Of a stretch of DNA of 64,000 bases, positions 1 to 64,000 are shown in pieces; the first letter of the stretch is position 1, and each line of letters opens with the position of its first letter. The DNA lies in NCBI RefSeq assembly GCF_963678975.1, contig NC_089274.1:31807053-31871052 (forward strand), read 5' to 3'. Origin of the DNA: Dysidea avara. Taxonomy: Eukaryota; Porifera; Demospongiae; Dictyoceratida; Dysideidae. The position numbers were made by a program, and so were the translations under genes. The notes below the pieces were generated by a model. It worked only from the letters and a program-made list of their open reading frames with translations. It ran no database searches and was not told the origin of the DNA.

Positions 1-1243
1 AACTGGCTATGGTGCTTCCTTTTAACTTGTTTTTTTTTTTCACTGCAGGAATTGTGGAACAAAAGCCAGAAGCAATTATGTGTATACGTACCTTTTTTGT
101 CTGATTAAATATTTGTATATTTTACACTAAATGATATCACATATGTAATAGGGCGATTTCTTACATAACTGAACTGTAGCTGAAACTCTCATTGTTTGTA
201 GTTTGAACTCTTTTCAGGGTGACTTGTTTCTAGCTGAACTCTCTACATGGTGATATGTTTCTAGCACATATTTCTACAGAGTGATTTGTTTGTAGCTGAT
301 CTCTCTATAGGGTAACTTGTTTCTAGCTGATATCTCTACAGAGTGACTTGTTTCCAGCTGATCCTTCTACAGGGTGATTTAATTGTTTGTAGCTGATCTC
401 TCTACTGGGTGACTTGTTTCTAGTTGAACTCTCTACTGGATGACTTGTTCCTAACTGATCTCTCTACATGATCATTTGTTTCCAACACATATTTCTACTG
501 GGTTATTTGTTTGTAGCTGATCTCTATATGGGTTACTTCTTTCTATCTGATCTCTCTTCAGGGTGACTGCTCTATTAGGATGACTGCTCTATTAGAGTAT
601 CTCGATCTCGCACTTCCTACACTAAGTTGGATTTTGTGTTATAACTCTGTGGCTTTAAGTCTGATTCTTCTACATTATTGAAGAGCCTTTCATGATTACT
701 CCATCTGTACAGCGATTTTCAAAGCATTATTCCAAGCGGTTTTTCCGGTAGGGCATGGCAAGTGGTCATTGTTTATTAGCTAATCTCGATTGTGTAATTG
801 GCCTTTTCGCTGTATCTTCATGGTTTTTAGCTCGATTTTTTCAAACCACAAAAAGTTTGAGGTTCAATAGTTAACCTATCCATGCACCAATTTTCAGCTT
901 CTTCCCATAAGCGGTTTACCCTGTAGGCATGACAAAATATTGGTGTTATTTTTTGTGAATAATTGCTAATAACTCCTTGACTGTTTACTGTATTCCAGCC
1001 AAACTTGGTACCAAGATGCGCCTTTATATCCCCCTTCTGTGTACCAAATTTCAAGCTTGAAGCGATTTCGCTCAAATTTGGAAGAAGTTGGTGGGCATGT
1101 CCACAGCAAAAATCATCTTGTTTCATCAAGGCAGCACAGAGCTACAGAGGTGCGAAAATTGTGTTTTCTTTCTTCCTGTCAATATACTCACGAGTGTTGC
1201 GCGCTGGCTTCTTGGGCCGCACGACACTACCGTGTGTCTTGAT
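1..1243 (+). mobile_element. Satellite-bearing composite element, copy A (cut by window start)
   Basis: Right part of a composite repeat. About 165-560 is a degenerate 31-bp tandem array (core TAGCTGAACTCTCTACA). At 561-612 comes the CTCTATTAGAG motif followed by TATCTCGATCTCGCA. Then follows about 630 bp of non-tandem tail ending at CGTGTGTCTTGAT (1231-1243). The same order occurs in copy B (4594-9074), and the tail alone in copy C (23203-23739). The tail carries an internal module, ending in a GCGGTTT...GTAGG(C/G) stretch, repeated about twice. I see no transposase. The boundary at 1243 is inferred because all three copies end with CTTGAT there. Confidence 0.75.
165..560 (+). repeat. 31-bp minisatellite, degenerate
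   Basis: Roughly twelve diverged copies of the 31-bp unit (TAGCTGAACTCTCTACA followed by GGGTGATTTGTTT). Same unit as the long array at 4975-8240 but more mutated. Confidence 0.85.
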
Positions 1244-1250
1244 ATATGTT

Positions 1251-2034
1251 AAAGCATTGCCACGAGCGCAAAATGAAAAATAAAGCACGAGGTGTGCAGC
1301 CAAGATGCTAATAATGCACGAGGTGAAGCACATTATTAGTATTAAGGCCAAGCACCGAGTGCTTTATTTTTCATATAGCACTCGCAGCAATGCTTTAAAT
1401 GATTTATGGAACTTTCTAGTGGTAGCTTGCAGCCATACACTAGGACTCATAATTAACACACATTAAATTATTAGCAGCCTGAATGCACACAAACTAGTTT
1501 ACCAAAGCAACTCATGCGTAGTTCACCACCATAGTTTGGCATGGTAGACGCTCATTGCATATTTTGGCAGGTTTTGGTCACAACCCACAATTGATTCTAT
1601 TGTGACACATGGTGAAGTATTTCCATGATATCTCCAGGACTTGTCCGTTAACAGTAACAAACGTAATAGCAACATTACCTTCTCCCACCCATCATCAAAG
1701 TATTTAAATATGTCTATAAAAGCAATCCAGTGGTAGAACTCGTATTGGCTGGGGTGATTGACCACTCAGCGCGGTGAGGGCTATCAGCCGGCATCGGCTT
1801 GGGTGATTAGTTGTACCGGCGTGAGCACCATGGGCTATTAGCCTGCACTAGAGCACATGGGCAACTGTGCTTTGCTTTATTGCACTGAGAAATAAAAGCT
1901 CTCTAAAGCACTCTTTGCGGTGCAATAAAGCACTCTTTGTGGGCAATGAAGCACTGTTTGCCCTAAAGTGTACTTTATGAAAGTTAAAGTACATTTTTCC
2001 TTTGGTCTCACCCACACAAAGTTCTATAAATCAC
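1251..2034. mobile_element. Hairpin-ended inverted-repeat element, short copy
   Basis: 1251-1396 is a long imperfect hairpin (AAAGCATTGCCACGAGCG pairing with CGCAGCAATGCTTT) with GTGCTTTATTTTTCAT stems. It is followed by about 640 bp whose 1720-1760 part (CAATCCAGTGGTAG, CGTATTGGCT, GGTGATTGA) matches the reverse complement of 14690-14730 in the larger hairpin-ended element. ATTTATGGAACTTT near 1402 and AAGTTCTATAAAT near 2020 are a second, inner inverted pair. No coding capacity seen. Boundaries approximate. Confidence 0.55.
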
Positions 2035-2131
2035 AGTAAAACAATAAGAAGTGTTATGTCCCTACTGTGCTAAAGATACCAAGATGGAAATGCACAGTAG
2101 GGATATAACACTTCTTATTGTTTTACTGTGA
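2031..2131. repeat. 40-bp inverted repeat hairpin
   Basis: 2031-2070 and 2092-2131 are almost perfect reverse complements (TCACAGTAAAACAATAAGAA at one end, its complement at the other) separated by 21 bp. It would form a very stable hairpin, or may be a small palindromic MITE. Confidence 0.85.
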
Positions 2132-2548
2132 TTTAATATGTACTACTCCAGCTTGTTTCAGTACATTTTATCAATGTGCTATGGTCCCTACTCTAGTTGA
2201 AGTACTTGTATGTTAACTTTTTTTGTAAAATAAAATTACTATGACTGGTGAACCCACGCATGCTGCATCAAAAGAAAGAAATGGCACCATGTGATCAATT
2301 ATCATATGAAAAGTGAATAATGCACAGCAGGGATATAACACTTCTTATTGTTTTACTGTGATTTAATATGTACTACTCCAGCTTGTTTCAGTACATTTTA
2401 TCAATGTGCTATGGTCCCTACTCTAGTTGAAGTACTTGTATGTTAACTTTTTTTGTAAAATAAAATTACTATGACTGGTGAACCCACGCATGCTGCATCA
2501 AAAGAAAGAAATGGCACCATGTGATCAATTATCATATGGAAAGTGAAG
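2091..2548 (+). repeat. 230-bp tandem duplication
   Basis: 2091-2320 and 2321-2548 are near-identical head-to-tail copies, each starting TGCACAG(T/C)AGGGATATAAC. The unit includes the right stem of the preceding hairpin. The few differences suggest a recent duplication. Confidence 0.9.
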
Positions 2549-2661
2549 TATCCATTATGTCAGCTATGTTCAACCGGTTACACAGCATTATGAATCAATA
2601 ATGGTTCGAAAAGCACCTCTGCAATCAAAGTAGCCACTATGAAAATTACAGACGATTTTTA

Positions 2662-2829
2662 TTACAAAGGGAAGCCATCATGTGCTACCCCCAAAATCGA
2701 CACCAGCAAAGATGAATGGGACACAAAGGAGACACAAAGGAGGACACTGGTAAGTCCATGAAGAATGCATTGCACATACTGCAGTATGCCAAAAGCTGTG
2801 TAGAACAGTGAAAAAATTAAGTCTGCAGC
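2662..2829 (-). CDS. Probable terminal exon (fourth membrane helix) of tetraspan-like gene
   Basis: Minus-strand open segment of 55 codons ending in TAA at 2662-2664. It would join in phase 0 to the exon at 3479-3670 through an acceptor ending TAAG (2830-2833). It begins AADLIFSLFYTAFGILQY, a credible fourth transmembrane helix, and stays hydrophobic. An AATAAA polyadenylation signal overlaps the stop codon (TAATAAAA), which supports a gene end here. The acceptor has a weak pyrimidine tract, and GTATGT inside the exon could be a donor, so the exon may be shorter, with a further exon beyond. Moderately supported. Confidence 0.4.
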   Translation of the reverse strand, partial: AADLIFSLFYTAFGILQYVQCILHGLTSVLLCVSFVSHSSLLVSILGVAHDGFPL

Positions 2830-3478
2830 CTTAGCCATTATTAAGTTGTGTTTGTCTAAAGGCATCAGTCAGTTACTTACTCAGTCAGTCAGTCAATCAA
2901 TCACTAGAAAATTCCATTTAATAATTTAAAAAAAATCCATATCAACTTGTTGAAAGCATTTTGGGTTGATCTGAATGCTTGTTTGGGCTTAGTTTTACCT
3001 AACCAATACTACTTCACCGTTGTCCAGGAAAAGTGAGCATATTCACACAATAATACATAATTAACAATGGTCTTAGTAACAAGCACATTTTGCACAGGCA
3101 CCCTCATATCAATGAGTATTATTACAATTTGGGAGGGGGGGTAGTAAAGTGTTGCGATCTATTAAAGTGCATTCTTATCACATTCTTAAAATTATCTAAT
3201 GAGCTGCAACTAACAATATATGGGGCAAAACTTAAATGTAGTGGGGAGAAACTAAATTTGTAAGGGTCTACATACACTGCTTGCTGTGCGTATTAAAGCT
3301 GGAAGGTCTTAATCACTGATGAATGTAAGCATTTAGTGGAACATATGGTATACTGGCTATAATTACTGTATGAGGTGTCCATTATAGGGAGTATACTGGT
3401 TAATAGAGGTCCCATTGTAGTTGTATGAAGATACAGGATTTAGCTACCGTGCAAAACTAAACACTATAAAACTCTTAC

Positions 3479-3670
3479 TGCTGCAGCTCCTTCAGAATTT
3501 CTAACTGTTCTGAGGTTATCACAGGCATCTTCAGCTTCTTGAGGAAGATTATCTTGATCACAAGTTCTCTCATAATCGTCATAAAGGTCAGCATTGTCAC
3601 CAGCATAGACTGCATTAGCTACTCCACCAGCAAAGAAACTCAATGCAAAAATGCCACTAATTACTATGTC
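3479..3670 (-). CDS. Internal exon of tetraspan (MARVEL-like) membrane protein
   Basis: 64-codon exon on the minus strand, bounded by acceptor CTAG (3671-3674) and donor GTAAGAGT (3471-3478); both ends are phase 0. It encodes the second half of a membrane helix (ISGIFALSFFAGGVANAVYA) followed by an acidic loop with two cysteines (TCDQDNLPQEAEDACDNL), then SEGAAA. Joined to the exon at 9530-9766 it gives FAII-DIVISGIFAL, one continuous helix. Three or four helices with a cysteine pair in the loop after helix 3 fits MARVEL-type proteins (synaptogyrin, occludin relatives). The family call is inference from topology, not from diagnostic residues. The amino-terminal exon was not found. Confidence 0.65.
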
Positions 3671-4593
3671 CTAGATGATACATATACAAAACTAATGTAA
3701 ACAACAAACTGAAAATGTATGTGAGAGTGTCATTAAGGACAGCAGTACTTATAAAAAGTGACAAAAACTTTTGCCAAAAATAGTGCTTCAAATAGATTAT
3801 AATGATTATGCACTTATCACTCATAGAATTGTGTATATAAAATTTTAAAATGTAAGGATCCATGTCCTGATAGTTTAAGGGTGACATGATGAAATGACAC
3901 AGCTTTGACAATCCCAACTTTGCTAGGTAGTTATGATTTGCTCAGAGCATTCCAAATTTCTACATAATTATTCCATCAAATTCTCTTGTTTTGGTACTCT
4001 TTAAGGCATGCATTCCTGCTTCAAGTACTCAACTTTGCTTTTCATTTTGCAGCATGTAAATATTGACAATTTTTAGAGTGTTCTATTAGAATTCCTCTAC
4101 AATTCGCCTAATTGTTGTATTAGGGTGACCTATTAGTTAAGGTATCTCTTCAACAACCCTTGGCTCATTAAGGTGGTGGTCAAGTGGCTGTAGGTTTTTA
4201 AATGCCGTATCTCCCTCTCCATACAGAGTTCAACCTAGAGCTAACAACAAGGAGGCATGGACCTATGTTCTTGCTGCGTAAAGAAGACTATTTCATCTTC
4301 AGCACTATATTACAAGATGGTTTCATAATATTATTTGAAGTAAGATCACAAACAAATGTGAAGCAATAATTGTCTCCCCTTTGGTAACCAGTAATTCTTA
4401 ATAGTTTATGTTCCTATGTATAATAAGTTAGCAAAAGCATCAAGCATTACGCCACCATAATAGAACGAGTTTTTCAAGATTTTTATGACAGAACTACAGC
4501 AAACATAAACACACTGCACATTATTACTGCATGATGTATCTAACAAATAGTGTTATTATTTTTATTGGATTATTTACAATTCATGGAAGTAAG
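3671..4593. other. Intron sequence without recognised content
   Basis: AT-rich intron DNA between the tetraspan exon and satellite element B. I see no conserved coding, no TIR pair and no tandem array, apart from the junction at 4594. Confidence 0.5.
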
Positions 4594-7500
4594 ATCAAGA
4601 TACTCTAATAGAGCAGTCACTTACTCTAATATAGCAGTCAGGAAATGCTGTTAAGTCAGCTCTTGAGCATAACTTTGATTTTGAAAGCATAATTTTGAGC
4701 ATAATAGGTTTGAATTTTGAGTAGTGCTCAAAAGCATAATAGCGAAGCACAATTAGAATTAAGCCAGCACATTTTGTAGTATTTGTATACTACAAAATTG
4801 GCCGGCTTTGGGTTTTTTTTAACCCATGTGTTTTTTTCTTTACCACAGGAAGAAGAAAAGAACTTAAAGAAGATTTTTTATACTTCAATTATTTTTGATT
4901 TTATTATTAATTATACAAATTATATACGTATATTTATTACATGCCCATTATTCCCCACAGGATATTATTTTGCAGCTGATCTCTCTACTGGGTGACTTGA
5001 AATGTAGCTGAACTATCTATTAGGTGACCTCTTCTAGCTGATCTCTCTACAGGGTGATTTGTTTCTAGATGAACTCTCTACAGGTGATTTGTTAGCAGCT
5101 AAACTCTCTACATGGTGGTTTCTTTGTAGCTGAACTCTCTACACGATGGTTTCTTTGTAGCTGAACTCTCTACAAGGTGACTTCTTCTAGCTGAACTCTC
5201 TACAGGGTGATCTTTTTGTAGCTGAACTCTCTACAGGGTGATTTGTTTGCAACTGAACTCTCTACATGATGGTTTCTTTGTAGCTGAACTCTCTACAAGG
5301 TGACTTCTTCTAGCTGATCTCTCTACAGGGTGATTTGTTTCTAGCTGAACTCTCTACAGGTTATTTGTTTGCAGCTAAACTCTCTACATGGTGGTTTCGT
5401 TGTAGCTGAACTCTCTACACGATGGTTTCTTTGTAGCTGAACTCTCTACAAGGTAACTTCTTCTAGCTGATCTCTCTACAGCGTGATTTGTTTCTAGTTG
5501 AACTCTCTACAGGTGATTTGTTTGCAGCTAAACTCTCTACATGGTGGTTTCCTTGTAGCTGAACTCTCTACATGATGGTTTCTGTGTAGCTGAACTCTCT
5601 ACAAGGTAACTTCTTCTAGCTGAACCCTCTACAGGGCGATTTGTTGTAGTTGAATTCTCTACAGGGTGATTTATTTGAGGCTGAACTCTCTACATGGCAG
5701 TTTCTTTGTAACTGAACACTCTACAAGGTGATTTCTTGTAACTGATCTTTCTACAGGGTGAATTGTTTATAGCTGAACTATCTACAAGGTAACTTCTTCT
5801 AGCTGATCTCTCTACAGGGTGATTTGTTTGTATAGATGAACTATCTACAAGGTAACTTCTTCTAGCTGATCTCTCTACAGGGTGATTTGTTTGCAGCTGA
5901 AATCTTTACATGATGGTTTCTTTGTAGCTGAACTCTCTACAAGGTGACTTCTTCTAGCTGATCCCTCTACAGGGGGATTTGTTTGTAGCTGAACTCCCAA
6001 CAAGTGATTTATTTGCAGCTGACCTCTTTATGTGGTGGTTTCTTTGTAGCTGAACTCACTACAAGATGACCTCTTCTAGCTGATCTCTCTCCAGGGTGAT
6101 GTGTTTCTAGCTGAACTCTCTACTGGTGATTTGTTGCAGTTAAACTCTCTACGTAGTGGTTTCTTTGTAGCTGAACTCTTTACAAGGTGACTTCTTCTAG
6201 CTGAACTCTCTACAAGGTGATTTCTTTGTAGCTGAACTCTCTACATGATGGTTTCTTTGTAGCTGAACTCTCTACAAGGTGACCTCTTCTAGCTGATCCT
6301 TCTACAGGGCGATTTGTTTGTAGTTGAATTCTCTACACAGTGATTTGTTTGAGGCTGAACTCTCTACATGGCGGTTTTTTTGTAGCTGAACTCTCTACAA
6401 GGTGACCTCTTCTAGCTGAACTTTCTACAGGGTGACTTGTTTCTAGCTGAACTCTCTACAGGTTATTTGTTTGCAGCTAATCTCTCTACATGGTGGTTTC
6501 TTTGTAGCTGAACTCTCTACATGATGGTTTCTTTGTAGCTGAACTCTCTACAAGGTGATTTGTTTGCAGCTGAACTCTCTACATGGTGGTTTCTTTGTAG
6601 CTGAACTCTCTACATGATGGTTTCTTTGTAGCTGAACTCTCTACAAGGTGATTTGTTTGCAGCTGAACTCTCTACATGATGGTTTCTTTGTAGCTGGACT
6701 CTCTACAAGGTGACCTCTTCTAGCTGATCTCTCTACAGGGTGATCTTTTTGTAGCTGAACGCTCTACAGGGTGATTTGTTTGCAGCTGAACTCTCTACAT
6801 GATGGTTTCTTTGTAGCTGAACTCTCTACAAGGTGACCTCTTCTAGCTGATCTCTCTACAGGGTGATCTTTTTGTAGTTGAACGCTCTACAGGGTGATTT
6901 GTTTGCAGCTGAACTCTCTACATGATGGTTTCTTTGTAGCTGAACTCTCTACAAGGTGACCTCTTCTAGCTGATCTCTCTACGGGTGATTTGTTTCTAGC
7001 TGTGTGAACTCTCTACAGGCGATATGTTTGCAGCTGAACTGTCTACATGGTGGTTTCTTTGTACCTGAACTCTCTACAAGGTGACTTGTTTCTAGCTGAT
7101 CCCTCTACAAGGTGACTTCCTCGAGCTGATCTCTCTACAGGTTGATTTGTTTGTAGCTGAACTCTCTACAGGGTGATTTGTTTGCAGCTGAACTCTCTAC
7201 AGGGTGATTTGTTTGTAGCTGAACTCTCTACAGGATGGTTTCTTTGTTACTGAACTTTCTACAAGGCAACTTTTTTCTAGCTGATCTCTCTACAAGGTGA
7301 CTTCCTCTAGCTGATCTCTCTATAGGGTGGCTTGTATCTAGCTGAACTATCTACAGGATGATCTGTTCATAGTTGAACTCTCTACAGGTTAATTTGTTTG
7401 TAGCTGAAATCTCTTGTTTCAAACTGATCTCACTGTAGCATAACTTCTTTGTAGCTGAACTCTCTACAGAGTGATTTTTTTTGTAGCTGAACTGTATATA

Positions 7501-9074
7501 GGGTGATTTGTTTGTACCTGAACTTTCTACAGGGTGATTTGTTTATAGCTGAATGTTCTGCAGGGTGATTTGTTTGTAGTTGATCTCTCTACAGGGTTTC
7601 TTTGCAGCTGAGTTCTCTACAGGGTGACTTCTTCTAGCTGAACTCTCTCTTGTTTCTAGCTGATCTCTCTACAGAGTAACTTGTTTGTATAGCTGAACTC
7701 TTTACAGAGTAGTATTTTGGTTGCTGAACTCTCTACACGGTGACTTGTTTGTAGCAAAATTCTTTACAGAGTGACTTGTTGGTAGCTGAATCCTCTACAG
7801 AGTGACTTACTTGTAGCTGAATTCTCTACAGAGTGACTTACTTGTAGCTGAACACTGTATAAACTATAAAGTGACTTATCTGTAGCTGAACTTTCTTAGG
7901 TTTACTTGTTTGCAGGTGATCTCTATAGGGTGACTTGTTTTTATAGATGAACTCTTTACAGGGTAGTTTCTTTGTAGCTGAACTCTCTCCACAGTGACTT
8001 GTTTGTAGCTGAATTCTCCAGCGAGTGTAGCCGAACTCTCTACAGGGTGCATGACTTGTTTATAGCTGAACTCACTTCAGTGTGACTTGTAATGTTCTGA
8101 ATCACTACAGCGATATATTTGTAGCTGAACTCTCTATAGGGTGACTTGATTCTTGCTGAACTGTCTATAAGATTAACTGTTTGCAGCTGAACTCCCTACA
8201 GAATAACCTGTAATGTAATAGAATTCTATAATGGAGTAAATAAATTAGCTGAATGCTCTATTAGGGTGACTGTTCTATTAGAGTATCTCGATCTCGCATT
8301 TGCTACACGGAGTTGGCTTTCGAATCATAACTCAGTGGTTTGTATTCCAATTCTTCTATACTACTGCAAGGACTTTCAATGAAGATTATTCCAGCTATAC
8401 ACCGATTTTCAGCTCATTGCTCTAAGCGGTTTGCCTAGTAGGCGCGAAAACTAAATTTTTTTTTTATTCCTAAAAATCGATCGCGTAATTGTGACACAGG
8501 TTGGGTTTTGTGTCATATCTCTGTGGTCTTTATCTCGATTCCTTTCAAACCACCAAAAGGCACTCCTACGATGGTTACTCCATCTACATAGCAATTTTCA
8601 ACTCATTCCATGAAGCGGTTTACCCTGTAGGCGTGACAACAAATCGATCTTGTTTTACGCGAATAATCGGTCATAACTCCTGAATCATTCATCGGATTTG
8701 CACCAAAGTTGATGCTAGGATTCGCTTTTGGACTCCCCTTCTGTGTGCCAAATTTCAAGGCGAGCGGAGTACGCGTTTGCGTTTTATAGCAATTTTTGCA
8801 AGTGTGCGAAAAGACGAAGAAGAAAAAAACGAAGAAAAAAAAATAAAACTTTGGCCACTCGTATCTCGGAAATGGCTTGAGTGATTTCCATAAAATTTGG
8901 AATGTAGACTCCCCTAGCTGGCGGGCAACTCTGCAGCAAATTTGGTTCCAATCGGATAAGGTATCACCGAGATACAAATGTGTGAAAATGACGTTTTCTT
9001 TCTTCCTGTCAATATACTCACGGTGTGGCGCGCCGGCTTCTTGGGCCACACGACACACTATCGTGTGTCTTGAT
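4594..9074 (+). mobile_element. Satellite-bearing composite element, copy B (complete)
   Basis: Starts ATCAAGATACTCTAATAGAG (4594) and ends CGTGTGTCTTGAT (9062-9074), so the extreme ends form a short inverted pair ATCAAGA(T/C)AC. Order: motif CTCTAATAGAGCAGTCAC twice (4601-4640), unique AT-rich part with hairpin TTTTGTAGTAT/ATACTACAAAA (4768-4797), 31-bp array (4975-8240), the same motif inverted (8250-8290), and the tail (8290-9074). The tail contains a purine-rich stretch at 8808-8855 and two diverged copies of a CGATTTTCA...GCGGTTT...GTAGGC module. No transposase or RT seen, so non-autonomous or a satellite-carrying relic. It sits inside the intron of the tetraspan gene. Confidence 0.7.
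4975..8240 (+). repeat. 31-bp minisatellite array, about 100 copies
   Basis: Unit about 31 bp: TAGCTGAACTCTCTACA plus a variable (A/G)GGTGATTTGTTTG-like half. Subtypes alternate (GTGATTTGTTTG, ATGGTTTCTTTG, GTGACTTCTTC). Groups of 3-4 subtypes recur together around 6430-7000, indicating higher-order copying. The array decays toward 7400-8240. Every unit contains the palindromic AGCT and the TCTCTACA block. No open reading frame runs through it. Confidence 0.95.
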
Positions 9075-9369
9075 CACATGCCATTTACTACACAAAGAAT
9101 TACTCTACAAGAACAAGCAAATCTGATGGTGTGCAGGTTTCTTTGATTTAAACCTTATTTAATTGTACACTGAAGCAATTAAAACATGTATAATTTTATG
9201 TGGCATGTCTATTTTTTGTCTAAATAGAATTTTATGCAGGTTTTCACTCAGCTGGTCACATTTTTATAAGAAAACTGTCATTTAAATTTGCACTATGAAT
9301 GAACTGTGTGTAATGTTACTCTACAGCTCTTGTGAATATAGGATCAACATCCAAGATAACGCATTTGTC

Positions 9370-9465
9370 TACATGTGATGCAATGCAGTCTAATTCAATG
9401 TGATACCACACATGTGATAAAATGCAGCTTAATTCAATGTGATACTACAATGCAGTGTAATTCAT
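9370..9465 (+). repeat. Short tandem repeat, about 37 bp x 2.5
   Basis: Repeats of ATGTGAT(G/A)(C/A)AATGCAG followed by TTCAATGTGATAC inside the tetraspan intron. The remainder of 9075-9529 has no recognised feature. Confidence 0.7.
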
Positions 9466-9529
9466 TATAAACAATAAGCATCACACAAAGCAGTACATGC
9501 ATGCATGTTACAACATCCTTCAAACTTAC

Positions 9530-9766
9530 TATTATTGCAAAAATCAGGAAGTTCTCATTGACAATGGAGATGTTGAGGAATCGTGTAAGTATGATTATTG
9601 GCTCAATGACCATACACATTACAGCCAAGAATATCAGCCACCCAGCACCAGACTCGTATAAACCAGCATCTTCATATTCTAATCCAACATCATCTGCAGC
9701 ATCGTCAAGGTCTTTGATGTTAGACAATGCGACTGCGGCACAAATCAGTATTATAAATCCCAATTC
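9530..9766 (-). CDS. Internal exon of the same tetraspan (MARVEL-like) gene
   Basis: 79-codon exon on the minus strand between acceptor ATAG (9767-9770) and donor GTAAGTTTG (9521-9529), phase 0 at both ends. Residues 3-17 (GFIILICAAVALSNI) form helix 1. An acidic loop follows (DLDDAADDVGLEYEDAG), then helix 2 (WLIFLAVMCMVIEPIIIL), and finally the start of helix 3 (FLIFAII), which is completed by the exon at 3479-3670. Helix 1 starts at the exon's first residues, so an upstream coding exon must exist at higher coordinates; I could not find it. The downstream intron is 5.86 kb and contains the whole of satellite element copy B. Good splice sites and frame continuity make this a real host gene. 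Confidence 0.7.
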
Positions 9767-10304
9767 CTATATTATAGAGATCAAAATGTTTGCTTTAAAA
9801 CACATGTACCATGTACACTTAATATTTGTCATGTAGATATTAATGATAATGTTTACATACTTTGCCCTGTATGCAATTAGGATGCCCCACATACATATGG
9901 GACAGCCATATGCAATAGGGCCTCAAATTGGTATATGGGTGACCCGGGTATACGTACATGTATGGGGCTAATATGTTTAATTTTTTAATAGAGCGTTAGC
10001 TACAGGCACAGCATAATTCATACACAAATACTGACTGTATTTATTCTGTCTATGTTATGGTGTTGGAACTAATAGTCCAAAAATTCTCAAACAAAAATAG
10101 ACCACAGCCCCAAATAGTGAATAACATTAGAGTCATTTATAGATTTGAGGTTCGTTTTGTCTCGTTATAGGGAGTTTTTAAAAATAGTTGTTCCAATACT
10201 GAATAAAGACGGAGTCAGAATATGTAGTATTGGAACACTATTTTTGCTGTGAGGACAATTGTGTACTCATGAATTATTTATGTTGATGGACCAATTTTGC
10301 ATAT
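9767..10304. other. No recognised content
   Basis: AT-rich; a weak inverted pair GTTGGAAC / GTTCCAA (about 10070 and 10190) may be the trace of an old MITE. The missing amino-terminal exon of the tetraspan gene should lie here or further on, but I cannot identify it. Confidence 0.4.
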
Positions 10305-11132
10305 ACCGTATAGGGAGAAAGTTTTGATGGGCAAACGTTTCCCCACAAATGCACATGGAAATTTTTGCAGCAGCCCAGCTTCTTTTCGTAAGCCATGCCT
10401 ACTTATTGGGATTGTCTAGCTAGTCATATGTGGAGTCACACCCATTTAGTAAGTGTGTTGCTGCAGTCTGAAGGCATGCATGAAGCCATGTGCATTGCTA
10501 TGTGTACACCCAATCTAGAGCCACGCCCACTTTATCAATCATCAAATGCCAGTGTATGTATGCATCGTATTCGTCGTGAGCCTGTGGAGAAGCTTGCTGT
10601 ACACAACAGTGACTTCATACTTAATTGGATTACTATTAACATTAATTACCACTTTGTATGCATACACTTATTAGTTTTTGTAGCTTATTAGTGTAATCAG
10701 CCAGTTGTTTTTACCTACCCATGTCTGTATTACTACTTTTTGTATGTTATCATTAGGTTGTTTTGACATATCTCTGTCTCTTTATTGTTCTAGTTTTGTA
10801 GCTAATTAACTTTCTTTGTGAACCTGTATGGTTAACCTTTAGTTGACCTTAGCACCACATCTTGTATAAATACAGTGTATGTGTGTTTGAAAAGTCAGTC
10901 TGTGCTAAGCCTTGAGAGAGTGAGTTTGGAGAATCGTAGCTAGAACCACTCCGACACGCGACAGAGCCATGCCCACTTATCAACATAACATATGTGCATT
11001 GTTTATGTGTACAGCTAAGTATTTGAGCGGGCACCGCCATACTTTCGTCCACCACGAAAGTTTAACCGCAAATAAGTTTGTTTGCCTTCTACAGTGAAAC
11101 TTTCGCCCATTGCAACTGTCTCCCTATATGGT
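10305..11132. mobile_element. Non-autonomous DNA element with ACC(G/A)TATAGGGAGA ends
   Basis: Left end ACCGTATAGGGAGAAAG (10305) and the complement of the right end, ACCATATAGGGAGACAG (ending 11132), form a terminal inverted pair. Flanks are TA-rich on both sides (CATATA / TATATA), compatible with a TA or TATA target duplication. The interior holds a repeated GCC(A/C)(T/C)GCC(T/C)ACTT block (10395, 10520, 10968). No transposase. Confidence 0.6.
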
Positions 11133-11145
11133 ATATATATATTAG

Positions 11146-11935
11146 CATTGGTACCTGCCCTACATGCAGGACCATTTCACATTCTACATTAACCACAATA
11201 GCATGAACCACTGCATTGGGAATGAAACATTATATTAATATCATGTCCTAAAGTAGCATGCATGGTGATATCTTGTATAAACTTTATTCGACCATTATGC
11301 AAGCCTAATTAAAATGATGTGAACATGTGGGCTAACTAAACAGCAGAATTGCATGTAAACTAACCAGTAATTATCGAGACATGTGAAAATTATGTCGTGC
11401 TGTCCTATCATGTAGGTACTGTAATAACGTGGTCAACAAAGAGTATTTACTCCTTCTTGCCTTCAACTATTAAATTATGGAACAATTTCCCAGAAAACAT
11501 AGTCAACCAGCCATCTTTGAATGATTTTAAAGAATTATTGTATAGTTATTTATTTTAGATGTAGATTTAGTATTAGTAATCACTTTGTATCTGTGTGCCA
11601 ATTGGCCTGCCCATGCCTGCCCTATACCAATATTCATGGTACCTGTCTTAGGTGCAGGACTATTTCACATTTTCACATTGACCACAATAACATGAATCAG
11701 TGCTTCAGGAATGAAGCATTAAAGATCATGTCCTAAACTGAGTAGCATGCATGGTGATATCATGAACCTTGTTTCCCTATCATGCAAGCCTAATAGTTAA
11801 AGTTATGTGAACATGGAGTTAACTAAACAGCATAATTGCATGTAAGCTAAACCATTAATTATCAAGACATGTGCAAATTATGTGGTGCTATCCTATCACG
11901 CAGGCACTGTAGTAGCGTGGTCAACAGTATTTAAA
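11146..11935 (+). repeat. Direct repeat of about 290 bp, offset about 480 bp
   Basis: 11146-11435 and 11626-11925 are homologous: GGTACCTG(C/T)C, CAGGAC(C/T)ATTTCACATT, TAGCATGCATGGTGATATC and CGTGGTCAACA recur in the same order. A LINE carboxy-terminal coding remnant lies between them. The two are probably 3' untranslated parts of the same LINE family, either from two insertions or from a duplication. Confidence 0.75.
11433..11558 (+). pseudogene. LINE reverse transcriptase, carboxy-terminal remnant
   Basis: 42 in-frame codons ending in TAG. The peptide YSFLPSTIKLWNNFPENIVN then PSLNDFKELLYSYLF has the LW(N)xLP signature and the trailing FK(x)LL helix found at the end of jockey/CR1-type LINE ORF2 proteins. 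5'-truncated, as is usual for LINE insertions. Followed by a 3' UTR homologous to 11146-11435. Confidence 0.8.
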
Positions 11936-12159
11936 GCACTTGTAACTATACTGTTTGAGCAAAATTAATTTAATACACAGGTACACACTTCGTAACGTCA
12001 CAAAGAATTGGAGTTAAGAGAAGGCTCTTACTCTAATAGAACACACAGGACAAACATACAAACGTAATTGGCATTGGCCTGCCCATACACCTATCAAATG
12101 TGCTACTATATACTTTTCCAACAGTCCATATGCGGTGTAGCAATACCAGGATGCTATGA
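11936..12159. other. Unassigned; contains one degenerate motif copy
   Basis: CTCTAATAGAACACAC at about 12031 is a diverged form of the recurring CTCTAATAGAGCAGTCAC motif. Nothing else recognised. Confidence 0.4.
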
Positions 12160-12240
12160 ACTTACTATAAGAAAAAAAAGTTGAGTTAGAAAAAGTATGC
12201 ACCAAAAAGGTGTATATAATGAAAAAAAGTTTTTGTCACT

Positions 12241-12325
12241 GGCGGGATTCGAACCCACACCCTACACAGCAGTAACCGCAACAACTTCAGGGAGATGTAT
12301 TTACCAGCTGAGTTGTTTATCATGT
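12241..12325 (-). other. tRNA-like sequence (SINE head), not a functional tRNA
   Basis: On the minus strand CAACTCAGCTGGTAAAT resembles an A box and GGGTTCGAATCCCGCC is a good B box/T arm. The distance between them is too long for a simple tRNA and the anticodon arm does not fold clearly, so I regard it as a tRNA-derived SINE head. Confidence 0.55.
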
Positions 12326-12561
12326 GGTTAGCAATGGAATGGAGCTGAAGTTTTCTCTACATCATGGCCTTCAATGTGCTGTAGTGAATGAAGGAAAGCA
12401 CATAGAAGCTTGCAATAAACTTTGCGATGTAGCCAGATGGTGAGTGTTTCATTTTGCATGTGAATCATGTAGATATGTGCATAGATTGCCGAGCAATAGT
12501 CGTCAATAGCTGACATATGAAAAAGTGTGTCACAAAAAGGTGGCACTAAGAAATAAAGTTG

Positions 12562-12630
12562 TCATGGGCAGAAATCGAACCTGGGACCTTTGGATCAACA
12601 GTTCAACGCACTAACGCTTTGGCTGTTTGT
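12562..12630 (-). other. tRNA-Asn-like sequence (SINE head)
   Basis: On the minus strand: AGCGTTAGTGCGTTGAAC, then CTGTTGA as anticodon loop (GTT, Asn), then AAGGTCCCAGGTTCGATT as T arm. The acceptor stem is not well paired (AACAAACAGCC against TGCCCATGAC), so it is a tRNA-derived repeat rather than a gene. Confidence 0.5.
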
Positions 12631-12827
12631 TCGTGGTTTTGACAGGAATGTAACTCAAGTTTTCTTCTACACCAATGCCTTCTACGCTTTATGGAGAATG
12701 AAAGGAAGCAGGTAGCAATTTGTAACAACAAACTTGGAGTTGCTAGATGATGAGCGCTTAATTTTGTTTAAGTCCCATGTCGATACATACTTTGGATGTT
12801 GAGTTAGCGGCATTGCAGACAGACAGC

Positions 12828-12848
12828 TATATATATATATATATATAT
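12828..12848. repeat. (TA)n microsatellite at element boundary
   Basis: About ten TA dinucleotides immediately left of the hairpin-ended element. A matching (TA)n lies right of it at 15260-15274, so the element inserted into, or duplicated, a TA-rich target. Confidence 0.85.
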
Positions 12849-15260
12849 GTAAAACTTTCACACCTCAGATCAAAGGAGCCGCCTGGGCTACATTTCGTAT
12901 GTATCTCATCTAGCTGGGCTACTACATACGAAATGTAGCCGGTCTACAACTGGGCAGTGATTATATAGACGTTGATGCTGAAATCGATTGTGGGGATAGA
13001 TTAGGATCGATTAATACTGACTCATGTGATTGGGATGCACGACTTGGATTTCGCTATGAAAACCACTCAGGTGGAGAGCATTTTGCTATCCTCGCCATCC
13101 TACGAGTTGAAAAACGTTGGACTACGGTGAGAACTAGTGCTATAGCTTATTCATTCAATCATTTCCGCACGTTTTCGAATACGGACACGCCCCCATCACG
13201 AAGCTACCACTCTGCACGGAGTAACCACTCTACAAGTAAGCTTTCCTGTCTAGGCCTTTAGTGAACTGCGTAGTTTTCCCATAAACGATTCAATAGTACT
13301 GATTAAAACATTAAACTCGCGTAATGGAAATTCTCCGTGATATCTCTAGGATACGTCCGTTTATCATAACCGAACTTAACCAGAACGTACTAGCTGCTGA
13401 CCCATAATCGAAATTTTAGGTGTGCGTATATAATACATCCAGTAGCTGCACTCATATTGGCTTGGGTGATTGATCGCCCTACATAGGCTAACAAGTGTTA
13501 CATATTAGCTGTAACACAGGGCATTCGGGCTTTGCCTGATATGTATGTGCCTGCAGTCGGGCATACATATCAGGCAAAGCCCTCATGCCCATGTTACAAC
13601 TATTTCACAGGGGCGGATCTAGGATATATAAAAGGGGGGGGGGGGCTAACTCAAGGTACTAATCTCTTGGGTAGAGGTGTGCGAAGTACACTTCCCAGCA
13701 TGCAAAGCATGCTGGAACTAGGGGGGTCTGGGGGCATGCTCCCCCAGGAAAATTTTGAAAAATAGATGCTAAAATACTGCAATTTGGAGACATTTCCACA
13801 TAAAATTCATAATATTTTCTGCCTGTAGATATTTCATATACTGCCTTTAGATTATAGGTATGGCTCTCTGAAGCATTTTGCTAATGGAAAAGTTTGGGTA
13901 GGTACATACAGCCAAGTACATGATGCACCCCTCTCACAATTGCACAACACTGAATAGGTGCATGTTAGAATAATAATGTTGAAAGTGGAAAATTTAGAAA
14001 TTTGAACAATACAAGATTGAATCTGAGAGCATTTTCAATGGAAATTGTGTACATGAATTAAGTATTTCCATACATATTAACTACACAAGTAGATGAATGA
14101 AGCCCTTTAAACAGACCAATGCACTTCATTGTATGTATAGGTGCAGGCAGATTTGGCATAACAGAACCAACTACATGTTTCCAGTGAATGTTCTATTAGA
14201 GTAGTTAGCTAACTGCTCTATTAGAGTATCTCAATCTTGTACACCTCCAATGCTGATCCGGGTCCTTGTTGCATAAACTTTAGCATAAATCCACTGATAA
14301 TGATACCTTGGAAAGATGTTTATAAGGTGGTTTTATGAGTATTTGTATTATTAGTGATCATATAATTATGCTAAGACAAAATTTCATTATAATACTCAGC
14401 ATATTGATCAAGTAAAGCCTAAATATGAAGGGGGGGCTTCAGCCACCAAAGCCCCCCCCCCTGGATCCGCCCCTGTTTCATACTTGCCCTCATGCAGGCC
14501 TGCAGCCATAGCCCTCTGGCGCGTGTGTATGTATCAGGAAAAGCGCTTGTGTCCATGGTATATGTAATAGTTGTAACACGGGAATGAGGGCTTCGACTGC
14601 CCGAGGGCAGAGGGCATACATATCAGGCAAAGCCCGAATGCCCGTGTTACAGCTAATATGTAACAATTATTAGGCTGATAGCCTGTACAGGGCGATCAAT
14701 CACGCAAGCCAATACGAGTGCAGCCACTGGATGTATTATATAAAATTTTTGAAAATAGGTCAGCAGTTAGTACGTTCTGGTTAAGTTCGGTTATGATAAA
14801 CGGACATATCCTAGAGATATCACGGAGAATTTCCGTTACGCGAGTTTAATGTTTTAATCAGTACTATTGAATCGTTTATGGAATAACTACGCAGTTCACT
14901 AAAGGCCTAGGACAGGTAAGCTTGCTTGTAGAGTGGTTACTCCGTGCAGAGTGGTAGCTTCGTGATGGAGGCGTGTCCGTATTCGAAAACGTGCGGAAAT
15001 GATCGAATGAATAAGCTATAGCACTAGTTTTCACCTTAGCCCAACGTTTTTCAACTCGTAGGATGGTGAGGATAACAAAACGCTCTCCATCTGAGTGGTT
15101 TTCATAGCGAAATCCAAGTCGGTGCATCCGAGTATTGATCGATCCCCACAATCGATTTCAGCATCAACGTCTATATAATCACTACCCAGTTGTAAACCGG
15201 CTACATTTCGTATGTAGCCCGGGCGCCGGTTCCTTTGGTCTGAGGTGTGACGGTGTTACA
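12848..15260. mobile_element. 2.4-kb foldback-type element with hairpin-ended arms
   Basis: The left arm (12848-13590) and right arm (14513-15260) are reverse complements over about 700 bp. Ends are TGTAA(A/C)AC plus CACACCTCAGA(T/C)CAAAGGA. The inner end of each arm is itself a hairpin built around GGCATACATATCAGGCAAAGC (left 13520-13585; right 14590-14650). The outer 100 bp contains a smaller palindrome (TACATTTCGTATGTA-like, 12892-12925 and 15203-15220). Flanked by TA microsatellite on both sides. No transposase; the central spacer is occupied by a second element (13608-14475). Confidence 0.8.
13608..14475. mobile_element. CAGGGGCGGATC-ended MITE nested in the foldback element
   Basis: Begins CAGGGGCGGATCTAGG and ends CCTGGATCCGCCCCTG, a terminal inverted repeat extended by G-rich/C-rich runs (13630-13645; 14449-14461). 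Flanked on both sides by TTTCA (13603-13607, 14476-14480), a 5-bp target duplication. It contains a copy of the CTCTATTAGAGTATCT motif at 14214-14232. A second member is at 25154-25471, also with a 5-bp duplication. Confidence 0.8.
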
Positions 15261-15269
15261 TATATATAT

Positions 15270-15540
15270 ATATTAGTTACACTGCCAAAAAGCTGCAGTC
15301 AAGGCTACACAGGTTCTTGGTCTTATTAGGCGATCTTTTAGAATTGACTCTACTGATATGTTTATATTTCGTTGTTCGACCGCATTTGGAATATTGTGTG
15401 CAATCTTGGAGTCCGTACTTGGCCAGAGACATCGACACCCTTGAAAAGGTTCAGAGACGTGCAACTAAACACCTTCGCGGATTAGCCCACTTGACTTATG
15501 AAAGCCGTCTTGAAATTCTGGATCTCTATTCTCTGTATTG
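15270..15540 (+). pseudogene. LINE reverse transcriptase C-terminal domain, part 1 (split by MITE)
   Basis: Reading in the frame of 15317: [32 protein letters not shown] and [17 protein letters not shown] are the conserved post-palm region of LINE ORF2 proteins (LEYCxQxWSPYL..DI..LExVQRRATK). The frame runs up to TATTG at 15536-15540, where a 378-bp MITE is inserted, and resumes at 15919. The part upstream of about 15300 does not align cleanly, so the copy is 5'-truncated next to the TA repeat. Confidence 0.85.
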
Positions 15541-15918
15541 CATAGTCTCGCGTGGCCAGACCACTATTTCAGCGCAGGGGCTTATCGATTAGAGATTATA
15601 AGCGCCCGCACTGAAAAGGGTCTGGTCCAGTTCGTATAGGCAAGTCGTTCACAGAATCAACAACGTGGTGTTGGGTGTTGATTGGGGTCACGTCATCCCA
15701 ATGGTCACTACGTCATTGGCCTACCCGTTTGAATACCGCATATGGATAATTGTGAATGTCAGATGACGTACCTTTGATCAGCACTCCAAGTGTTGACGAA
15801 GGTGCTGAGGACAACTTGCCTATGCGAACTGGACCAGACCCTTTTCAGTGCGGGCGCTTATAATCTCTAATCGATAAGCCCCTGCGCTGAAATAGCGGTC
15901 TGGCCACGCGAGACTATG
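15541..15918. mobile_element. 378-bp MITE with about 105-bp terminal inverted repeats
   Basis: Starts CATAGTCTCGCGTGGCCAGA and ends with its complement; the inverted match continues through TTATCGATTAGAGATTATAA to CTATACGGAAC-like sequence, about 105 bp in all. Flanked by direct repeats TATTG (15536-15540 and 15919-15923). Removing the element plus one TATTG restores the LINE frame exactly (LYSLYC-RRQRGDMIETYK), so the boundaries are precise. A 5-bp duplication with CATAGTC ends does not match a superfamily I can name with confidence. Confidence 0.93.
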
Positions 15919-16349
15919 TATTGCAGACGTCAAAGGGGTGATATGATTGAAACATATAAGATACTTAAACGACATTATGACTTGGACCCATCTACATTTT
16001 TTACTTTAAATGCTGCTACCACCAGGGGCCACTCTCTTAAGCTTTTTAAAGAATGATCAAGATTACTTGTTAGGCAGAACTTTTTTACAAATAGAATAGT
16101 CAATCTATGGAACTCCTTACCTGACTTTATCATTTCAGCACCAACAGTTGCAACCTTCAAGCTGCGCTTGGACAATTTTTGGAAGCAACCTAGATATGGG
16201 CACCTTCAAAGGCCTGCGGCCTAGCCTGGCAAGTTAGCTTGCCTTGGCATCTACAAGCCCATTAAATAATTACATAACCAAGTAATAATAATAATAATAA
16301 GTGACGTCATAAATAATTAATTAATTAATTAATGTACAGCGAAACTACT

Positions 16350-16385
<36 letters not shown>

Positions 16386-16395
16386 GTTACATCAG
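15919..16395 (+). pseudogene. LINE reverse transcriptase C-terminal domain, part 2, with 3' tail
   Basis: Continues from part 1: RRQRGDMIETYKIL, then TTRGHSLKLFKE, one in-frame TGA at about 16054, then SRLLVRQNFFTNRIVNLWNS and LPDFIISAPTVATFKLRLD, ending with a stop at 16222-16224. RG(D/H)xIETYKIL and RxxFFxNRxVxLWNxLP are typical of jockey/CR1-like LINE C-termini. The 3' end is a (TAA)n repeat (16283-16303 and 16352-16383), consistent with a LINE tail. One stop codon plus 5' truncation make it dead. Confidence 0.88.
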
Positions 16396-16694
16396 AATCA
16401 TGCAAACTGAAAAAAAAAGGAATACTCCTTTATACCATCAGCATCAAGGCAATGGGACATACTACCTCGCTACATCTTTGAAGCGGAAAACACTGATATA
16501 TTCAAATCTCTGCTACTTAACTATTATTTTGCTATCAATAGCTAACATTATTTATTATATTATATCTGTATATTCTTCTGTTTGTGAAGTTTTCGCAGCA
16601 AAATTAAAAAAAGGAAGTGGATCAGCTATGCATGTATTTAATTCTGAAGCTGGTTTACTTTGTCATGATTGTATGTATGTGTGTATATACATGG
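16396..16694. other. No recognised content
   Basis: Follows the LINE tail. An open stretch exists, but it has no family resemblance and AT-biased composition; I do not call it a gene. Confidence 0.4.
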
Positions 16695-17150
16695 TAGTGG
16701 TCCATAATAGAGATCGCCTATGTCTTTTGCCAAAATCCTAATAGAAATACACACCTAAACACCACTTTAGGAAGCTTCCCCAACCACAAAAGAAGCTTTA
16801 AAAGTTAATTTGGGCCCACTGGAAAATAAGAAGTCAAAAGGAACCAGTAAAAGTATTTTTTTAAATATACATGTATAACTGAAGTATGCCATTTTGTTCA
16901 TCTTATCATATGAACCACAGTAGTGGTTCATAATAGAGATCGCCTATGTTTTTTTTGCCAAAATTCTAATAGAACACACACCTAAACACCACCTCAAGAA
17001 ACTCCCCCAACCACAAAAGAAGCCTTAGAAGTTAATTTGGAAGAAGTTTAGATCTACTGGAAAATATGAAGTCAAAAGGAATGAATAAAAGTATTTTTAA
17101 AATTTCTGAACTATGCCATTTTGTTCATCTTATCATATGAACCACAGGGC
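16695..17150 (+). repeat. 226-bp tandem duplication with inverted ends
   Basis: Copies start at 16695 and 16921 (TAGTGGT(C/T)CATAATAGAG) and each ends TTATCATATGAACCAC; the start and end are partly inverted relative to each other (GTGGTTCATA / TATGAACCAC), so each copy may be a small MITE. CCTAATAGAA-like sequence inside resembles the recurring motif only weakly. Confidence 0.75.
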
Positions 17151-17354
17151 TAGAGCAAAACGTTTAGGGATAAAAACTACATAACTGTCTTTCTTCACGT
17201 CCGTGACCTATTTTTAAACGCATATACAATGATAACACCCATTCTCAAGCAAATTTGCTTCTTGTAGGTTCACTTTGCCATTGATCTTCTGACTTAGTCT
17301 CTGCAAGGGTAACCAACGTGTTAATAAGTCTCCAATCTATTCTGGGTTAACATG

Positions 17355-18036
17355 CAGTGTTGGGCAAGTTACTTTGTAAAAGTAACTAGTTACATATTAC
17401 ATATTACTTGCAACAGAACTATTTAGTTACAGTTACATATTACCCATAAAATAAAGTAACTGTAATAATATTACATATTATATTACTTTGTCCACAGCCT
17501 TAAGCTGTTAACATGTAGTGTTGGGCAAGTTACTTTGTAAAAGTAACTAGTTACATATTACATATTACTTGCAACAGAACTATTTAGTTACAGTTACATA
17601 TTACCCATAAAATAAAGTAACTGTAATAATATTACATATTATATTACTTTGTCCACAGCCTTAAGCTGTCACGTGTGAAACTACCACCTTATCACGTGAC
17701 ATGATTGCATTGTTGGACAATGTGCAAATCTTGGTTATAAGTAAGAAGCTAGTGAATAAGCTTCATTCAGTAGGCCTCGTTACTTCGTTGTGGTTAGGCG
17801 TTACTCAGAGGATTACTAACGAGATTAGTAACTTTGTTACTTTTAGTAATAATATTACGTCATATTAGACTCGTTACAGCAATTATATTACTTAGGTAAC
17901 GCGTTACATTTGTAAATAAAGTATCTTGCATTATATTACCTGTTTTCATAGCGTATTTCGTTATATTACTTTGTTACCACAAAAGTAATAATATTACATA
18001 ACGCGTTACTTATGTAACGCGTTACTCCCAACACTG
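17355..18036. mobile_element. hAT-family MITE with 8-bp target duplication
   Basis: Left end CAGTGTTGGGCAAGTTACTT and right end GTAACGCGTTACTCCCAACACTG-type (right TIR CAGTGTTGGGAGTAAC), typical of non-autonomous hAT elements. Flanked by TTAACATG on both sides (17347-17354 and 18037-18044). The first 161 bp, including the left TTAACATG, are tandemly duplicated (17347-17507, 17508-17668). No transposase. Confidence 0.92.
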
Positions 18037-18510
18037 TTAACATGTTTATTTGGAAACCCTATATCATTACCTATATTTAATCACAGTATATTAAGTTCAT
18101 AGAGTAACAGTGTTGTTGTGTACCACTGTGTACTTGACTTATTGTGATCACAAGTATGCATGACTATATGATAAATCAGAAGCCATACTATTGTTGACCG
18201 CAGCATGCTGTACACTGCCTATAGTTGGATATGTCAAAGCTGTATAGTTCAAAGTACATCCAGTAGTAAGGAAACAATACACCGGTGTTTGCTAACTCTG
18301 ATAATACTAACTGACTACTTTACAGCTACTGTACATGATGACTGACTTTGATATACATGTTTAGTACTGTGTAATATCAAGCACCACCAGCACCTCTTAT
18401 TATCATGTTAGCTATCCATAATGGATTTATAAAAAGTAAACAAACTATGTAGTGTAAAATAATTTTAAAAATTAAAACATGTGAATAGAGATCGGTGAAA
18501 GAAGTAAAGA
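18037..18510. other. No recognised content
   Basis: AT-rich sequence between two MITEs with no coding similarity, arrays or TIRs that I can see. Confidence 0.4.
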
Positions 18511-18714
18511 AACAAGAGTCAAACAAGCCAGCATGTTAAACACACAGAGATCTCTATTTGGACTCATATAAACATTTATACAGAAGCATTCTCAGTACTT
18601 ATCTGCCCCTGATTTAAAGAGAAACTACTGTTTTTTCCTTAGTTTCTACCATATCCATTGAGTCTAAATAGAAATCTCTGTTTGTTTAACATGCTGGCTT
18701 GTTTGACTCTTGTT
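18511..18714. mobile_element. 204-bp palindromic MITE
   Basis: 18511-18567 and 18660-18714 are reverse complements (AACAAGAGTCAAACAAGCCA, then CAGCATGTTAAAC) with a 90-bp spacer. Too short to encode protein. Its right edge abuts the 26-bp palindrome at 18714-18739. Confidence 0.8.
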
Positions 18715-18739
18715 ATACTCTCTCACGTGGGAGAGTATA
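18714..18739. repeat. 26-bp palindrome TATACTCTC...GAGAGTATA, copy 1
   Basis: TATACTCTCTCACGTGGGAGAGTATA-type palindrome (13-bp arms, one mismatch) followed by a TTA/TTATTA repeat. An almost identical palindrome is at 34043-34068 next to a different sequence. Confidence 0.85.
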
Positions 18740-19530
18740 TTATTATTATTTATTATTATTATTATTACTAGGACCGCGTCACATATAACCAAGTACATAC
18801 ACCAACGTGACAGCCCCCCGGTGAGGCTATTAGGTGGTGAATGCATTATCCCCAAATCAACTCAATATGTCACAGTGGTGACAGATATAACACAATAGTG
18901 GCATCGTAACTAAAGGCCACCAGTAGCTAAGTGCCAGTACATCATTGGTGTGGTATAAATGGCACAGTGATGTGTACAAAGTATATGTATACAAAACATA
19001 CAGGAGAGAACTATACATTATTGCAGTATTGTATGCAGCAATACATTATAGGCAACATCACCATGCAGATAAAAATTATTAGCCAATATACAGCAATGCA
19101 TATCAACATCAACTAGAGCTAAGTAAGGTTCATCAGTGATGTAGCAATGGCACAGTGATGGGTGACACACCATAGTTATGCATACACAACTTTCAGGAGA
19201 TAGCTACACAATGCTGTAGGCGTATGCAAGCCAGATGAACCAGATAAAGGAAGACAGCCAAGCCACTAGAGCCTAGTAGCTACGCCAGGTGAAGGCAAAA
19301 AAGATTAAGCACGTATTGAATTGCCTGACACCAACACAAAGAAAGTTCGCCATGCCAGCTGCACAAGACAAAATTGTTTACTTGTATTTTATATGTAACT
19401 GTAAGCTTATTGTAAAGAGCGTGGCATATGTCAGTTTAATGTTTTCTTGTATTGTTTATTTACATGAATCAGTGAATCCACTGGCAGCTGGCATGGAGAC
19501 TTGAGATGTTACAAACATAAAAACTTACTT
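18740..19530. other. No gene; (TTA)n run and low-complexity AT-rich DNA
   Basis: A TTA repeat at 18740-18768, then sequence with GATGTAGCAATGGCACAGTGATG-like pieces repeated loosely (18960, 19140: GGCACAGTGATG). No recognised gene. Confidence 0.45.
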
Positions 19531-19590
19531 GTAATCTTCTTGTTTACACAAGTGGCTTCTGTAATCTTCTTGTTTACACAAGTGGCTTCT
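19531..19590 (+). repeat. Perfect 30-bp tandem duplication
   Basis: GTAATCTTCTTGTTTACACA plus AGTGGCTTCT occurs twice without mismatch, suggesting a recent event. Confidence 0.95.
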
Positions 19591-19795
19591 GGCTCTCCTG
19601 CACGGGCATCACTAATCTTCTTCGCGCAATATGTAAGTAATTAAGCAAGGGTGTGGTACTGGGCGTTATATAGAATTACACGTATGGTCAAGTCATCAGC
19701 ACAAACAGGAGCGACGATTATACGTTTGTGCCTTCATTCACAGGCGAATCTATCCCCGGTTAGTTCATGTCTCTAGGCCTCGTAGTTTTCTCAAA

Positions 19796-19834
19796 CATTA
19801 ATTATTAATTATTTAATTAATTATTTATTTATTT

Positions 19835-19865
<31 letters not shown>

Positions 19866-19866
19866 A
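19796..19866. repeat. (TTAT/TTAA)n microsatellite
   Basis: About 70 bp of ATTTATTT / TTAATTAATT repeats. Confidence 0.9.
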
Positions 19867-20445
19867 CGTAATTTTAACCGCGTTTCGTATTATTCTTAGT
19901 ACTTGGTTATATAATTAGCGCTTTACAGTGACCAGCACTGAAGGTCTGACAGCAACATGTGCTGCAGCCTTAGGATTACCTAACCTAATTTCAAGGACTT
20001 AGACCTAGTGACTTGACTTACTGACTGATAAGGTGTAACAGAAAAGGGGCCAAAGTAAGGAAAAAAAATATTGTAATCGATTTGCAGGGCATTATGTGGC
20101 TTCTTCTTTTTTGCAGGTATACTACTGGCGAGATACTCAGAGCAAAATGGTGATGTTAACTTGCAGATGAAACCTCTGTTAAGAATCTAAATTTTGACCG
20201 CGGCAATTTTGTTTTACCAACATTTTCGGCAAGTTATGAACGAAAATGTACGTGCGTCAGCTGCTATCTTCACGCCTGTGCTAGCAATGCTGACGCCATA
20301 CACACTATTCAATAGCTCTTCAGCCAGGGAAAAACAGTGTCTAGGGGGTAAAATCTGTATTCTGGACCGTTGGACTGCTATTCTCCTCCAAAGGTGCAAA
20401 CTAATAGCTATAGTCACGTCAACATGACGATACTACACGAATAAT

Positions 20446-20583
20446 TCCATCACTATTACGATACAACTCACAGGTGATTCTTGGAGACTTCAATTGTTGT
20501 TGGTTGCTCTCATACGATTCTAAACTAGTAGGAAGAAATCTATTGAAACTAATTAACTCTCAATTATGGTATGGATTTCTGCT
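20446..20583 (+). pseudogene. LINE APE-type endonuclease fragment
   Basis: In the frame of GTG at 20473: YNSQVILGDFNCCWLLSYDS, then VGRNLLKLIN. The VILGDFN box followed by W and GRxLLxLI is the catalytic aspartate/asparagine region of the apurinic-type endonuclease domain of LINE ORF2 proteins. The frame ends at a TAG about 40 codons in. Short and isolated, so assigned with moderate confidence. Confidence 0.55.
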
Positions 20584-21420
20584 GACTTAGTTTCTGAGTG
20601 GTACTTGCAGTGATATCCACTTAGTAAAACTCCGTAAACTATTCTCTCCTTTCTAACCATAAGCGTTGTATGGAATGGTTGGGTAAAGAATCTACACAAA
20701 GCTATTAAAAATGGTACATTGTCCGAACTCAATGCGTTCGAACAAATGGGTGTGGTCATACCGCTGTTCATTGCGTATCGTGCTATTGAAACTCAGCTGT
20801 ATACCTAGCTATACATTTGTGAAGTCTTTCAATTAGTCATTATTAAGTTGCATTATAGTTGAGTATTACAAGACACTTGTTAGCCAACAGTACTGCGCAA
20901 TAAAGTTCTATGTCACAATTAATCAGCCACTGTAACCTTCCTAATATGATTCATAGCATGTCAATTGCAACGGTGCAGTATACAGTGCTTGTAGCCATGC
21001 TTTGTACACTACAGTATCATTGTCAACAACATTGCAAAATAGCTGAAAGACTTTTAAATACATGTATTAAGATTTGCAAATTCTCAAATCCCTTCACAAA
21101 ACAGCTATGTACATCGAATACTGAACTCATAGAACTGACGTGATTTCATCGTGTTGATAAACGACATGCATCTCACTTGAGTGTTTCAATTAGCAAATAC
21201 TATATATCACATGGTTATTGCATGATTCACCTTGCACAATGGTGTAGCTATTGTTATTATTAATACGCATGCATGTAGTAAGTTACATGCTCAATTTTCC
21301 AGCCAACAGTAGCAACCTACTGGATGTATCCTTCAGAATCACTGTATAATGGATGCTCTAGAATGTAAGTAAACTTTGTTCTCTTTGTTCAGATAGTAGT
21401 GATTTCAATAAAATTGTGAA
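20584..21420. other. No recognised content
   Basis: Also applies to 19867-20445. Open stretches on both strands are short and show no domain. No arrays or inverted pairs recognised. Confidence 0.4.
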
Positions 21421-21424
21421 AAGG

Positions 21425-22945
21425 AGGCGTGTTGTATACGTGTGTGTAGGTGCAGTGAACATGTAAGCCACATTCAGTGGACGACTTTCCTTCACTGTAA
21501 AGCCATTCAACATTGTATTATCCATATGCAAAAGTAAATATCAACCATACTACCACGTCATTGATTTATTAATATATTGTTAAGTTGTATTCATAAACGA
21601 TGCAAAGAGAATATACATTGCATTGTGTATACATAAACAATATAGTGCCAGTTACTTCTTGACATTTTGCGTGATACATCTGTTTAATCTTTACTTAACA
21701 TACTTTGATCACAGCAATGTTATTTATACTAAACAAGACTACACCAAGATGGAGCAATGTGCCACTCAACATGGTTTTGTCCAGCTTATATGTTTGGACA
21801 TCAAGTGTTGCCTGATGAACAACAAAGCTGTATAGTGATCTACTGTCTACAGGTTATGAAACCAAAGAGGTACATTAATCAAAGCCAAGACAGACTTCTT
21901 TTGGTGATTCAATCACCAGGAACCAATCAGAGAACAAGCTATAAGGTATCAAATACTATACTTTAGGCCATCATTATTATATTGCTTGTTTCCTATCACT
22001 CAATGGGACAAAAAGTGATGCAGGTGGGAGGTGATAATTGATTATTAATTATACACTTAACTCTTGTCTCAGTCTCTGACTGCTCTATTAGAGTATCTTG
22101 ATCTTGAAGGTTGCCAGGAATGTACACCCATGTAGCCTGTTGAACGAGAATGGAGGGGCTTTCACCCTTCTTCCATGCTTATATGCACAGCTAATGCATT
22201 TACTTAAATTAAAAACTTGGTCACTCTGTGCCTCCTTCTATTATAAAATAGTGCATTCATGTGATCTATAATCAAATAAATAAAATTTGGTACGGGTACT
22301 AAAAATTGATGCAGGTGGTGACGGGAAACAAGGAATTTAATAATGATGGCCTTATATATGTGTGTGTGTGTCGTACTGTATAATCCTAACAGAAGAAATA
22401 TACATGCGATGATTAAAAATGAAGTAAGATGTTACAGTATTGATCAAGAGTACAACTGAAGGCTCATCATGGTAAAACTGACAATCCTCAGGATGCTCTC
22501 GAATTATAAAAGGAGTTCATCACTACTAATACAACACCTTCACAATGACATTAAGAAACTGAACTATACCAGGCAAGATACAGTATCTTTCCAGGTACGT
22601 GAACTAAACTAATAAGTATCCTCCACAGTATCACATCTTCATCCTATTAATAATGTTAAGTTGTATGCATCAAACATGCAAAGAAAATACATACAAACCA
22701 GTCTGGAGCATCTGAGTGGTCCTCTACTGAAGTGTGCAAGTATGCCATTTGACTGGACATCTTTCTTCACTATGGAGTTGTTCAACATTGCGGCATTCAA
22801 CATTAGTGCATGATACCATCAAATCCTAACAGAAGGGAGCAAGATAAATACTGAAAAGGATGTCACAGTATTTATCAAGAGTAGAAATGAAGGCTCATCA
22901 TGGTGAAACTGATGATAGTCTTAGACACTATTGGCAGAAAAGTAT
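21425..22945 (+). repeat. Diverged dispersed duplication (three partial copies)
   Basis: GTTAAGTTGTAT(T/G)CAT...GCAAAGA(G/A)AATA occurs at 21580 and 22655; CTTTC(C/T)TTCACT...CATTCAACATTG at 21488 and 22765; CACAGTATT(G/T)ATCAAGAGTA...GAAGGCTCATCATGGT at 22430 and 22866. Together they indicate two or three old copies of one repeat with order shuffled. A copy of the CTCTATTAGAGTATCTTGATCTTG-type motif lies at 22083-22106, and TACTCTAATAGAACAGTAA / CACTCTAATAGAACAG at 23013-23052. Confidence 0.55.
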
Positions 22946-23202
22946 ACGTCGGCGGTGCAAACGGGTGCCCTTCACCAACTTTTCATTAGACATTGCTTAA
23001 GGCTAACATAGACATACTCTAATAGAACAGTAAATCACTCTAATAGAACAGATACTGTTTAATGTCTGTTAAAAGCTGTAAGTAAACTAATTTACAAAGC
23101 CATAGTGAGATCTGTTTTAAAATACACTCTCACAGCTTCTAACACATGAACATTATCCTGCATAGAATTGGAGCAAATCCCCATGTAGATCCACATGAAT
23201 AA

Positions 23203-23739
23203 CCTACATTTAAGGTTTAATAGTTGACCTATTCACCCACCGATTTTCACCTTTTTCCCATGAGCGGTTTACCCTGTAGGCATGACAACATATTGGCGTT
23301 ATTTTTCGTGAATAATCGATAATAACTCTTTGCCTGTTTATCGTATTCCAGCCAAACGTGGTACTAATATGCACCTTTATATCCCCCTTCTGTGTGCCAA
23401 ATTTCAAGGCAATTGGATATGGAGTTCGCGCTTTATGGCAGTTTTTGTAAGTTTACAAAAAGACGAAGAAAAAGAAGAAGAGGAAGAAGAAAAAAAAGAA
23501 GAAACTAAGCCACTTTTTAAAGTCGCATATCTAGGGAACGCTTAAAGCGATTTCACTCAAATTTGGTATGTGGAGTACTGAAGTTGGCAGGTGTTTTCAC
23601 AGCAAAAATTGTCTTGTTTCGTTAAGGCAGCACAGAGCTATGGATGTGTGAAAATTGCATTTTCTTTCTTCCTGTCAATATACTCACGGTGTTGCGCGCC
23701 AGCTTCTTGGGTTGCATGACACACTACCGTGATCTTGAT
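23203..23739 (+). mobile_element. Satellite-bearing composite element, tail only (copy C)
   Basis: Homologous to 890-1243 and 8600-9074: GAGCGGTTTACCCTGTAGGC, CTTCTGTGTGCCAAATTTCA, a purine-rich block (23460-23508) and TTCTTCCTGTCAATATACTC, ending CTTGAT at 23739. The satellite part is absent, so it is 5'-truncated. Two CTCTAATAGAACAG motifs lie about 160 bp upstream. Confidence 0.8.
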
Positions 23740-24566
23740 ACGTATTATAGCAATAACGTCATTTGTTTATATCGTCTTAAATGGCTTTGCTACTGCCGCA
23801 CTGCCCCTTTAACAATCTGCATGACCCTTAATAAGCATGTGGTAAAAGTAGATTTGCACAACTCTATAGTATTTTCTCATTCACTGAAGACTTGGGAAAC
23901 CGTTTAAGAAGCCACACAGCACAAAGGAATCATAAATTAGATGTTGCATAATGAGATAAGTGCGTATCATTATGTAAGCCATCAAACTTTTTCTTTTTAC
24001 ACCTTGTAACAAGTTACAATGACATAGTCAAGTTGTAGAACGCCTTCTAGAACACCAACACAACGTTCTCCATGGTGTATAGAGTGTTTATTTGAAGAAA
24101 AGAACAGGTGTTATGTAATCACATATAACTCCCATACCAGATGTCAGTAGGGCTTCAACCACAAATTTGTCTAGTTGCTCACTTCAAAGGATTCCTCTTA
24201 AACGGCTTCCCCTATATAAAAGTGTGCTAACTTCTTAACAGTGATGGGATTAAAGTGCATCTTATCCTATCATCTCAGCCATTTGAAGAGCTTCATGCCC
24301 ATATAAAAATCTTTAATTTAGTCATTACCAAAAGGAAGTTATTAATGAATAATTAAGTCTACGGTGAATGCGAATATACTATAGTTAGTAAAACAGTGCC
24401 ACAACAAGAGAGTATAATACTATTCTAGGGTCATAGTTACCATTGGTACAGTATTCACTTACAATCATAGTTTTATAATAGTAAGGTACATTGTACGTCA
24501 ACACTTCATCATAACCAGCCAGATGCTACATAGTCAAAAAACTATAATATCCTAAAAAACTATATC
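23740..24566. other. No recognised content
   Basis: AT-rich, no domain or inverted repeat recognised. Confidence 0.4.
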
Positions 24567-24778
24567 CAGTACTTCTCAAATGCAATGTCATCTCGTGAGA
24601 ATGCAAGCGATTAAAAACTCAGTACTTAAAGGGCATGGTACTCATTTCACTTGCGAGTATTCATCCCAAACAAAATGGGATGAAAACTTGCAAGCAAACG
24701 AGTGCCATACCATTTAATCAGCAAGTTTTTTAATTGCTCGCATCTCTTGTGAGACGATGTTGCATTTGAGTGGTACTG
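24567..24778. mobile_element. 212-bp palindromic MITE
   Basis: The left half (CAGTACTTCTCAAATGCAA, then CGAGCAATT-type blocks) is mirrored by the right half ending TTGCATTTGAGTGGTACTG. The whole element is an imperfect hairpin with a short centre (CAAACAAAATGGGATG). Confidence 0.75.
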
Positions 24779-24994
24779 TAGCCAACTTTCTCTAATAATA
24801 ACTTTAGAATCCCTAGATCACTTCAAAGCAATGATCATATCAAAACAGTTGTGTCTCTCTAGATATCTGTGAAACAAGATATCAATGTCGATCTTGTTTA
24901 CATATTGTTGTGTTTAATATGTAATGTACACTAACTAGTATCGATTTAAAATGAATCCAAGTGATAAAAGTAGTGAAACAAGATATGAATGATG

Positions 24995-26000
24995 GTATTA
25001 CAGTATAGCTCGGTGTGAAAATCCCTACATTGTTATAACAATAGACAAATTTCATAATAATGAAAAAATTGACCGTTGTCCCTAGCAACCTAAATTTTAC
25101 ATTATTTGTAGGTGTCAATGTATTAAGTCACCTCTCCAAGTTATAAAAGGATAGCGGGGGCGGATACAGGGGGGGGGGGTCAAAGGGGGCTCTTGACCGC
25201 TCCAAAAATTTTTAGTATACAAGATCGAGATACTCTAATAGAGCAGTCACTCTAATAAAGCAGTCACAGTATTAGAACAGTGTGTAGTGAGCTATTTAAG
25301 GATTTTTGATTTTTATGTACTTTATCAGCTATAAATGCGTGGTTGGTGAGGTGGGCAGCTATTGTCAGCTGGCTGTGACCTTTTTTTTTTTTTTTGGTCT
25401 CAAACCAGAGACAGTGTAGTGCCTCAGTTCATTTTTGACCCCCCCTTTTTATAAGTCTGGATCCGCCGCTGGATAGTATATATAAATCATGAGATATGAC
25501 ATTTTGAAGTTGCAATTTCTCCATACATTGTCAATGAGAGGGGAAACAGTTGCCCCTTCTCGGTAATCACACAAATCATGGGATTTAAAGAATGTCATAT
25601 CATCCATTTATAACTTGGAGAGATTATGACATTCACACCTACAAATTATGGGGATATATGTACTTTTGAATTTTTGGTTTTTGCATACATTGAAATACCT
25701 CATTTTTGTGATTGTCCAGAAGGGGAAACTGTAGCCCTCTCACACAGATATGTATGGGAAAACCACAGATTTCAAAATGTCATCTTATGACATATATACG
25801 CTATCCTTTCAAAATTTGGAGAAGTTATACTACTTCAATACTATTTTTAGACGTTATCACCTAAAAATAATGGGAAATTCAGGTTGCTAGGGGCAACGGT
25901 TATTTCTATATGTTATAAAGCCTTATTATGGAATTTGTCTATTATATATAGTTCAATGCCGAAGTAAGGATTTTCCCTCCAAGCTATGCTACCTATTGTA
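24995..26000. mobile_element. 1-kb inverted-repeat element, interrupted by a MITE
   Basis: 24995-25125 and 25845-26000 are reverse complements (CAATAGACAAATT, CATAATAA, ACCGTTG(T/C)CCCTAGCAACCT). The interior also folds: AAAGGATAG(C)...TATATA at 25147 and 25480 versus CGCTATCCTTT at 25800. A GGCGGATCC-ended MITE is inserted at GGATA (25149). Confidence 0.65.
25154..25471. mobile_element. GGCGGATCC-ended MITE (second member)
   Basis: Left GCGGGGGCGGATACAGG and right TCTGGATCCGCCGCT with G/C runs just inside, as in the element at 13608-14475. Flanked by GGATA (25149-25153 and 25472-25476), again a 5-bp duplication. It carries CAAGATCGAGATACTCTAAT followed by AGAGCAGTCAC and a second CTCTAATAAAGCAGTCAC at 25221-25267. 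Excision would rejoin AAAAGGATA with GTATATA, which pairs with the opposite arm of the host element. Confidence 0.75.
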
Positions 26001-26264
26001 AAGTTACAGGTACCTACTGAGCATAATCACTTTAAATAAGTTTGTGGCATCTAAATATGCTGCTCAAGGAAGGCATTGGTAACACCTCAATATGGCTTCA
26101 TTGTATGAAGAAGATGACAACCAGCCTGATTATAGATAAAAGGAAAGACAAGGCGCAGAGGACACACACTTGTCAGAACTCCAAAAGGTACATACCACTG
26201 GTGAGTTTGCATTAAATGGTGGCTATGTGCTGCTTCATTTGGCCTCCAGCCTTACAACTGTGGT

Positions 26265-26328
26265 CAGGCAGGAAGGCAGACAGGCAGGCAGGTGGGTGGG
26301 CGGGCAGGCAGGCTGACTGGCTGGCAGA
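26265..26328 (+). repeat. (CAGG)n-rich microsatellite
   Basis: Runs of GGCAGGCAGG / GGTGGGTGGG, about 60 bp. The surrounding 26001-26905 has no other recognised feature. Confidence 0.8.
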
Positions 26329-26905
26329 AAAAAATCGAGTTTCGGTAAATTTTTATATCCTAGTTAGCTACAAGGACCAATATTGCATCTTAGAAGTGAT
26401 AATCAAGGAAAGTATAAACCTCGATATAAACAAAGTATGAGTGTTTGTTTTCTACTATATCACGAGTCTTGAAGCCCAAGAGAAAATCATTATCCTAGCC
26501 TTGGTGAAGATAGTGGAAGGGTTACCCAGCTAAGAGAGCCAAGTAGTTGTGGCTGGTGCTTGACCTGCAGGCAATTTAAGCTACAAAGGAGCCTAGGAAG
26601 GGGTAACTAAACACGATTCTACCAAAGCTTTATCAATGTTTATGCTTAACAATCAACGCAGCATATTCTACTGTACGTGACTATTACCTTCCTCCAATTA
26701 ACTATTGCGCAGAGTCTGCACATTATTCTAGTTATTCTAGTTAATTATCTAATGTGTGGTGCAGTAAGGAGGGTCTGTTTTGAAAATATTTTTTCCGAAC
26801 TTACAATCAAGCACCATTTCCCTGAAAATTTTTACCTTTTGAAAATTTCCAATATACGGTAGGAACTCCTATAATATTGGGAAGTTTAGTTTGATCAGCG
26901 ATCAT

Positions 26906-27095
26906 AGAAATAAAAGTAGAGAACAAGGGAGGTCACCTACACCTGAATGGACCCACATTAGGGAGTAAATGGCCACTGGTATATTTTCAGATGTAGGTGA
27001 CCTCCCTTGTTTCACTGGTATAGACTGAATTAGGGATTAAACTGATGTCCTTCAGACCTCCCTTGTTTCACTACTTTTATTTCATTTATTTCTTA
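26906..27095. mobile_element. Small inverted-repeat element with three CAAGGGAGGTC arms
   Basis: AAATAAAAGTAGAGAACAAG at 26908 is inverted at 27060-27085 (CTTGTTTCACTACTTTTATTT). A third arm, GTAGGTGACCTCCCTTGTTTCAC (26992-27018), pairs with GGAGGTCACCTAC at 26930. Either a nested pair or one terminal duplication. Confidence 0.65.
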
Positions 27096-27579
27096 TAAAC
27101 TATACAACATCTGATAATTTTTAATCTCTATTAATTTTAGATAGTTGCAAAGACTAAAATACGATCCTGGTTATTCCGGCTCACTAACTCCTTGAGGAAA
27201 CTTTAAATTTGGCAGGTCATTAGGAAGAGGTGATCATCATTCCATAGTTTGCCAAATAGTGAAAGATTCTCAGTAAAATTGTCCCAAAGATTGGAAATAA
27301 ACTTACTTCTCCAATCAGTGGTTCTTGTTTTCGTGCAAATGACTTGCAGTCATTGTTGTCCTTTCAATGGTCAATTCTAACACAAGATTAATTTTGAAGA
27401 GAACTGCACCACTATTTTGTACAATATAGGAGAAGTATGTGGATGTGATGTACGAAAGCCAAACAAGTTGGAGGTAGCTATACTACTTCAAAACTGCAGT
27501 GAACGTGTCAGTATGGTCCAACAAATATTTTGTTTCATGCTATTTTACGCTAGTCTACCTAAAGAGGTATGTACCATAT

Positions 27580-27725
27580 ATGTAAAAATTTTCGAGGTGG
27601 AAAATTTTCGAGGTGGAAAATTTTTGTAGATTTTGTAGATCACCTTTCACCTACGAAACATTTCCTCTGGATCTTGTCATAGTCGTTCATCTACGAAAGT
27701 GTTCTACCTCGAAACTTTATACGTA
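27580..27725. repeat. Inverted/tandem CGAGGTGGAAAA repeat (MITE remnant)
   Basis: TTTTCGAGGTGGAAAA occurs twice in tandem (27587-27620), and TACCTCGAAACTTTATACG at 27706 is an inverted end; CACCTTTCACCTACGAAA and CATCTACGAAAG lie inside. Looks like a small degraded MITE. 27096-27579 and 27726-28370 show nothing recognised apart from a short GTGATTTGA repeat at 28195-28260. Confidence 0.5.
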
Positions 27726-28374
27726 GCTAGCATAAGCTGCCAATTATTGGCACCATTTCGTCACGCAATTGTAATTCCTTAATTCAATGGCGTATGAACT
27801 TCCAGTTTGAACCATTTAACAGAGCAGTCCTTTGTCTCTTAGCGCACCAAATTTTAATAATCTTATGTGAGTGAACATTTTGTTATGAGGAAAATTGTAA
27901 TGCCTATCGTGCGACAATTATCAGCATGGGGTACTTATTATCGGCACCTGTACTTCTGTGATTGTCCAATTATCGGCACAATGTGCGATTTTGTGTGTAA
28001 CTCCATGATAGCTTGTTGGTTTTTTTGTGAAATTTTTTTGGGAGGTGCAGTCCTTGGATACCTCCATTTCACAGAAGTTTTACAAAGGTGAGGCCAGCCG
28101 TTTAAGAGATATTCAGGTTAGACGTAAAAGCGTAATATTATTTTATGCAATTCCATGCTTTACCCGAGGGGTGTGACACCTTCGCATATCTGTATGTGAT
28201 TTGAACTCATTTTGTGATTTGAAACTTGATTTGTGATTTGATAATTTGATTTGTGATTTGAAACGTCAAGCATGATTGCCACAGTGTGATTTTTAAGGTT
28301 ATTACTGGGTTCTGAAGGACATTAGCTCATGATTAAGAACTAGTAATGTACCACTCTGCGTGGGCAGTTCAAAG

Positions 28375-29440
28375 GCACCGCCAGTGCCATAATTTGTATA
28401 TTGCACTGCTGCAGACTGCAGCGAGTGCATTATAACTTATAACGCACTGGTTGCGGTTTTGTAGACCACAACGAGTGCATTATAAGTTATAATGCACCGA
28501 CCGCAGTGCAATATACAGATATTGCACTGGCTGCGGTTTTGTGCAGCATAGCACAAGTGCCGGTGGCGAAGACCACTACAACACCTCACCTAATAGGTGG
28601 AAAGACACTTCACAGATCACTCGAATTCTTTTATAGCCTGACATGTAAAGGTCGATTGTGGGCCATAACGTCACCAATACGTATAATGTTTACAAGCAGC
28701 CAATGGCGATCAAAAATCCAACATGGGTGGCCACAACTCTAGTCTACATATATATAAACACTATGATACTTATACACCTTACTAGTCTGGTGCCATCTTA
28801 GCCCAGATTAAACTGTAGCCCACTTCGACAATGACTCAATAAAACAAATATATCATAGTTCTAAATAATACTAACCTTTACGTTCGATTGTGGTAACCAG
28901 TTTTGTCATGCCACCTGATTCGAGTTTAGCCAGTGTGAATAGTAAGAATTAGACTAGTATCGTTTAGTAGTTAGGTTTTGTTTACTTAAAATGTCTATTT
29001 AGCTACTTTTTTTTGCTCAAGAGAATCACTATGGCGATTAGTCTGGCGCTTAGTCTATATGGCGATTGAGTGATCACGCTGGCATGCTGAGCACTACATG
29101 ATGAGAGTCGAACAGCGAATGCAGGTTAGTGATATAATTATCCCATAGCGTACTAGCTTTCAATATCTCAGGTGGCTGCAGTACTGCAGGGGGAACGTCA
29201 TCGCAACGTCCTGCTTGGTTACCCACAATCGATGTTAGAAACCTGGCCTTTATAAGTGTTACAGCTGTCTTGTGAGACTCTCCCCACCTATTAGGTGAGT
29301 GGTACATAACAGTTATACAACGTGCACTCGTGCTCTGCCTGTATAAACGCACTTGCCTTCGGGCCTAACGGCCCTCAGGCTCGTGCGTTTATATCAGGCA
29401 GAGCACTCGTGGCCGTTGTATAACTATATATTGTATCACT
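28375..29440. mobile_element. Hairpin-ended element, 1.07 kb
   Basis: Two arms in inverted orientation meet around CACCTAATAGGTGG (28589 plus strand; inverted CCACCTATTAGGTGAG at 29284), followed inward by TTTATA(G/A)...CCTG...CGATTGTGGG on both sides (28630-28660; 29225-29260). Outside each inner arm is a long hairpin: 28398-28560 (TATTGCACTG...GTGCATTATAA) and 29305-29430 (GTTATACAACG...CGTTGTATAAC around GGCCCTCAGG). Same architecture as 12848-15260 and 49255-49480. No transposase. Confidence 0.65.
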
Positions 29441-29896
29441 GCGAACATGTATTGTTTATAAATATGTTTTTGAGACTAGTTTTCAAGCAGCATTAATTAC
29501 TTGCGTGGGCAAATCGCTCGAGATTTGTTGATTTTTGATTTGGTAGCTGAAGGGCGTACATGATTTGTAGAGGTGTCATACCCCCTTGCTTAACCAGAAT
29601 TGCTTGTATAGCTAGCACTTTAACAACAATAATCACCAAAAGAAAATGATCCTAAGAAATGTTTTAGAGGATATAACAGCCCATTGTGGAACTGCAATTG
29701 GTAGCCTCCATATACCCTGTAGCCTCTCAGTATAGTTTACAGGTGCCGATAATTTGTACCTGCCAGTGATAATTTGTGACTTACGTTATACGGTATATTG
29801 TCCACTTAATCTTGAAGTTACTATTTTGTAGGTATAGCCTAAATATTTTAATCAGTGCTATTGAATGTGCAATAATACATTTATACATTGGGAATC
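29441..29896. other. No recognised content
   Basis: Separates the hairpin element from the LINE's truncated 5' end. Confidence 0.4.
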
Positions 29897-31195
29897 CTAA
29901 ACTGTTTCTCACGATCGTCTTTTACAAAAACTATGGGCTGTTGGAATAACTGGAACAGTTTGGAAGTGGTTCCAAGCGTATCTGAAGCAACGATACCAAT
30001 GCGTCAAGGTTGGGGACTCATTTTCAGATCTATGTAATGTTTTATCAGGAGTTCCTCAGGGAAGTGTCCTTGGACCCTTACTGTTTGTCATTTTCATCAA
30101 TGATTTACCCGAACATATTCAATTCGCAATTCCCTTTATCTTTGCAGATGACACCAAGTGTCTATGTAAGATTAGATCTTCTGATGACACTGAGAAATTA
30201 CAAACAGATATCAACAATGCCTTTATCTGGAGTATTACATCAGAACTATTTTTTAATTATTCCAAATTCGTTCATCTTCGCTTCTGGGCCAAAGACTCAT
30301 TAGACCATTCAATTTATAGCATTAATGGACAGCCAATCCCTTGTTTATCACACCACAAAGATCTTGGGGTAATATTCACATGTGACTTCAACTGGACAGC
30401 CCACTATTCATCTATTTCTGCAAAAGCTTATAAAATTTTAGGTCTTATCAGGAGAACTTTTAAAACCAATTGTATGGAAGCCAAGAAAAACTTGTACATC
30501 TCATTAGTAAGATCCCAACTAATCTACTGCTCACAAATGTGGAGACCGCAATTAATAAAAGACATAACATTACTAGAACGCATACAACGAAGAGCAACTA
30601 AGTATATTTTAAATGACTACACCTCTACCTATAAATTCAGACTGGAACAACTAAACCTCCTACCACTAATGTACATCTATGAAATAAATGACCTTATGTT
30701 CTTAATAAAATCATTGAAATCGACTTTGAAATTAGAGACCATATTACCTTTACCAGTAACTCTACTAGATCAGGGACACATCACAAGCTAACCCATCCTA
30801 GAACAACATCAGCGGTACAGCGTCACTTTTACTTCAATAGAATCACACGACTTTACAACAACCTCCCAGTTATTAACATTTCATTACCAACTAACATTAT
30901 CAAACGCCAATTAATCCAACACTTATGGACTCATTTTTACAATAATTTCAATTCTGATCGAGCCTGCACTTTTCACCTTCTTTGTCCATGTCATCGCTGC
31001 TCCAGTGTGCCTATATCTGTAAACTTCAATGAACTGTAACTATAATTCTGTAATTAACGGTAACTAAAATTGTTTATTTATTAATTTTTTTTTTTTCACC
31101 TTGGATGTCAGCACCTGTTGCTGGCATACCTTCAGCATGCAATTTTGATTTTACTTGCACGCATGCTGTAAAGCTAAATAAATAAATAAAATAAA
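29897..31195 (+). pseudogene. LINE ORF2 reverse transcriptase, 5'-truncated, one frameshift
   Basis: A continuous frame from about 29907 to 30791 encodes VSHDRLLQKLWAVGITGTVW (RT domain 3 region), LSGVPQGSVLGPLLF (domain 4), then FIFADDTKCL, the F-A-D-D catalytic box, HHKDLGVIF and SLVRSQLIYCSQMWRPQL, then LERIQRRATKYIL. Near 30715 the frame shifts and the protein continues: DFEIRDHITFTSNSTRSGTH, RHFYFNRITRLYNNLP and CTFHLLCPCHRC, ending with TAA at 31037-31039. Then come a 3' UTR and an AATAAATAAAT tail (31175-31195). The missing 5' part (endonuclease and early RT) is typical of incomplete reverse transcription. Only one lesion was noticed in about 370 codons, so the insertion is fairly young. 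Clade not assigned. Confidence 0.9.
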
Positions 31196-31234
31196 CAGTT
31201 AGGTAACACAAAAAAATACAAAGACTAGCTAATA

Positions 31235-32796
31235 GGCCAGTTCATTTAATGTGAAAGTATTTTAATAGCTGTGGTATTTGCTATTGCGCAATACTGGATG
31301 CTGTGGTTAGCCATGAAAATGTACAGAAACCATTGGGAAACGGACAACCACGGGAACTAAATCCTTCGTTACACAAAAAGCAAAGAACATATCCGTGTTT
31401 TGAAGACAGCATGGAAAACTACATTAATTTCTACACCTAATGGTGGTTGTCTGCTGCTTCTAGGTGTATCGATTGGCGAGTTATGAGCTGCTGAAGTTGA
31501 AAGCGCTTGGCGAAAAAGTTGTCTAGTGACGAAGCATGCAAGCAGGTGCTTGTTTCTATGTTTATATGGAATAACAACACTAAAACAAGCGTTAGGATCA
31601 CCTGGATGGTGTTTGCTGGCTCACTAAACATGGTGTTTGCTTGTTGGCCCGTTAAGTCGATAGTATAGTCTTTACCTTTGACGCGAACCACGGAAAACTC
31701 TGCTACAAGCCTTTGCCAATCAGTTCTGAATTGTTTTCAAGTACAAACTCACTATTACCAGCCATGGAAAGCGTTGGTTAGCAAAATCTTAAACTTTGCG
31801 GCGCTATAACTCGCTCATCCTTTACGCTAATCACAGCAGACAACCACAAAGCGAAAGAGAAATTAATGTAGTTTCGTTCCACTATGTACAGAGAATTGGA
31901 ACATACCGTATACTTTGTAAGTAACGGAGATTTAACCATCGATTATCATCGTTTTCTCAATGGCTTCAATACATTTTTATGGGCATCCACAGCATCTAGT
32001 GGTTACGTCATATGCAATTAACACTATAATTGCATTTTTAAGGTTCTTAAGGTTACGGTATAGTCACGGGCAATCATTCAAAATTTTGAATGCCTATCGA
32101 TCCTTTTTGAGAAGCCCATAAAACCAGTCTAGCAGCGTGAAAAGTTTTAAATGCAGATGAAGCCCTTCATATTTAATGTTTTTATGTAGCTACAGTGTAG
32201 TTTGAGGCAGGTGGAACACTACAATTTGTTGTAGTAACACAAGTAAGCCAGCCCGTACATCGCTCAGCTCCAGCTGTCACTACCATGTTTTTCCGCCGCC
32301 AAATACAGCAAAAGCTGTAGGCTCTATTGGCTTTTCTGGGGCATAGTGATACTGTATATTAAATTTGTTAGGTCCTGTGGAAGCGTTTTTGGCGTGTTTC
32401 TCCCAAGTGACTCGGATACAAGCCTTCAAAGAGCTTGTTTCACCTGAAAAAACTACTAAAAGTTCAATAAAACGTCTATACTACCAGTAACTTAAAAATC
32501 GCTTCCACAGGACCTAGATATTTTAGTTGTTTAGCCACTTGTGTTGAAATTATAAGGATTCAGTAATCTGTTAGTCTGGTTTTTGGCGGCGCGTTTTTAT
32601 AAAACATCGCTCTATTGTAGACCACACACCCAAGAACAGTCGTTGTTCTGTAGTAAAAACAAACAAGCACAATTAGTTGTATTGCTAACACAACACAGTT
32701 GTTGAAATTATTTATCCCTGCTTGGTTTAAAGCAGGTTTTGTAATTTGTTCCGCCCACGCATTTTAAACTATTCCGTAACCTTAAATGAACTGGTC
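31235..32796. mobile_element. 1.56-kb inverted-repeat DNA element (GGCCAGTTCATTTAA ends)
   Basis: Left GGCCAGTTCATTTAATG and right CCTTAAATGAACTGGTCT form the terminal inverted pair. Inside, 31418-31490 and 31793-31885 are a second inverted pair (AACTACATTAATTTCT, GGTTGTCTGCTG, GCGAGTTAT). I found no transposase frame and no clear target duplication. Contains the small palindromic MITE at 32370-32515. Confidence 0.55.
32370..32515. mobile_element. Small palindromic MITE GGTCCTGTGGAAGCG
   Basis: GGTCCTGTGGAAGCG(T)TTTT at 32370 and AAAAATCGCTTCCACAGGACC ending 32515 are inverted. The centre also has GGCTTG / CAAG arms (AAGCCTTCAAAGAGCTTG). About 146 bp. Confidence 0.7.
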
Positions 32797-33705
32797 TGTT
32801 ACAAAATACCACACTAACTAAACTACTTACAAGCTACACCTATACTTAACTACATTAAAAAACCTAAACAAAATCTAAATCTATAGTTTTGTAGGTGTAT
32901 TTTCGTTTCAAATTTTTGAACGGAGTTGAAGAGTCGGGCGCACGAGACTCAACAGAAACAGAAGCCAGCGGCTACACTTTAACTGATTTGCATACCCTTG
33001 CGGGTAGTTAATTAGCTGCATGAATGTACAGTACGTAGCTATATATAGCTAACAATAACACCAAGAGGTAATAATAAGAGGTATTAACTCTTGATAACAC
33101 ACATGTGGAATTTAAATTAGTGGACACTAAAAATAAAAAAGACCCGGCAGTAGCGTAGCTATACATGTAGCCGGTCATGTAGCCGATCGATAGCCGCTGG
33201 GGATGAGACTAGCCGGTCTCAGGATGGAAAGGCTGACCGTAACTGTGACCGTACGAGGTAGGAGTGCGAGACTACCGCACATGGCGAACGGCCCGAGTCT
33301 GGCTTCGACCCTTAATTCTGGCACTAGGTCATTTTTTGCTTAGTTTAGCTATAATATAGGCTTACCGTGCAAGCTACTCGTAAGATGATTTCCGCTATTC
33401 CTTGCCAGGATTTCAATACACTTGTACCAGGAGACAGCATTTTTCTAGGGATCCTTCACGCAGATCTGAGTCAGTTATTCGCACTCTGTGACCACAGATA
33501 CTATACTTGAGTAATTATTTTTAATGTTTTACGTCACGTGATCTGACGCTATCCATGCGTCAATTACATCCGGCGTGGTATTATTATTATTAAATAAGAA
33601 TGGTAACTACTTCTCTTCTTCAAACAGACTAGTGCTAATTTTTCTTATTATATGCATTTGATACGATTTAGATGCATAGACATACCATGAACACTGACAC
33701 CATTG
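32797..33705. other. No recognised gene; a G+C-richer block at 33130-33310
   Basis: 33130-33310 is richer in G+C and CpG than its surroundings (AGCCGGTC, GACCGTACGAGG, GGCGAACGGCCCGAG) with repeated GTAGCCGGTC / GTAGCCGATC. It could be a regulatory island or a degraded element. I see no open frame that looks like a protein. Confidence 0.4.
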
Positions 33706-33882
33706 GATTCAGTCACACGAGGTCACTCCTGTCGCCATACCATCCCTTCCATCAGAACTGAAACCTTTGCACATTCCTACCTACCCTCAACTACCAAGAT
33801 GTGGAATAATCTCCCCGAGTCGCTGGTGATGATCAACAATTTAGATGAATTTAAAGATAAACTAACACACTATTTGTTATAG
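33706..33882 (+). pseudogene. LINE reverse transcriptase, extreme C-terminus
   Basis: 59 codons: DSVTRGHSCRHTIPSIRTET, then STTKMWNNLPESLVMINNLD and EFKDKLTHYLL, ending in TAG. TRGHS, the (x)WNNLP box and the final FKxxLxxYL helix mark the end of a LINE ORF2 protein. No frameshift inside, but severely 5'-truncated. Confidence 0.85.
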
Positions 33883-34042
33883 CACTCATTTGTACGATTA
33901 TCTGCATGTGTTGTATACTCTGCATGAGGTTTACACACTAATAATAATAACAGTTTTTCCACGAACCATCATGGAATGGATCATGATTAATAGCTAGCTA
34001 GACAAATAATACAATTAATTAATTTGTACTTATCTAAGTAAT

Positions 34043-34068
34043 TATACTCTCCCGCGTGGGAGAGTATA
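34043..34068. repeat. 26-bp palindrome TATACTCTC...GAGAGTATA, copy 2
   Basis: Differs from the copy at 18714-18739 only near the centre (CCGCG vs TCACG). Flanks are unrelated. Confidence 0.85.
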
Positions 34069-34136
34069 CACTGTTAAAACAGTTGGTTGCATATCACACC
34101 AAACTGCAGATGATATGCTTCCTCACACCGAGCATT

Positions 34137-34285
34137 CCATTTGTTGTGTGCATTACTGACCATTCTACCCATAGTACGTAATGCACACTGTATTCCCAGT
34201 ATGATCTACATCCATAATGCATTACTATAACCATTCTAGCCATTGTATGTAATGCAGACTGTTTTTTTGGTATGATTAACATCCA
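34137..34285 (+). repeat. Two diverged copies of a 70-bp repeat
   Basis: GCATTACTGACCATTCTACC...GTAATGCACACTG and GCATTACTATAACCATTCTA...GTAATGCAGACTG, each followed by GTATGAT(C/T)(T/A)ACATCCAT. The rest of 33883-34949 shows nothing recognised. Confidence 0.7.
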
Positions 34286-34949
34286 TTTACAATTACAAAT
34301 ACATATTTCAAAATATTGCTAATTATATTTATTGTTCTAGGTTTCGACACTGCATATCTGAACATCTAAGATGAATGACATCCATGGGAACTGCATACGG
34401 CTATCACTATCTTCTATTTCTGCAGTTGTTTCTATGGCATTATGGTATGCATTGTGAACAGATGAAGCCAAGAAATAATGTACTTACCATGCATGATTGA
34501 AATCTCTTTCAGAAGCAATGTATAGCTAATTCTGTCAATTATTATAGATTATGAATTTTAATGTAAGAATTGTACGGTATAATACCTGTTGTTATTGAAT
34601 CAGTTGTGTCTTAATAGCATAAGACTGGTCTTATACATTTACAAATCGGTGTTCTGGGAAGAAAAAATGATTGATAAATCATAGCATTCCATAATCTTAC
34701 CACGTTTGGTGGTCTGGCCATCCCGACTATATAGCAGTATTTCAATCCATGTCACTAGAACTAATTGCTGTTTGCTAGAAAGGATATGATATGTGACATG
34801 ATAACACCTTTGTATTGTCCGTACCTGGTGTCACGTCATCCTGACCTGTCACTTCTGTCAACACTTTTCTGTCAGCATACCTATATAAAAACTAAAAGCC
34901 ACTGCAAGTAACATAGTTACCAACCTGTTATCAGTGCTAGTATGTAAAC

Positions 34950-35080
34950 CCCGGCCGCCGGAACTGAGAGAATGGCAGTTAATTGAACCATAGATATACT
35001 ATACACATAGGGATTGGAAACGGAACTCGCGCACTATAACATCCGTGTTTCGGTTTGCGTCATAGTGCGGTTGCTAAGGA
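34950..35080. repeat. Left arm of a distant inverted repeat pair
   Basis: CATAGATATACTATAC, GGGATTGGAAACGGAA and CATCCGTGTTTCG occur in this order here and, inverted, at 43340-43500. The two arms are about 8.3 kb apart and enclose the Helitron and a LINE. Confidence 0.65.
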
Positions 35081-35262
35081 CGATGATGGCGAGCAGGTGT
35101 GTCCTTAGTTTGGTTCATCTGTTTGTCGCTAACTTCACTTCAGGATGAAGCAGTTAAGTCTCCCAGGAAAATAACAAGAGTTTGCAAGAGCCGTATTTCG
35201 GCGAATTTTCGGTAGTGACACATTGGACGCTGGTGCATGATTTATCCAGTTTGTTTAGTGAC

Positions 35263-35474
35263 TGATTTCAACGACCCGTGACCTTGTACTGAGTCGTATA
35301 TTTGGATCCATAGCTGACAGAACAACTGTTAGAAACGGTTTACCTAGAAAGTTTGCTAGGCGCCAACTTCTCCAGCAACTGTCTGTGACTTTTTGGAAGT
35401 ACAATGCAAAAATGATACTCCGCCAGTATTCGCTTACTGCTGAGGACGAATTTCCTGACTTTGACATTGGTTAA
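35263..35474 (+). CDS. Possible exon of unknown gene or element
   Basis: An open plus-strand segment in the frame of TRDLVLSRIFGSIADR, then NGLPRKFARRQLLQQLSVTF, WKYNAKMILRQYSLTAEDEF and PDFDIG. It ends at a possible donor (ATTG then GTTAAG) 20 bp before the Helitron 5' end. The peptide looks coding (charged, balanced), but I do not recognise the family. It lies just inside the left inverted arm, so it may belong to whatever those arms bound rather than to a host gene. Confidence 0.3.
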
Positions 35475-35884
35475 GTTAAGTACGTATAGGTAGTAATCTA
35501 TATTATAAGACTGAAAAGCCGTCCGTCCGTCTGTCTGCATTCCATTTGATGTCAGGCATGTACTCTTGAACCGCTGCACGTTTCGAAGCGTCTTTGTGTC
35601 TAAATAAGCGCTCATTATCCAGCTCTACAATGACGGTTTCGAAAAGTTCGTGCAAGCTATCGTTTGTCCGTTACCGCTCTTTAAACGCGAAGGTGTAGAA
35701 GAAAAATGGCTTAAATTCTTTCTATAAACCGCAAGTAGACACCTATATCTCAGTCCATTTGTACAGGTCTTTATAAGACAAAAATAAAGGTGTAGCCTCG
35801 GGTGTAGGGCAGGTAGGTGAATGGGTTAGACAGCCGCCTTACGTGTAAAAGTTGTGGGTTCACTTCCAGTTGGTGATAACTTTT

Positions 35885-36010
35885 TTTTTTCCGATTTGGG
35901 CACCTTTTCAGTACACTTTTTTTTCGATTTGGGCACCTTTTCAGTACACTTTTTTTTCGATTTGGGCACCTTTTCAGTACACTTTTTTTTCGTTCAGGTA
36001 CCTTTTCAGT
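35885..36010 (+). repeat. 33-bp tandem repeat, about 3.5 copies
   Basis: Unit CGATTTGGGCACCTTTTCAG plus TACACTTTTTTTT, inside the Helitron 5' region. Both strands are open through it (a lysine-rich peptide on the minus strand), which is an effect of a repeat length divisible by three. Confidence 0.9.
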
Positions 36011-36176
36011 GTACCTTTTAGTCACTCTGGGTACCTTTTGAAACTTCAATGTGTACCGTCAGTTCGAATCCTGTACTGTATATGACTGTAAACACATGAT
36101 CATACACGTTACATTTGCAGAGACTGTACACACGTGATATTGCAAATTCAAATTTCAATTGATGTGCTGTGTAAGC

Positions 36177-37411
36177 ATGCCGCCTAAGCGAAAACGATCG
36201 TCTACCTTTTGTGCGTCTCAAGCAAAGAGACACAAGCAGAACCAAAGATTAGATCCAGCGAAGAGACAGGAAGAAGCAGAACGACAAAGACTGCGCCGCC
36301 AGGAGGCTTCAACTCGACAAGTGCCAGGTGTGAAGTCGACTCACAACATAGACGAAGACAACGTGACGCAGAAGCCCATCGTGTGGCCCGCCAGGACGAA
36401 GAAAGAAGATCACAGGAACGGATCCGCGATGCATCTGCCCGCCGACTGGCGCGTGAGGACCCAGCCACCAGAGAAGAGCAACAGCGCAATACAGCTGCCC
36501 GTCGACTTGCGCGTGAAGACCCAGCCACAAGGAGGGAGGAGCAACAACAAAATACAGCTGCTCATCAAGAATCTCGGGCTGATCCACGCTACAGAGCTCA
36601 GGAGCAGCAGGCTAACACCACACGCAGACAACAGGTACGTGCAAGCACACAGCCAAGCTTTAGGGGTTTAACTATCAGCCACACAACTTCTTCAACACTA
36701 CAGATGTAGGCGCACTTAGTGTAGAATGCACACACTGTGGCGCATTAAAATTTCCCGAGGAGACGGAATCCCTTTGTTGCTTGAAGGGAAATGTCCAGTT
36801 AGAGGCATTTCCACAGCCTCAGTCATTCTTAAGACACCTGTATGAAGGTACGGACTCAGCAGGTAGACATTTTCTACATAACATACGCAAGTACAATAGT
36901 GCATTTCAAATGACAAGCTTCGGCTGTAACGAGATAACTATGGCTGGCTTCAATCCTTCTTTCAGAGTACAGGGTCAGGTCTGTTATCGTATAGGTAGTT
37001 TAGTTCCATCAGCAAATGAGTCTCCTAAATTTTCCCAAATTTATTTTATTGGCAATCAGCAAACTGAATTAGCTACTAGATCTGGAATAGTTGATGGGTT
37101 AAGGCTTGACATAGTTAGGGGCATTAATGAGCTTTTGCATGACAATAATCACTATGTTCAGCTTATTAAAGTAGCTAAAGAAATATTTGAGCTGCATGAT
37201 GAGCCAGCGAATGTTAGGGTAGTGATTAACGAGAACAAACGGCCCGTAGGAGAGCATGCTAGGAGGTATAATAGCCCGATGTGTGACGAGGTAGGATTGC
37301 TAATGCCTAATGATAATGTAAATAATAGGGACATAGTTTTGCACTATAGGGATGGGTCTTTGCAGCGCATTTCTGAACTTCATAGGGGATATGATCCTTT
37401 GCAGTATCCTT
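36177..37411 (+). pseudogene. Helitron-like protein, N-terminal domain, part 1 (frameshifted)
   Basis: ATG at 36177 (MPPKRKR) opens a basic region. The main frame then shifts to that of 36209 (repeats of ARRLAREDPATR) and again to that of 36685. From there: CTHCGALKFPEETESLCC (zinc-binding CxxC/CC), FLHNIRKYNSAFQMTSFG, FRVQGQVCYRIGSLVPS, FSQIYFIGNQQTELATRSG, RRYNSPMCDEVGLLMP, RDIVLHYRDGSLQRISELHR and GYDPLQYPL. These are hallmark blocks of the Helitron helicase-like N-terminal domain. It is interrupted in YPL by the hAT-like insertion; the 8-bp target duplication GTATCCTT is at 37404-37411. Two frameshifts and truncation make it non-functional. Confidence 0.9.
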
Positions 37412-37647
37412 TAGAGTTGCACCGATAATCGGTTGAATTATCGGTAACAGCCGATATTAGCTAATTTTACAAGTATCGGTATCGGCTACGAAGCGGAAAT
37501 AATTTGCCGATTAACCGAAACCCACAATCAATCGTTAATGACGGCAATGAACAGGTGAAAGTAAAGAAAGAAGGTGGTGAATGTAGCAGTAAGTGGTTGT
37601 AACTGTTTTGGCTTGTTTGTTTGCACAAGTATGGTTGCAAGGCTATA

Positions 37648-38295
37648 TGTGACTGGATTTTGGAAAAACGATCCAAATCGCACATTAGAAGTTCCGAGAT
37701 AAACGGTTTTAAAGAATTGAAGCCAGCATAACTCTCCAAGGATAGCAAGCACGCGTATGAAATTTACACAAAAGATGCATCAATCTGTTACCTTTCAAGC
37801 CACTTCCAGTACTTGTAGCTGCTTGTACAGTTTCCCGCCAAATAAGATAGAAAATCTGAGCAGTTGGACGAGCGAAGTAGTATCACGAGTGCTCACAAAG
37901 GGGTGGAGGCTGGGGGGTGGCGGGGAGGGCAAAAGTTAGACCTCAAAATGGAGGCAGACCACGATTGGAGTCCAGACACGAGATTACAGGGCTGTGCTGG
38001 CTCCTTAGTGGCTGATATGTAGCAAAGTCAACAGAGAACACGTCTGGCCAACATTATAAGGCTGTCCACCAGTAAACCACTGACTCTTGCCAGGCCAGGT
38101 CCTTCACAAGGCCTGAAACCGCCATTTGAGCACTCCACACCACCCAAAAAAGACGTGTGTAAATACCAGCCTCGTGTAGTTTGGGTAGTGCTGAGGGTCA
38201 AAACTTGTAGTACGATAGTGTAGCTATCCACTGGTGGTGTTAGTTTGATTTTGCCTGATGTGCGATTTGGATCGGTTCTGTAAAATCTGGTCACA
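37648..38295 (+). mobile_element. TGTGAC-ended MITE, copy 1 within hAT
   Basis: Ends TGTGACTGGATTTTGG and CTGTAAAATCTGGTCACA, flanked by TATA on both sides. The inner inverted match includes CGATCCAAATCGCACAT. Nearly identical to 38460-39106; diverged relatives are at 46524-47158 and 48593-49244. Confidence 0.85.
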
Positions 38296-38459
38296 TATAA
38301 ATTATTTCTGGAGCATCACGTGAGATCACGTGACCTGCCAAGAATCCTGGAGCAGTGGAAAGAAGTCTGGTCAGTGTGTGGTGGCTGGCACTGGTCATGG
38401 AGTGATTCCAAAGTATGTTTTTGTGTGTTTGGCTCCTTTACAGCCAGATGAGTATTATA

Positions 38460-39106
38460 TGTGACTGGATTTTGGAAAAACGATCCAAATCGCACATTAG
38501 AAGTTCCGAGATAAACGGTTTTAAAGAATTGAAGCCAGCATAACTCTCCAAGGATAGCAAGCACGCGTATGAAATTTACACAAAAGATGCATCAATCTGT
38601 TACCTTTCAAGCCACTTCCAGTACTTGTAGCTGCTTGTACAGTTTCCCGCCAAATAAGATAGAAAATCTGAGCAGTTGGACGAGCGAAGTAGTATCACGA
38701 GTGCTCACAAAGGGGTGGAGGCTGGGGGGTGGCGGGGAGGGCAAAAGTTAGACCTCAAAATGGAGGCAGACCACGATTGGAGTCCAGACACGAGATTACA
38801 GGGCTGTGCTGCTCCTTAGTGGCTGATATGTAGCAAAGTCAACAGAGAACACGTCTGGCCAACATTATAAGGCTGTCCACCAGTAAACCACTGACTCTTG
38901 CCAGGCCAGGTCCTTCACAAGGCCTGAAACCGCCATTTGAGCACTCCACACCACCCAGAAAAGACGTGTGTAAATACCAGCCTCGTGTAGTTTGGGTAGT
39001 GCTGAGGGTCAAAACTTGTAGTACGATAGTGTAGCTATCCACTGGTGGTGTTAGTTTGATTTTGCCTGATGTGCGATTTGGATCGGTTCTGTAAAATCTG
39101 GTCACA
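38460..39106 (+). mobile_element. TGTGAC-ended MITE, copy 2 within hAT
   Basis: Same orientation and almost base-for-base identical to copy 1 (a one-base length difference and a few substitutions, e.g. CCCAAAAAAG vs CCCAGAAAAG). Flanks differ from those of copy 1 apart from the TATA bases, and 164 bp of other sequence separates them. Confidence 0.85.
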
Positions 39107-39483
39107 TATAGTAGGCTGTGTATATTTATCGGCCGCCCACGGAATTAGTTGATCACTCTTCACAAAGGGTCTGGAGTCCCACTAAAAACACTGTTTGATA
39201 AGCTGTCTTAGTTGTTTTATAACTACTTGGCTTCCTTTTCCATGAAAGGAGTTAGTTGCAAAACTAGAAAAATGGTAAAAGTCTGCTGCCCACGCAATTA
39301 ATTACATTGATATTACAAATGCAGTTTATACACATAAACTTTAGGTGATTTTCTGCTCCTCCTCTCCTGTTCTGAAGAATTGAAGAATATCGGTAAATAT
39401 CGGCATATCGGTTACAGGAATAGGCAAATAATCGGTATCGGTAAATGTGAAAAAATGCATATCGGTGCAACACTAGTATCCTT

Positions 39484-39798
39484 TACTCTTTTCCTATGGC
39501 AATGATGGATGGCACATCAACCTGAAATTGGCTAATGGTAGGAAATTAACAGCCATGGTGTATTACCGCTACCACATCATGGTTAGGCAGCAAGTACGGC
39601 TTTTCCAACAATTCCTGGTTAACACCTACTGTAAGATTGAAACTGAGCACTTACAGTTTCTCAGGCGTGAACAGAAGTCCCTACATGCTGATTGCTACCA
39701 GGATTTGCGGGATGCAATGGTAGATGGGGATGGTGACCCCAGGAATGTTGGTCGTAGGGTCATTCTACCATCATCATTCACCTCAATCAATTTATATT
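39484..39798 (+). pseudogene. Helitron-like protein, N-terminal domain, part 2
   Basis: Continues the frame of part 1 after the hAT insertion: LLFSYGNDGWHINLKLANGR, then YYRYHIMVRQQ, LFQQFLVNTYCKIETEHLQF, SLHADCYQDLRDAM and GRRVILPSSFT. These are the conserved GxxGWH, YYxYR, GRLFQQYLVDxYxKIE-like and LPSSF(T/V)G blocks of Helitron proteins. It stops at SSFTSINLY, where the family would continue with the HUH Rep nuclease; everything downstream is missing. Confidence 0.9.
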
Positions 39799-39854
39799 AG
39801 AATATTATGTATCAATCAACTAGCTATTAATCAGTAGCTAAACATGTTAATCAG

Positions 39855-40055
39855 TCACTTGCGGTAAACATAGTAAATGACACCATTGCTGAACTTCATG
39901 TCAAAAGGATCCACCTTGATCAGTGCCTTCTTAGTGATCTTCTCCATTGGCAATTCAGCAAATTTCATTACTATGTCATCAAAAGCACTCAGACAAAGTC
40001 TATCATTTTCGCCCTTGATCCTCAGTTGAGCAAAGATGGCTTTATCCAATCAGAT
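39855..40055 (-). pseudogene. Unknown protein fragment inside Helitron (possible captured sequence)
   Basis: Minus-strand open segment with protein-like composition: MDKAIFAQLRIKGENDRLCL, then SAFDDIVMKFAELPMEKITK and VDPFDMKFSNGVIYYVYRK, then a stop. It lies between the truncated Rep coding and the 3' end of the Helitron, on the opposite strand. I do not recognise the family. Helitrons are known to capture host gene fragments, so that is one explanation; chance is another. Confidence 0.35.
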
Positions 40056-40180
40056 TCATCATATAGTGACTAAGGAAGTTGTTGCTAAGTATCTTATGTT
40101 GAATCAAATTCACTGTACAATCACAAAGAAGTTGTTGCTAAGTAGATATTGACCAGGCCCCCTCCAACATAGCATAGTAC

Positions 40181-40529
40181 CAAGAGTTTATAATATAAAG
40201 AGGGAGGGAGAGTGTCCAATGCTGTATTACCTGGTCAAAATACACTGCGTTCAAAGATTGCATCATATCCTGAATATTTCAGTATACTTCAGTATAATTC
40301 CATACAAATTCGTCACCTGGCTTCACCTACTGAAGAGCGTTGATAGGTGTCGATTTATCAAAAGGGAAGCATTCTTGGTGCTTTGCTTTTATAGAATTAA
40401 CACACTTTCAGTAGTGATTTAATAACTTTTGGTGCTGATAGTCATTGCACAATCTTTGAACACAGTGTGTTTTGACCAGGTAATACAGTGTTGGACACCC
40501 TCCCTCCCTCTTTATATTATGAACTCTTG
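40181..40529. mobile_element. 349-bp MITE, CAAGAGTT ends, in Helitron 3' region
   Basis: Left CAAGAGTTTATAATATAAAG and right CTTTATATTATGAACTCTTG are inverted, and the match extends through GAGGGAGGGAG, TGTATTACCTGGTCAAAA and GTTCAAAGATTG, about 85 bp per arm. Flanked by ATAGTAC on both sides (7-8 bp duplication). A bare copy of the two ends fused is at 44591-44618. Confidence 0.85.
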
Positions 40530-41319
40530 ATAGTACCTTATATAGGTGTAAAAACTTAATGTGTTGTTTATCATCCTGCTAATGAAATAGCTCAGCTATA
40601 CATGCCTAACAGCAAAACTATGGGATTATGTAGTCAACAACAATGCCTATCCCATGCAATAGAATGGACATGGCTGTCACCAATGGCAACAGGCATAGCT
40701 ACCCTCACAGTTCCTTACACTGAGATGCTGGACAAAGTGCCATCTATCATGCTGCACTATATACATAGTAGCTATCTTGCACAATCCCACTATATAGCTA
40801 CCAAGTGAATTCATATCTATATGATTCAATAACCCTATCACTTACAGTGTATACAAATACAGTAACCAAATCCTTAATTCTATGGTATGCAGTGTCTACA
40901 AAACCCTATGCCTGGAATGACATTCTTACAGTGCCTCATGTATCATTACTGAATTATCACCAGTCCATTACTGATGTAAACAAATAAACTGTAATTTCAT
41001 TTAATTTCTATATGTATACCACCCTGCACGATAGGGCAGGTACTACAGCTAGTAAGTATATAGTTAGGTAATAAGTAGTAGTATGTTGTAGTTTTCAGTA
41101 TGTACGTGCTTTTATTTCTATATTTGAAAGAACGGACTTTAGATGTATTCCATACCATACCATACTGTCCTGCAAGTGTGTCTGCAACTAGCTAATAGAA
41201 CACTTGGTCGCCACATTCTTCAATTCCCAGTCCAGGTCATTCTATGATTTCATAGATTTGCAGGAGGCCTGTATGGAAGCTTCAGTACTTACGTGGCATT
41301 ATACTACAAAGTGGATAAA

Positions 41320-42535
41320 CATGATTGATTGGTCCCAGTATGACTTCAGTTAATTACACAAGCCATTCACCATTGCTACAGAGTTGGCTAAAGGTAGCTG
41401 CACCAGTACAGCCAGACTGTGTTAAGTCAACATTCCTCAGGGCAGTGGGAGGCATTCCTCAGGGCAGTGCATCGGGCCCTCTCTTATTTTTAATATATGT
41501 TAATGACTTACCATCTCAAGTCACCGGTGGTTTACTGCTACAGTATGCTGACGATACCACTATTATATGCAGTGCACCTACTTAAGGATGATGTAGCTTC
41601 ATTAATGAATAGTCAGTTTAAGTTAATTGACCAGTGGACCAGTGCTAATAAGATGACAGTGAACTACAGCAAGTCATCTGTCATGTGGTTTAGAGTGTCT
41701 AATAGAAGATTGCCACATGGTTACCCACCAATTATGATGGATGATGTTATACTATCTGTGGTGCCCAAACAGAAATACCTTGGTCTGATATTTGATGAGC
41801 GTTTAACATGGAATTACCGTGTCTCAAAAGTGTGTAAATCCATGTCATACTATCTGCATTTGCTTTGTAAACATCGGCATGTCCTTGCAGATGACTTCTT
41901 GAAAACTCTCGCAGAAAGTTTAGTTTTTTCTCACTTGATCTATTGCCTGCCTGTGTGGGGTCCTTCATTGCCACATTGTTCATTTGAACACATCAAACGT
42001 ATGCAGAACCGTGCTGTCCGTTTGTGTAGATGTCTTCACAAGTATGACCATGTTAGTCATCATTACCACTCATTGAACTGGTTACCTTTTGAACTATTAG
42101 TCCAGTATTGCTCTCTTTGTGCTCTGCATAGAATGTTCAAGTACCAACGTTTACCATTAGATCCACCAATTGTGTTTGGTAGTACACACTCCTATCATAC
42201 TAGAATTTCTGCAATTTTAGCTCAGCCGATGCGATGTCGATTGTCTTTTGCACAAAAACATTTTAGATATAAGTCAACTATGTGGTGGAATGCTTTACCT
42301 GAGGAAATGGTGATGGCAAGAGATTTTTCTGATGAACTGGTTTTATGTTTATTGTCAGTTACTTAATTGATTTGTAATTATTTTCTGTATGTTTTGTGTT
42401 GTATTCTTGTGGTTGTATCATGTGTCATGTACTATATACCATAATGTATGTGTGTTTGTAGTGTTGTTTTTTTTGTTGTTGTGTGTACTCAACCAGGGAA
42501 GAACGGCTGTCGACTGGTTTTGAGTTTAAATTATA
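41320..42535 (+). pseudogene. LINE reverse transcriptase, second clade, 5'-truncated
   Basis: The first frame (41325-41585) carries GIPQGSASGPLLFLIYVNDL and LLLQYADDTTII, the Y-A-D-D catalytic box, ending at a premature stop. A frameshift near 41580 leads into a 260-codon frame: LIDQWTSANKMTVNYSKSSV, PKQKYLGLIFDERLTW, LVFSHLIYCLPVWGPSLP, IKRMQNRAVRLC, HSLNWLPFELLVQYCSL and YKSTMWWNALPEEM, ending TAA at 42364-42366. The order is that of LINE ORF2 from RT domain 4 to the C-terminal domain. A 3' UTR follows, ending near AATTATAAATCAAATCG. It differs clearly from the LINE at 29.9 kb, so a separate family. Confidence 0.9.
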
Positions 42536-43335
42536 AATCAAATCGACAATCCCTCACACTAACTAACAAAGAAACCATACACTTTGAATATTTCAACTGT
42601 ACAGTGTAATATGTGTACGTTGAATATGAATTACGTGTGCAATGTAGCTAGCTATAAGTGTTTATGTCACTTCTTTTGAAAGTACACGTACTGTTTAAAC
42701 ATATAATTTGGTAGTGCACCTTGAGCTCTTGCTTGTTGGTTATCAGTACACTGTCATTTGGTGTTCTTTGATGGATGTCTAATCATGTGGCTTGGATGAT
42801 TTCTTCAAAATTTTGTGTCTTATTAGAAGATTCTGTCTTTCATCCCCGTGCCATACAGCTTTGGTTTCAGAGCAATCCAACACACACTTTACACCCCCCA
42901 AGTGTGGTAGTAGTTGATGGTATGGTAAATTGATATCTAGCATTGGTCATGGGCCTACTAAAAGTCCACAAGTGTAAAGTGGTAAGTAGTAATTTTATAC
43001 AATATGACAATTGATACAATAACTCCAAGTTGCCTATTACACTACACACTTGATATAGATTTCAAAACAAAGCTACCTAAGCTGCTTCCCAACACAGAGA
43101 ATCTGTGAAAAGTCTACAAAAATGAGAAGGTGTGGCCATAACATAATTCGCTTACCTCTTAACATACTGGTGGCTTGTTTATTACTAACAACAGCCTCTT
43201 GCGGTTGCACACTCATTCCTGTTATTGTGTACAAGGTAGGTTAACCAATTCGTCAAGTTAAAAGTCAACAAATTGCTAATAGTTGGCAAATAAAGCCATT
43301 AGAAATAATATTGCGCTCGTAACTACGGACAGTAC
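42536..43335. other. No recognised content
   Basis: AT-rich DNA between the LINE and the right inverted arm. Confidence 0.4.
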
Positions 43336-43339
43336 CTAT

Positions 43340-43500
43340 GGCGACTAACTAGCGCAAGCGAAACACGGATGGTTTTTCGAGCTCGTTACGTCACATTGGG
43401 AATTTGTACAGAGACGGCACGTGAGTTACTTCCGTTTCCAATCCCGTTGTAAAGTTTAGTATATCTATGATTGAACTGGCCCCCTGAGCCGCCGGCACAG
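43340..43500. repeat. Right arm of the distant inverted repeat pair
   Basis: Inverse of 34950-35080: CGAAACACGGATG, TTCCGTTTCCAATCCC, AGTATATCTATGATTGAAC. Outside it (43485-43600) is a short G+C-rich stretch (CCGCCGGCACAGG). Confidence 0.65.
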
Positions 43501-44590
43501 GAGCCTGCGGAGCGCCTTCGTACAGTTCATGGTCGACTGCAGTATGTAGCCGCCTGCTAAAAAGTTTAGTCAAGCAAGAAATTATTATCAGTATAATGAA
43601 ACAAACCGAATAGTCTGGTATGGTTCAACCCAGTTGCGGCAGCTCAGTCCAACACCGGCCTACACCATGCACCACCAGCTCCGACAACTTTAAGTACAGC
43701 CCTACTCAACAACCTCCGTTTGTGAATATTCGACTCAACGTCGTATGTCCAAACGGTTGCTAACAAATTGCAGCTGTCGATAGCATCCTCACGTGAGTGT
43801 TATAGGGATGGTGACAATTAAATAGAACACGGGATCTGCGGGATGGAACATCGAATCATGTGAGTACAGCAAGGTTAGTTGTGATTCCAAGTATGTGAAA
43901 TCTTATCTACTGTACGATTCCTTGTCAATGTAGAGTCACTTGAGGCGCCTACGCAAAAATAAACTGAGTCGGCTAGCTACCTGAGCTACCAGACAATCAC
44001 TCGCTGCCAAGTTTGTGGCGGACTACCGCTACTATGCTGCTTTTATTCCAGGTAGATATACAGTACTCATGTTGAAAGTTTGCATCATCAGATGGAGGTC
44101 ACTCTGCAATTGGTAGTCACTTCCACACTGCCAGTTGATGATAGGTGATGTACTTTCAACTGGAGTAATGAACTGTGATCATCAATATTTTTCCTTCTTG
44201 ATCACCATTTTATATAGAGGTTTCAGAAGAATCTGGAAACACATATTTACAGAAAGCCATTACATTTAAACTCACGTCCGTCAATAGCCATGATGTTTTA
44301 CAGAACTTAGGTCACTGTGGATGTATAAAACACGGGGTGCTCTATTAGCGTCTCGAAAACCACCACTGCAAATTGGCCACTGAACAAGTATGTCTTTAAA
44401 CACTATAACATACCCATAATATTATTGTCTGAGGAGTATTGTAGCTTAATTCGGGCTGGTGGGACAAATTTCACATTTGACCGAAATCTTTTTGGCGACT
44501 AAAGCATACTTAGTCACTGACTTTTCTTCAAAATATAGTGCTGGATAATCTTTGTTTATATGTTTATATATAATACTGACAAGCATCTAT
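43501..44590. other. Unassigned; G+C-richer than surroundings at first
   Basis: 43485-44040 has many CpG dinucleotides, compared with the AT-rich DNA on both sides, and could be a promoter or CpG-rich island. No frame or splice pair convinced me. Confidence 0.35.
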
Positions 44591-44618
44591 CAAGAGTTCA
44601 TAATATTATGAACTCTTG
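44591..44618. repeat. 28-bp perfect palindrome of CAAGAGTT MITE ends
   Basis: CAAGAGTTCATAAT followed by its exact complement. The half-site equals the first 14 bases of the right end of the MITE at 40181-40529. It looks like two ends joined with no interior. 44619-45579 holds nothing else recognised. Confidence 0.85.
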
Positions 44619-45582
44619 CTTCCATCCTTCACTGTTTCTTTACACAGTCTCCGAAGTCAAGTTACAAAAATTCATACGTCCGGAAGTCTGAATCACATCT
44701 ATTATTTTCATATGACTTCCAATGTTTCTTATAGATTGTCAGGGCTATTACATATGACATAAGGTTAGACATAATGGTGTCCTGTGATAATACATGTTTA
44801 CGGATTCTTCTGAAACTTTTATGGATTAAAGTGAAAAACTAGTGAATTATCCTAATTGTAAGGTCCAAGGTTGTGTGTTTCTGCAACACCAAGCCAGCAA
44901 CAAAACAGTTTCATATACAGCCAAGCCAACCCACGTTTTGTAGTGACAGTACAGGGTCAGGGCCCGGAGATTTTGAGTGGTCAGGGGGTCACGAACACTT
45001 TTATTGATCTGATGTGATATTTCATGTGTGAAGCATGTATATGTGTGATTGAATTCATCGCTTTTACATTACATTTTGTCACTTTTGCACAAGAATTCAT
45101 CATAATTGCATCGTCTGCAGTAAACTAGCCGCTTATCACAAGGTGGATCATTTTACCATAGAGAATACCACTTGAGACACAAGATACGCAAAGGCCTTCA
45201 AGTTAATTAGTTTGTTGGCGAGTGACCACACCCATCACCAATGGTTAAGCAAAAATTGCAAAGCTGTTAAAGAAGCTATAAGAAGAATTAAAGAGTTGTT
45301 TACAACAGTTGTGCTTTAACAAGATTGTCAAGCACTTGCTATAATCTTGTTTTCGTGTTTACTACAGCTGCCAATCTTGTTAAGGATGATAAAATCAATA
45401 GCAAAAGAGAATTCTGCAAAAGTGACAAACTCTATTGCAAATGGGACAAAATCAATTGTAAAAACCTGTAAATTCAATTTCACGTCCTCCAGTAGGTTGT
45501 ATTATTCATGATACAATAAATTGTGAAAGTTTAGTTATTTGAGATTTGGAAGAAATTTGCTTTACTGACCAAACTAAGATAA

Positions 45583-45914
45583 GGCCACTTCAACTAAATC
45601 TTTTGTTTCTCGGGCCCGACTGACCCTATATTTTTTAGCATAAAATAATTATGTTAATCACATGATCACCTTGCAAAGAGTGATAACGCCACGAAAGAGT
45701 TGCAAATTTATCTTTAAGCTCTTAAAAAGTAAGTAACACTAAATATCTCAACATATAGCTGCCTACTCACAAGTGATACAGCAACCGTAATGTAGCTTAG
45801 CCACCGCTTGACTCGCAATATCACTCTTCAGCTAGCAAAATAGCCTATTTTTATTTTACCGACCTTTATTTGGCTGAATTTCGCCCGAGAAACAAAGATT
45901 TAGTTGAAGTGGCC
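45583..45914. mobile_element. PIF/Harbinger-like MITE, 332 bp
   Basis: Ends GGCCACTTCAACTAAATCTT and its complement (AAGATTTAGTTGAAGTGGCC), with about 35-bp arms reaching GTTTCTCGGGC. Flanked by TAA on both sides (45580-45582, 45915-45917). A TAA/TWA duplication with GG-starting ends suits PIF/Harbinger. Confidence 0.85.
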
Positions 45915-45984
45915 TAATGGTACTACTTATAGCTGGATCCCAACCTGGCTTACTCGCTACCACGTGGTTCCAAACCCACTCTCT

Positions 45985-46135
45985 CCATTTTGAGATACCT
46001 TTTACTAGAACAAATCACTCAGCTACTACCCCAGATCTACCTGTGATTGGAATAACCTACTCATTGATACTATAGAATCTCAATCTCTGGAAACTTTTTT
46101 AGGTAACTATAATATAATTCTTATTTTGTGATTTG
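45985..46135 (+). pseudogene. LINE reverse transcriptase, C-terminal scrap
   Basis: EIPFTRTNHSA in one frame, then after a shift LSYYPRSTCDWNNLLIDTIE and SQSLETFLGNYN. The YxPRSxxDWNxL...ESxSLxxF pattern is the C-terminal end of a LINE ORF2 protein. Frameshifted and short. Confidence 0.7.
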
Positions 46136-46523
46136 TAACCTCCCCGAATATATCAGTTATAACTGTACTCTTCAGTATTCATAATCATAAGTGGCTACAG
46201 CTATGGCCCTACTTTTTTCACAGAAACACTTTTAATTCAATTAAGAAGAAACCTTTTGCATATTAATAACCATATAATATGTGCGCTGTTCTATTACTTT
46301 TATACTTCCATATCTGGAGCGGCCATAGCACAGTACGGCTTTGATCTCTGGGTATGTACCATTCGCAATGTATTGCACCAACATATTGGAGTACATGTGC
46401 CATGGATAGTTCAATCAATTGTGCTCTGTTGTAGACAAGAAGTCACCTACTACCAGGAGATGGACTGTTAATAGAATGGTTTGATAGTAAATTACTTGTA
46501 GGCCTTGGTGCTTGTTGTGTATA

Positions 46524-47158
46524 TGTAACTGGATCTGCGAAAATCTGACACAATAGTGCATTTTCTAGTTCCTGTTTATTAAATTCTTATAATCTACTTA
46601 GCCAAGTATACCCTCTGAAAAAGTTTCGGCCTCACATGCCAATAACTTTCGGAGTTACAGCTCTACAAAATATCAACAACTGAAAAATTGATTTGTACAG
46701 CAACTATAGGGAAAATAAATTACAGGCACTTATTACAACTGTTGTAACTTATGAGTGAATTAATGCACTGGGCTGACATTTTCACCATCGTGTTCACCAT
46801 GGATAGGGGAATCATTTACTGGGTAATTTTGTCCTTTTATCACCTTTCTTCACTGCATACAAAGGTGAACTTTGTAAAGAAAAATCAATTGTGTACGATC
46901 ACTTTGACGTGACGTAAATAAACGCTCATAACTTGCATCTACTGCTACGAAACAAAGATTTCCAACTCCTCTTGAGTAGGCAAATAATACAATATCCAGT
47001 TTTTTATTGTTAGTACCTTCCTTAACTAAGAAATAAGCATTAAATAACTATGGATTTTTTTTCGGTGATATGGAAATATTTCACTCATTTTTTCAATGCT
47101 TTATACTGTAAATATTAGAATTGCACTATTGTTTTGGGTTTTTGCAGATCTGGTCACA
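46524..47158 (+). mobile_element. TGTGAC-ended MITE, diverged copy
   Basis: Starts TGTAACTGGATCTGCGAAAA and ends GTTTTTGCAGATCTGGTCACA, flanked by TATA / TATG. The interior shares ATAACTT, TTCACCATGGATAGGGGA and TTTATCACCTTTCTTCACTG with 48593-49244 in the opposite orientation. Confidence 0.8.
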
Positions 47159-47299
47159 TATGATAATGCAAGACATGTACGATCAATTAGCCCAATGCCA
47201 GTACAGTAATAAAGTTTGAAAAGCACAAGAAAGCTAACATAGCTATAATGGCTTAGGCCAAGCAGCGTAATTAGCGCAGTGGATATATTGTACTGAATC

Positions 47300-47370
47300 C
47301 TCTATTAGAGTATCACGATGACTAGAGTTCATTGTGATGACTGCTCCATTAAAAAGAGTAGCATCTTGAT
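47300..47370 (+). repeat. Copy of the CTCTATTAGAGTATC motif
   Basis: CTCTATTAGAGTATCACGAT at 47302 and a degenerate second half, GTGATGACTGCTCCATTAAA, at 47334. The rest of 47159-47831 is unassigned. Confidence 0.7.
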
Positions 47371-47831
47371 TTTTTCCAAAAGTCAAGTAGCTGAAAAGCG
47401 GTCCAGACCAGCCAGACCGTGAGCTCTGGCCCTGCAGTAATTACGACAACTACGTATAAATGATTCAAGTATAAGGATGTACATTTGAGTAGAGATCATA
47501 GAAATATAAATCCTACTACAGTCAGGGTTTTAAATTCTACTACATTATCTAAGAAACCAATGGGTGAGTATAGGTAATTCCAGTGGGTGAGAAGGCATAT
47601 ATGTGAAGCCACAGTGCTATCAGTACAGTGTGTTCAACTCATTTACACAATAGTGGATCACTCAATATGCATCTTTTGGCATATGTCTCAGTTCTAATTA
47701 ATACAGGTCACCGGGGTGTGTCCAGGGACAACAGTAGTGACACGGTAGCAATCCTGATATACTACATGTCAGTCCTATTGTACATCCTACTGTCAATGTC
47801 TCACACTGTTTTGTTAGTTGGCATGTGTGTA

Positions 47832-48250
47832 GCATAGCCAAGTGGCTAAAGAATTGGCTTGGTAATCAAAAGGTTCCAAGTTTGATTCTTGGTTAAGCCA
47901 AATTCATCTTCTTGTTGTCTCAAGAAAGTTTACTTACATTGCTCCAGTCTATCCAGTTGTGTAAATGGGAATTTGGTGGCCCGGTGTCAACTGGGGAAGT
48001 AGCCCACCCAGTTATAACACCTGCATGGTATTAACTGGGGAAAAATTCCTACTGTCCATACCTCACACAGCAGTTAAAGGTCCACTTCGGACTTTGGTTG
48101 CCGAAACCTTCACCTGTGAGATATGGTACAGCCTCCTGCAGGTTACTAGTCCTGCCCCTGTCTGTGCTGACTCCTAGCACCTAAGTAGCACACAAGTGCC
48201 GATCATGCCCAAAGATTTTGTTTTTGCTTTGCTTTGTGTCTGTGTGTCTT
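47832..48250 (+). mobile_element. tRNA-headed SINE, full-length
   Basis: The head GCATAGCCAAGTGGCTAAAG (A box), loop with GGT, and CCAAGTTTGATTCTTGG (B box/T arm) at 47832-47903 is tRNA-like (Thr-type anticodon, poorly paired acceptor). The body includes GGGAATTTGGTGGCCCGGTG, TTCACCTGTGAGATATGGTA, CAGCCTCCTGCAGGTTACTA and GTGCTGACTCCTAG, with a TTTTGTTTTTGCTTTGCTTT tail. A second head (GCATAGCCAGATGGCTAGAG) starts at 48260. Body copies are also at 54985-55195 (minus) and 62388-62520. Confidence 0.75.
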
Positions 48251-48259
48251 TGTGTGTGG

Positions 48260-48300
48260 GCATAGCCAGATGGCTAGAGCATCAGCCTGGCCAGTTTGTT
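48260..48300 (+). mobile_element. Second SINE head, truncated
   Basis: GCATAGCCAGATGGCTAGAG then CATCAGCCTGGCC is the A-box half of another tRNA-like head directly after the previous SINE's tail. No matching body follows. Confidence 0.55.
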
Positions 48301-48592
48301 ATGCCATTTTAGTTTTGTTGTTTCTTGAGCAAGAAACTAATTGGGAACCTGTTATGGGTGTCTTGGAAAAACACATTTTCATTATCAAGATAATATTATT
48401 GTTCTGATTTTCTACTTTGGGGCCATTGATCACGCCCAGTTGATACCAATGCACAAGTTTCATTTTATTGCTTACAATCTGTTTCAAGCCAAGGCTATGC
48501 CAGACCAAGTCCATGACTTAGTTTATGAGTCTAGCTTGATCTATTTTTCTTAAAGATATAGATTAAATATTGTAGTAATACAATTTTTCATA

Positions 48593-49244
48593 TGTGATCT
48601 GATCTGCAAAAACCTGACATAATGGCGCAAGCCTAAATTTTCAGTATTAGCCATTGATTACAATGGGTAAAATATTAGTGTAATTTGAAAAATATTTTTG
48701 TGAAAATTTTAAATACTTTGTTTTTTGTGAAGAGAGGGTCCAATGATAAAAGCCTGGATATCATCTTATTCACCTACTCAAGAGGAGTTCGAAAGTCTTT
48801 GTGTCGTTGCAGTAGACTAAAGGATGTGTGAGTTATGAGTATTTGTTTACGTCACGTCGAAGCAGTCATACGTGATCGATCTTTCTTCACTGATTTTGAT
48901 CTGTACATAGTGAAGAAAGGTGATAGAAGGAAAAACTTACCCAGTAGTAGACTCCCCTATTCATGGTGAACACAATAGTGCAAGTTGCAACTCTGTACTG
49001 CATTGTGTTTGTAAGTTACAGCAGTTTTTGTAAGCACCTGTAATTTATTTCCCAATACTTGCTGTATTGGGAAAATCAATCTTTCTGTTGTTGCTACTTT
49101 GTAGGGATATAACTCCAAAAGTTGTTGGCATAGAAGGCTAAAACTTGGTCAGAGCAAATACTTGATTTAGTAGATTATAATATTCGATAATAAAGAATTT
49201 GAAAAAATGTGCCATTATGTTGGGTTTTTGCAGATCTGTTCACA
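48593..49244 (-). mobile_element. TGTGAC-ended MITE, diverged copy, inverted
   Basis: Ends TGTGATCTGATCTGCAAAAA and GGTTTTTGCAGATCTGTTCACA-type. Interior parts (AGTGAAGAAAGGTGATAGAA, CCCCTATTCATGGTGAACAC) are the inverse of those in 46524-47158, so the copy lies in the opposite orientation. Confidence 0.8.
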
Positions 49245-49254
49245 TAATTTTATT

Positions 49255-49480
49255 ATATAACAGTTATACCACGGCTGGGAGGGATTTGCTAATATATACA
49301 CCCAAAGCCCGAGGGCTGCGGGTGTATAATATCAGCAAATTCCAAGCAGCCGTGGTATAAATGATATATATTACTTGGGCCGCACTCACCTAATAGGTGA
49401 AAGAACTACTGAGAACTCATCCCTTTTATTTTATACAGTAGCATCTGAAGATCAATTATGGTTTTAATAGTGTGGGCTAA
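49255..49480. mobile_element. Hairpin-ended element, partial (one arm)
   Basis: AACAGTTATACCACGGCTGG...CCGTGGTATAA at 49260-49360 forms a long hairpin with a centre of CCCGAGGGCTGCGGG, then CACTCACCTAATAGGTG (49385-49401) and TTTTATTTTATA, as in 28375-29440. Only one arm is recognised. Confidence 0.6.
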
Positions 49481-49723
49481 TAGCCATCAGAACGTTATCC
49501 ATATGTTAAAACATCATTAATACATTACTATGCTTTAACATGCAATGTTAGAAAACTTGTGATTGTGGGATGGAGTTTATATTGTTATCATTTTTGTACT
49601 AAGTTTAGCCAACTAACTTTGATATTGGGACAGTAAGTAAGTTATTATATTAAGTTAAGTACTTAGGACTGTAAGTTACTGACCTGTTTCAAAGCAGTAG
49701 TAGTAGCTTTGCTTTTCCGTGGT

Positions 49724-50036
49724 CTGTTCAAAGGCTGATATGTGGTGGGTAGAAATACACATCCTCGATCGCCCAAACAATTATTTTGTGCCTTCATTAT
49801 CCTTTAGTAACAACCAACTAGTCTATCTTAGCAAATATACTCAGCTTAGTAACCAATACAAAAATGAGTTCCACAATACAAAGCTCTATGTTGCTCAATA
49901 TAACAAGTCAAAGCGCATTGGTTCTTTGGTATCAAAGTCATTGGCAAACCGCTTTCCCATGATATTGCCCAGGCGATATCTTGATATTTCCTGGGCAATA
50001 TGCGAGTTAAACACTGAGCGGTGCCTTTGAACACCC
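49724..50036. mobile_element. Possible small MITE with internal hairpin
   Basis: GTTCAAAGGC at 49727 is inverted as GCCTTTGAAC at 50023, and 49962-50001 is a 12-bp-stem hairpin (ATATTGCCCAGG / CCTGGGCAATAT). Weak evidence otherwise. 49481-49723 and 50037-52221 show no recognised gene or array. Confidence 0.4.
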
Positions 50037-52221
50037 ACGTTAAAGTGGTATATAAAATAATAAAATAGCAAATTACGGTATTATCAATAACATGAATGTT
50101 ATTGATCATCCCACATAAGGACAGGGCTGGATAAATGTATTTATCTTTGTTTGTCCTTTTTGTAGAAATCAAGATGTTAAACTGATACTCCGTTAAACTG
50201 ATACTCAAAGAATTATCCTAAACAGAAATAAAACAGTTCGTAACTCTTAAATTAATGAATAGACTGTGTGAGTTTACATTTAGTCTAATCTATGCTAAGA
50301 AATTCTAATTGTATTTTGTGAACATTCTATTCCAATTTGGGCAATTTGCGAACACATGGCATGCATGTTTTTAATTGAAGTATCAGGGCTGGTAAAATAC
50401 AATAGGTAACCTGAGTGAAGGAGTGATCTTCAAAAATATAACCACCAAAATTCTGACATTTCTTAATCCGCATTGAAAATTTGTAGGTATATGGTCAGTA
50501 AAATGTAGTTCAAGAAATGTACACAAATGATGATTTGCTCAGTTGATCCCATGTGCATCACAGTACGCAGGTTTAAACCTTAAATGATATAAGGGTATAA
50601 TTGTTAATTTAAAGGATGAAAATTTTGTGGATAGCCAAATTCCACGAATAATACGCCCAGTACAATTCAGTATCCATGGTAAACAGTGGACAACCAAAGC
50701 TTCAGCCTTTTATGATGAATAGTGTTGGAGTTGGAATGTAACAGCAAGAAATTTAATTTCAATCTATTTACCAGCAAATCTGTCAAAATATAGTGTTTTC
50801 CCTCTATTCTTCATGTGTACAAAGAAAACCATTCCCAGAAAGCAATGACAAAAGTAAACTTCATGTCTATTGCATTGCAACTAACTCGCATGCGTTTTGC
50901 TATAAGTTTTCTCACTCTCCATGCATGAATACATGCTAGGTACCAAAGAAAGGCATTCGTTCAGCTAGTTAAGAATTCCTAAGTGACCACAATTATTTTA
51001 ATGTCATTTTGAGGGACTCCATCCACTGTAACACTGCTGAGAACAAGTGACACTACAAAGTAATTATGACACAAATTATTAGGATGCACTTTTATCATAA
51101 CCAACAATGTTACTTCACATACAAATTTCACCTATCATAGCTACTGTACATCATAAACAATCCAGACCTGCTGGACCCATATTACATTGATTAGATACTG
51201 TATAGTGTCTGTCTACTGAACATGCTCAAAGGCATTTATAAATGACATCAACCTAGTACGTTTTGGTGGCACTACATCCATCAGCAGCACTTCTAGTGCT
51301 ACTGATGCACTTGCTTGTGCATATCCAGCAAATTCGCAGCAATGAATATATACTACTCTGGTGAACGATCAGCTTATTACCAAACATGGGAGGAATTATG
51401 TATATAGTGCAGATTTTATTTGTGTTTCATCTTCCAGTTGTATTGGTAGGAAAGAACATGCACGTTAGAGGTTTTGCAGGGAATGTTCACATAATATGTG
51501 CGCAGACATTGTGGGTGAATTTACATACCAAAACCCACAATACGTTACAAAATTCATAGCTACATGTCAACCCTCAATATTATACATATTTGCTAGAGAT
51601 AGCCACTTGTTACAATGGCTTTTTAGCATATCCCAGTAAAACTTCTCGCTTTGTACTTTTAAAAATCAATGTAGAATCCTCAATCCACTAGTCAGTGCAT
51701 ACATGCCTAAGGAATGTGTACTGCAAAACCTCTATGTATATACACTGCAATACATTTATTTCATTTTCACAATTTTAACATATATAGTTAACTTTCGTGG
51801 ACAATGTATTTGTGTTTGTGTGGTTATCTGCACAGTATGTGTACACAACCAAAAAGTTCATGAGTGCTACACACAACACAGCACATTGATAATATGACTG
51901 AACACCTTGAGAAAACAGTTTTTAGTTTCGTATGGTTGATGAAAGGGATTCAGAGAATATCCCTCACTTAGACCTGTGTACAGAGTTGCTGTATGTTGAG
52001 TACACATTAGTTGGGCCAGTTGCCAGCATCATACATAAAGCCCGTATGGTCCAAGGTACATCCATAAAAACACTGACCGCAGGTCGGGGAAACTTTGCCT
52101 CAACAAGATACCAAAACTGAAAGCTATGTATTCTATTGTTATCTCCATACTGAAATAATATTGCAAACAGTACAGTTCATACAAAGTTATACAAGAACAA
52201 GATACATCTTTTGTATCACTG
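50037..52221. other. No recognised content over 2.2 kb
   Basis: AT-rich; only short open stretches. A doubled CCGTTAAACTGATACTC-type piece near 50190 is the only repeat noticed. May be intron or intergenic DNA. Confidence 0.4.
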
Positions 52222-52499
52222 TAGGGCTCAAACAAATAGTGGTTTTTACTATTCGAATATTCTTTATTCACAACTACCGAATATTCGAATATTCTTTTTC
52301 AGCATTGGTATATGGACGAGATATCAATAATCCTGTTGTACAAGATGTCTCTTTAATACAATTCAGAATCAACATGATTTGATCATTTATGTCATAGATA
52401 TGCTTATGTAGGATCAAGAATTCTAAGTATTTACACACTGATGTTACGTATTTCCTTTGAAACGAATATTCGAATAATAGAATATTCGTTTGAGCCCTA
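52222..52499. mobile_element. hAT-type MITE, 278 bp
   Basis: Ends TAGGGCTCAAAC(A/G)AATA and its complement, with repeated ATTCGAATATTC inside both ends. Flanked by TATCACTG on both sides (52214-52221, 52500-52507), an 8-bp duplication typical of hAT. Too short for a transposase. Confidence 0.93.
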
Positions 52500-52669
52500 T
52501 ATCACTGTTTCAACTGGTTGACGATGATCCAGTGTCAGCTCCTACATGTATCAAATGAGATAGCTTTCACTCTGCATGCACAACACCACATAATACACAC
52601 AAAAAATGTTTAATGAATGTATCCACAGTTTCTAAATATAATTTTACCATCAAAAGATTCAAATAGCTA

Positions 52670-52690
52670 CTCTAATAGAGCAGTCATACT
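52670..52690 (+). repeat. Copy of the CTCTAATAGAGCAGTCA motif
   Basis: CTACTCTAATAGAGCAGTCA in otherwise unassigned sequence. A faint second copy is at 54860-54900 (CTACTCTAAAATAAC ... AGAGCAGTCGTCAT). Confidence 0.75.
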
Positions 52691-53087
52691 TTTCAACAAA
52701 ACATTTGTCATGCTAAGTGCTAGTATGAGTGTTAAATAGCGGTTAACCATGTATGGAAATAATACTGTATAATGGGAATCATTCGCGGAAGATAACGTTT
52801 GTGAATTTGCGATTTTAGATGCATTCATGAAAGGTTTTTAAATTGACAAAAATTCCCCCCTCTTTCCCAAAAAAGCCTTTGTACTAATCTCCAACCTTCC
52901 CCATATGATTCACACCTTAGTTCATGCAGTACTGACATAGTGACAAGCATAGTGAATGCATGAGTGGATGATACTATTAAAGATTTGTTGTAGCTACTTG
53001 CTAAACTGCTATGTATGCATGACACTACAGTCAGGCACAACATGACACAATTTGAACAGAGATATAAATTTCAGTGACAGTAGTTAC

Positions 53088-53128
53088 GTAAGGTGACAGT
53101 GCAAGAAAGAAACCAGTGCTATATAATC
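53088..53128 (-). CDS. Small exon 3 of unknown minus-strand gene
   Basis: 41-bp exon between an excellent acceptor (CCCATTTCTCTTGCAG) and donor GTAACT; starts with two bases of a split glycine codon and ends in phase 0. Encodes LYSTGFFLALSPY. The phase matches the exon at 53201-53246 across a 72-bp intron. Confidence 0.5.
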
Positions 53129-53200
53129 CTGCAAGAGAAATGGGATATTTCACTGTGATGTGCCCCCAGGCTGATTTCCCATTTATATTGCGAATGTTAC

Positions 53201-53246
53201 CTGCTTCTCTGCTTAAAAACAGCCATCTACGCAACACATCACAGCC
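53201..53246 (-). CDS. Small exon 2 of unknown minus-strand gene
   Basis: 46-bp exon between acceptor GGGAG (53247-53251) and donor GTAACATT. Phase 0 at its start and phase 1 at its end. Encodes GCDVLRRWLFLSREA plus the first base of glycine. The acceptor is preceded by ACTTGATTGTTAAG rather than a strong pyrimidine tract, so the exact start could differ. Confidence 0.5.
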
Positions 53247-53365
53247 CTCCCTTAACAATCAAGTAGTATCAAATTTGGTTTGACTGAAAATGACCCAGCT
53301 GGAACAATTTTTGTCCCAGATCTAAATTTTTATTACAGCAATCAATTCAAATTCAAACAACTTAC

Positions 53366-53447
53366 CAGTCTCTTCCTTCTAACTGTCTCTACTGTTTCCA
53401 TGTATATTTGCAGACTTTGCCTTCTAGGAACCAATGTTAGCAAACAC
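53366..53447 (-). CDS. Exon 1 (of those visible) of unknown minus-strand gene
   Basis: 82-bp exon between acceptor TTTTTTTAAAATAG and donor GTAAGTTG. The first base completes a codon, then CLLTLVPRRQSLQIYMET, then VETVRRKRL, ending in phase 0. With the two following exons it gives an uninterrupted peptide of about 56 residues, basic in the middle and more hydrophobic at the end. Introns of 119 and 72 bp. All three junction phases agree, which is unlikely by chance, but I recognise no domain. An upstream exon ending in phase 2 must exist. A candidate 50-bp exon at 55904-55953 (MVQLAIQPLVATEVLQ, donor CAG|GTGAGT) ends in phase 0, so it does not join directly. Confidence 0.55.
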
Positions 53448-53554
53448 CTATTTTAAAAAAATCTTTATAACCACCCTAAACAGTTTAACACACAACATAT
53501 AAACCAGGACTTCATTGTCGCCATCCCTTGACAAACTCTCACCCCATTAAATTG

Positions 53555-53910
53555 TTAACAATGCATCAGAAGCAATCCGAGAGTCTAAAATACAAAAATT
53601 TCATGGCGGACATGTGGTACGAGAATGCACAAGAAGCCACCTATGAGAGTTTAAAATGCAAAAATGTCCTGGAGTGGCTTTGCATTCTCATGTACCTGAG
53701 AATGAACCACAAGTAATTTGAGTCTAAAAATGGCATGTTATTCTCAGGTAATTGAAAATGCACCATAAGCAATTTGAAACAAAAATACAAAATTTTCTTC
53801 ACTCTGAGATACTCAAGAATGCACCAGAGGCAATTTAAGAAAGCCTAAATTTCTGGAGTGGCATGGTCATCCTCAGGCACACGACAATGCACCTGAGAGT
53901 GTAAGATACA
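53555..53910 (+). repeat. Degenerate tandem repeat, about 65 bp, 5 copies
   Basis: Units resemble GA(A/G)AATGCACCA(T)AAG, CAATTTGAGA, GTCTAAAAT(A/G)CAAAA with heavy drift. Old minisatellite. Confidence 0.65.
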
Positions 53911-53989
53911 TCCTAGGTGGAGTGTGCATAGGGATGACACGTGGATCTTTAATTATTGCCCACTCATGGTTATCCCCCCCCCCCCACCT

Positions 53990-54310
53990 TGAGTCATTTC
54001 CTAGATGAAGGCCTGTATTAAAGACAAGGCTTAGAATCTTTGTTTATGTATAGGTTATTAATCCCACTTGTGACCCTCGGTTTTACCATAGACTTTCTCT
54101 ACGCGGATATCGAATACTAAAAACTCACCCTGTTACTATACCAGTCCGCGTGCAATTTAGTCAACTCGTTTCTTCATGATCCTTCAGTCTCTAAGCCTTA
54201 CTCCTTCGAGTATTTCTCCCCCAGACCCTGATGCTGACGCTCTTGCAAGTGCCTATTCCAGCATAAATGTTCCAGATAAGAGGCGCTTATTCCTGTGGGT
54301 ATGACGTCAG
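53990..54310 (+). repeat. Dispersed repeat, copy 1
   Basis: Shares AAGGCTTAGAA, CACTTGT(G/C)AC, ATACTAA(A/G)AACTCAC, TCATGATCCTTCA and AAGAGGCGCTTAT with 56480-56790 in the same order. A paired GACTGAAAATG(A/G)CCCA at 53282 and 56400 suggests the copies may start earlier. Probably an old MITE or LINE tail. Confidence 0.6.
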
Positions 54311-54649
54311 CACAGCAGTTATATTACTAAAGGAAAAGTATAACATGTCATGAGGTAAGAAAAAACTTTATTTGTACCCACTCCAACATTTGCATACAGC
54401 TCCATGCAATCTGTTCTTATTTTCCACCCTAAGAACGTTGTCACCTGATGAAGCAATAGAAGTAGAAATGCATTGTGGCTGCTATAAAGTTCTTAGTTAC
54501 CTGACTATTGACAATACCATTGTCAGAGTCTACAGGCATTCTAACTGTCTTTACAGATCTAGAGTTCCTCTTTTGTCTTCAATTTACTCTCTGTACCAAT
54601 ATAATATAATATAAACAAGTTTATTTGCATATAAACTAACTTTTGATAG

Positions 54650-54793
54650 TTTATTTCCATAAGTAGAAACTATGAGGACTTGTATGCCTCCAGTCTCCTG
54701 GATGAGTTCACCGATGTGATCACAGAGACACCATCTAAACTGAAATCTCGACAGTCATTCTCCAAGGATACTGAATATACCTTGGGTCTGTAA
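54650..54793 (+). CDS. Possible terminal exon of unknown plus-strand gene
   Basis: 47 codons then TAA: FISISRNYEDLYASSLLDEF, TDVITETPSKLKSRQSFS and KDTEYTLGL. It is preceded by a good acceptor with branch-like CTAAC (AAACTAACTTTTGATAG). Composition is protein-like: acidic, then basic and serine-rich, as in a cytoplasmic tail. I find no matching upstream donor and no polyA signal nearby. Family unknown. Confidence 0.4.
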   Translation, partial: FISISRNYEDLYASSLLDEFTDVITETPSKLKSRQSFSKDTEYTLGL

Positions 54794-54984
54794 CCATTTA
54801 ATCAGGTAGAGTCGATACCGCTGAACCATATTATTCAGATAAAATCAACATATGCATAGCTACTCTAAAATAACAATCATACATTTCAACAGAGCAGTCG
54901 TCATGCATACGTGTGTCAAACAGTAGCTAACTATACATGAAAATATACACCTAAATAAGCAAAGCAACTACTCCCTGTATTTCA

Positions 54985-55195
54985 GAACTTGAAACCAGGT
55001 GAGCAACATTTCTAGAACTAACCCTGGACACACACAAAAGCAAACAAAAAGCAAAGCCTTCAGCTGTCATGCTAGTATGGTCATGCCTACCCAGTGAACA
55101 AGCACAGGAGTCAGTGCAGGCAAATCCTAGGACTAGTAACCCCGCAGGAGGCTGTACCATATCCCATAAGTGAAGGTGTAGGCACCCGAAGTCTC
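54985..55195 (-). mobile_element. SINE body, minus strand
   Basis: On the minus strand: CACCTTCAC, GATATGGTACAGCCTCCTGC, GTTACTAGTCCT and GCACTGACTCCTGTGC, then GCTTTGCTTTTTGTTTGC, matching 48080-48245 in order. The tRNA head is missing. Confidence 0.7.
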
Positions 55196-55199
55196 ACCT

Positions 55200-56440
55200 A
55201 CACACACTGTACAATATTATCTAGCATATTCCGATTTAATATCATTTAAAATGGTTACCCATATCACTGTGTGAACAGTCTCCTCCACCTGATACTACCG
55301 TGCACATATACCCTAGTCACAGCTATCATTGAAATCTATATTAATGTAGTTAAGGTAGGCCATTGACAAAGTTTATCAGTGAGTTATATCATTAGGTGAC
55401 AGTACAACCATGCACTTGCTTAGTTGTGAGAACGTTAATTGAGCATGGATAGTGTATCTTAGGATTAATCTAAAATTTCAATACCACTATATATGAACCC
55501 ATAAACAATAACTATATCTGTATACATCTGCTGATTTGCATGACTTGCTTTTGAGGTTACTGGTCCATAGTTCTATTACATGAAAAACAATCTGGTTAAT
55601 CAAGCGTTTTGAATATAGATAATTAGCCGGACTAAATTTGGATATCAAACTGGTCTAGCCGGACTGATTTTGTTTGACTAAATGGCTGGACCAGTATTAG
55701 CATCTAAATGGGTCTACCTATAGGCATATGTAAATAATTATTATAGCCAACTCCAGCTAGCTCCTGTTTGTATAATAAAAGCCGTAGAGCAGAATAGCAA
55801 GTTATATTAATGTAGCAAATAGCCAACATGCAGTTTTAAAAGATTGCATACTGTTACCCACTACTGTAACTAGACAGAAACCGGTATATCATTAACACTC
55901 ACCTGCAGTACTTCAGTGGCTACCAAGGGCTGAATGGCTAGTTGCACCATTGCTAAGATGTAATTATATTACAAAAGTGCATGACTGCTCCAAACACAAG
56001 GCCACTCTAAATAAAGAATCTGTTTCTCGTCCTCCACTGGGCATACATTTATGCAAGCGAGCAGTCCATTTCCATTATAAAATTGGTAGCTTTTCCTGAG
56101 CATAGCCAGCATAAAATTAAGTTGCAGGTAGAACAAAATGTAAATTTGTAGAGACTCAATGCACACTGACACATTACAAAATTGAAACTGTTCAGTATGC
56201 AAGAAAAAACGGAAGAATTATAATATTATTAGTGACGCGGATGCAGGCAGTGGACTGGAACAGAGAATTTATTTGGAGTGACCAAAGCAATGCAGTTTCG
56301 TTGTAGATGCATGCATGAAGTTAGTCAACACGGATCAAATTTAAATTCTATTGACTAAGATTCAGCCAAACTTTCATTGGATGCCAAAGCTGCCGGGTTG
56401 ACTGAAAATGGCCCACTGGGTCTGGGTATGAGACTGATGG
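55200..56440. other. Mostly unassigned; one exon-like segment
   Basis: 55904-55953 on the minus strand (acceptor ATCTTAG, MVQLAIQPLVATEVLQ, donor CAG|GTGAGT) could be an exon of the minus-strand gene. TTAGCCGGACTAAATTTGG / GTCTAGCCGGACTGATTT at 55624-55675 is a short duplicated piece. Nothing else recognised. Confidence 0.35.
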
Positions 56441-56479
56441 TATTCATTATCAACTCTAACAGTTACACAACATATAAAG

Positions 56480-56790
56480 GAGCTTGGAACAAGGCTTAGA
56501 ACCGAACCAGAGTTTATTTAACCCACACTTGTCACGGGAGTTATAATTGTAATCTATGGTTTCCTGAAACCGTTGCTTATCAAATACTAAGAACTCACTC
56601 TGTGCTTCAGTTTACTCGACTCGTCATGATCCTTCAACCTCTTTCCCTCGAGAGTTTCTAACAAGCTCCCAAACCCATCTCGTATCCAGTGCTTTTGTAT
56701 GCGCCTATTCATAAACGCTCCATATAAGAGGCGCTTATCTTCCCATATAAGAGGCGCATATCTCTGAGCTATGGCGTCATGGTATGCTCA
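56480..56790 (+). repeat. Dispersed repeat, copy 2
   Basis: See 53990-54310. Here CATATAAGAGGCGC is doubled (56721, 56744), and the sequence ends at GCGTCATGG versus GACGTCAGC in copy 1. 56830-56895 just after has a palindromic GCATGCAGATCTG...CAGATCTGCATGC (56854-56885). Confidence 0.6.
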
Positions 56791-56893
56791 CAGGGTATGT
56801 TATTTCATACCAATATGTTAGTGTGATATGCTAACGTTTTTAGTATGTAATGCATGCAGATCTGTTTCATACAGATCTGCATGCATTACAGAT

Positions 56894-57705
56894 ATAGGTG
56901 TGCAGCTGCAGGCGCGGCTACTATTTTAATAAATTTAATTTACAACAGTACAAAAACTATACACTAGCTCAGCTGTATAAGTAAAGTAAGTAGTTAAGTA
57001 CATCACTGTTGCTACAACATTTAGCAACTTAAAAACTCCAACCTTACAACTCACTAAAATGCAAGATTATGTACCTACACAAGGTGGGGGCCTGCACAGT
57101 GCAATTAATCTAGAGTTCACTGTGCCCAAATGAACTCAAGGGAAAAAACCAGACAGGCAATACTTTTTTTTTTTTTTTTTTTTTTGCCTGCCAGGAAAAA
57201 ACCATGTGCTACCACCTTGTCAACAAACTGTGTACTGTGTGCATAAATTAATGTCTCTTGTTACTCAATGCCCTCATCACATAGTGGATAATACATCAGC
57301 TCCGTGCCAACCTCTGGAGGTGGGGTCTCCATAATCACACAGTAGATTACACATGGCTTCAAGCAAATTTGAGGGAGGGTGTCTTGGTACTAAGCACCAT
57401 CATCACATAACATATCAGCTTCAAGCACATTTGAGGGTGGGTGGGTGGGGCAGCCATCACGTTTGTGCCTGGCAGCCTAGAATGACACATGTTCACACAT
57501 TTGCACTATAAACAACCATATCTCACGTGCCAACCTACTGCACGTGCACATCATATTATGGCGGGAGCTTATTTTCTGTCTAATTCGCAAGCTCAAACGA
57601 CATAAAATACATCTCCCTCCTCATACTCCCATTAACCCACACTACAACACTGATATAGGTGTGCAGCTGCAGGCGCGGCTACTATTTTAATAAATTTACA
57701 ACAAC
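56894..57705 (+). repeat. Direct repeat of GATATAGGTGTGCAGCTGCA block
   Basis: A 50-bp block (GATATAGGTGTGCAGCTGCA, then GGCGCGGCTACTATTTTAAT) occurs at 56894-56943 and 57652-57701. The 760 bp between include a 24-bp poly-T run (57163-57185) and CATCATCACATA-type pieces repeated at 57275, 57330 and 57400. Confidence 0.75.
57455..57615 (+). repeat. 160-bp direct repeat, left copy
   Basis: CAGCCATCACGTTTGTGCCT through CAAACGACATAAAATACAT. A 99% identical copy by eye is at 61977-62140, same orientation. Confidence 0.9.
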
Positions 57706-57974
57706 CTAGGGTCACCAAAGAGAGGTGTGGCAGGCCAAAATTGCCTGTAAATATAGACACAGGGTGATGTTTGACGGATGAGTGAATACCAGCCTGAGCC
57801 ATAGCTCGTTGTCCAGCTGGTTATGCAGCTCGGATCTCTCCAGTGACTGTCCGGACTCCCCAGCTTCTCACAGGATGAGTAATCCTGGTGCTCCTGGATA
57901 GGATGGTCCCCTAGCAAAATCAATGTCATCAATGAGTAACACTGAAGCATCCTAACATGACAAATTAACCACAG

Positions 57975-60040
57975 TGTTACAGGCTGTAGTTGACAGAAAG
58001 TACTGTTACACTATACTAACTTTACACAAACTCATGGACTCCACTTAAAAATACTATTACACTGTACTAGCTAATACACCAGCACACAGGCTGCACTTGA
58101 CAATAGTGTTTCACTATACTAACTAATACACCAGCACACAGGCTGCACTTGACAATACTGTTTCACTATACTAACTAATACACCAGCACACAGGCTGCAC
58201 TTGACAATACTGTTTCACTATACTAGCTAATACACCAGCACCCAGGCTGCACTTGACAATACTGTTTCACTATACTAGCTAATACACCAGCACACAGGCT
58301 GCACTTGACAATACTGTTTCACTATACTAGCTAATATACCAGCACACAGGCTGCACTTGACAATACTATTTCACTATACTAACTAATATACCAGCACACA
58401 GGCTGCACTTGACAATACTATTTCACTATACTAACTAATATACCAGCACACAGGCTGCACTTGACAATACTATTTCACTATACTAACTAATATACCAGCA
58501 CACAGGCTGCACTTGACAATACTATTTCACTATACTAACTAATACACCAGCACACAGGCTGCACTTGACAATACTGTTTCACTATACTAACTAATACACC
58601 AGCACACAGGCTGCACTTGACAATACTGTTTCACTATACTAGCTAATACACCAGCACCCAGGCTGCACTTGACAATACTGTTTCACTATACTAGCTAATA
58701 CACCAGCACACAGGCTGCACTTGACAATACTGTTTCACTATACTAGCTAATATACCAGCACACAGGCTGCACTTGACAATACTATTTCACTATACTAACT
58801 AATATACCAGCACACAGGCTGTACTTGACAATACTATTTCACTATACTAACTAATATACCAGCACACAGGCTGCACTTGACAATACTATTTCACTATACT
58901 AGCTAATATACCAGCACACAGGCTGCACTTGACAATACTATTTCACTATACTAGCTAATATACCAGCACACAGGCTGCACTTGACAATACTATTTCACTA
59001 TACTAACTAATATACCAGCACACAGGCTGCACTTGACAATACTATTTCACTATACTAACTAATATACCAGCACACAGGCTGCACTTGACAATACTATTTC
59101 ACTATACTAACTAATACACCAGCACACAGGCTGCACTTGACAATACTGTTTCACTATACTAACTAATACACCAGCACACAGGCTGCACTTGACAATACTG
59201 TTTCACTATACTAGCTAATACACCAGCACCCAGGCTGCACTTGACAATACTGTTTCACTATACTAGCTAATACACCAGCACACAGGCTGCACTTGACAAT
59301 ACTGTTTCACTATACTAGCTAATATACCAGCACACAGGCTGCACTTGACAATACTATTTCACTATACTAACTAATATACCAGCACACAGGCTGCACTTGA
59401 CAATACTATTTCACTATACTAGCTAATATACCAGCACACAGGCTGCACTTGACAATACTATTTCACTATACTAGCTAATATACCAGCACACAGGCTGCAC
59501 TTGACAATACTATTTCACTATACTAACTAATACACCAGCACACAGGCTGTACTTGACAATACTATTTCACTATACTAACTAATACACTAGCACACAGGCT
59601 GCACTTGACAATACCATTTCACTATACTAACTAATACACCAGCACACAGGCTGCACTTGACAATACTATTTCACTATACTAACTAATACACCAGCACACA
59701 GGCTGCACTTGACAATACTATTTCACTATACTAACTAATATACCAGCACACAGGCTGCACTTGACAATACTATTTCACTATACTAACTAATATACCAGCA
59801 CACAGGCTGCACTTGACAATAGTGTTACACTGTACGAGTAATTACACCAGCTCAAATGCTGTACTAACAATACACCACCTCACGAGCTGCACTTGACAAT
59901 ACTATTACCAGCTAAACACCAGGACATTGGTTGCACCTGACAATATTGTTACCTGTCCTGCTATGCTTACTTAAAACAATTTGGTAATACCATGTACCCA
60001 CCACACAGGCTGTAGTTGATACAATTAAGTTAAAGAACAA
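57975..60040 (+). repeat. 52-bp minisatellite with higher-order structure
   Basis: About 34 near-identical units from 58089 to 59830 (GGCTGCACTTGACAATACT, ATTTCACTATACTA, ACTAATATACCAGCACACA), with degenerate units at both edges (57975-58088, 59830-60040). Variants sort into a repeating order: ACTGTTT / CTAGCTA / CACCCAGG units recur at 58193, 58609 and 59181, i.e. 8 and then 11 units apart, each followed by the same series of neighbours. Edge decay with a homogeneous centre is the usual sign of unequal exchange. Confidence 0.95.
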
Positions 60041-61530
60041 ATATCAGCTCTGACAGTCCTTACATCTAAAACACAAGATGAGTTGTATACAATGCTATTG
60101 GTAGGAGGGACATCATGCATGAACCATAGTGAGAGGAATTCTAATAGCCAGCATATTGGTATTATAGATGCTCCTTTAAACAAACTTAAGCCTATATCCA
60201 ACCTTGAATTCTATCAGGGTCAGCACCCTTACAACAAGTATATAGAAGGCTCACCATGGGAAAAATAAGATGTGCCAGAACTGAGCTGATGGCCACTCTA
60301 GTATCACTGGAGTTCCTTGGGCTCTACAGCTATGAGTATAAAATAGCCTGGAGGATTAAATACAACAGGGGGCCAACCCATAAGTCCAGATGGCAGTAAA
60401 GGTATACCATGCCCTCACATCCTGGGTTCCAAAATCAAGCATTAAAGCACGTCATCTGTTGTATAGCTGGCAAACTTGTTAATAGTATGGGGTCCCCACT
60501 GTGAATCGTAAGTCCCTAAAGGCACTCTGGGCCAAATCCTTTTGTACTACTAAACTCTTTTTTTTTTCACACAAACTAAATCAATATCACTGTCTAAAAT
60601 AAATAGACCTCTATTCTTAAGACAAGGCTTCTTACTGGTGGTCGCAATAACTTAGTAAATAAGTAACAGGTTGTAGCTAAGTCAAAAGTAAGGAGACAGA
60701 ACACACAATAATGCTAAAATTTTTCTTGCCCAGAGGAAACCTAGGTAATGTCCATACTGATTATTTATGTGTACCCAATTTGAGATTAAACGTAAACATA
60801 CTTAAAGTTACCTAGCTGGATCATGTACATGGGAATCCTAAAAGCTTTTGTGCTTAAATTTGTCTTTCAGAAGGGTACTGGTTGAGGTATCATACGTTCA
60901 CCACTAAGAGTTTGCCTATACTAATAGTGGACTATACAGATTAGTGCTTACGAGAGACTCCATAATATATGCCTGCAATGATTGTTCAATAACTCAGCTA
61001 TTGCCGATGACAGCCTTTTGCATGGTTTTAATTCTGGTTCCCCTTTAGTGTATTGGGTACTGATAAAAGAGGAAGTTATGGCCTTAAGCACCTGCCAGAA
61101 ACTGATGTGGGTTAATTCTTGCCCCAGTTTGCATTTTAGTCACTGTTAATGGCATCCCCACAAATTTCTCATTCGCTTGCTTGGAAAATTGGTTCTGGAA
61201 GGCTGGGTCAGCTGCACCAGTTGGCTTTGCACTGGTACTATTGAACATACAATCATGTTACCATGCCCTATCAACACAATTGACTGACTGCCCTTTAGTT
61301 ATGGTTAACACTACTGGGTGGCAGACTGCTGTCACAGCATAGCAAACCACAACTACATGGCAAACATTTATGAGACACAATCAACACCAACATCACAGCA
61401 CAAAGTATTGACATTCTGTGACATATGCTGCACATGACATGGTCTACTTATCTTGTTGGGGCAGTATGCATTACTCCTTTTGCACACACTTGCAACAGGG
61501 ACCCAGCAAGTGGGATTTAAACTTGGGTGA
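60041..61530. other. No recognised content
   Basis: Unique sequence between the minisatellite and a G+C-richer block; no domain, array or TIR seen. Confidence 0.4.
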
Positions 61531-61536
61531 GTCACA

Positions 61537-61770
61537 CTCGATGCAGATAGCTGGAGGCAGTAACTTTGTTTCGGTGGCTTAAATTCCTCCTCAGACTCCA
61601 CACACTTCGTGTTAATCTTAGCAACGAGATCGTTGTGCCAGTGGTAAGGCTTTGGAGCCCTGTACAGTAGTTCTTTGGAGCTCTTTTCGAGAAGAGGGAC
61701 CTCCGGTCCAATGTGACCAAGGGGCTTTCAGATGACGTTCCAGACAATGCCATGCCATTGATGATGACGT
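61537..61770 (-). CDS. Possible coding segment, unknown
   Basis: One minus-strand frame reads GPEVPLLEKSSKELLYRAPK, then PYHWHNDLVAKINTKCVESE and EFKPPKQSYCLQLSASSV, protein-like and with better codon balance than its surroundings. Other frames here are also open because the block is G+C-rich. No splice sites or domain identified. Low confidence. Confidence 0.25.
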
Positions 61771-61976
61771 CGGTGGGGAGAGGGTACTCTTCGCTCCTTG
61801 AATGCCCACTTTATTCTTTGGTGATCAGCTGCGCTCCGTGGAGGTCTTCTCCTGTCCGGTAGCTCAGTTCTGTCCAAGGTTCTGTCGCGTTGGCCGATTC
61901 GTCTCCTGGGACTGCTTAAGCAAGTGCACCGCATTTAAAAGTACTTCTCCATCGTCGGTAAGTCCGTAAGGGAAAC

Positions 61977-62140
61977 AGCAGCCATCACGTTTGTGCCTGG
62001 CAGCCTAGAATGACACATGTTCACACATTTGCACTATAAATAACCATATCTCACGTGCCAACCTACTGCACGTGCACATCATATTATGGCGGGAGCTTAT
62101 TTTCTGTCTAATTCACAAGCTCAAACGACATAAAATACAT
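61977..62140 (+). repeat. 160-bp direct repeat, right copy
   Basis: Differs from the left copy at only about two positions (ACTATAAATAACC vs ACTATAAACAACC; TTCACAAG vs TTCGCAAG). Left and right copies are 4.5 kb apart. Confidence 0.9.
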
Positions 62141-62387
62141 ATGTAGTTAAAATGGAGTATCGTTATGCAACGAGAAGCATATCGCGAAAATAATATTTTT
62201 ATCACGTGCGCTTCAGTTACCAGTACTCTAAATCATCCGTATGGGTCTCTTCATGTTCGGGTTCGTGATCGAGGACGTGAACCAGAGGAGCGTCTTCACT
62301 CAGAACCTGACCGGTGGGTTGAATGCTAAGATACATGGCACGAATTTGTTAGTGTTTGTGTAACTGTATACGAATAATTTTTGTGCC

Positions 62388-62520
62388 CATACCTTCACCT
62401 GTGAAATATGATACAGGCTCCTGTTAGTATTAGTCCTACCCCCCAGGAAGATATGCCAGCACTGACTTGTAGGTACCTGAGTATTGCACAGGTGGCTGAG
62501 TCAACTGGGTAGGCGTGCTG
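62388..62520 (+). mobile_element. SINE body, diverged
   Basis: ACCTTCACCTGTGAAATATG, ACAGGCTCCTG, ATTAGTCCTACCCC and GCACTGACTTGTAG correspond to 48108-48180. Head missing. Confidence 0.65.
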
Positions 62521-64000
62521 CACATGTGAGTGCAGTGCATGCATTCATATCAAGTAGTTTGCGGACATTTGCTATATTTTTGTTCATGGCAAAATGCCAG
62601 CTGGAACAGGCATGTCCAATACATTTCATTTGAAAAAACCATATTGATTATCGTGTACCGCCTACCTCTAGACTGTTTAGTAACTTTCCAAATTTGATAC
62701 GTGTAGAGCAACTCTCTGTGAGTACAATGATGCCAAAAGAAGTCCAATTCATGGAAATTTTGGTGAGTCAAAATGGCCTGAACCGACCGGGTGTAGCAAA
62801 TTTCTCCATACATTTTGTAGTGGGCGTTTTGGGAGCATACAATAAAAGGTGTATGGCTTCCCGTAAATTATATTTTCTTCTATAACTTACGAATGGATTG
62901 AACTATTCTGCTACTCTTTTTATTTGCAATAAGCTATCACTACTGCACATTTTAGTTCAAATCCCATGTCTTTACTCACTGTAGAAGGTGACTTATAAAT
63001 TTTCGCTTCAAACTAGAACTAGTCCCACAGTTTATGCCCTAGAGACTTAATTCTTTAAAAATACATTATTGAAAACTGTACAAACAAACGTGCGTTTCTA
63101 TTTTTGTTCTCTGGCTTCTCAGTCATCAGATACTCTTCTTCCACTTTTGTGCTGGCACTAATCAGTCTTCTTTACCTCCACGCCATTCTTCGCCAGAAGG
63201 AACTATCAAAAAACGACAAACGCTCTTTTAATGCATAAATACCATGCTTGCCCATCTGAAAATTTCATGCCTATCGGGTCTAAAATGACGAACTAGTTCT
63301 AATTTTAGTATCAAGGTGTAGAAACTGAGGCGCCCGCAGCTGTTCTGTGGCCACAGTTATTGTTTCTTAATTGCGTAACCGGAAGATAGTCAGTAAATTA
63401 CGGATCGCTATATTCATTAGACCACGATGAAGAAGATACAACACTTACTTCGCTTCCTTCATGTATATCGCTCTTCTTTCTTCGTTTGTGGCAGGTTATT
63501 TCATCATAAAAGACATTTTCTTGTTGGGCGCGCCACGCGATAAACAAGCCACAGACTAGTTAAAAATCACTTACTTTTCTATGGCAAATTGAATGGTGGA
63601 TATTAGGAAGGGAACGTTCTGAGCTATTTTGATATCTTGACAGCCATTAACCTTCACTTCATTAGTGTTACAATTAAACAAAAGCACTGCGAATTAGTTC
63701 TCCAGGTTAGTTTGCAGAAATTAATCAACTGGTGTAGCTGCAGTGACCGTTTTATTACTTTTTTTTTACCTTTCTTGGATTTGTTTTCCTTGTACTTGTG
63801 TATCACATAAATCAGATGAAAGAAAAGATTAATGATAATCTTGTATGGTAATGGTGTGTCAAATGTTGTACATAAGCAACTAGTATTTACAAATCGTCTA
63901 TAGCAGATTTAATGCAATTGATGAGCCTTCTAGTTTGGGACGATTCAACTTGAGGCCTTTAACTGGCTTTGTGGTATCAAAATGAATGGAGGATACATGG
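62521..64000. other. No recognised content
   Basis: AT-rich, short open stretches only. AACTAG(A)ACTAGTCCC near 63014 and GAACTAGTTCTAATTTTAG near 63290 are the only similar pieces noticed. Confidence 0.4.

What the first reader, a model, noticed from the sequence alone, without database searches (positions are those of the whole stretch)
4594..52690. A short motif centred on CTCTAATAGAG recurs about ten times in unrelated contexts
(ATCGAG)ATACTCTAATAGAG followed by CAGTCAC, often doubled within 30 bp, is seen at 561-612, 4597-4640, 8250-8290, 12031, 14196-14232, 22083, 23013-23052, 25221-25267, 47302 and 52670. Hosts include the satellite composites (both sides of the array, inverted), two GGCGGATCC MITEs, and otherwise plain DNA. 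The core is a palindrome (CTCTAATAGAG is nearly its own complement), and the flank CAGTCAC keeps one orientation relative to CGAGATA. Sharing one 25-bp motif between different element families suggests either a tiny mobile cassette, a recombination or protein-binding site that elements acquire, or a common ancestor.
Basis: seen in the sequence. Interest (0 to 1): 0.7.

Follow-up and report, generated by a model that had tools for sequence, protein, structure and literature searches.

The report
28-bp box shared by unrelated transposons
A 28-letter DNA box recurs tens of thousands of times in this genome, inside repeat families that otherwise look unrelated, and in the family where it could be measured best it changes far more slowly than the DNA around it, which suggests that many mobile elements carry the same docking site for some cellular factor.

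Summary
The window holds 12 matches (3 mismatches or fewer) where shuffles give 0.01. The 550.8-Mb genome holds 77,404 matches to the 21-mer (2 or fewer) and 50,659 to the full unit (3 or fewer); reversed-pattern controls give 0. The unit is a sharp-edged 28-bp box, AGATCGAGATACTCTAATAGARCAGTCA, in about half of contexts followed on the same strand by degenerate cores.

With the box masked, 12 host representatives fall into at least five groups that I could not relate: GGCGGAT-type MITEs, TAGGCA-type MITEs (most with 8-bp duplications, as hAT elements), the 31-bp satellite composites with a SINE-like relative, an AAGGCC-ended family, and a 164-bp satellite. In family A the box is 98% identical where other windows average 64%. 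No duplications flank the box, so a self-mobile cassette is not supported.

Best reading: a cis-acting binding site for a host factor, captured by several lineages and kept because it helps them propagate. Binding is inferred. Closest parallel: HIM-17 sites in C. elegans MITEs. The genome-wide empty-site search did not complete.

The parts
581..608 (-). 28-bp box (28/28) of composite A1, between its 31-bp array (192-568) and its body; partial core copy at about 563-580
192..1245 (+). composite A1: 31-bp satellite array, box, body, GC-rich hairpin-like end; right end read by eye, approximate
4592..4619 (+). 28-bp box (27/28) in a copy related to family B MITEs; second core at 4621-4641
4421..4742 (+). 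stretch homologous to family B MITEs (limits from pairwise alignments, approximate; its own ends were not located)
4969..9075 (+). composite A2: 31-bp array (4969-8201), box, body; right end read by eye, approximate
8267..8294 (-). 28-bp box (27/28) of composite A2; second core at about 8250-8266
12028..12048 (+). weak core copy, no AGATCGAG part
13608..14485 (.). MITE (family H), inverted ends CAGGGGCGGATC, flanked by TTTCA at 13603-13607 and 14486-14490
   Evidence: sequence; relative L055
14210..14237 (-). 28-bp box (26/28) inside that MITE; second core at 14184-14204
22077..22104 (-). 28-bp box (27/28) in DNA not assigned to a family
23006..23055 (+). weak pair of core copies
25155..25471 (.). 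MITE (family C), ends CGGGGGCGGAT / GGATCCGCCGCTG, flanked by GATAG at 25150-25154 and 25472-25476
   Evidence: sequence
25222..25249 (+). 28-bp box (28/28) inside that MITE; second core overlapping it at 25247-25267
47294..47321 (-). weak box copy
52659..52686 (+). weak box copy; only about the right 18 bp match

Best explanation
The box is a cis-acting site, most likely bound as double-stranded DNA by a host protein with a long recognition site. Several unrelated lineages of non-autonomous repeats (MITEs of several TIR types, the satellite composites and their SINE-like relative, a 164-bp satellite) obtained it by copying of sequence, and it was kept in their source elements because it helps them propagate, for example by opening chromatin or driving activity in the germ line. 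Shown here: the box, its edges, its copy number, its presence in at least five groups with no similarity that I could establish outside it, its slower change than its flanks in family A, and extra cores mostly downstream on the same strand. Inferred: that a protein binds it, which protein, in which tissue, and that binding aids propagation.
For: Sharp 28-bp edges over 27 contexts: 0.89 to 2.14 bits in every column inside, 0.26 at -9, 0.48 at +20. The left edge holds on contexts chosen by the 21-mer alone: 10 contexts, 7 to 10 of 10 agree in columns -8 to -1, 5 of 10 at -9. Genome counts 77,404 and 50,659, controls 0; density in 264 kb of window plus sample 148/Mb against 141/Mb genome-wide. 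Family A, 6 copies: box 0.981 mean pairwise identity against mean 0.636 and maximum 0.919 over 523 other windows; the same six copies found by flanks alone, flanks 71-89% identical to their queries, boxes 27-28/28. Host classes: exact 8-bp duplications in B 3 of 3, D 3 of 4, E3 2 of 3, E2 1 of 2, G 1 of 2 copies examined; 5-bp in H 2 of 2 and C 1 of 1. No link established between the five groups outside the box. Further cores: 16 downstream, 3 upstream, 0 inverted around 26 contexts, as in clusters of binding sites.
Against: No protein, binding or expression data. Many columns are near-invariant across families, unusual for a site evolved by mutation in each lineage, so copying must be assumed. 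MITEs need no transcription, so what one site would do for all hosts is guesswork. Constraint rests on one family of six copies, first found by box score. In family K the box is only 79% identical, hardly above the best other window (0.782), and family H has three copies, one of them chosen by the motif. Seven of the 20 sampled 10-kb stretches hold no box at 19 bits or more. The groups were compared through single representatives; the 164-bp satellite by 200 bp only, 58 of them masked; H-A just beats its shuffles (33 against 29, AT-rich). Short foldbacks, not among the 26 contexts, do carry inverted boxes.
Confidence: 0.45

Rival explanations
1. The box is a recombination or template-switch hub: being so common, it is where interrupted gap repair or ectopic recombination swaps halves between elements, and so it spreads as the join.
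For: Right flank cluster 0 (24 members, two places counted twice through overlapping loci) is joined to ten left clusters, among them MITEs with different TIRs. Six of 18 left clusters with two or more members have more than one right cluster. L049 and L039 share the left side and part inside the box. A and K share a body (A -814 to -240 with K -615 to -21) but the box lies next to it in K and some 220 bp on in A, with different DNA beyond.
Against: Twelve of those 18 left clusters have a single right cluster, and single-linkage clustering may join strays. It does not explain why the box changes more slowly than both flanks within family A.
Confidence: 0.22
2. Common descent: all host families derive from one old element and only the box stayed recognisable.
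For: Deeper alignment merges A with K, B with the foldbacks and L049, and D with E2; D and H share G-rich arms, H-G and H-A barely beat shuffles; most MITE hosts have hAT-like 8-bp duplications.
Against: Most pairs, 57 of 66, show nothing above shuffles outside the masked box, and structures differ. Single representatives were compared; profiles could reach further.
Confidence: 0.18
3. The box works as RNA: the complementary strand can form a hairpin around UGCUCU-AUU-AGAGUA, bound by a protein.
For: Among 60 distinct 28-mers, pair (2,14) would be G-U on that strand in 51, and the commonest variant (13 G to A) keeps a G-U pair there, 20 of 60.
Against: Only pair counts were made and only the five commonest types printed; no compensatory change stands out; the AGATCGAG part lies mostly outside the hairpin; MITEs need no RNA.
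Confidence: 0.08
4. A tiny mobile cassette that inserts itself.
For: Sharp edges and unlike contexts.
Against: No target duplication at the edges; no clean empty site seen in the parts of the 354-kb output that were shown (both cut); no terminal inverted repeat seen.
Confidence: 0.06

Closest known systems
HIM-17 m1m2 motif pairs in CERP2 and CELE2 MITEs, C. elegans (PMC9757741; start of abstract and 12 of 27 passages seen)
   Same: short motifs unlike known ones, in two MITE families, more than 4,000 pairs outside accessible DNA, slower to change than neighbours at promoters, bound by a host protein
   Different: there two related MITE families with the motifs in their inverted repeats and a known binder; here at least five unlinked groups, satellites too, one 28-bp interior box, no binder known
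CENP-B box-like motif in divergent Meloidogyne satellites (PMC9673304; passages seen)
   Same: short motif (17 bp there) conserved between repeats that are otherwise divergent
   Different: satellites only; the consensus is not found in our box; our boxes are dispersed
Conserved central domains of SINEs: CORE, V, Deu, Ceph (PMC3272025; passages seen)
   Same: conserved stretch shared by SINE families whose other parts differ
   Different: 62 bp in the example seen and described for SINEs; ours is 28 bp and lies mostly in TIR elements and satellite composites

Membership tests
TE-borne host-factor site (HIM-17 m1m2 type) | same motif in more than one transposon family | tested here: met
TE-borne host-factor site (HIM-17 m1m2 type) | motif more conserved than neighbouring sequence | tested here: met
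   family A only, 6 copies; family K not clearly (0.786 against best other window 0.782)
TE-borne host-factor site (HIM-17 m1m2 type) | bound by a host protein in vivo | not testable with these tools
   no binding data
TE-borne host-factor site (HIM-17 m1m2 type) | motif at promoters of host genes | not tested
   no gene annotation for this genome
CENP-B box | NTTCGNNNNANNCGGGN | tested here: not met
   consensus recalled: best 5 of 9 defined positions (printed as 11 of 15 with six free ones)
SINE central domain | lies in SINE bodies between head and tail | tested here: not met
   box sits in TIR elements with 8- and 5-bp duplications
tRNA-derived SINE (host family K) | tRNA-related head with A and B boxes | tested here: inconclusive
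   A- and B-box-like stretches read by eye in L026 and L049, B-like part in L055, not in L019; ARAGORN finds no tRNA in any of the four loci
Pol III internal promoter in the box | A box upstream of B box | tested here: not met
   consensus recalled: B-like match lies before the A-like one
lone B box (TFIIIC site) | GWTCRANNC / GGTTCGANTCC | tested here: inconclusive
   8 of 9 (two free) for the short form, 6 of 11 for the long form
self-mobile cassette | target-site duplication at the edges | tested here: not met
hAT-like MITE (hosts B, D, E2, E3, G) | TIRs with 8-bp duplication | tested here: met
   10 of 14 copies exact (B 3/3, D 3/4, E2 1/2, E3 2/3, G 1/2), two more 7 of 8
hAT-like MITE (hosts C, H) | TIRs with 8-bp duplication | tested here: not met
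   three copies have 5-bp repeats TTTCA, GATAG, GAAGG

The most novel reading that the evidence does not exclude
A 28-bp sequence serves as a genome-wide shared currency of mobile DNA: unrelated DNA transposons, SINE-like elements and satellites carry it, it is exchanged between them at its own edges, and a host factor that reads it acts on tens of thousands of sites, so that elements of different classes depend on one host protein.
Probability: 0.22. Interest if true: 0.85.

Novelty: new variant of a known kind. Interest (0 to 1): 0.62.

Why it matters
If binding is shown, this would be a very abundant factor site spread by several unrelated kinds of mobile and repeated DNA at once. It asks how elements with different ways of multiplying come to share one host dependence, and gives a system in which capture of regulatory sites by non-autonomous elements can be tested. 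A 28-bp probe would suffice to look for the factor.

Tried and rejected
Exact 17-mer in IMG/VR and in the prokaryote genomes: 2 and 7 hits, flanks without the box's left part, taken as chance; L009 shows a similar 20-bp tandem repeat but is ordinary bacterial sequence, titled Psychrobacter. Literature: motif letters (nine papers, judged by listing, none on repeats), sponge repeats, shared motifs. That the motif is not in print rests on those listings alone. CENP-B box, Pol III boxes and CTCF tested as recalled strings; a lone B box stays open. Spliced-leader relics were considered and not tested. A snRNA-promoter (PSE) role was not tested: the U6 family search rang in no genome, controls included, and the U6 DNA query did not complete. 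Empty sites: no clean one in the shown part (both outputs cut); the genome search with the joined flanks of the 22077 box was sent 13 times and never answered; nor was a count for family A. Rows dropped: instances under 12 bits everywhere and under 19 bits from context counts; instances within 80 bp of a better one on the same strand merged, 133 to 99; L033 and L034 overlap, so two places are counted twice there. My notes say 15 downstream cores; the recount is 16. The family K box value (0.827) rested on a gapped alignment; one search gives 0.786. After checking I raised the hub rival from 0.20 to 0.22 (mixed left clusters recounted) and lowered the novel case from 0.25 to 0.22 (the tRNA head is not confirmed).
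Full report
WHAT WAS CHECKED. Four of the ten places (12031, 23013-23052, 47302, 52670) are weak and keep mainly the core.

GENOME SCALE. The window lies in a 550.8-Mb assembly of 108 contigs, unnamed here. It looks to me like a marine invertebrate, perhaps a sponge; that is recall, not a result. The 21-mer (2 mismatches or fewer) occurs 38,572 + 38,832 = 77,404 times and the 28-mer (3 or fewer) 25,282 + 25,377 = 50,659 times; the reversed, uncomplemented controls gave 0. In 264 kb (window plus 20 stretches of 10 kb at set positions of contigs C1-C3) I count 39 at 2 mismatches or fewer, 148 per Mb against 141 per Mb genome-wide. Seven of the 20 stretches hold no box at 19 bits or more.

THE UNIT. 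A profile built from the 30 fetched exact hits found 133 instances of 12 bits or more in 354 kb, 99 after merging neighbours, two places counted twice. Keeping an instance of 19 bits or more only if the 40 bp on neither side resembled those of an earlier one left 27 contexts. Since the profile could favour its own flanks, I repeated the left side on contexts chosen by the 21-mer alone (10 contexts by the same rule): columns -8 to -1 agree in 7 to 10 of 10 and column -9 in 5 of 10. Extra cores (4 mismatches or fewer) near the box lie downstream on the same strand: 16 downstream, 3 upstream, 0 inverted, around 26 contexts, 12 of which have one or more downstream; the foldbacks of L048 and L051, not among the 26, do have inverted boxes. 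The 31-bp satellite unit looks like a lengthened version of the repeated core (by eye).

THE HOSTS. Ends and duplications: family B, ends TAGGCAC, exact 8-bp duplications in 3 of 3 copies; D, ends CATAGGCGGCGG, 3 of 4; E2, ends CAGGGCCGCC, 1 of 2; E3, ends CATAGGCGGTGG, 2 of 3 and 7 of 8 bases in the third; G, ends CATAGGCGGATC, 1 of 2 and 7 of 8 in the other. C and H, ends CAGGGGCGGATC and similar, have 5-bp repeats (TTTCA, GATAG, GAAGG). F, ends AAGGCCAATGAAA, is unclear. In one search the box lies 48 to 240 bp inside the left end. Families C, D and E share an interior that begins at the box, although their outer ends differ. Family K has A- and B-box-like stretches by eye in L026 and L049, the B-like part in L055 and neither in L019; ARAGORN finds no tRNA in these four loci, so 'SINE-like' is a guess. 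K's body matches that of the satellite composites A (z 79.6; A -814 to -240 with K -615 to -21): the box lies next to the body in K and some 220 bp further on in A. L054 holds a 164-bp tandem repeat with boxes.

HOW MANY UNRELATED HOSTS. The 27 contexts overstate it. With box and core copies masked, 66 pairs of 12 single representatives were aligned and compared with 60 shuffles each: 9 pairs beat every shuffle. A-K, D-E2, B-foldback and B-L049 look real, and foldback-L049 rests on a 15-bp word of that group. D-H rests on G-rich arms next to the ends, H-G and H-A are marginal (33 against 28 and 29; H-A is AT-rich), and F with the 22077 context (41 against 29) is unresolved. Merging the MITEs with G-rich ends to be cautious, I claim at least five groups: A/K; GGCGGAT-type MITEs (C, D, E, H, G); TAGGCA-type MITEs (B, foldbacks, L049); F; the 164-bp satellite, for which little sequence was compared.

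CONSTRAINT. Six copies of family A in window and sample: the box is 98.1% identical on average; 523 other 28-column windows average 63.6% and reach at most 91.9%. These copies were first found by box score; a search by left flanks alone found the same six, flanks 71-89% identical to their queries and boxes 27-28/28; of 21 rows in that search, four lack a box and are an internal duplicate of the family A body, two are misplaced alignments beside known boxes. Family H (3 copies, one chosen by the motif) gives 0.929 against at most 0.881 elsewhere. Family K does not show it clearly: 0.786 against a best other window of 0.782. Single copies do decay: the H box in the window differs from that of L055 at two bases. 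Selection on source elements during their evolution would fit better than host selection on every copy; this step is inference.

MOBILITY OF THE BOX ITSELF. No duplication at its edges beyond re-paired flanks (47 of 300 shuffles reach the observed mean; with a wider span 93 of 300). No clean empty site in the shown part of two cut outputs on 354 kb. The genome-wide empty-site search did not complete.

MECHANISM. I favour a binding site for a host DNA-binding factor, kept by elements because it aids their spread. Steps shown: existence, edges, number, unlike hosts, constraint in one family. Steps inferred: protein, binding, benefit. HIM-17 in C. elegans is the closest parallel: its m1m2 pairs sit in the inverted repeats of two related MITE families. 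A hub for exchange between elements is the main rival: ten left clusters join one right cluster, and 6 of 18 left clusters with two or more members have mixed right sides; both readings can be true.

KNOWN KINDS. Not a CENP-B box, not a SINE central domain, not a Pol III internal promoter in the usual order, by the tests made (consensus strings recalled); a near match to the short B-box form leaves a TFIIIC site open. As a kind, 'factor site shared by transposon families' is known; the spread over several TIR families and satellites and the 28-bp length make this a variant. I found no description of it; that rests on the listings.

Noticed in passing
window 58001-59873: 52-bp satellite, about 36 copies, 96% matches
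   Followed up: no
window 35884-39800: 33-bp tandem repeats followed by open frames, one with the Helitron_like_N domain at 39477-39800
   Followed up: no
window 29901-30791: open frame with a reverse transcriptase domain (RVT_1, 2e-11)
   Followed up: no
window 2089-2547 and 17346-17669: two tandem duplications, 230-bp and 161-bp units, 99% matches
   Followed up: no
L048:8664-8750 and L051:9896-9976: short palindromic foldbacks built from inverted boxes of the variant GATCGATATACTC
   Followed up: partly
L054:5432-5960: 164-bp tandem repeat with one near-intact (26-27/28) and one degenerate box per unit
   Followed up: partly
L042, L045 and the composite body at window 8295-9075: the body of family A holds an imperfect internal duplicate 187-189 bp from the box, which lacks the box
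   Followed up: partly
L009:4779-4857: contig titled Psychrobacter with a 20-bp tandem repeat that resembles the box core, taken as chance
   Followed up: yes
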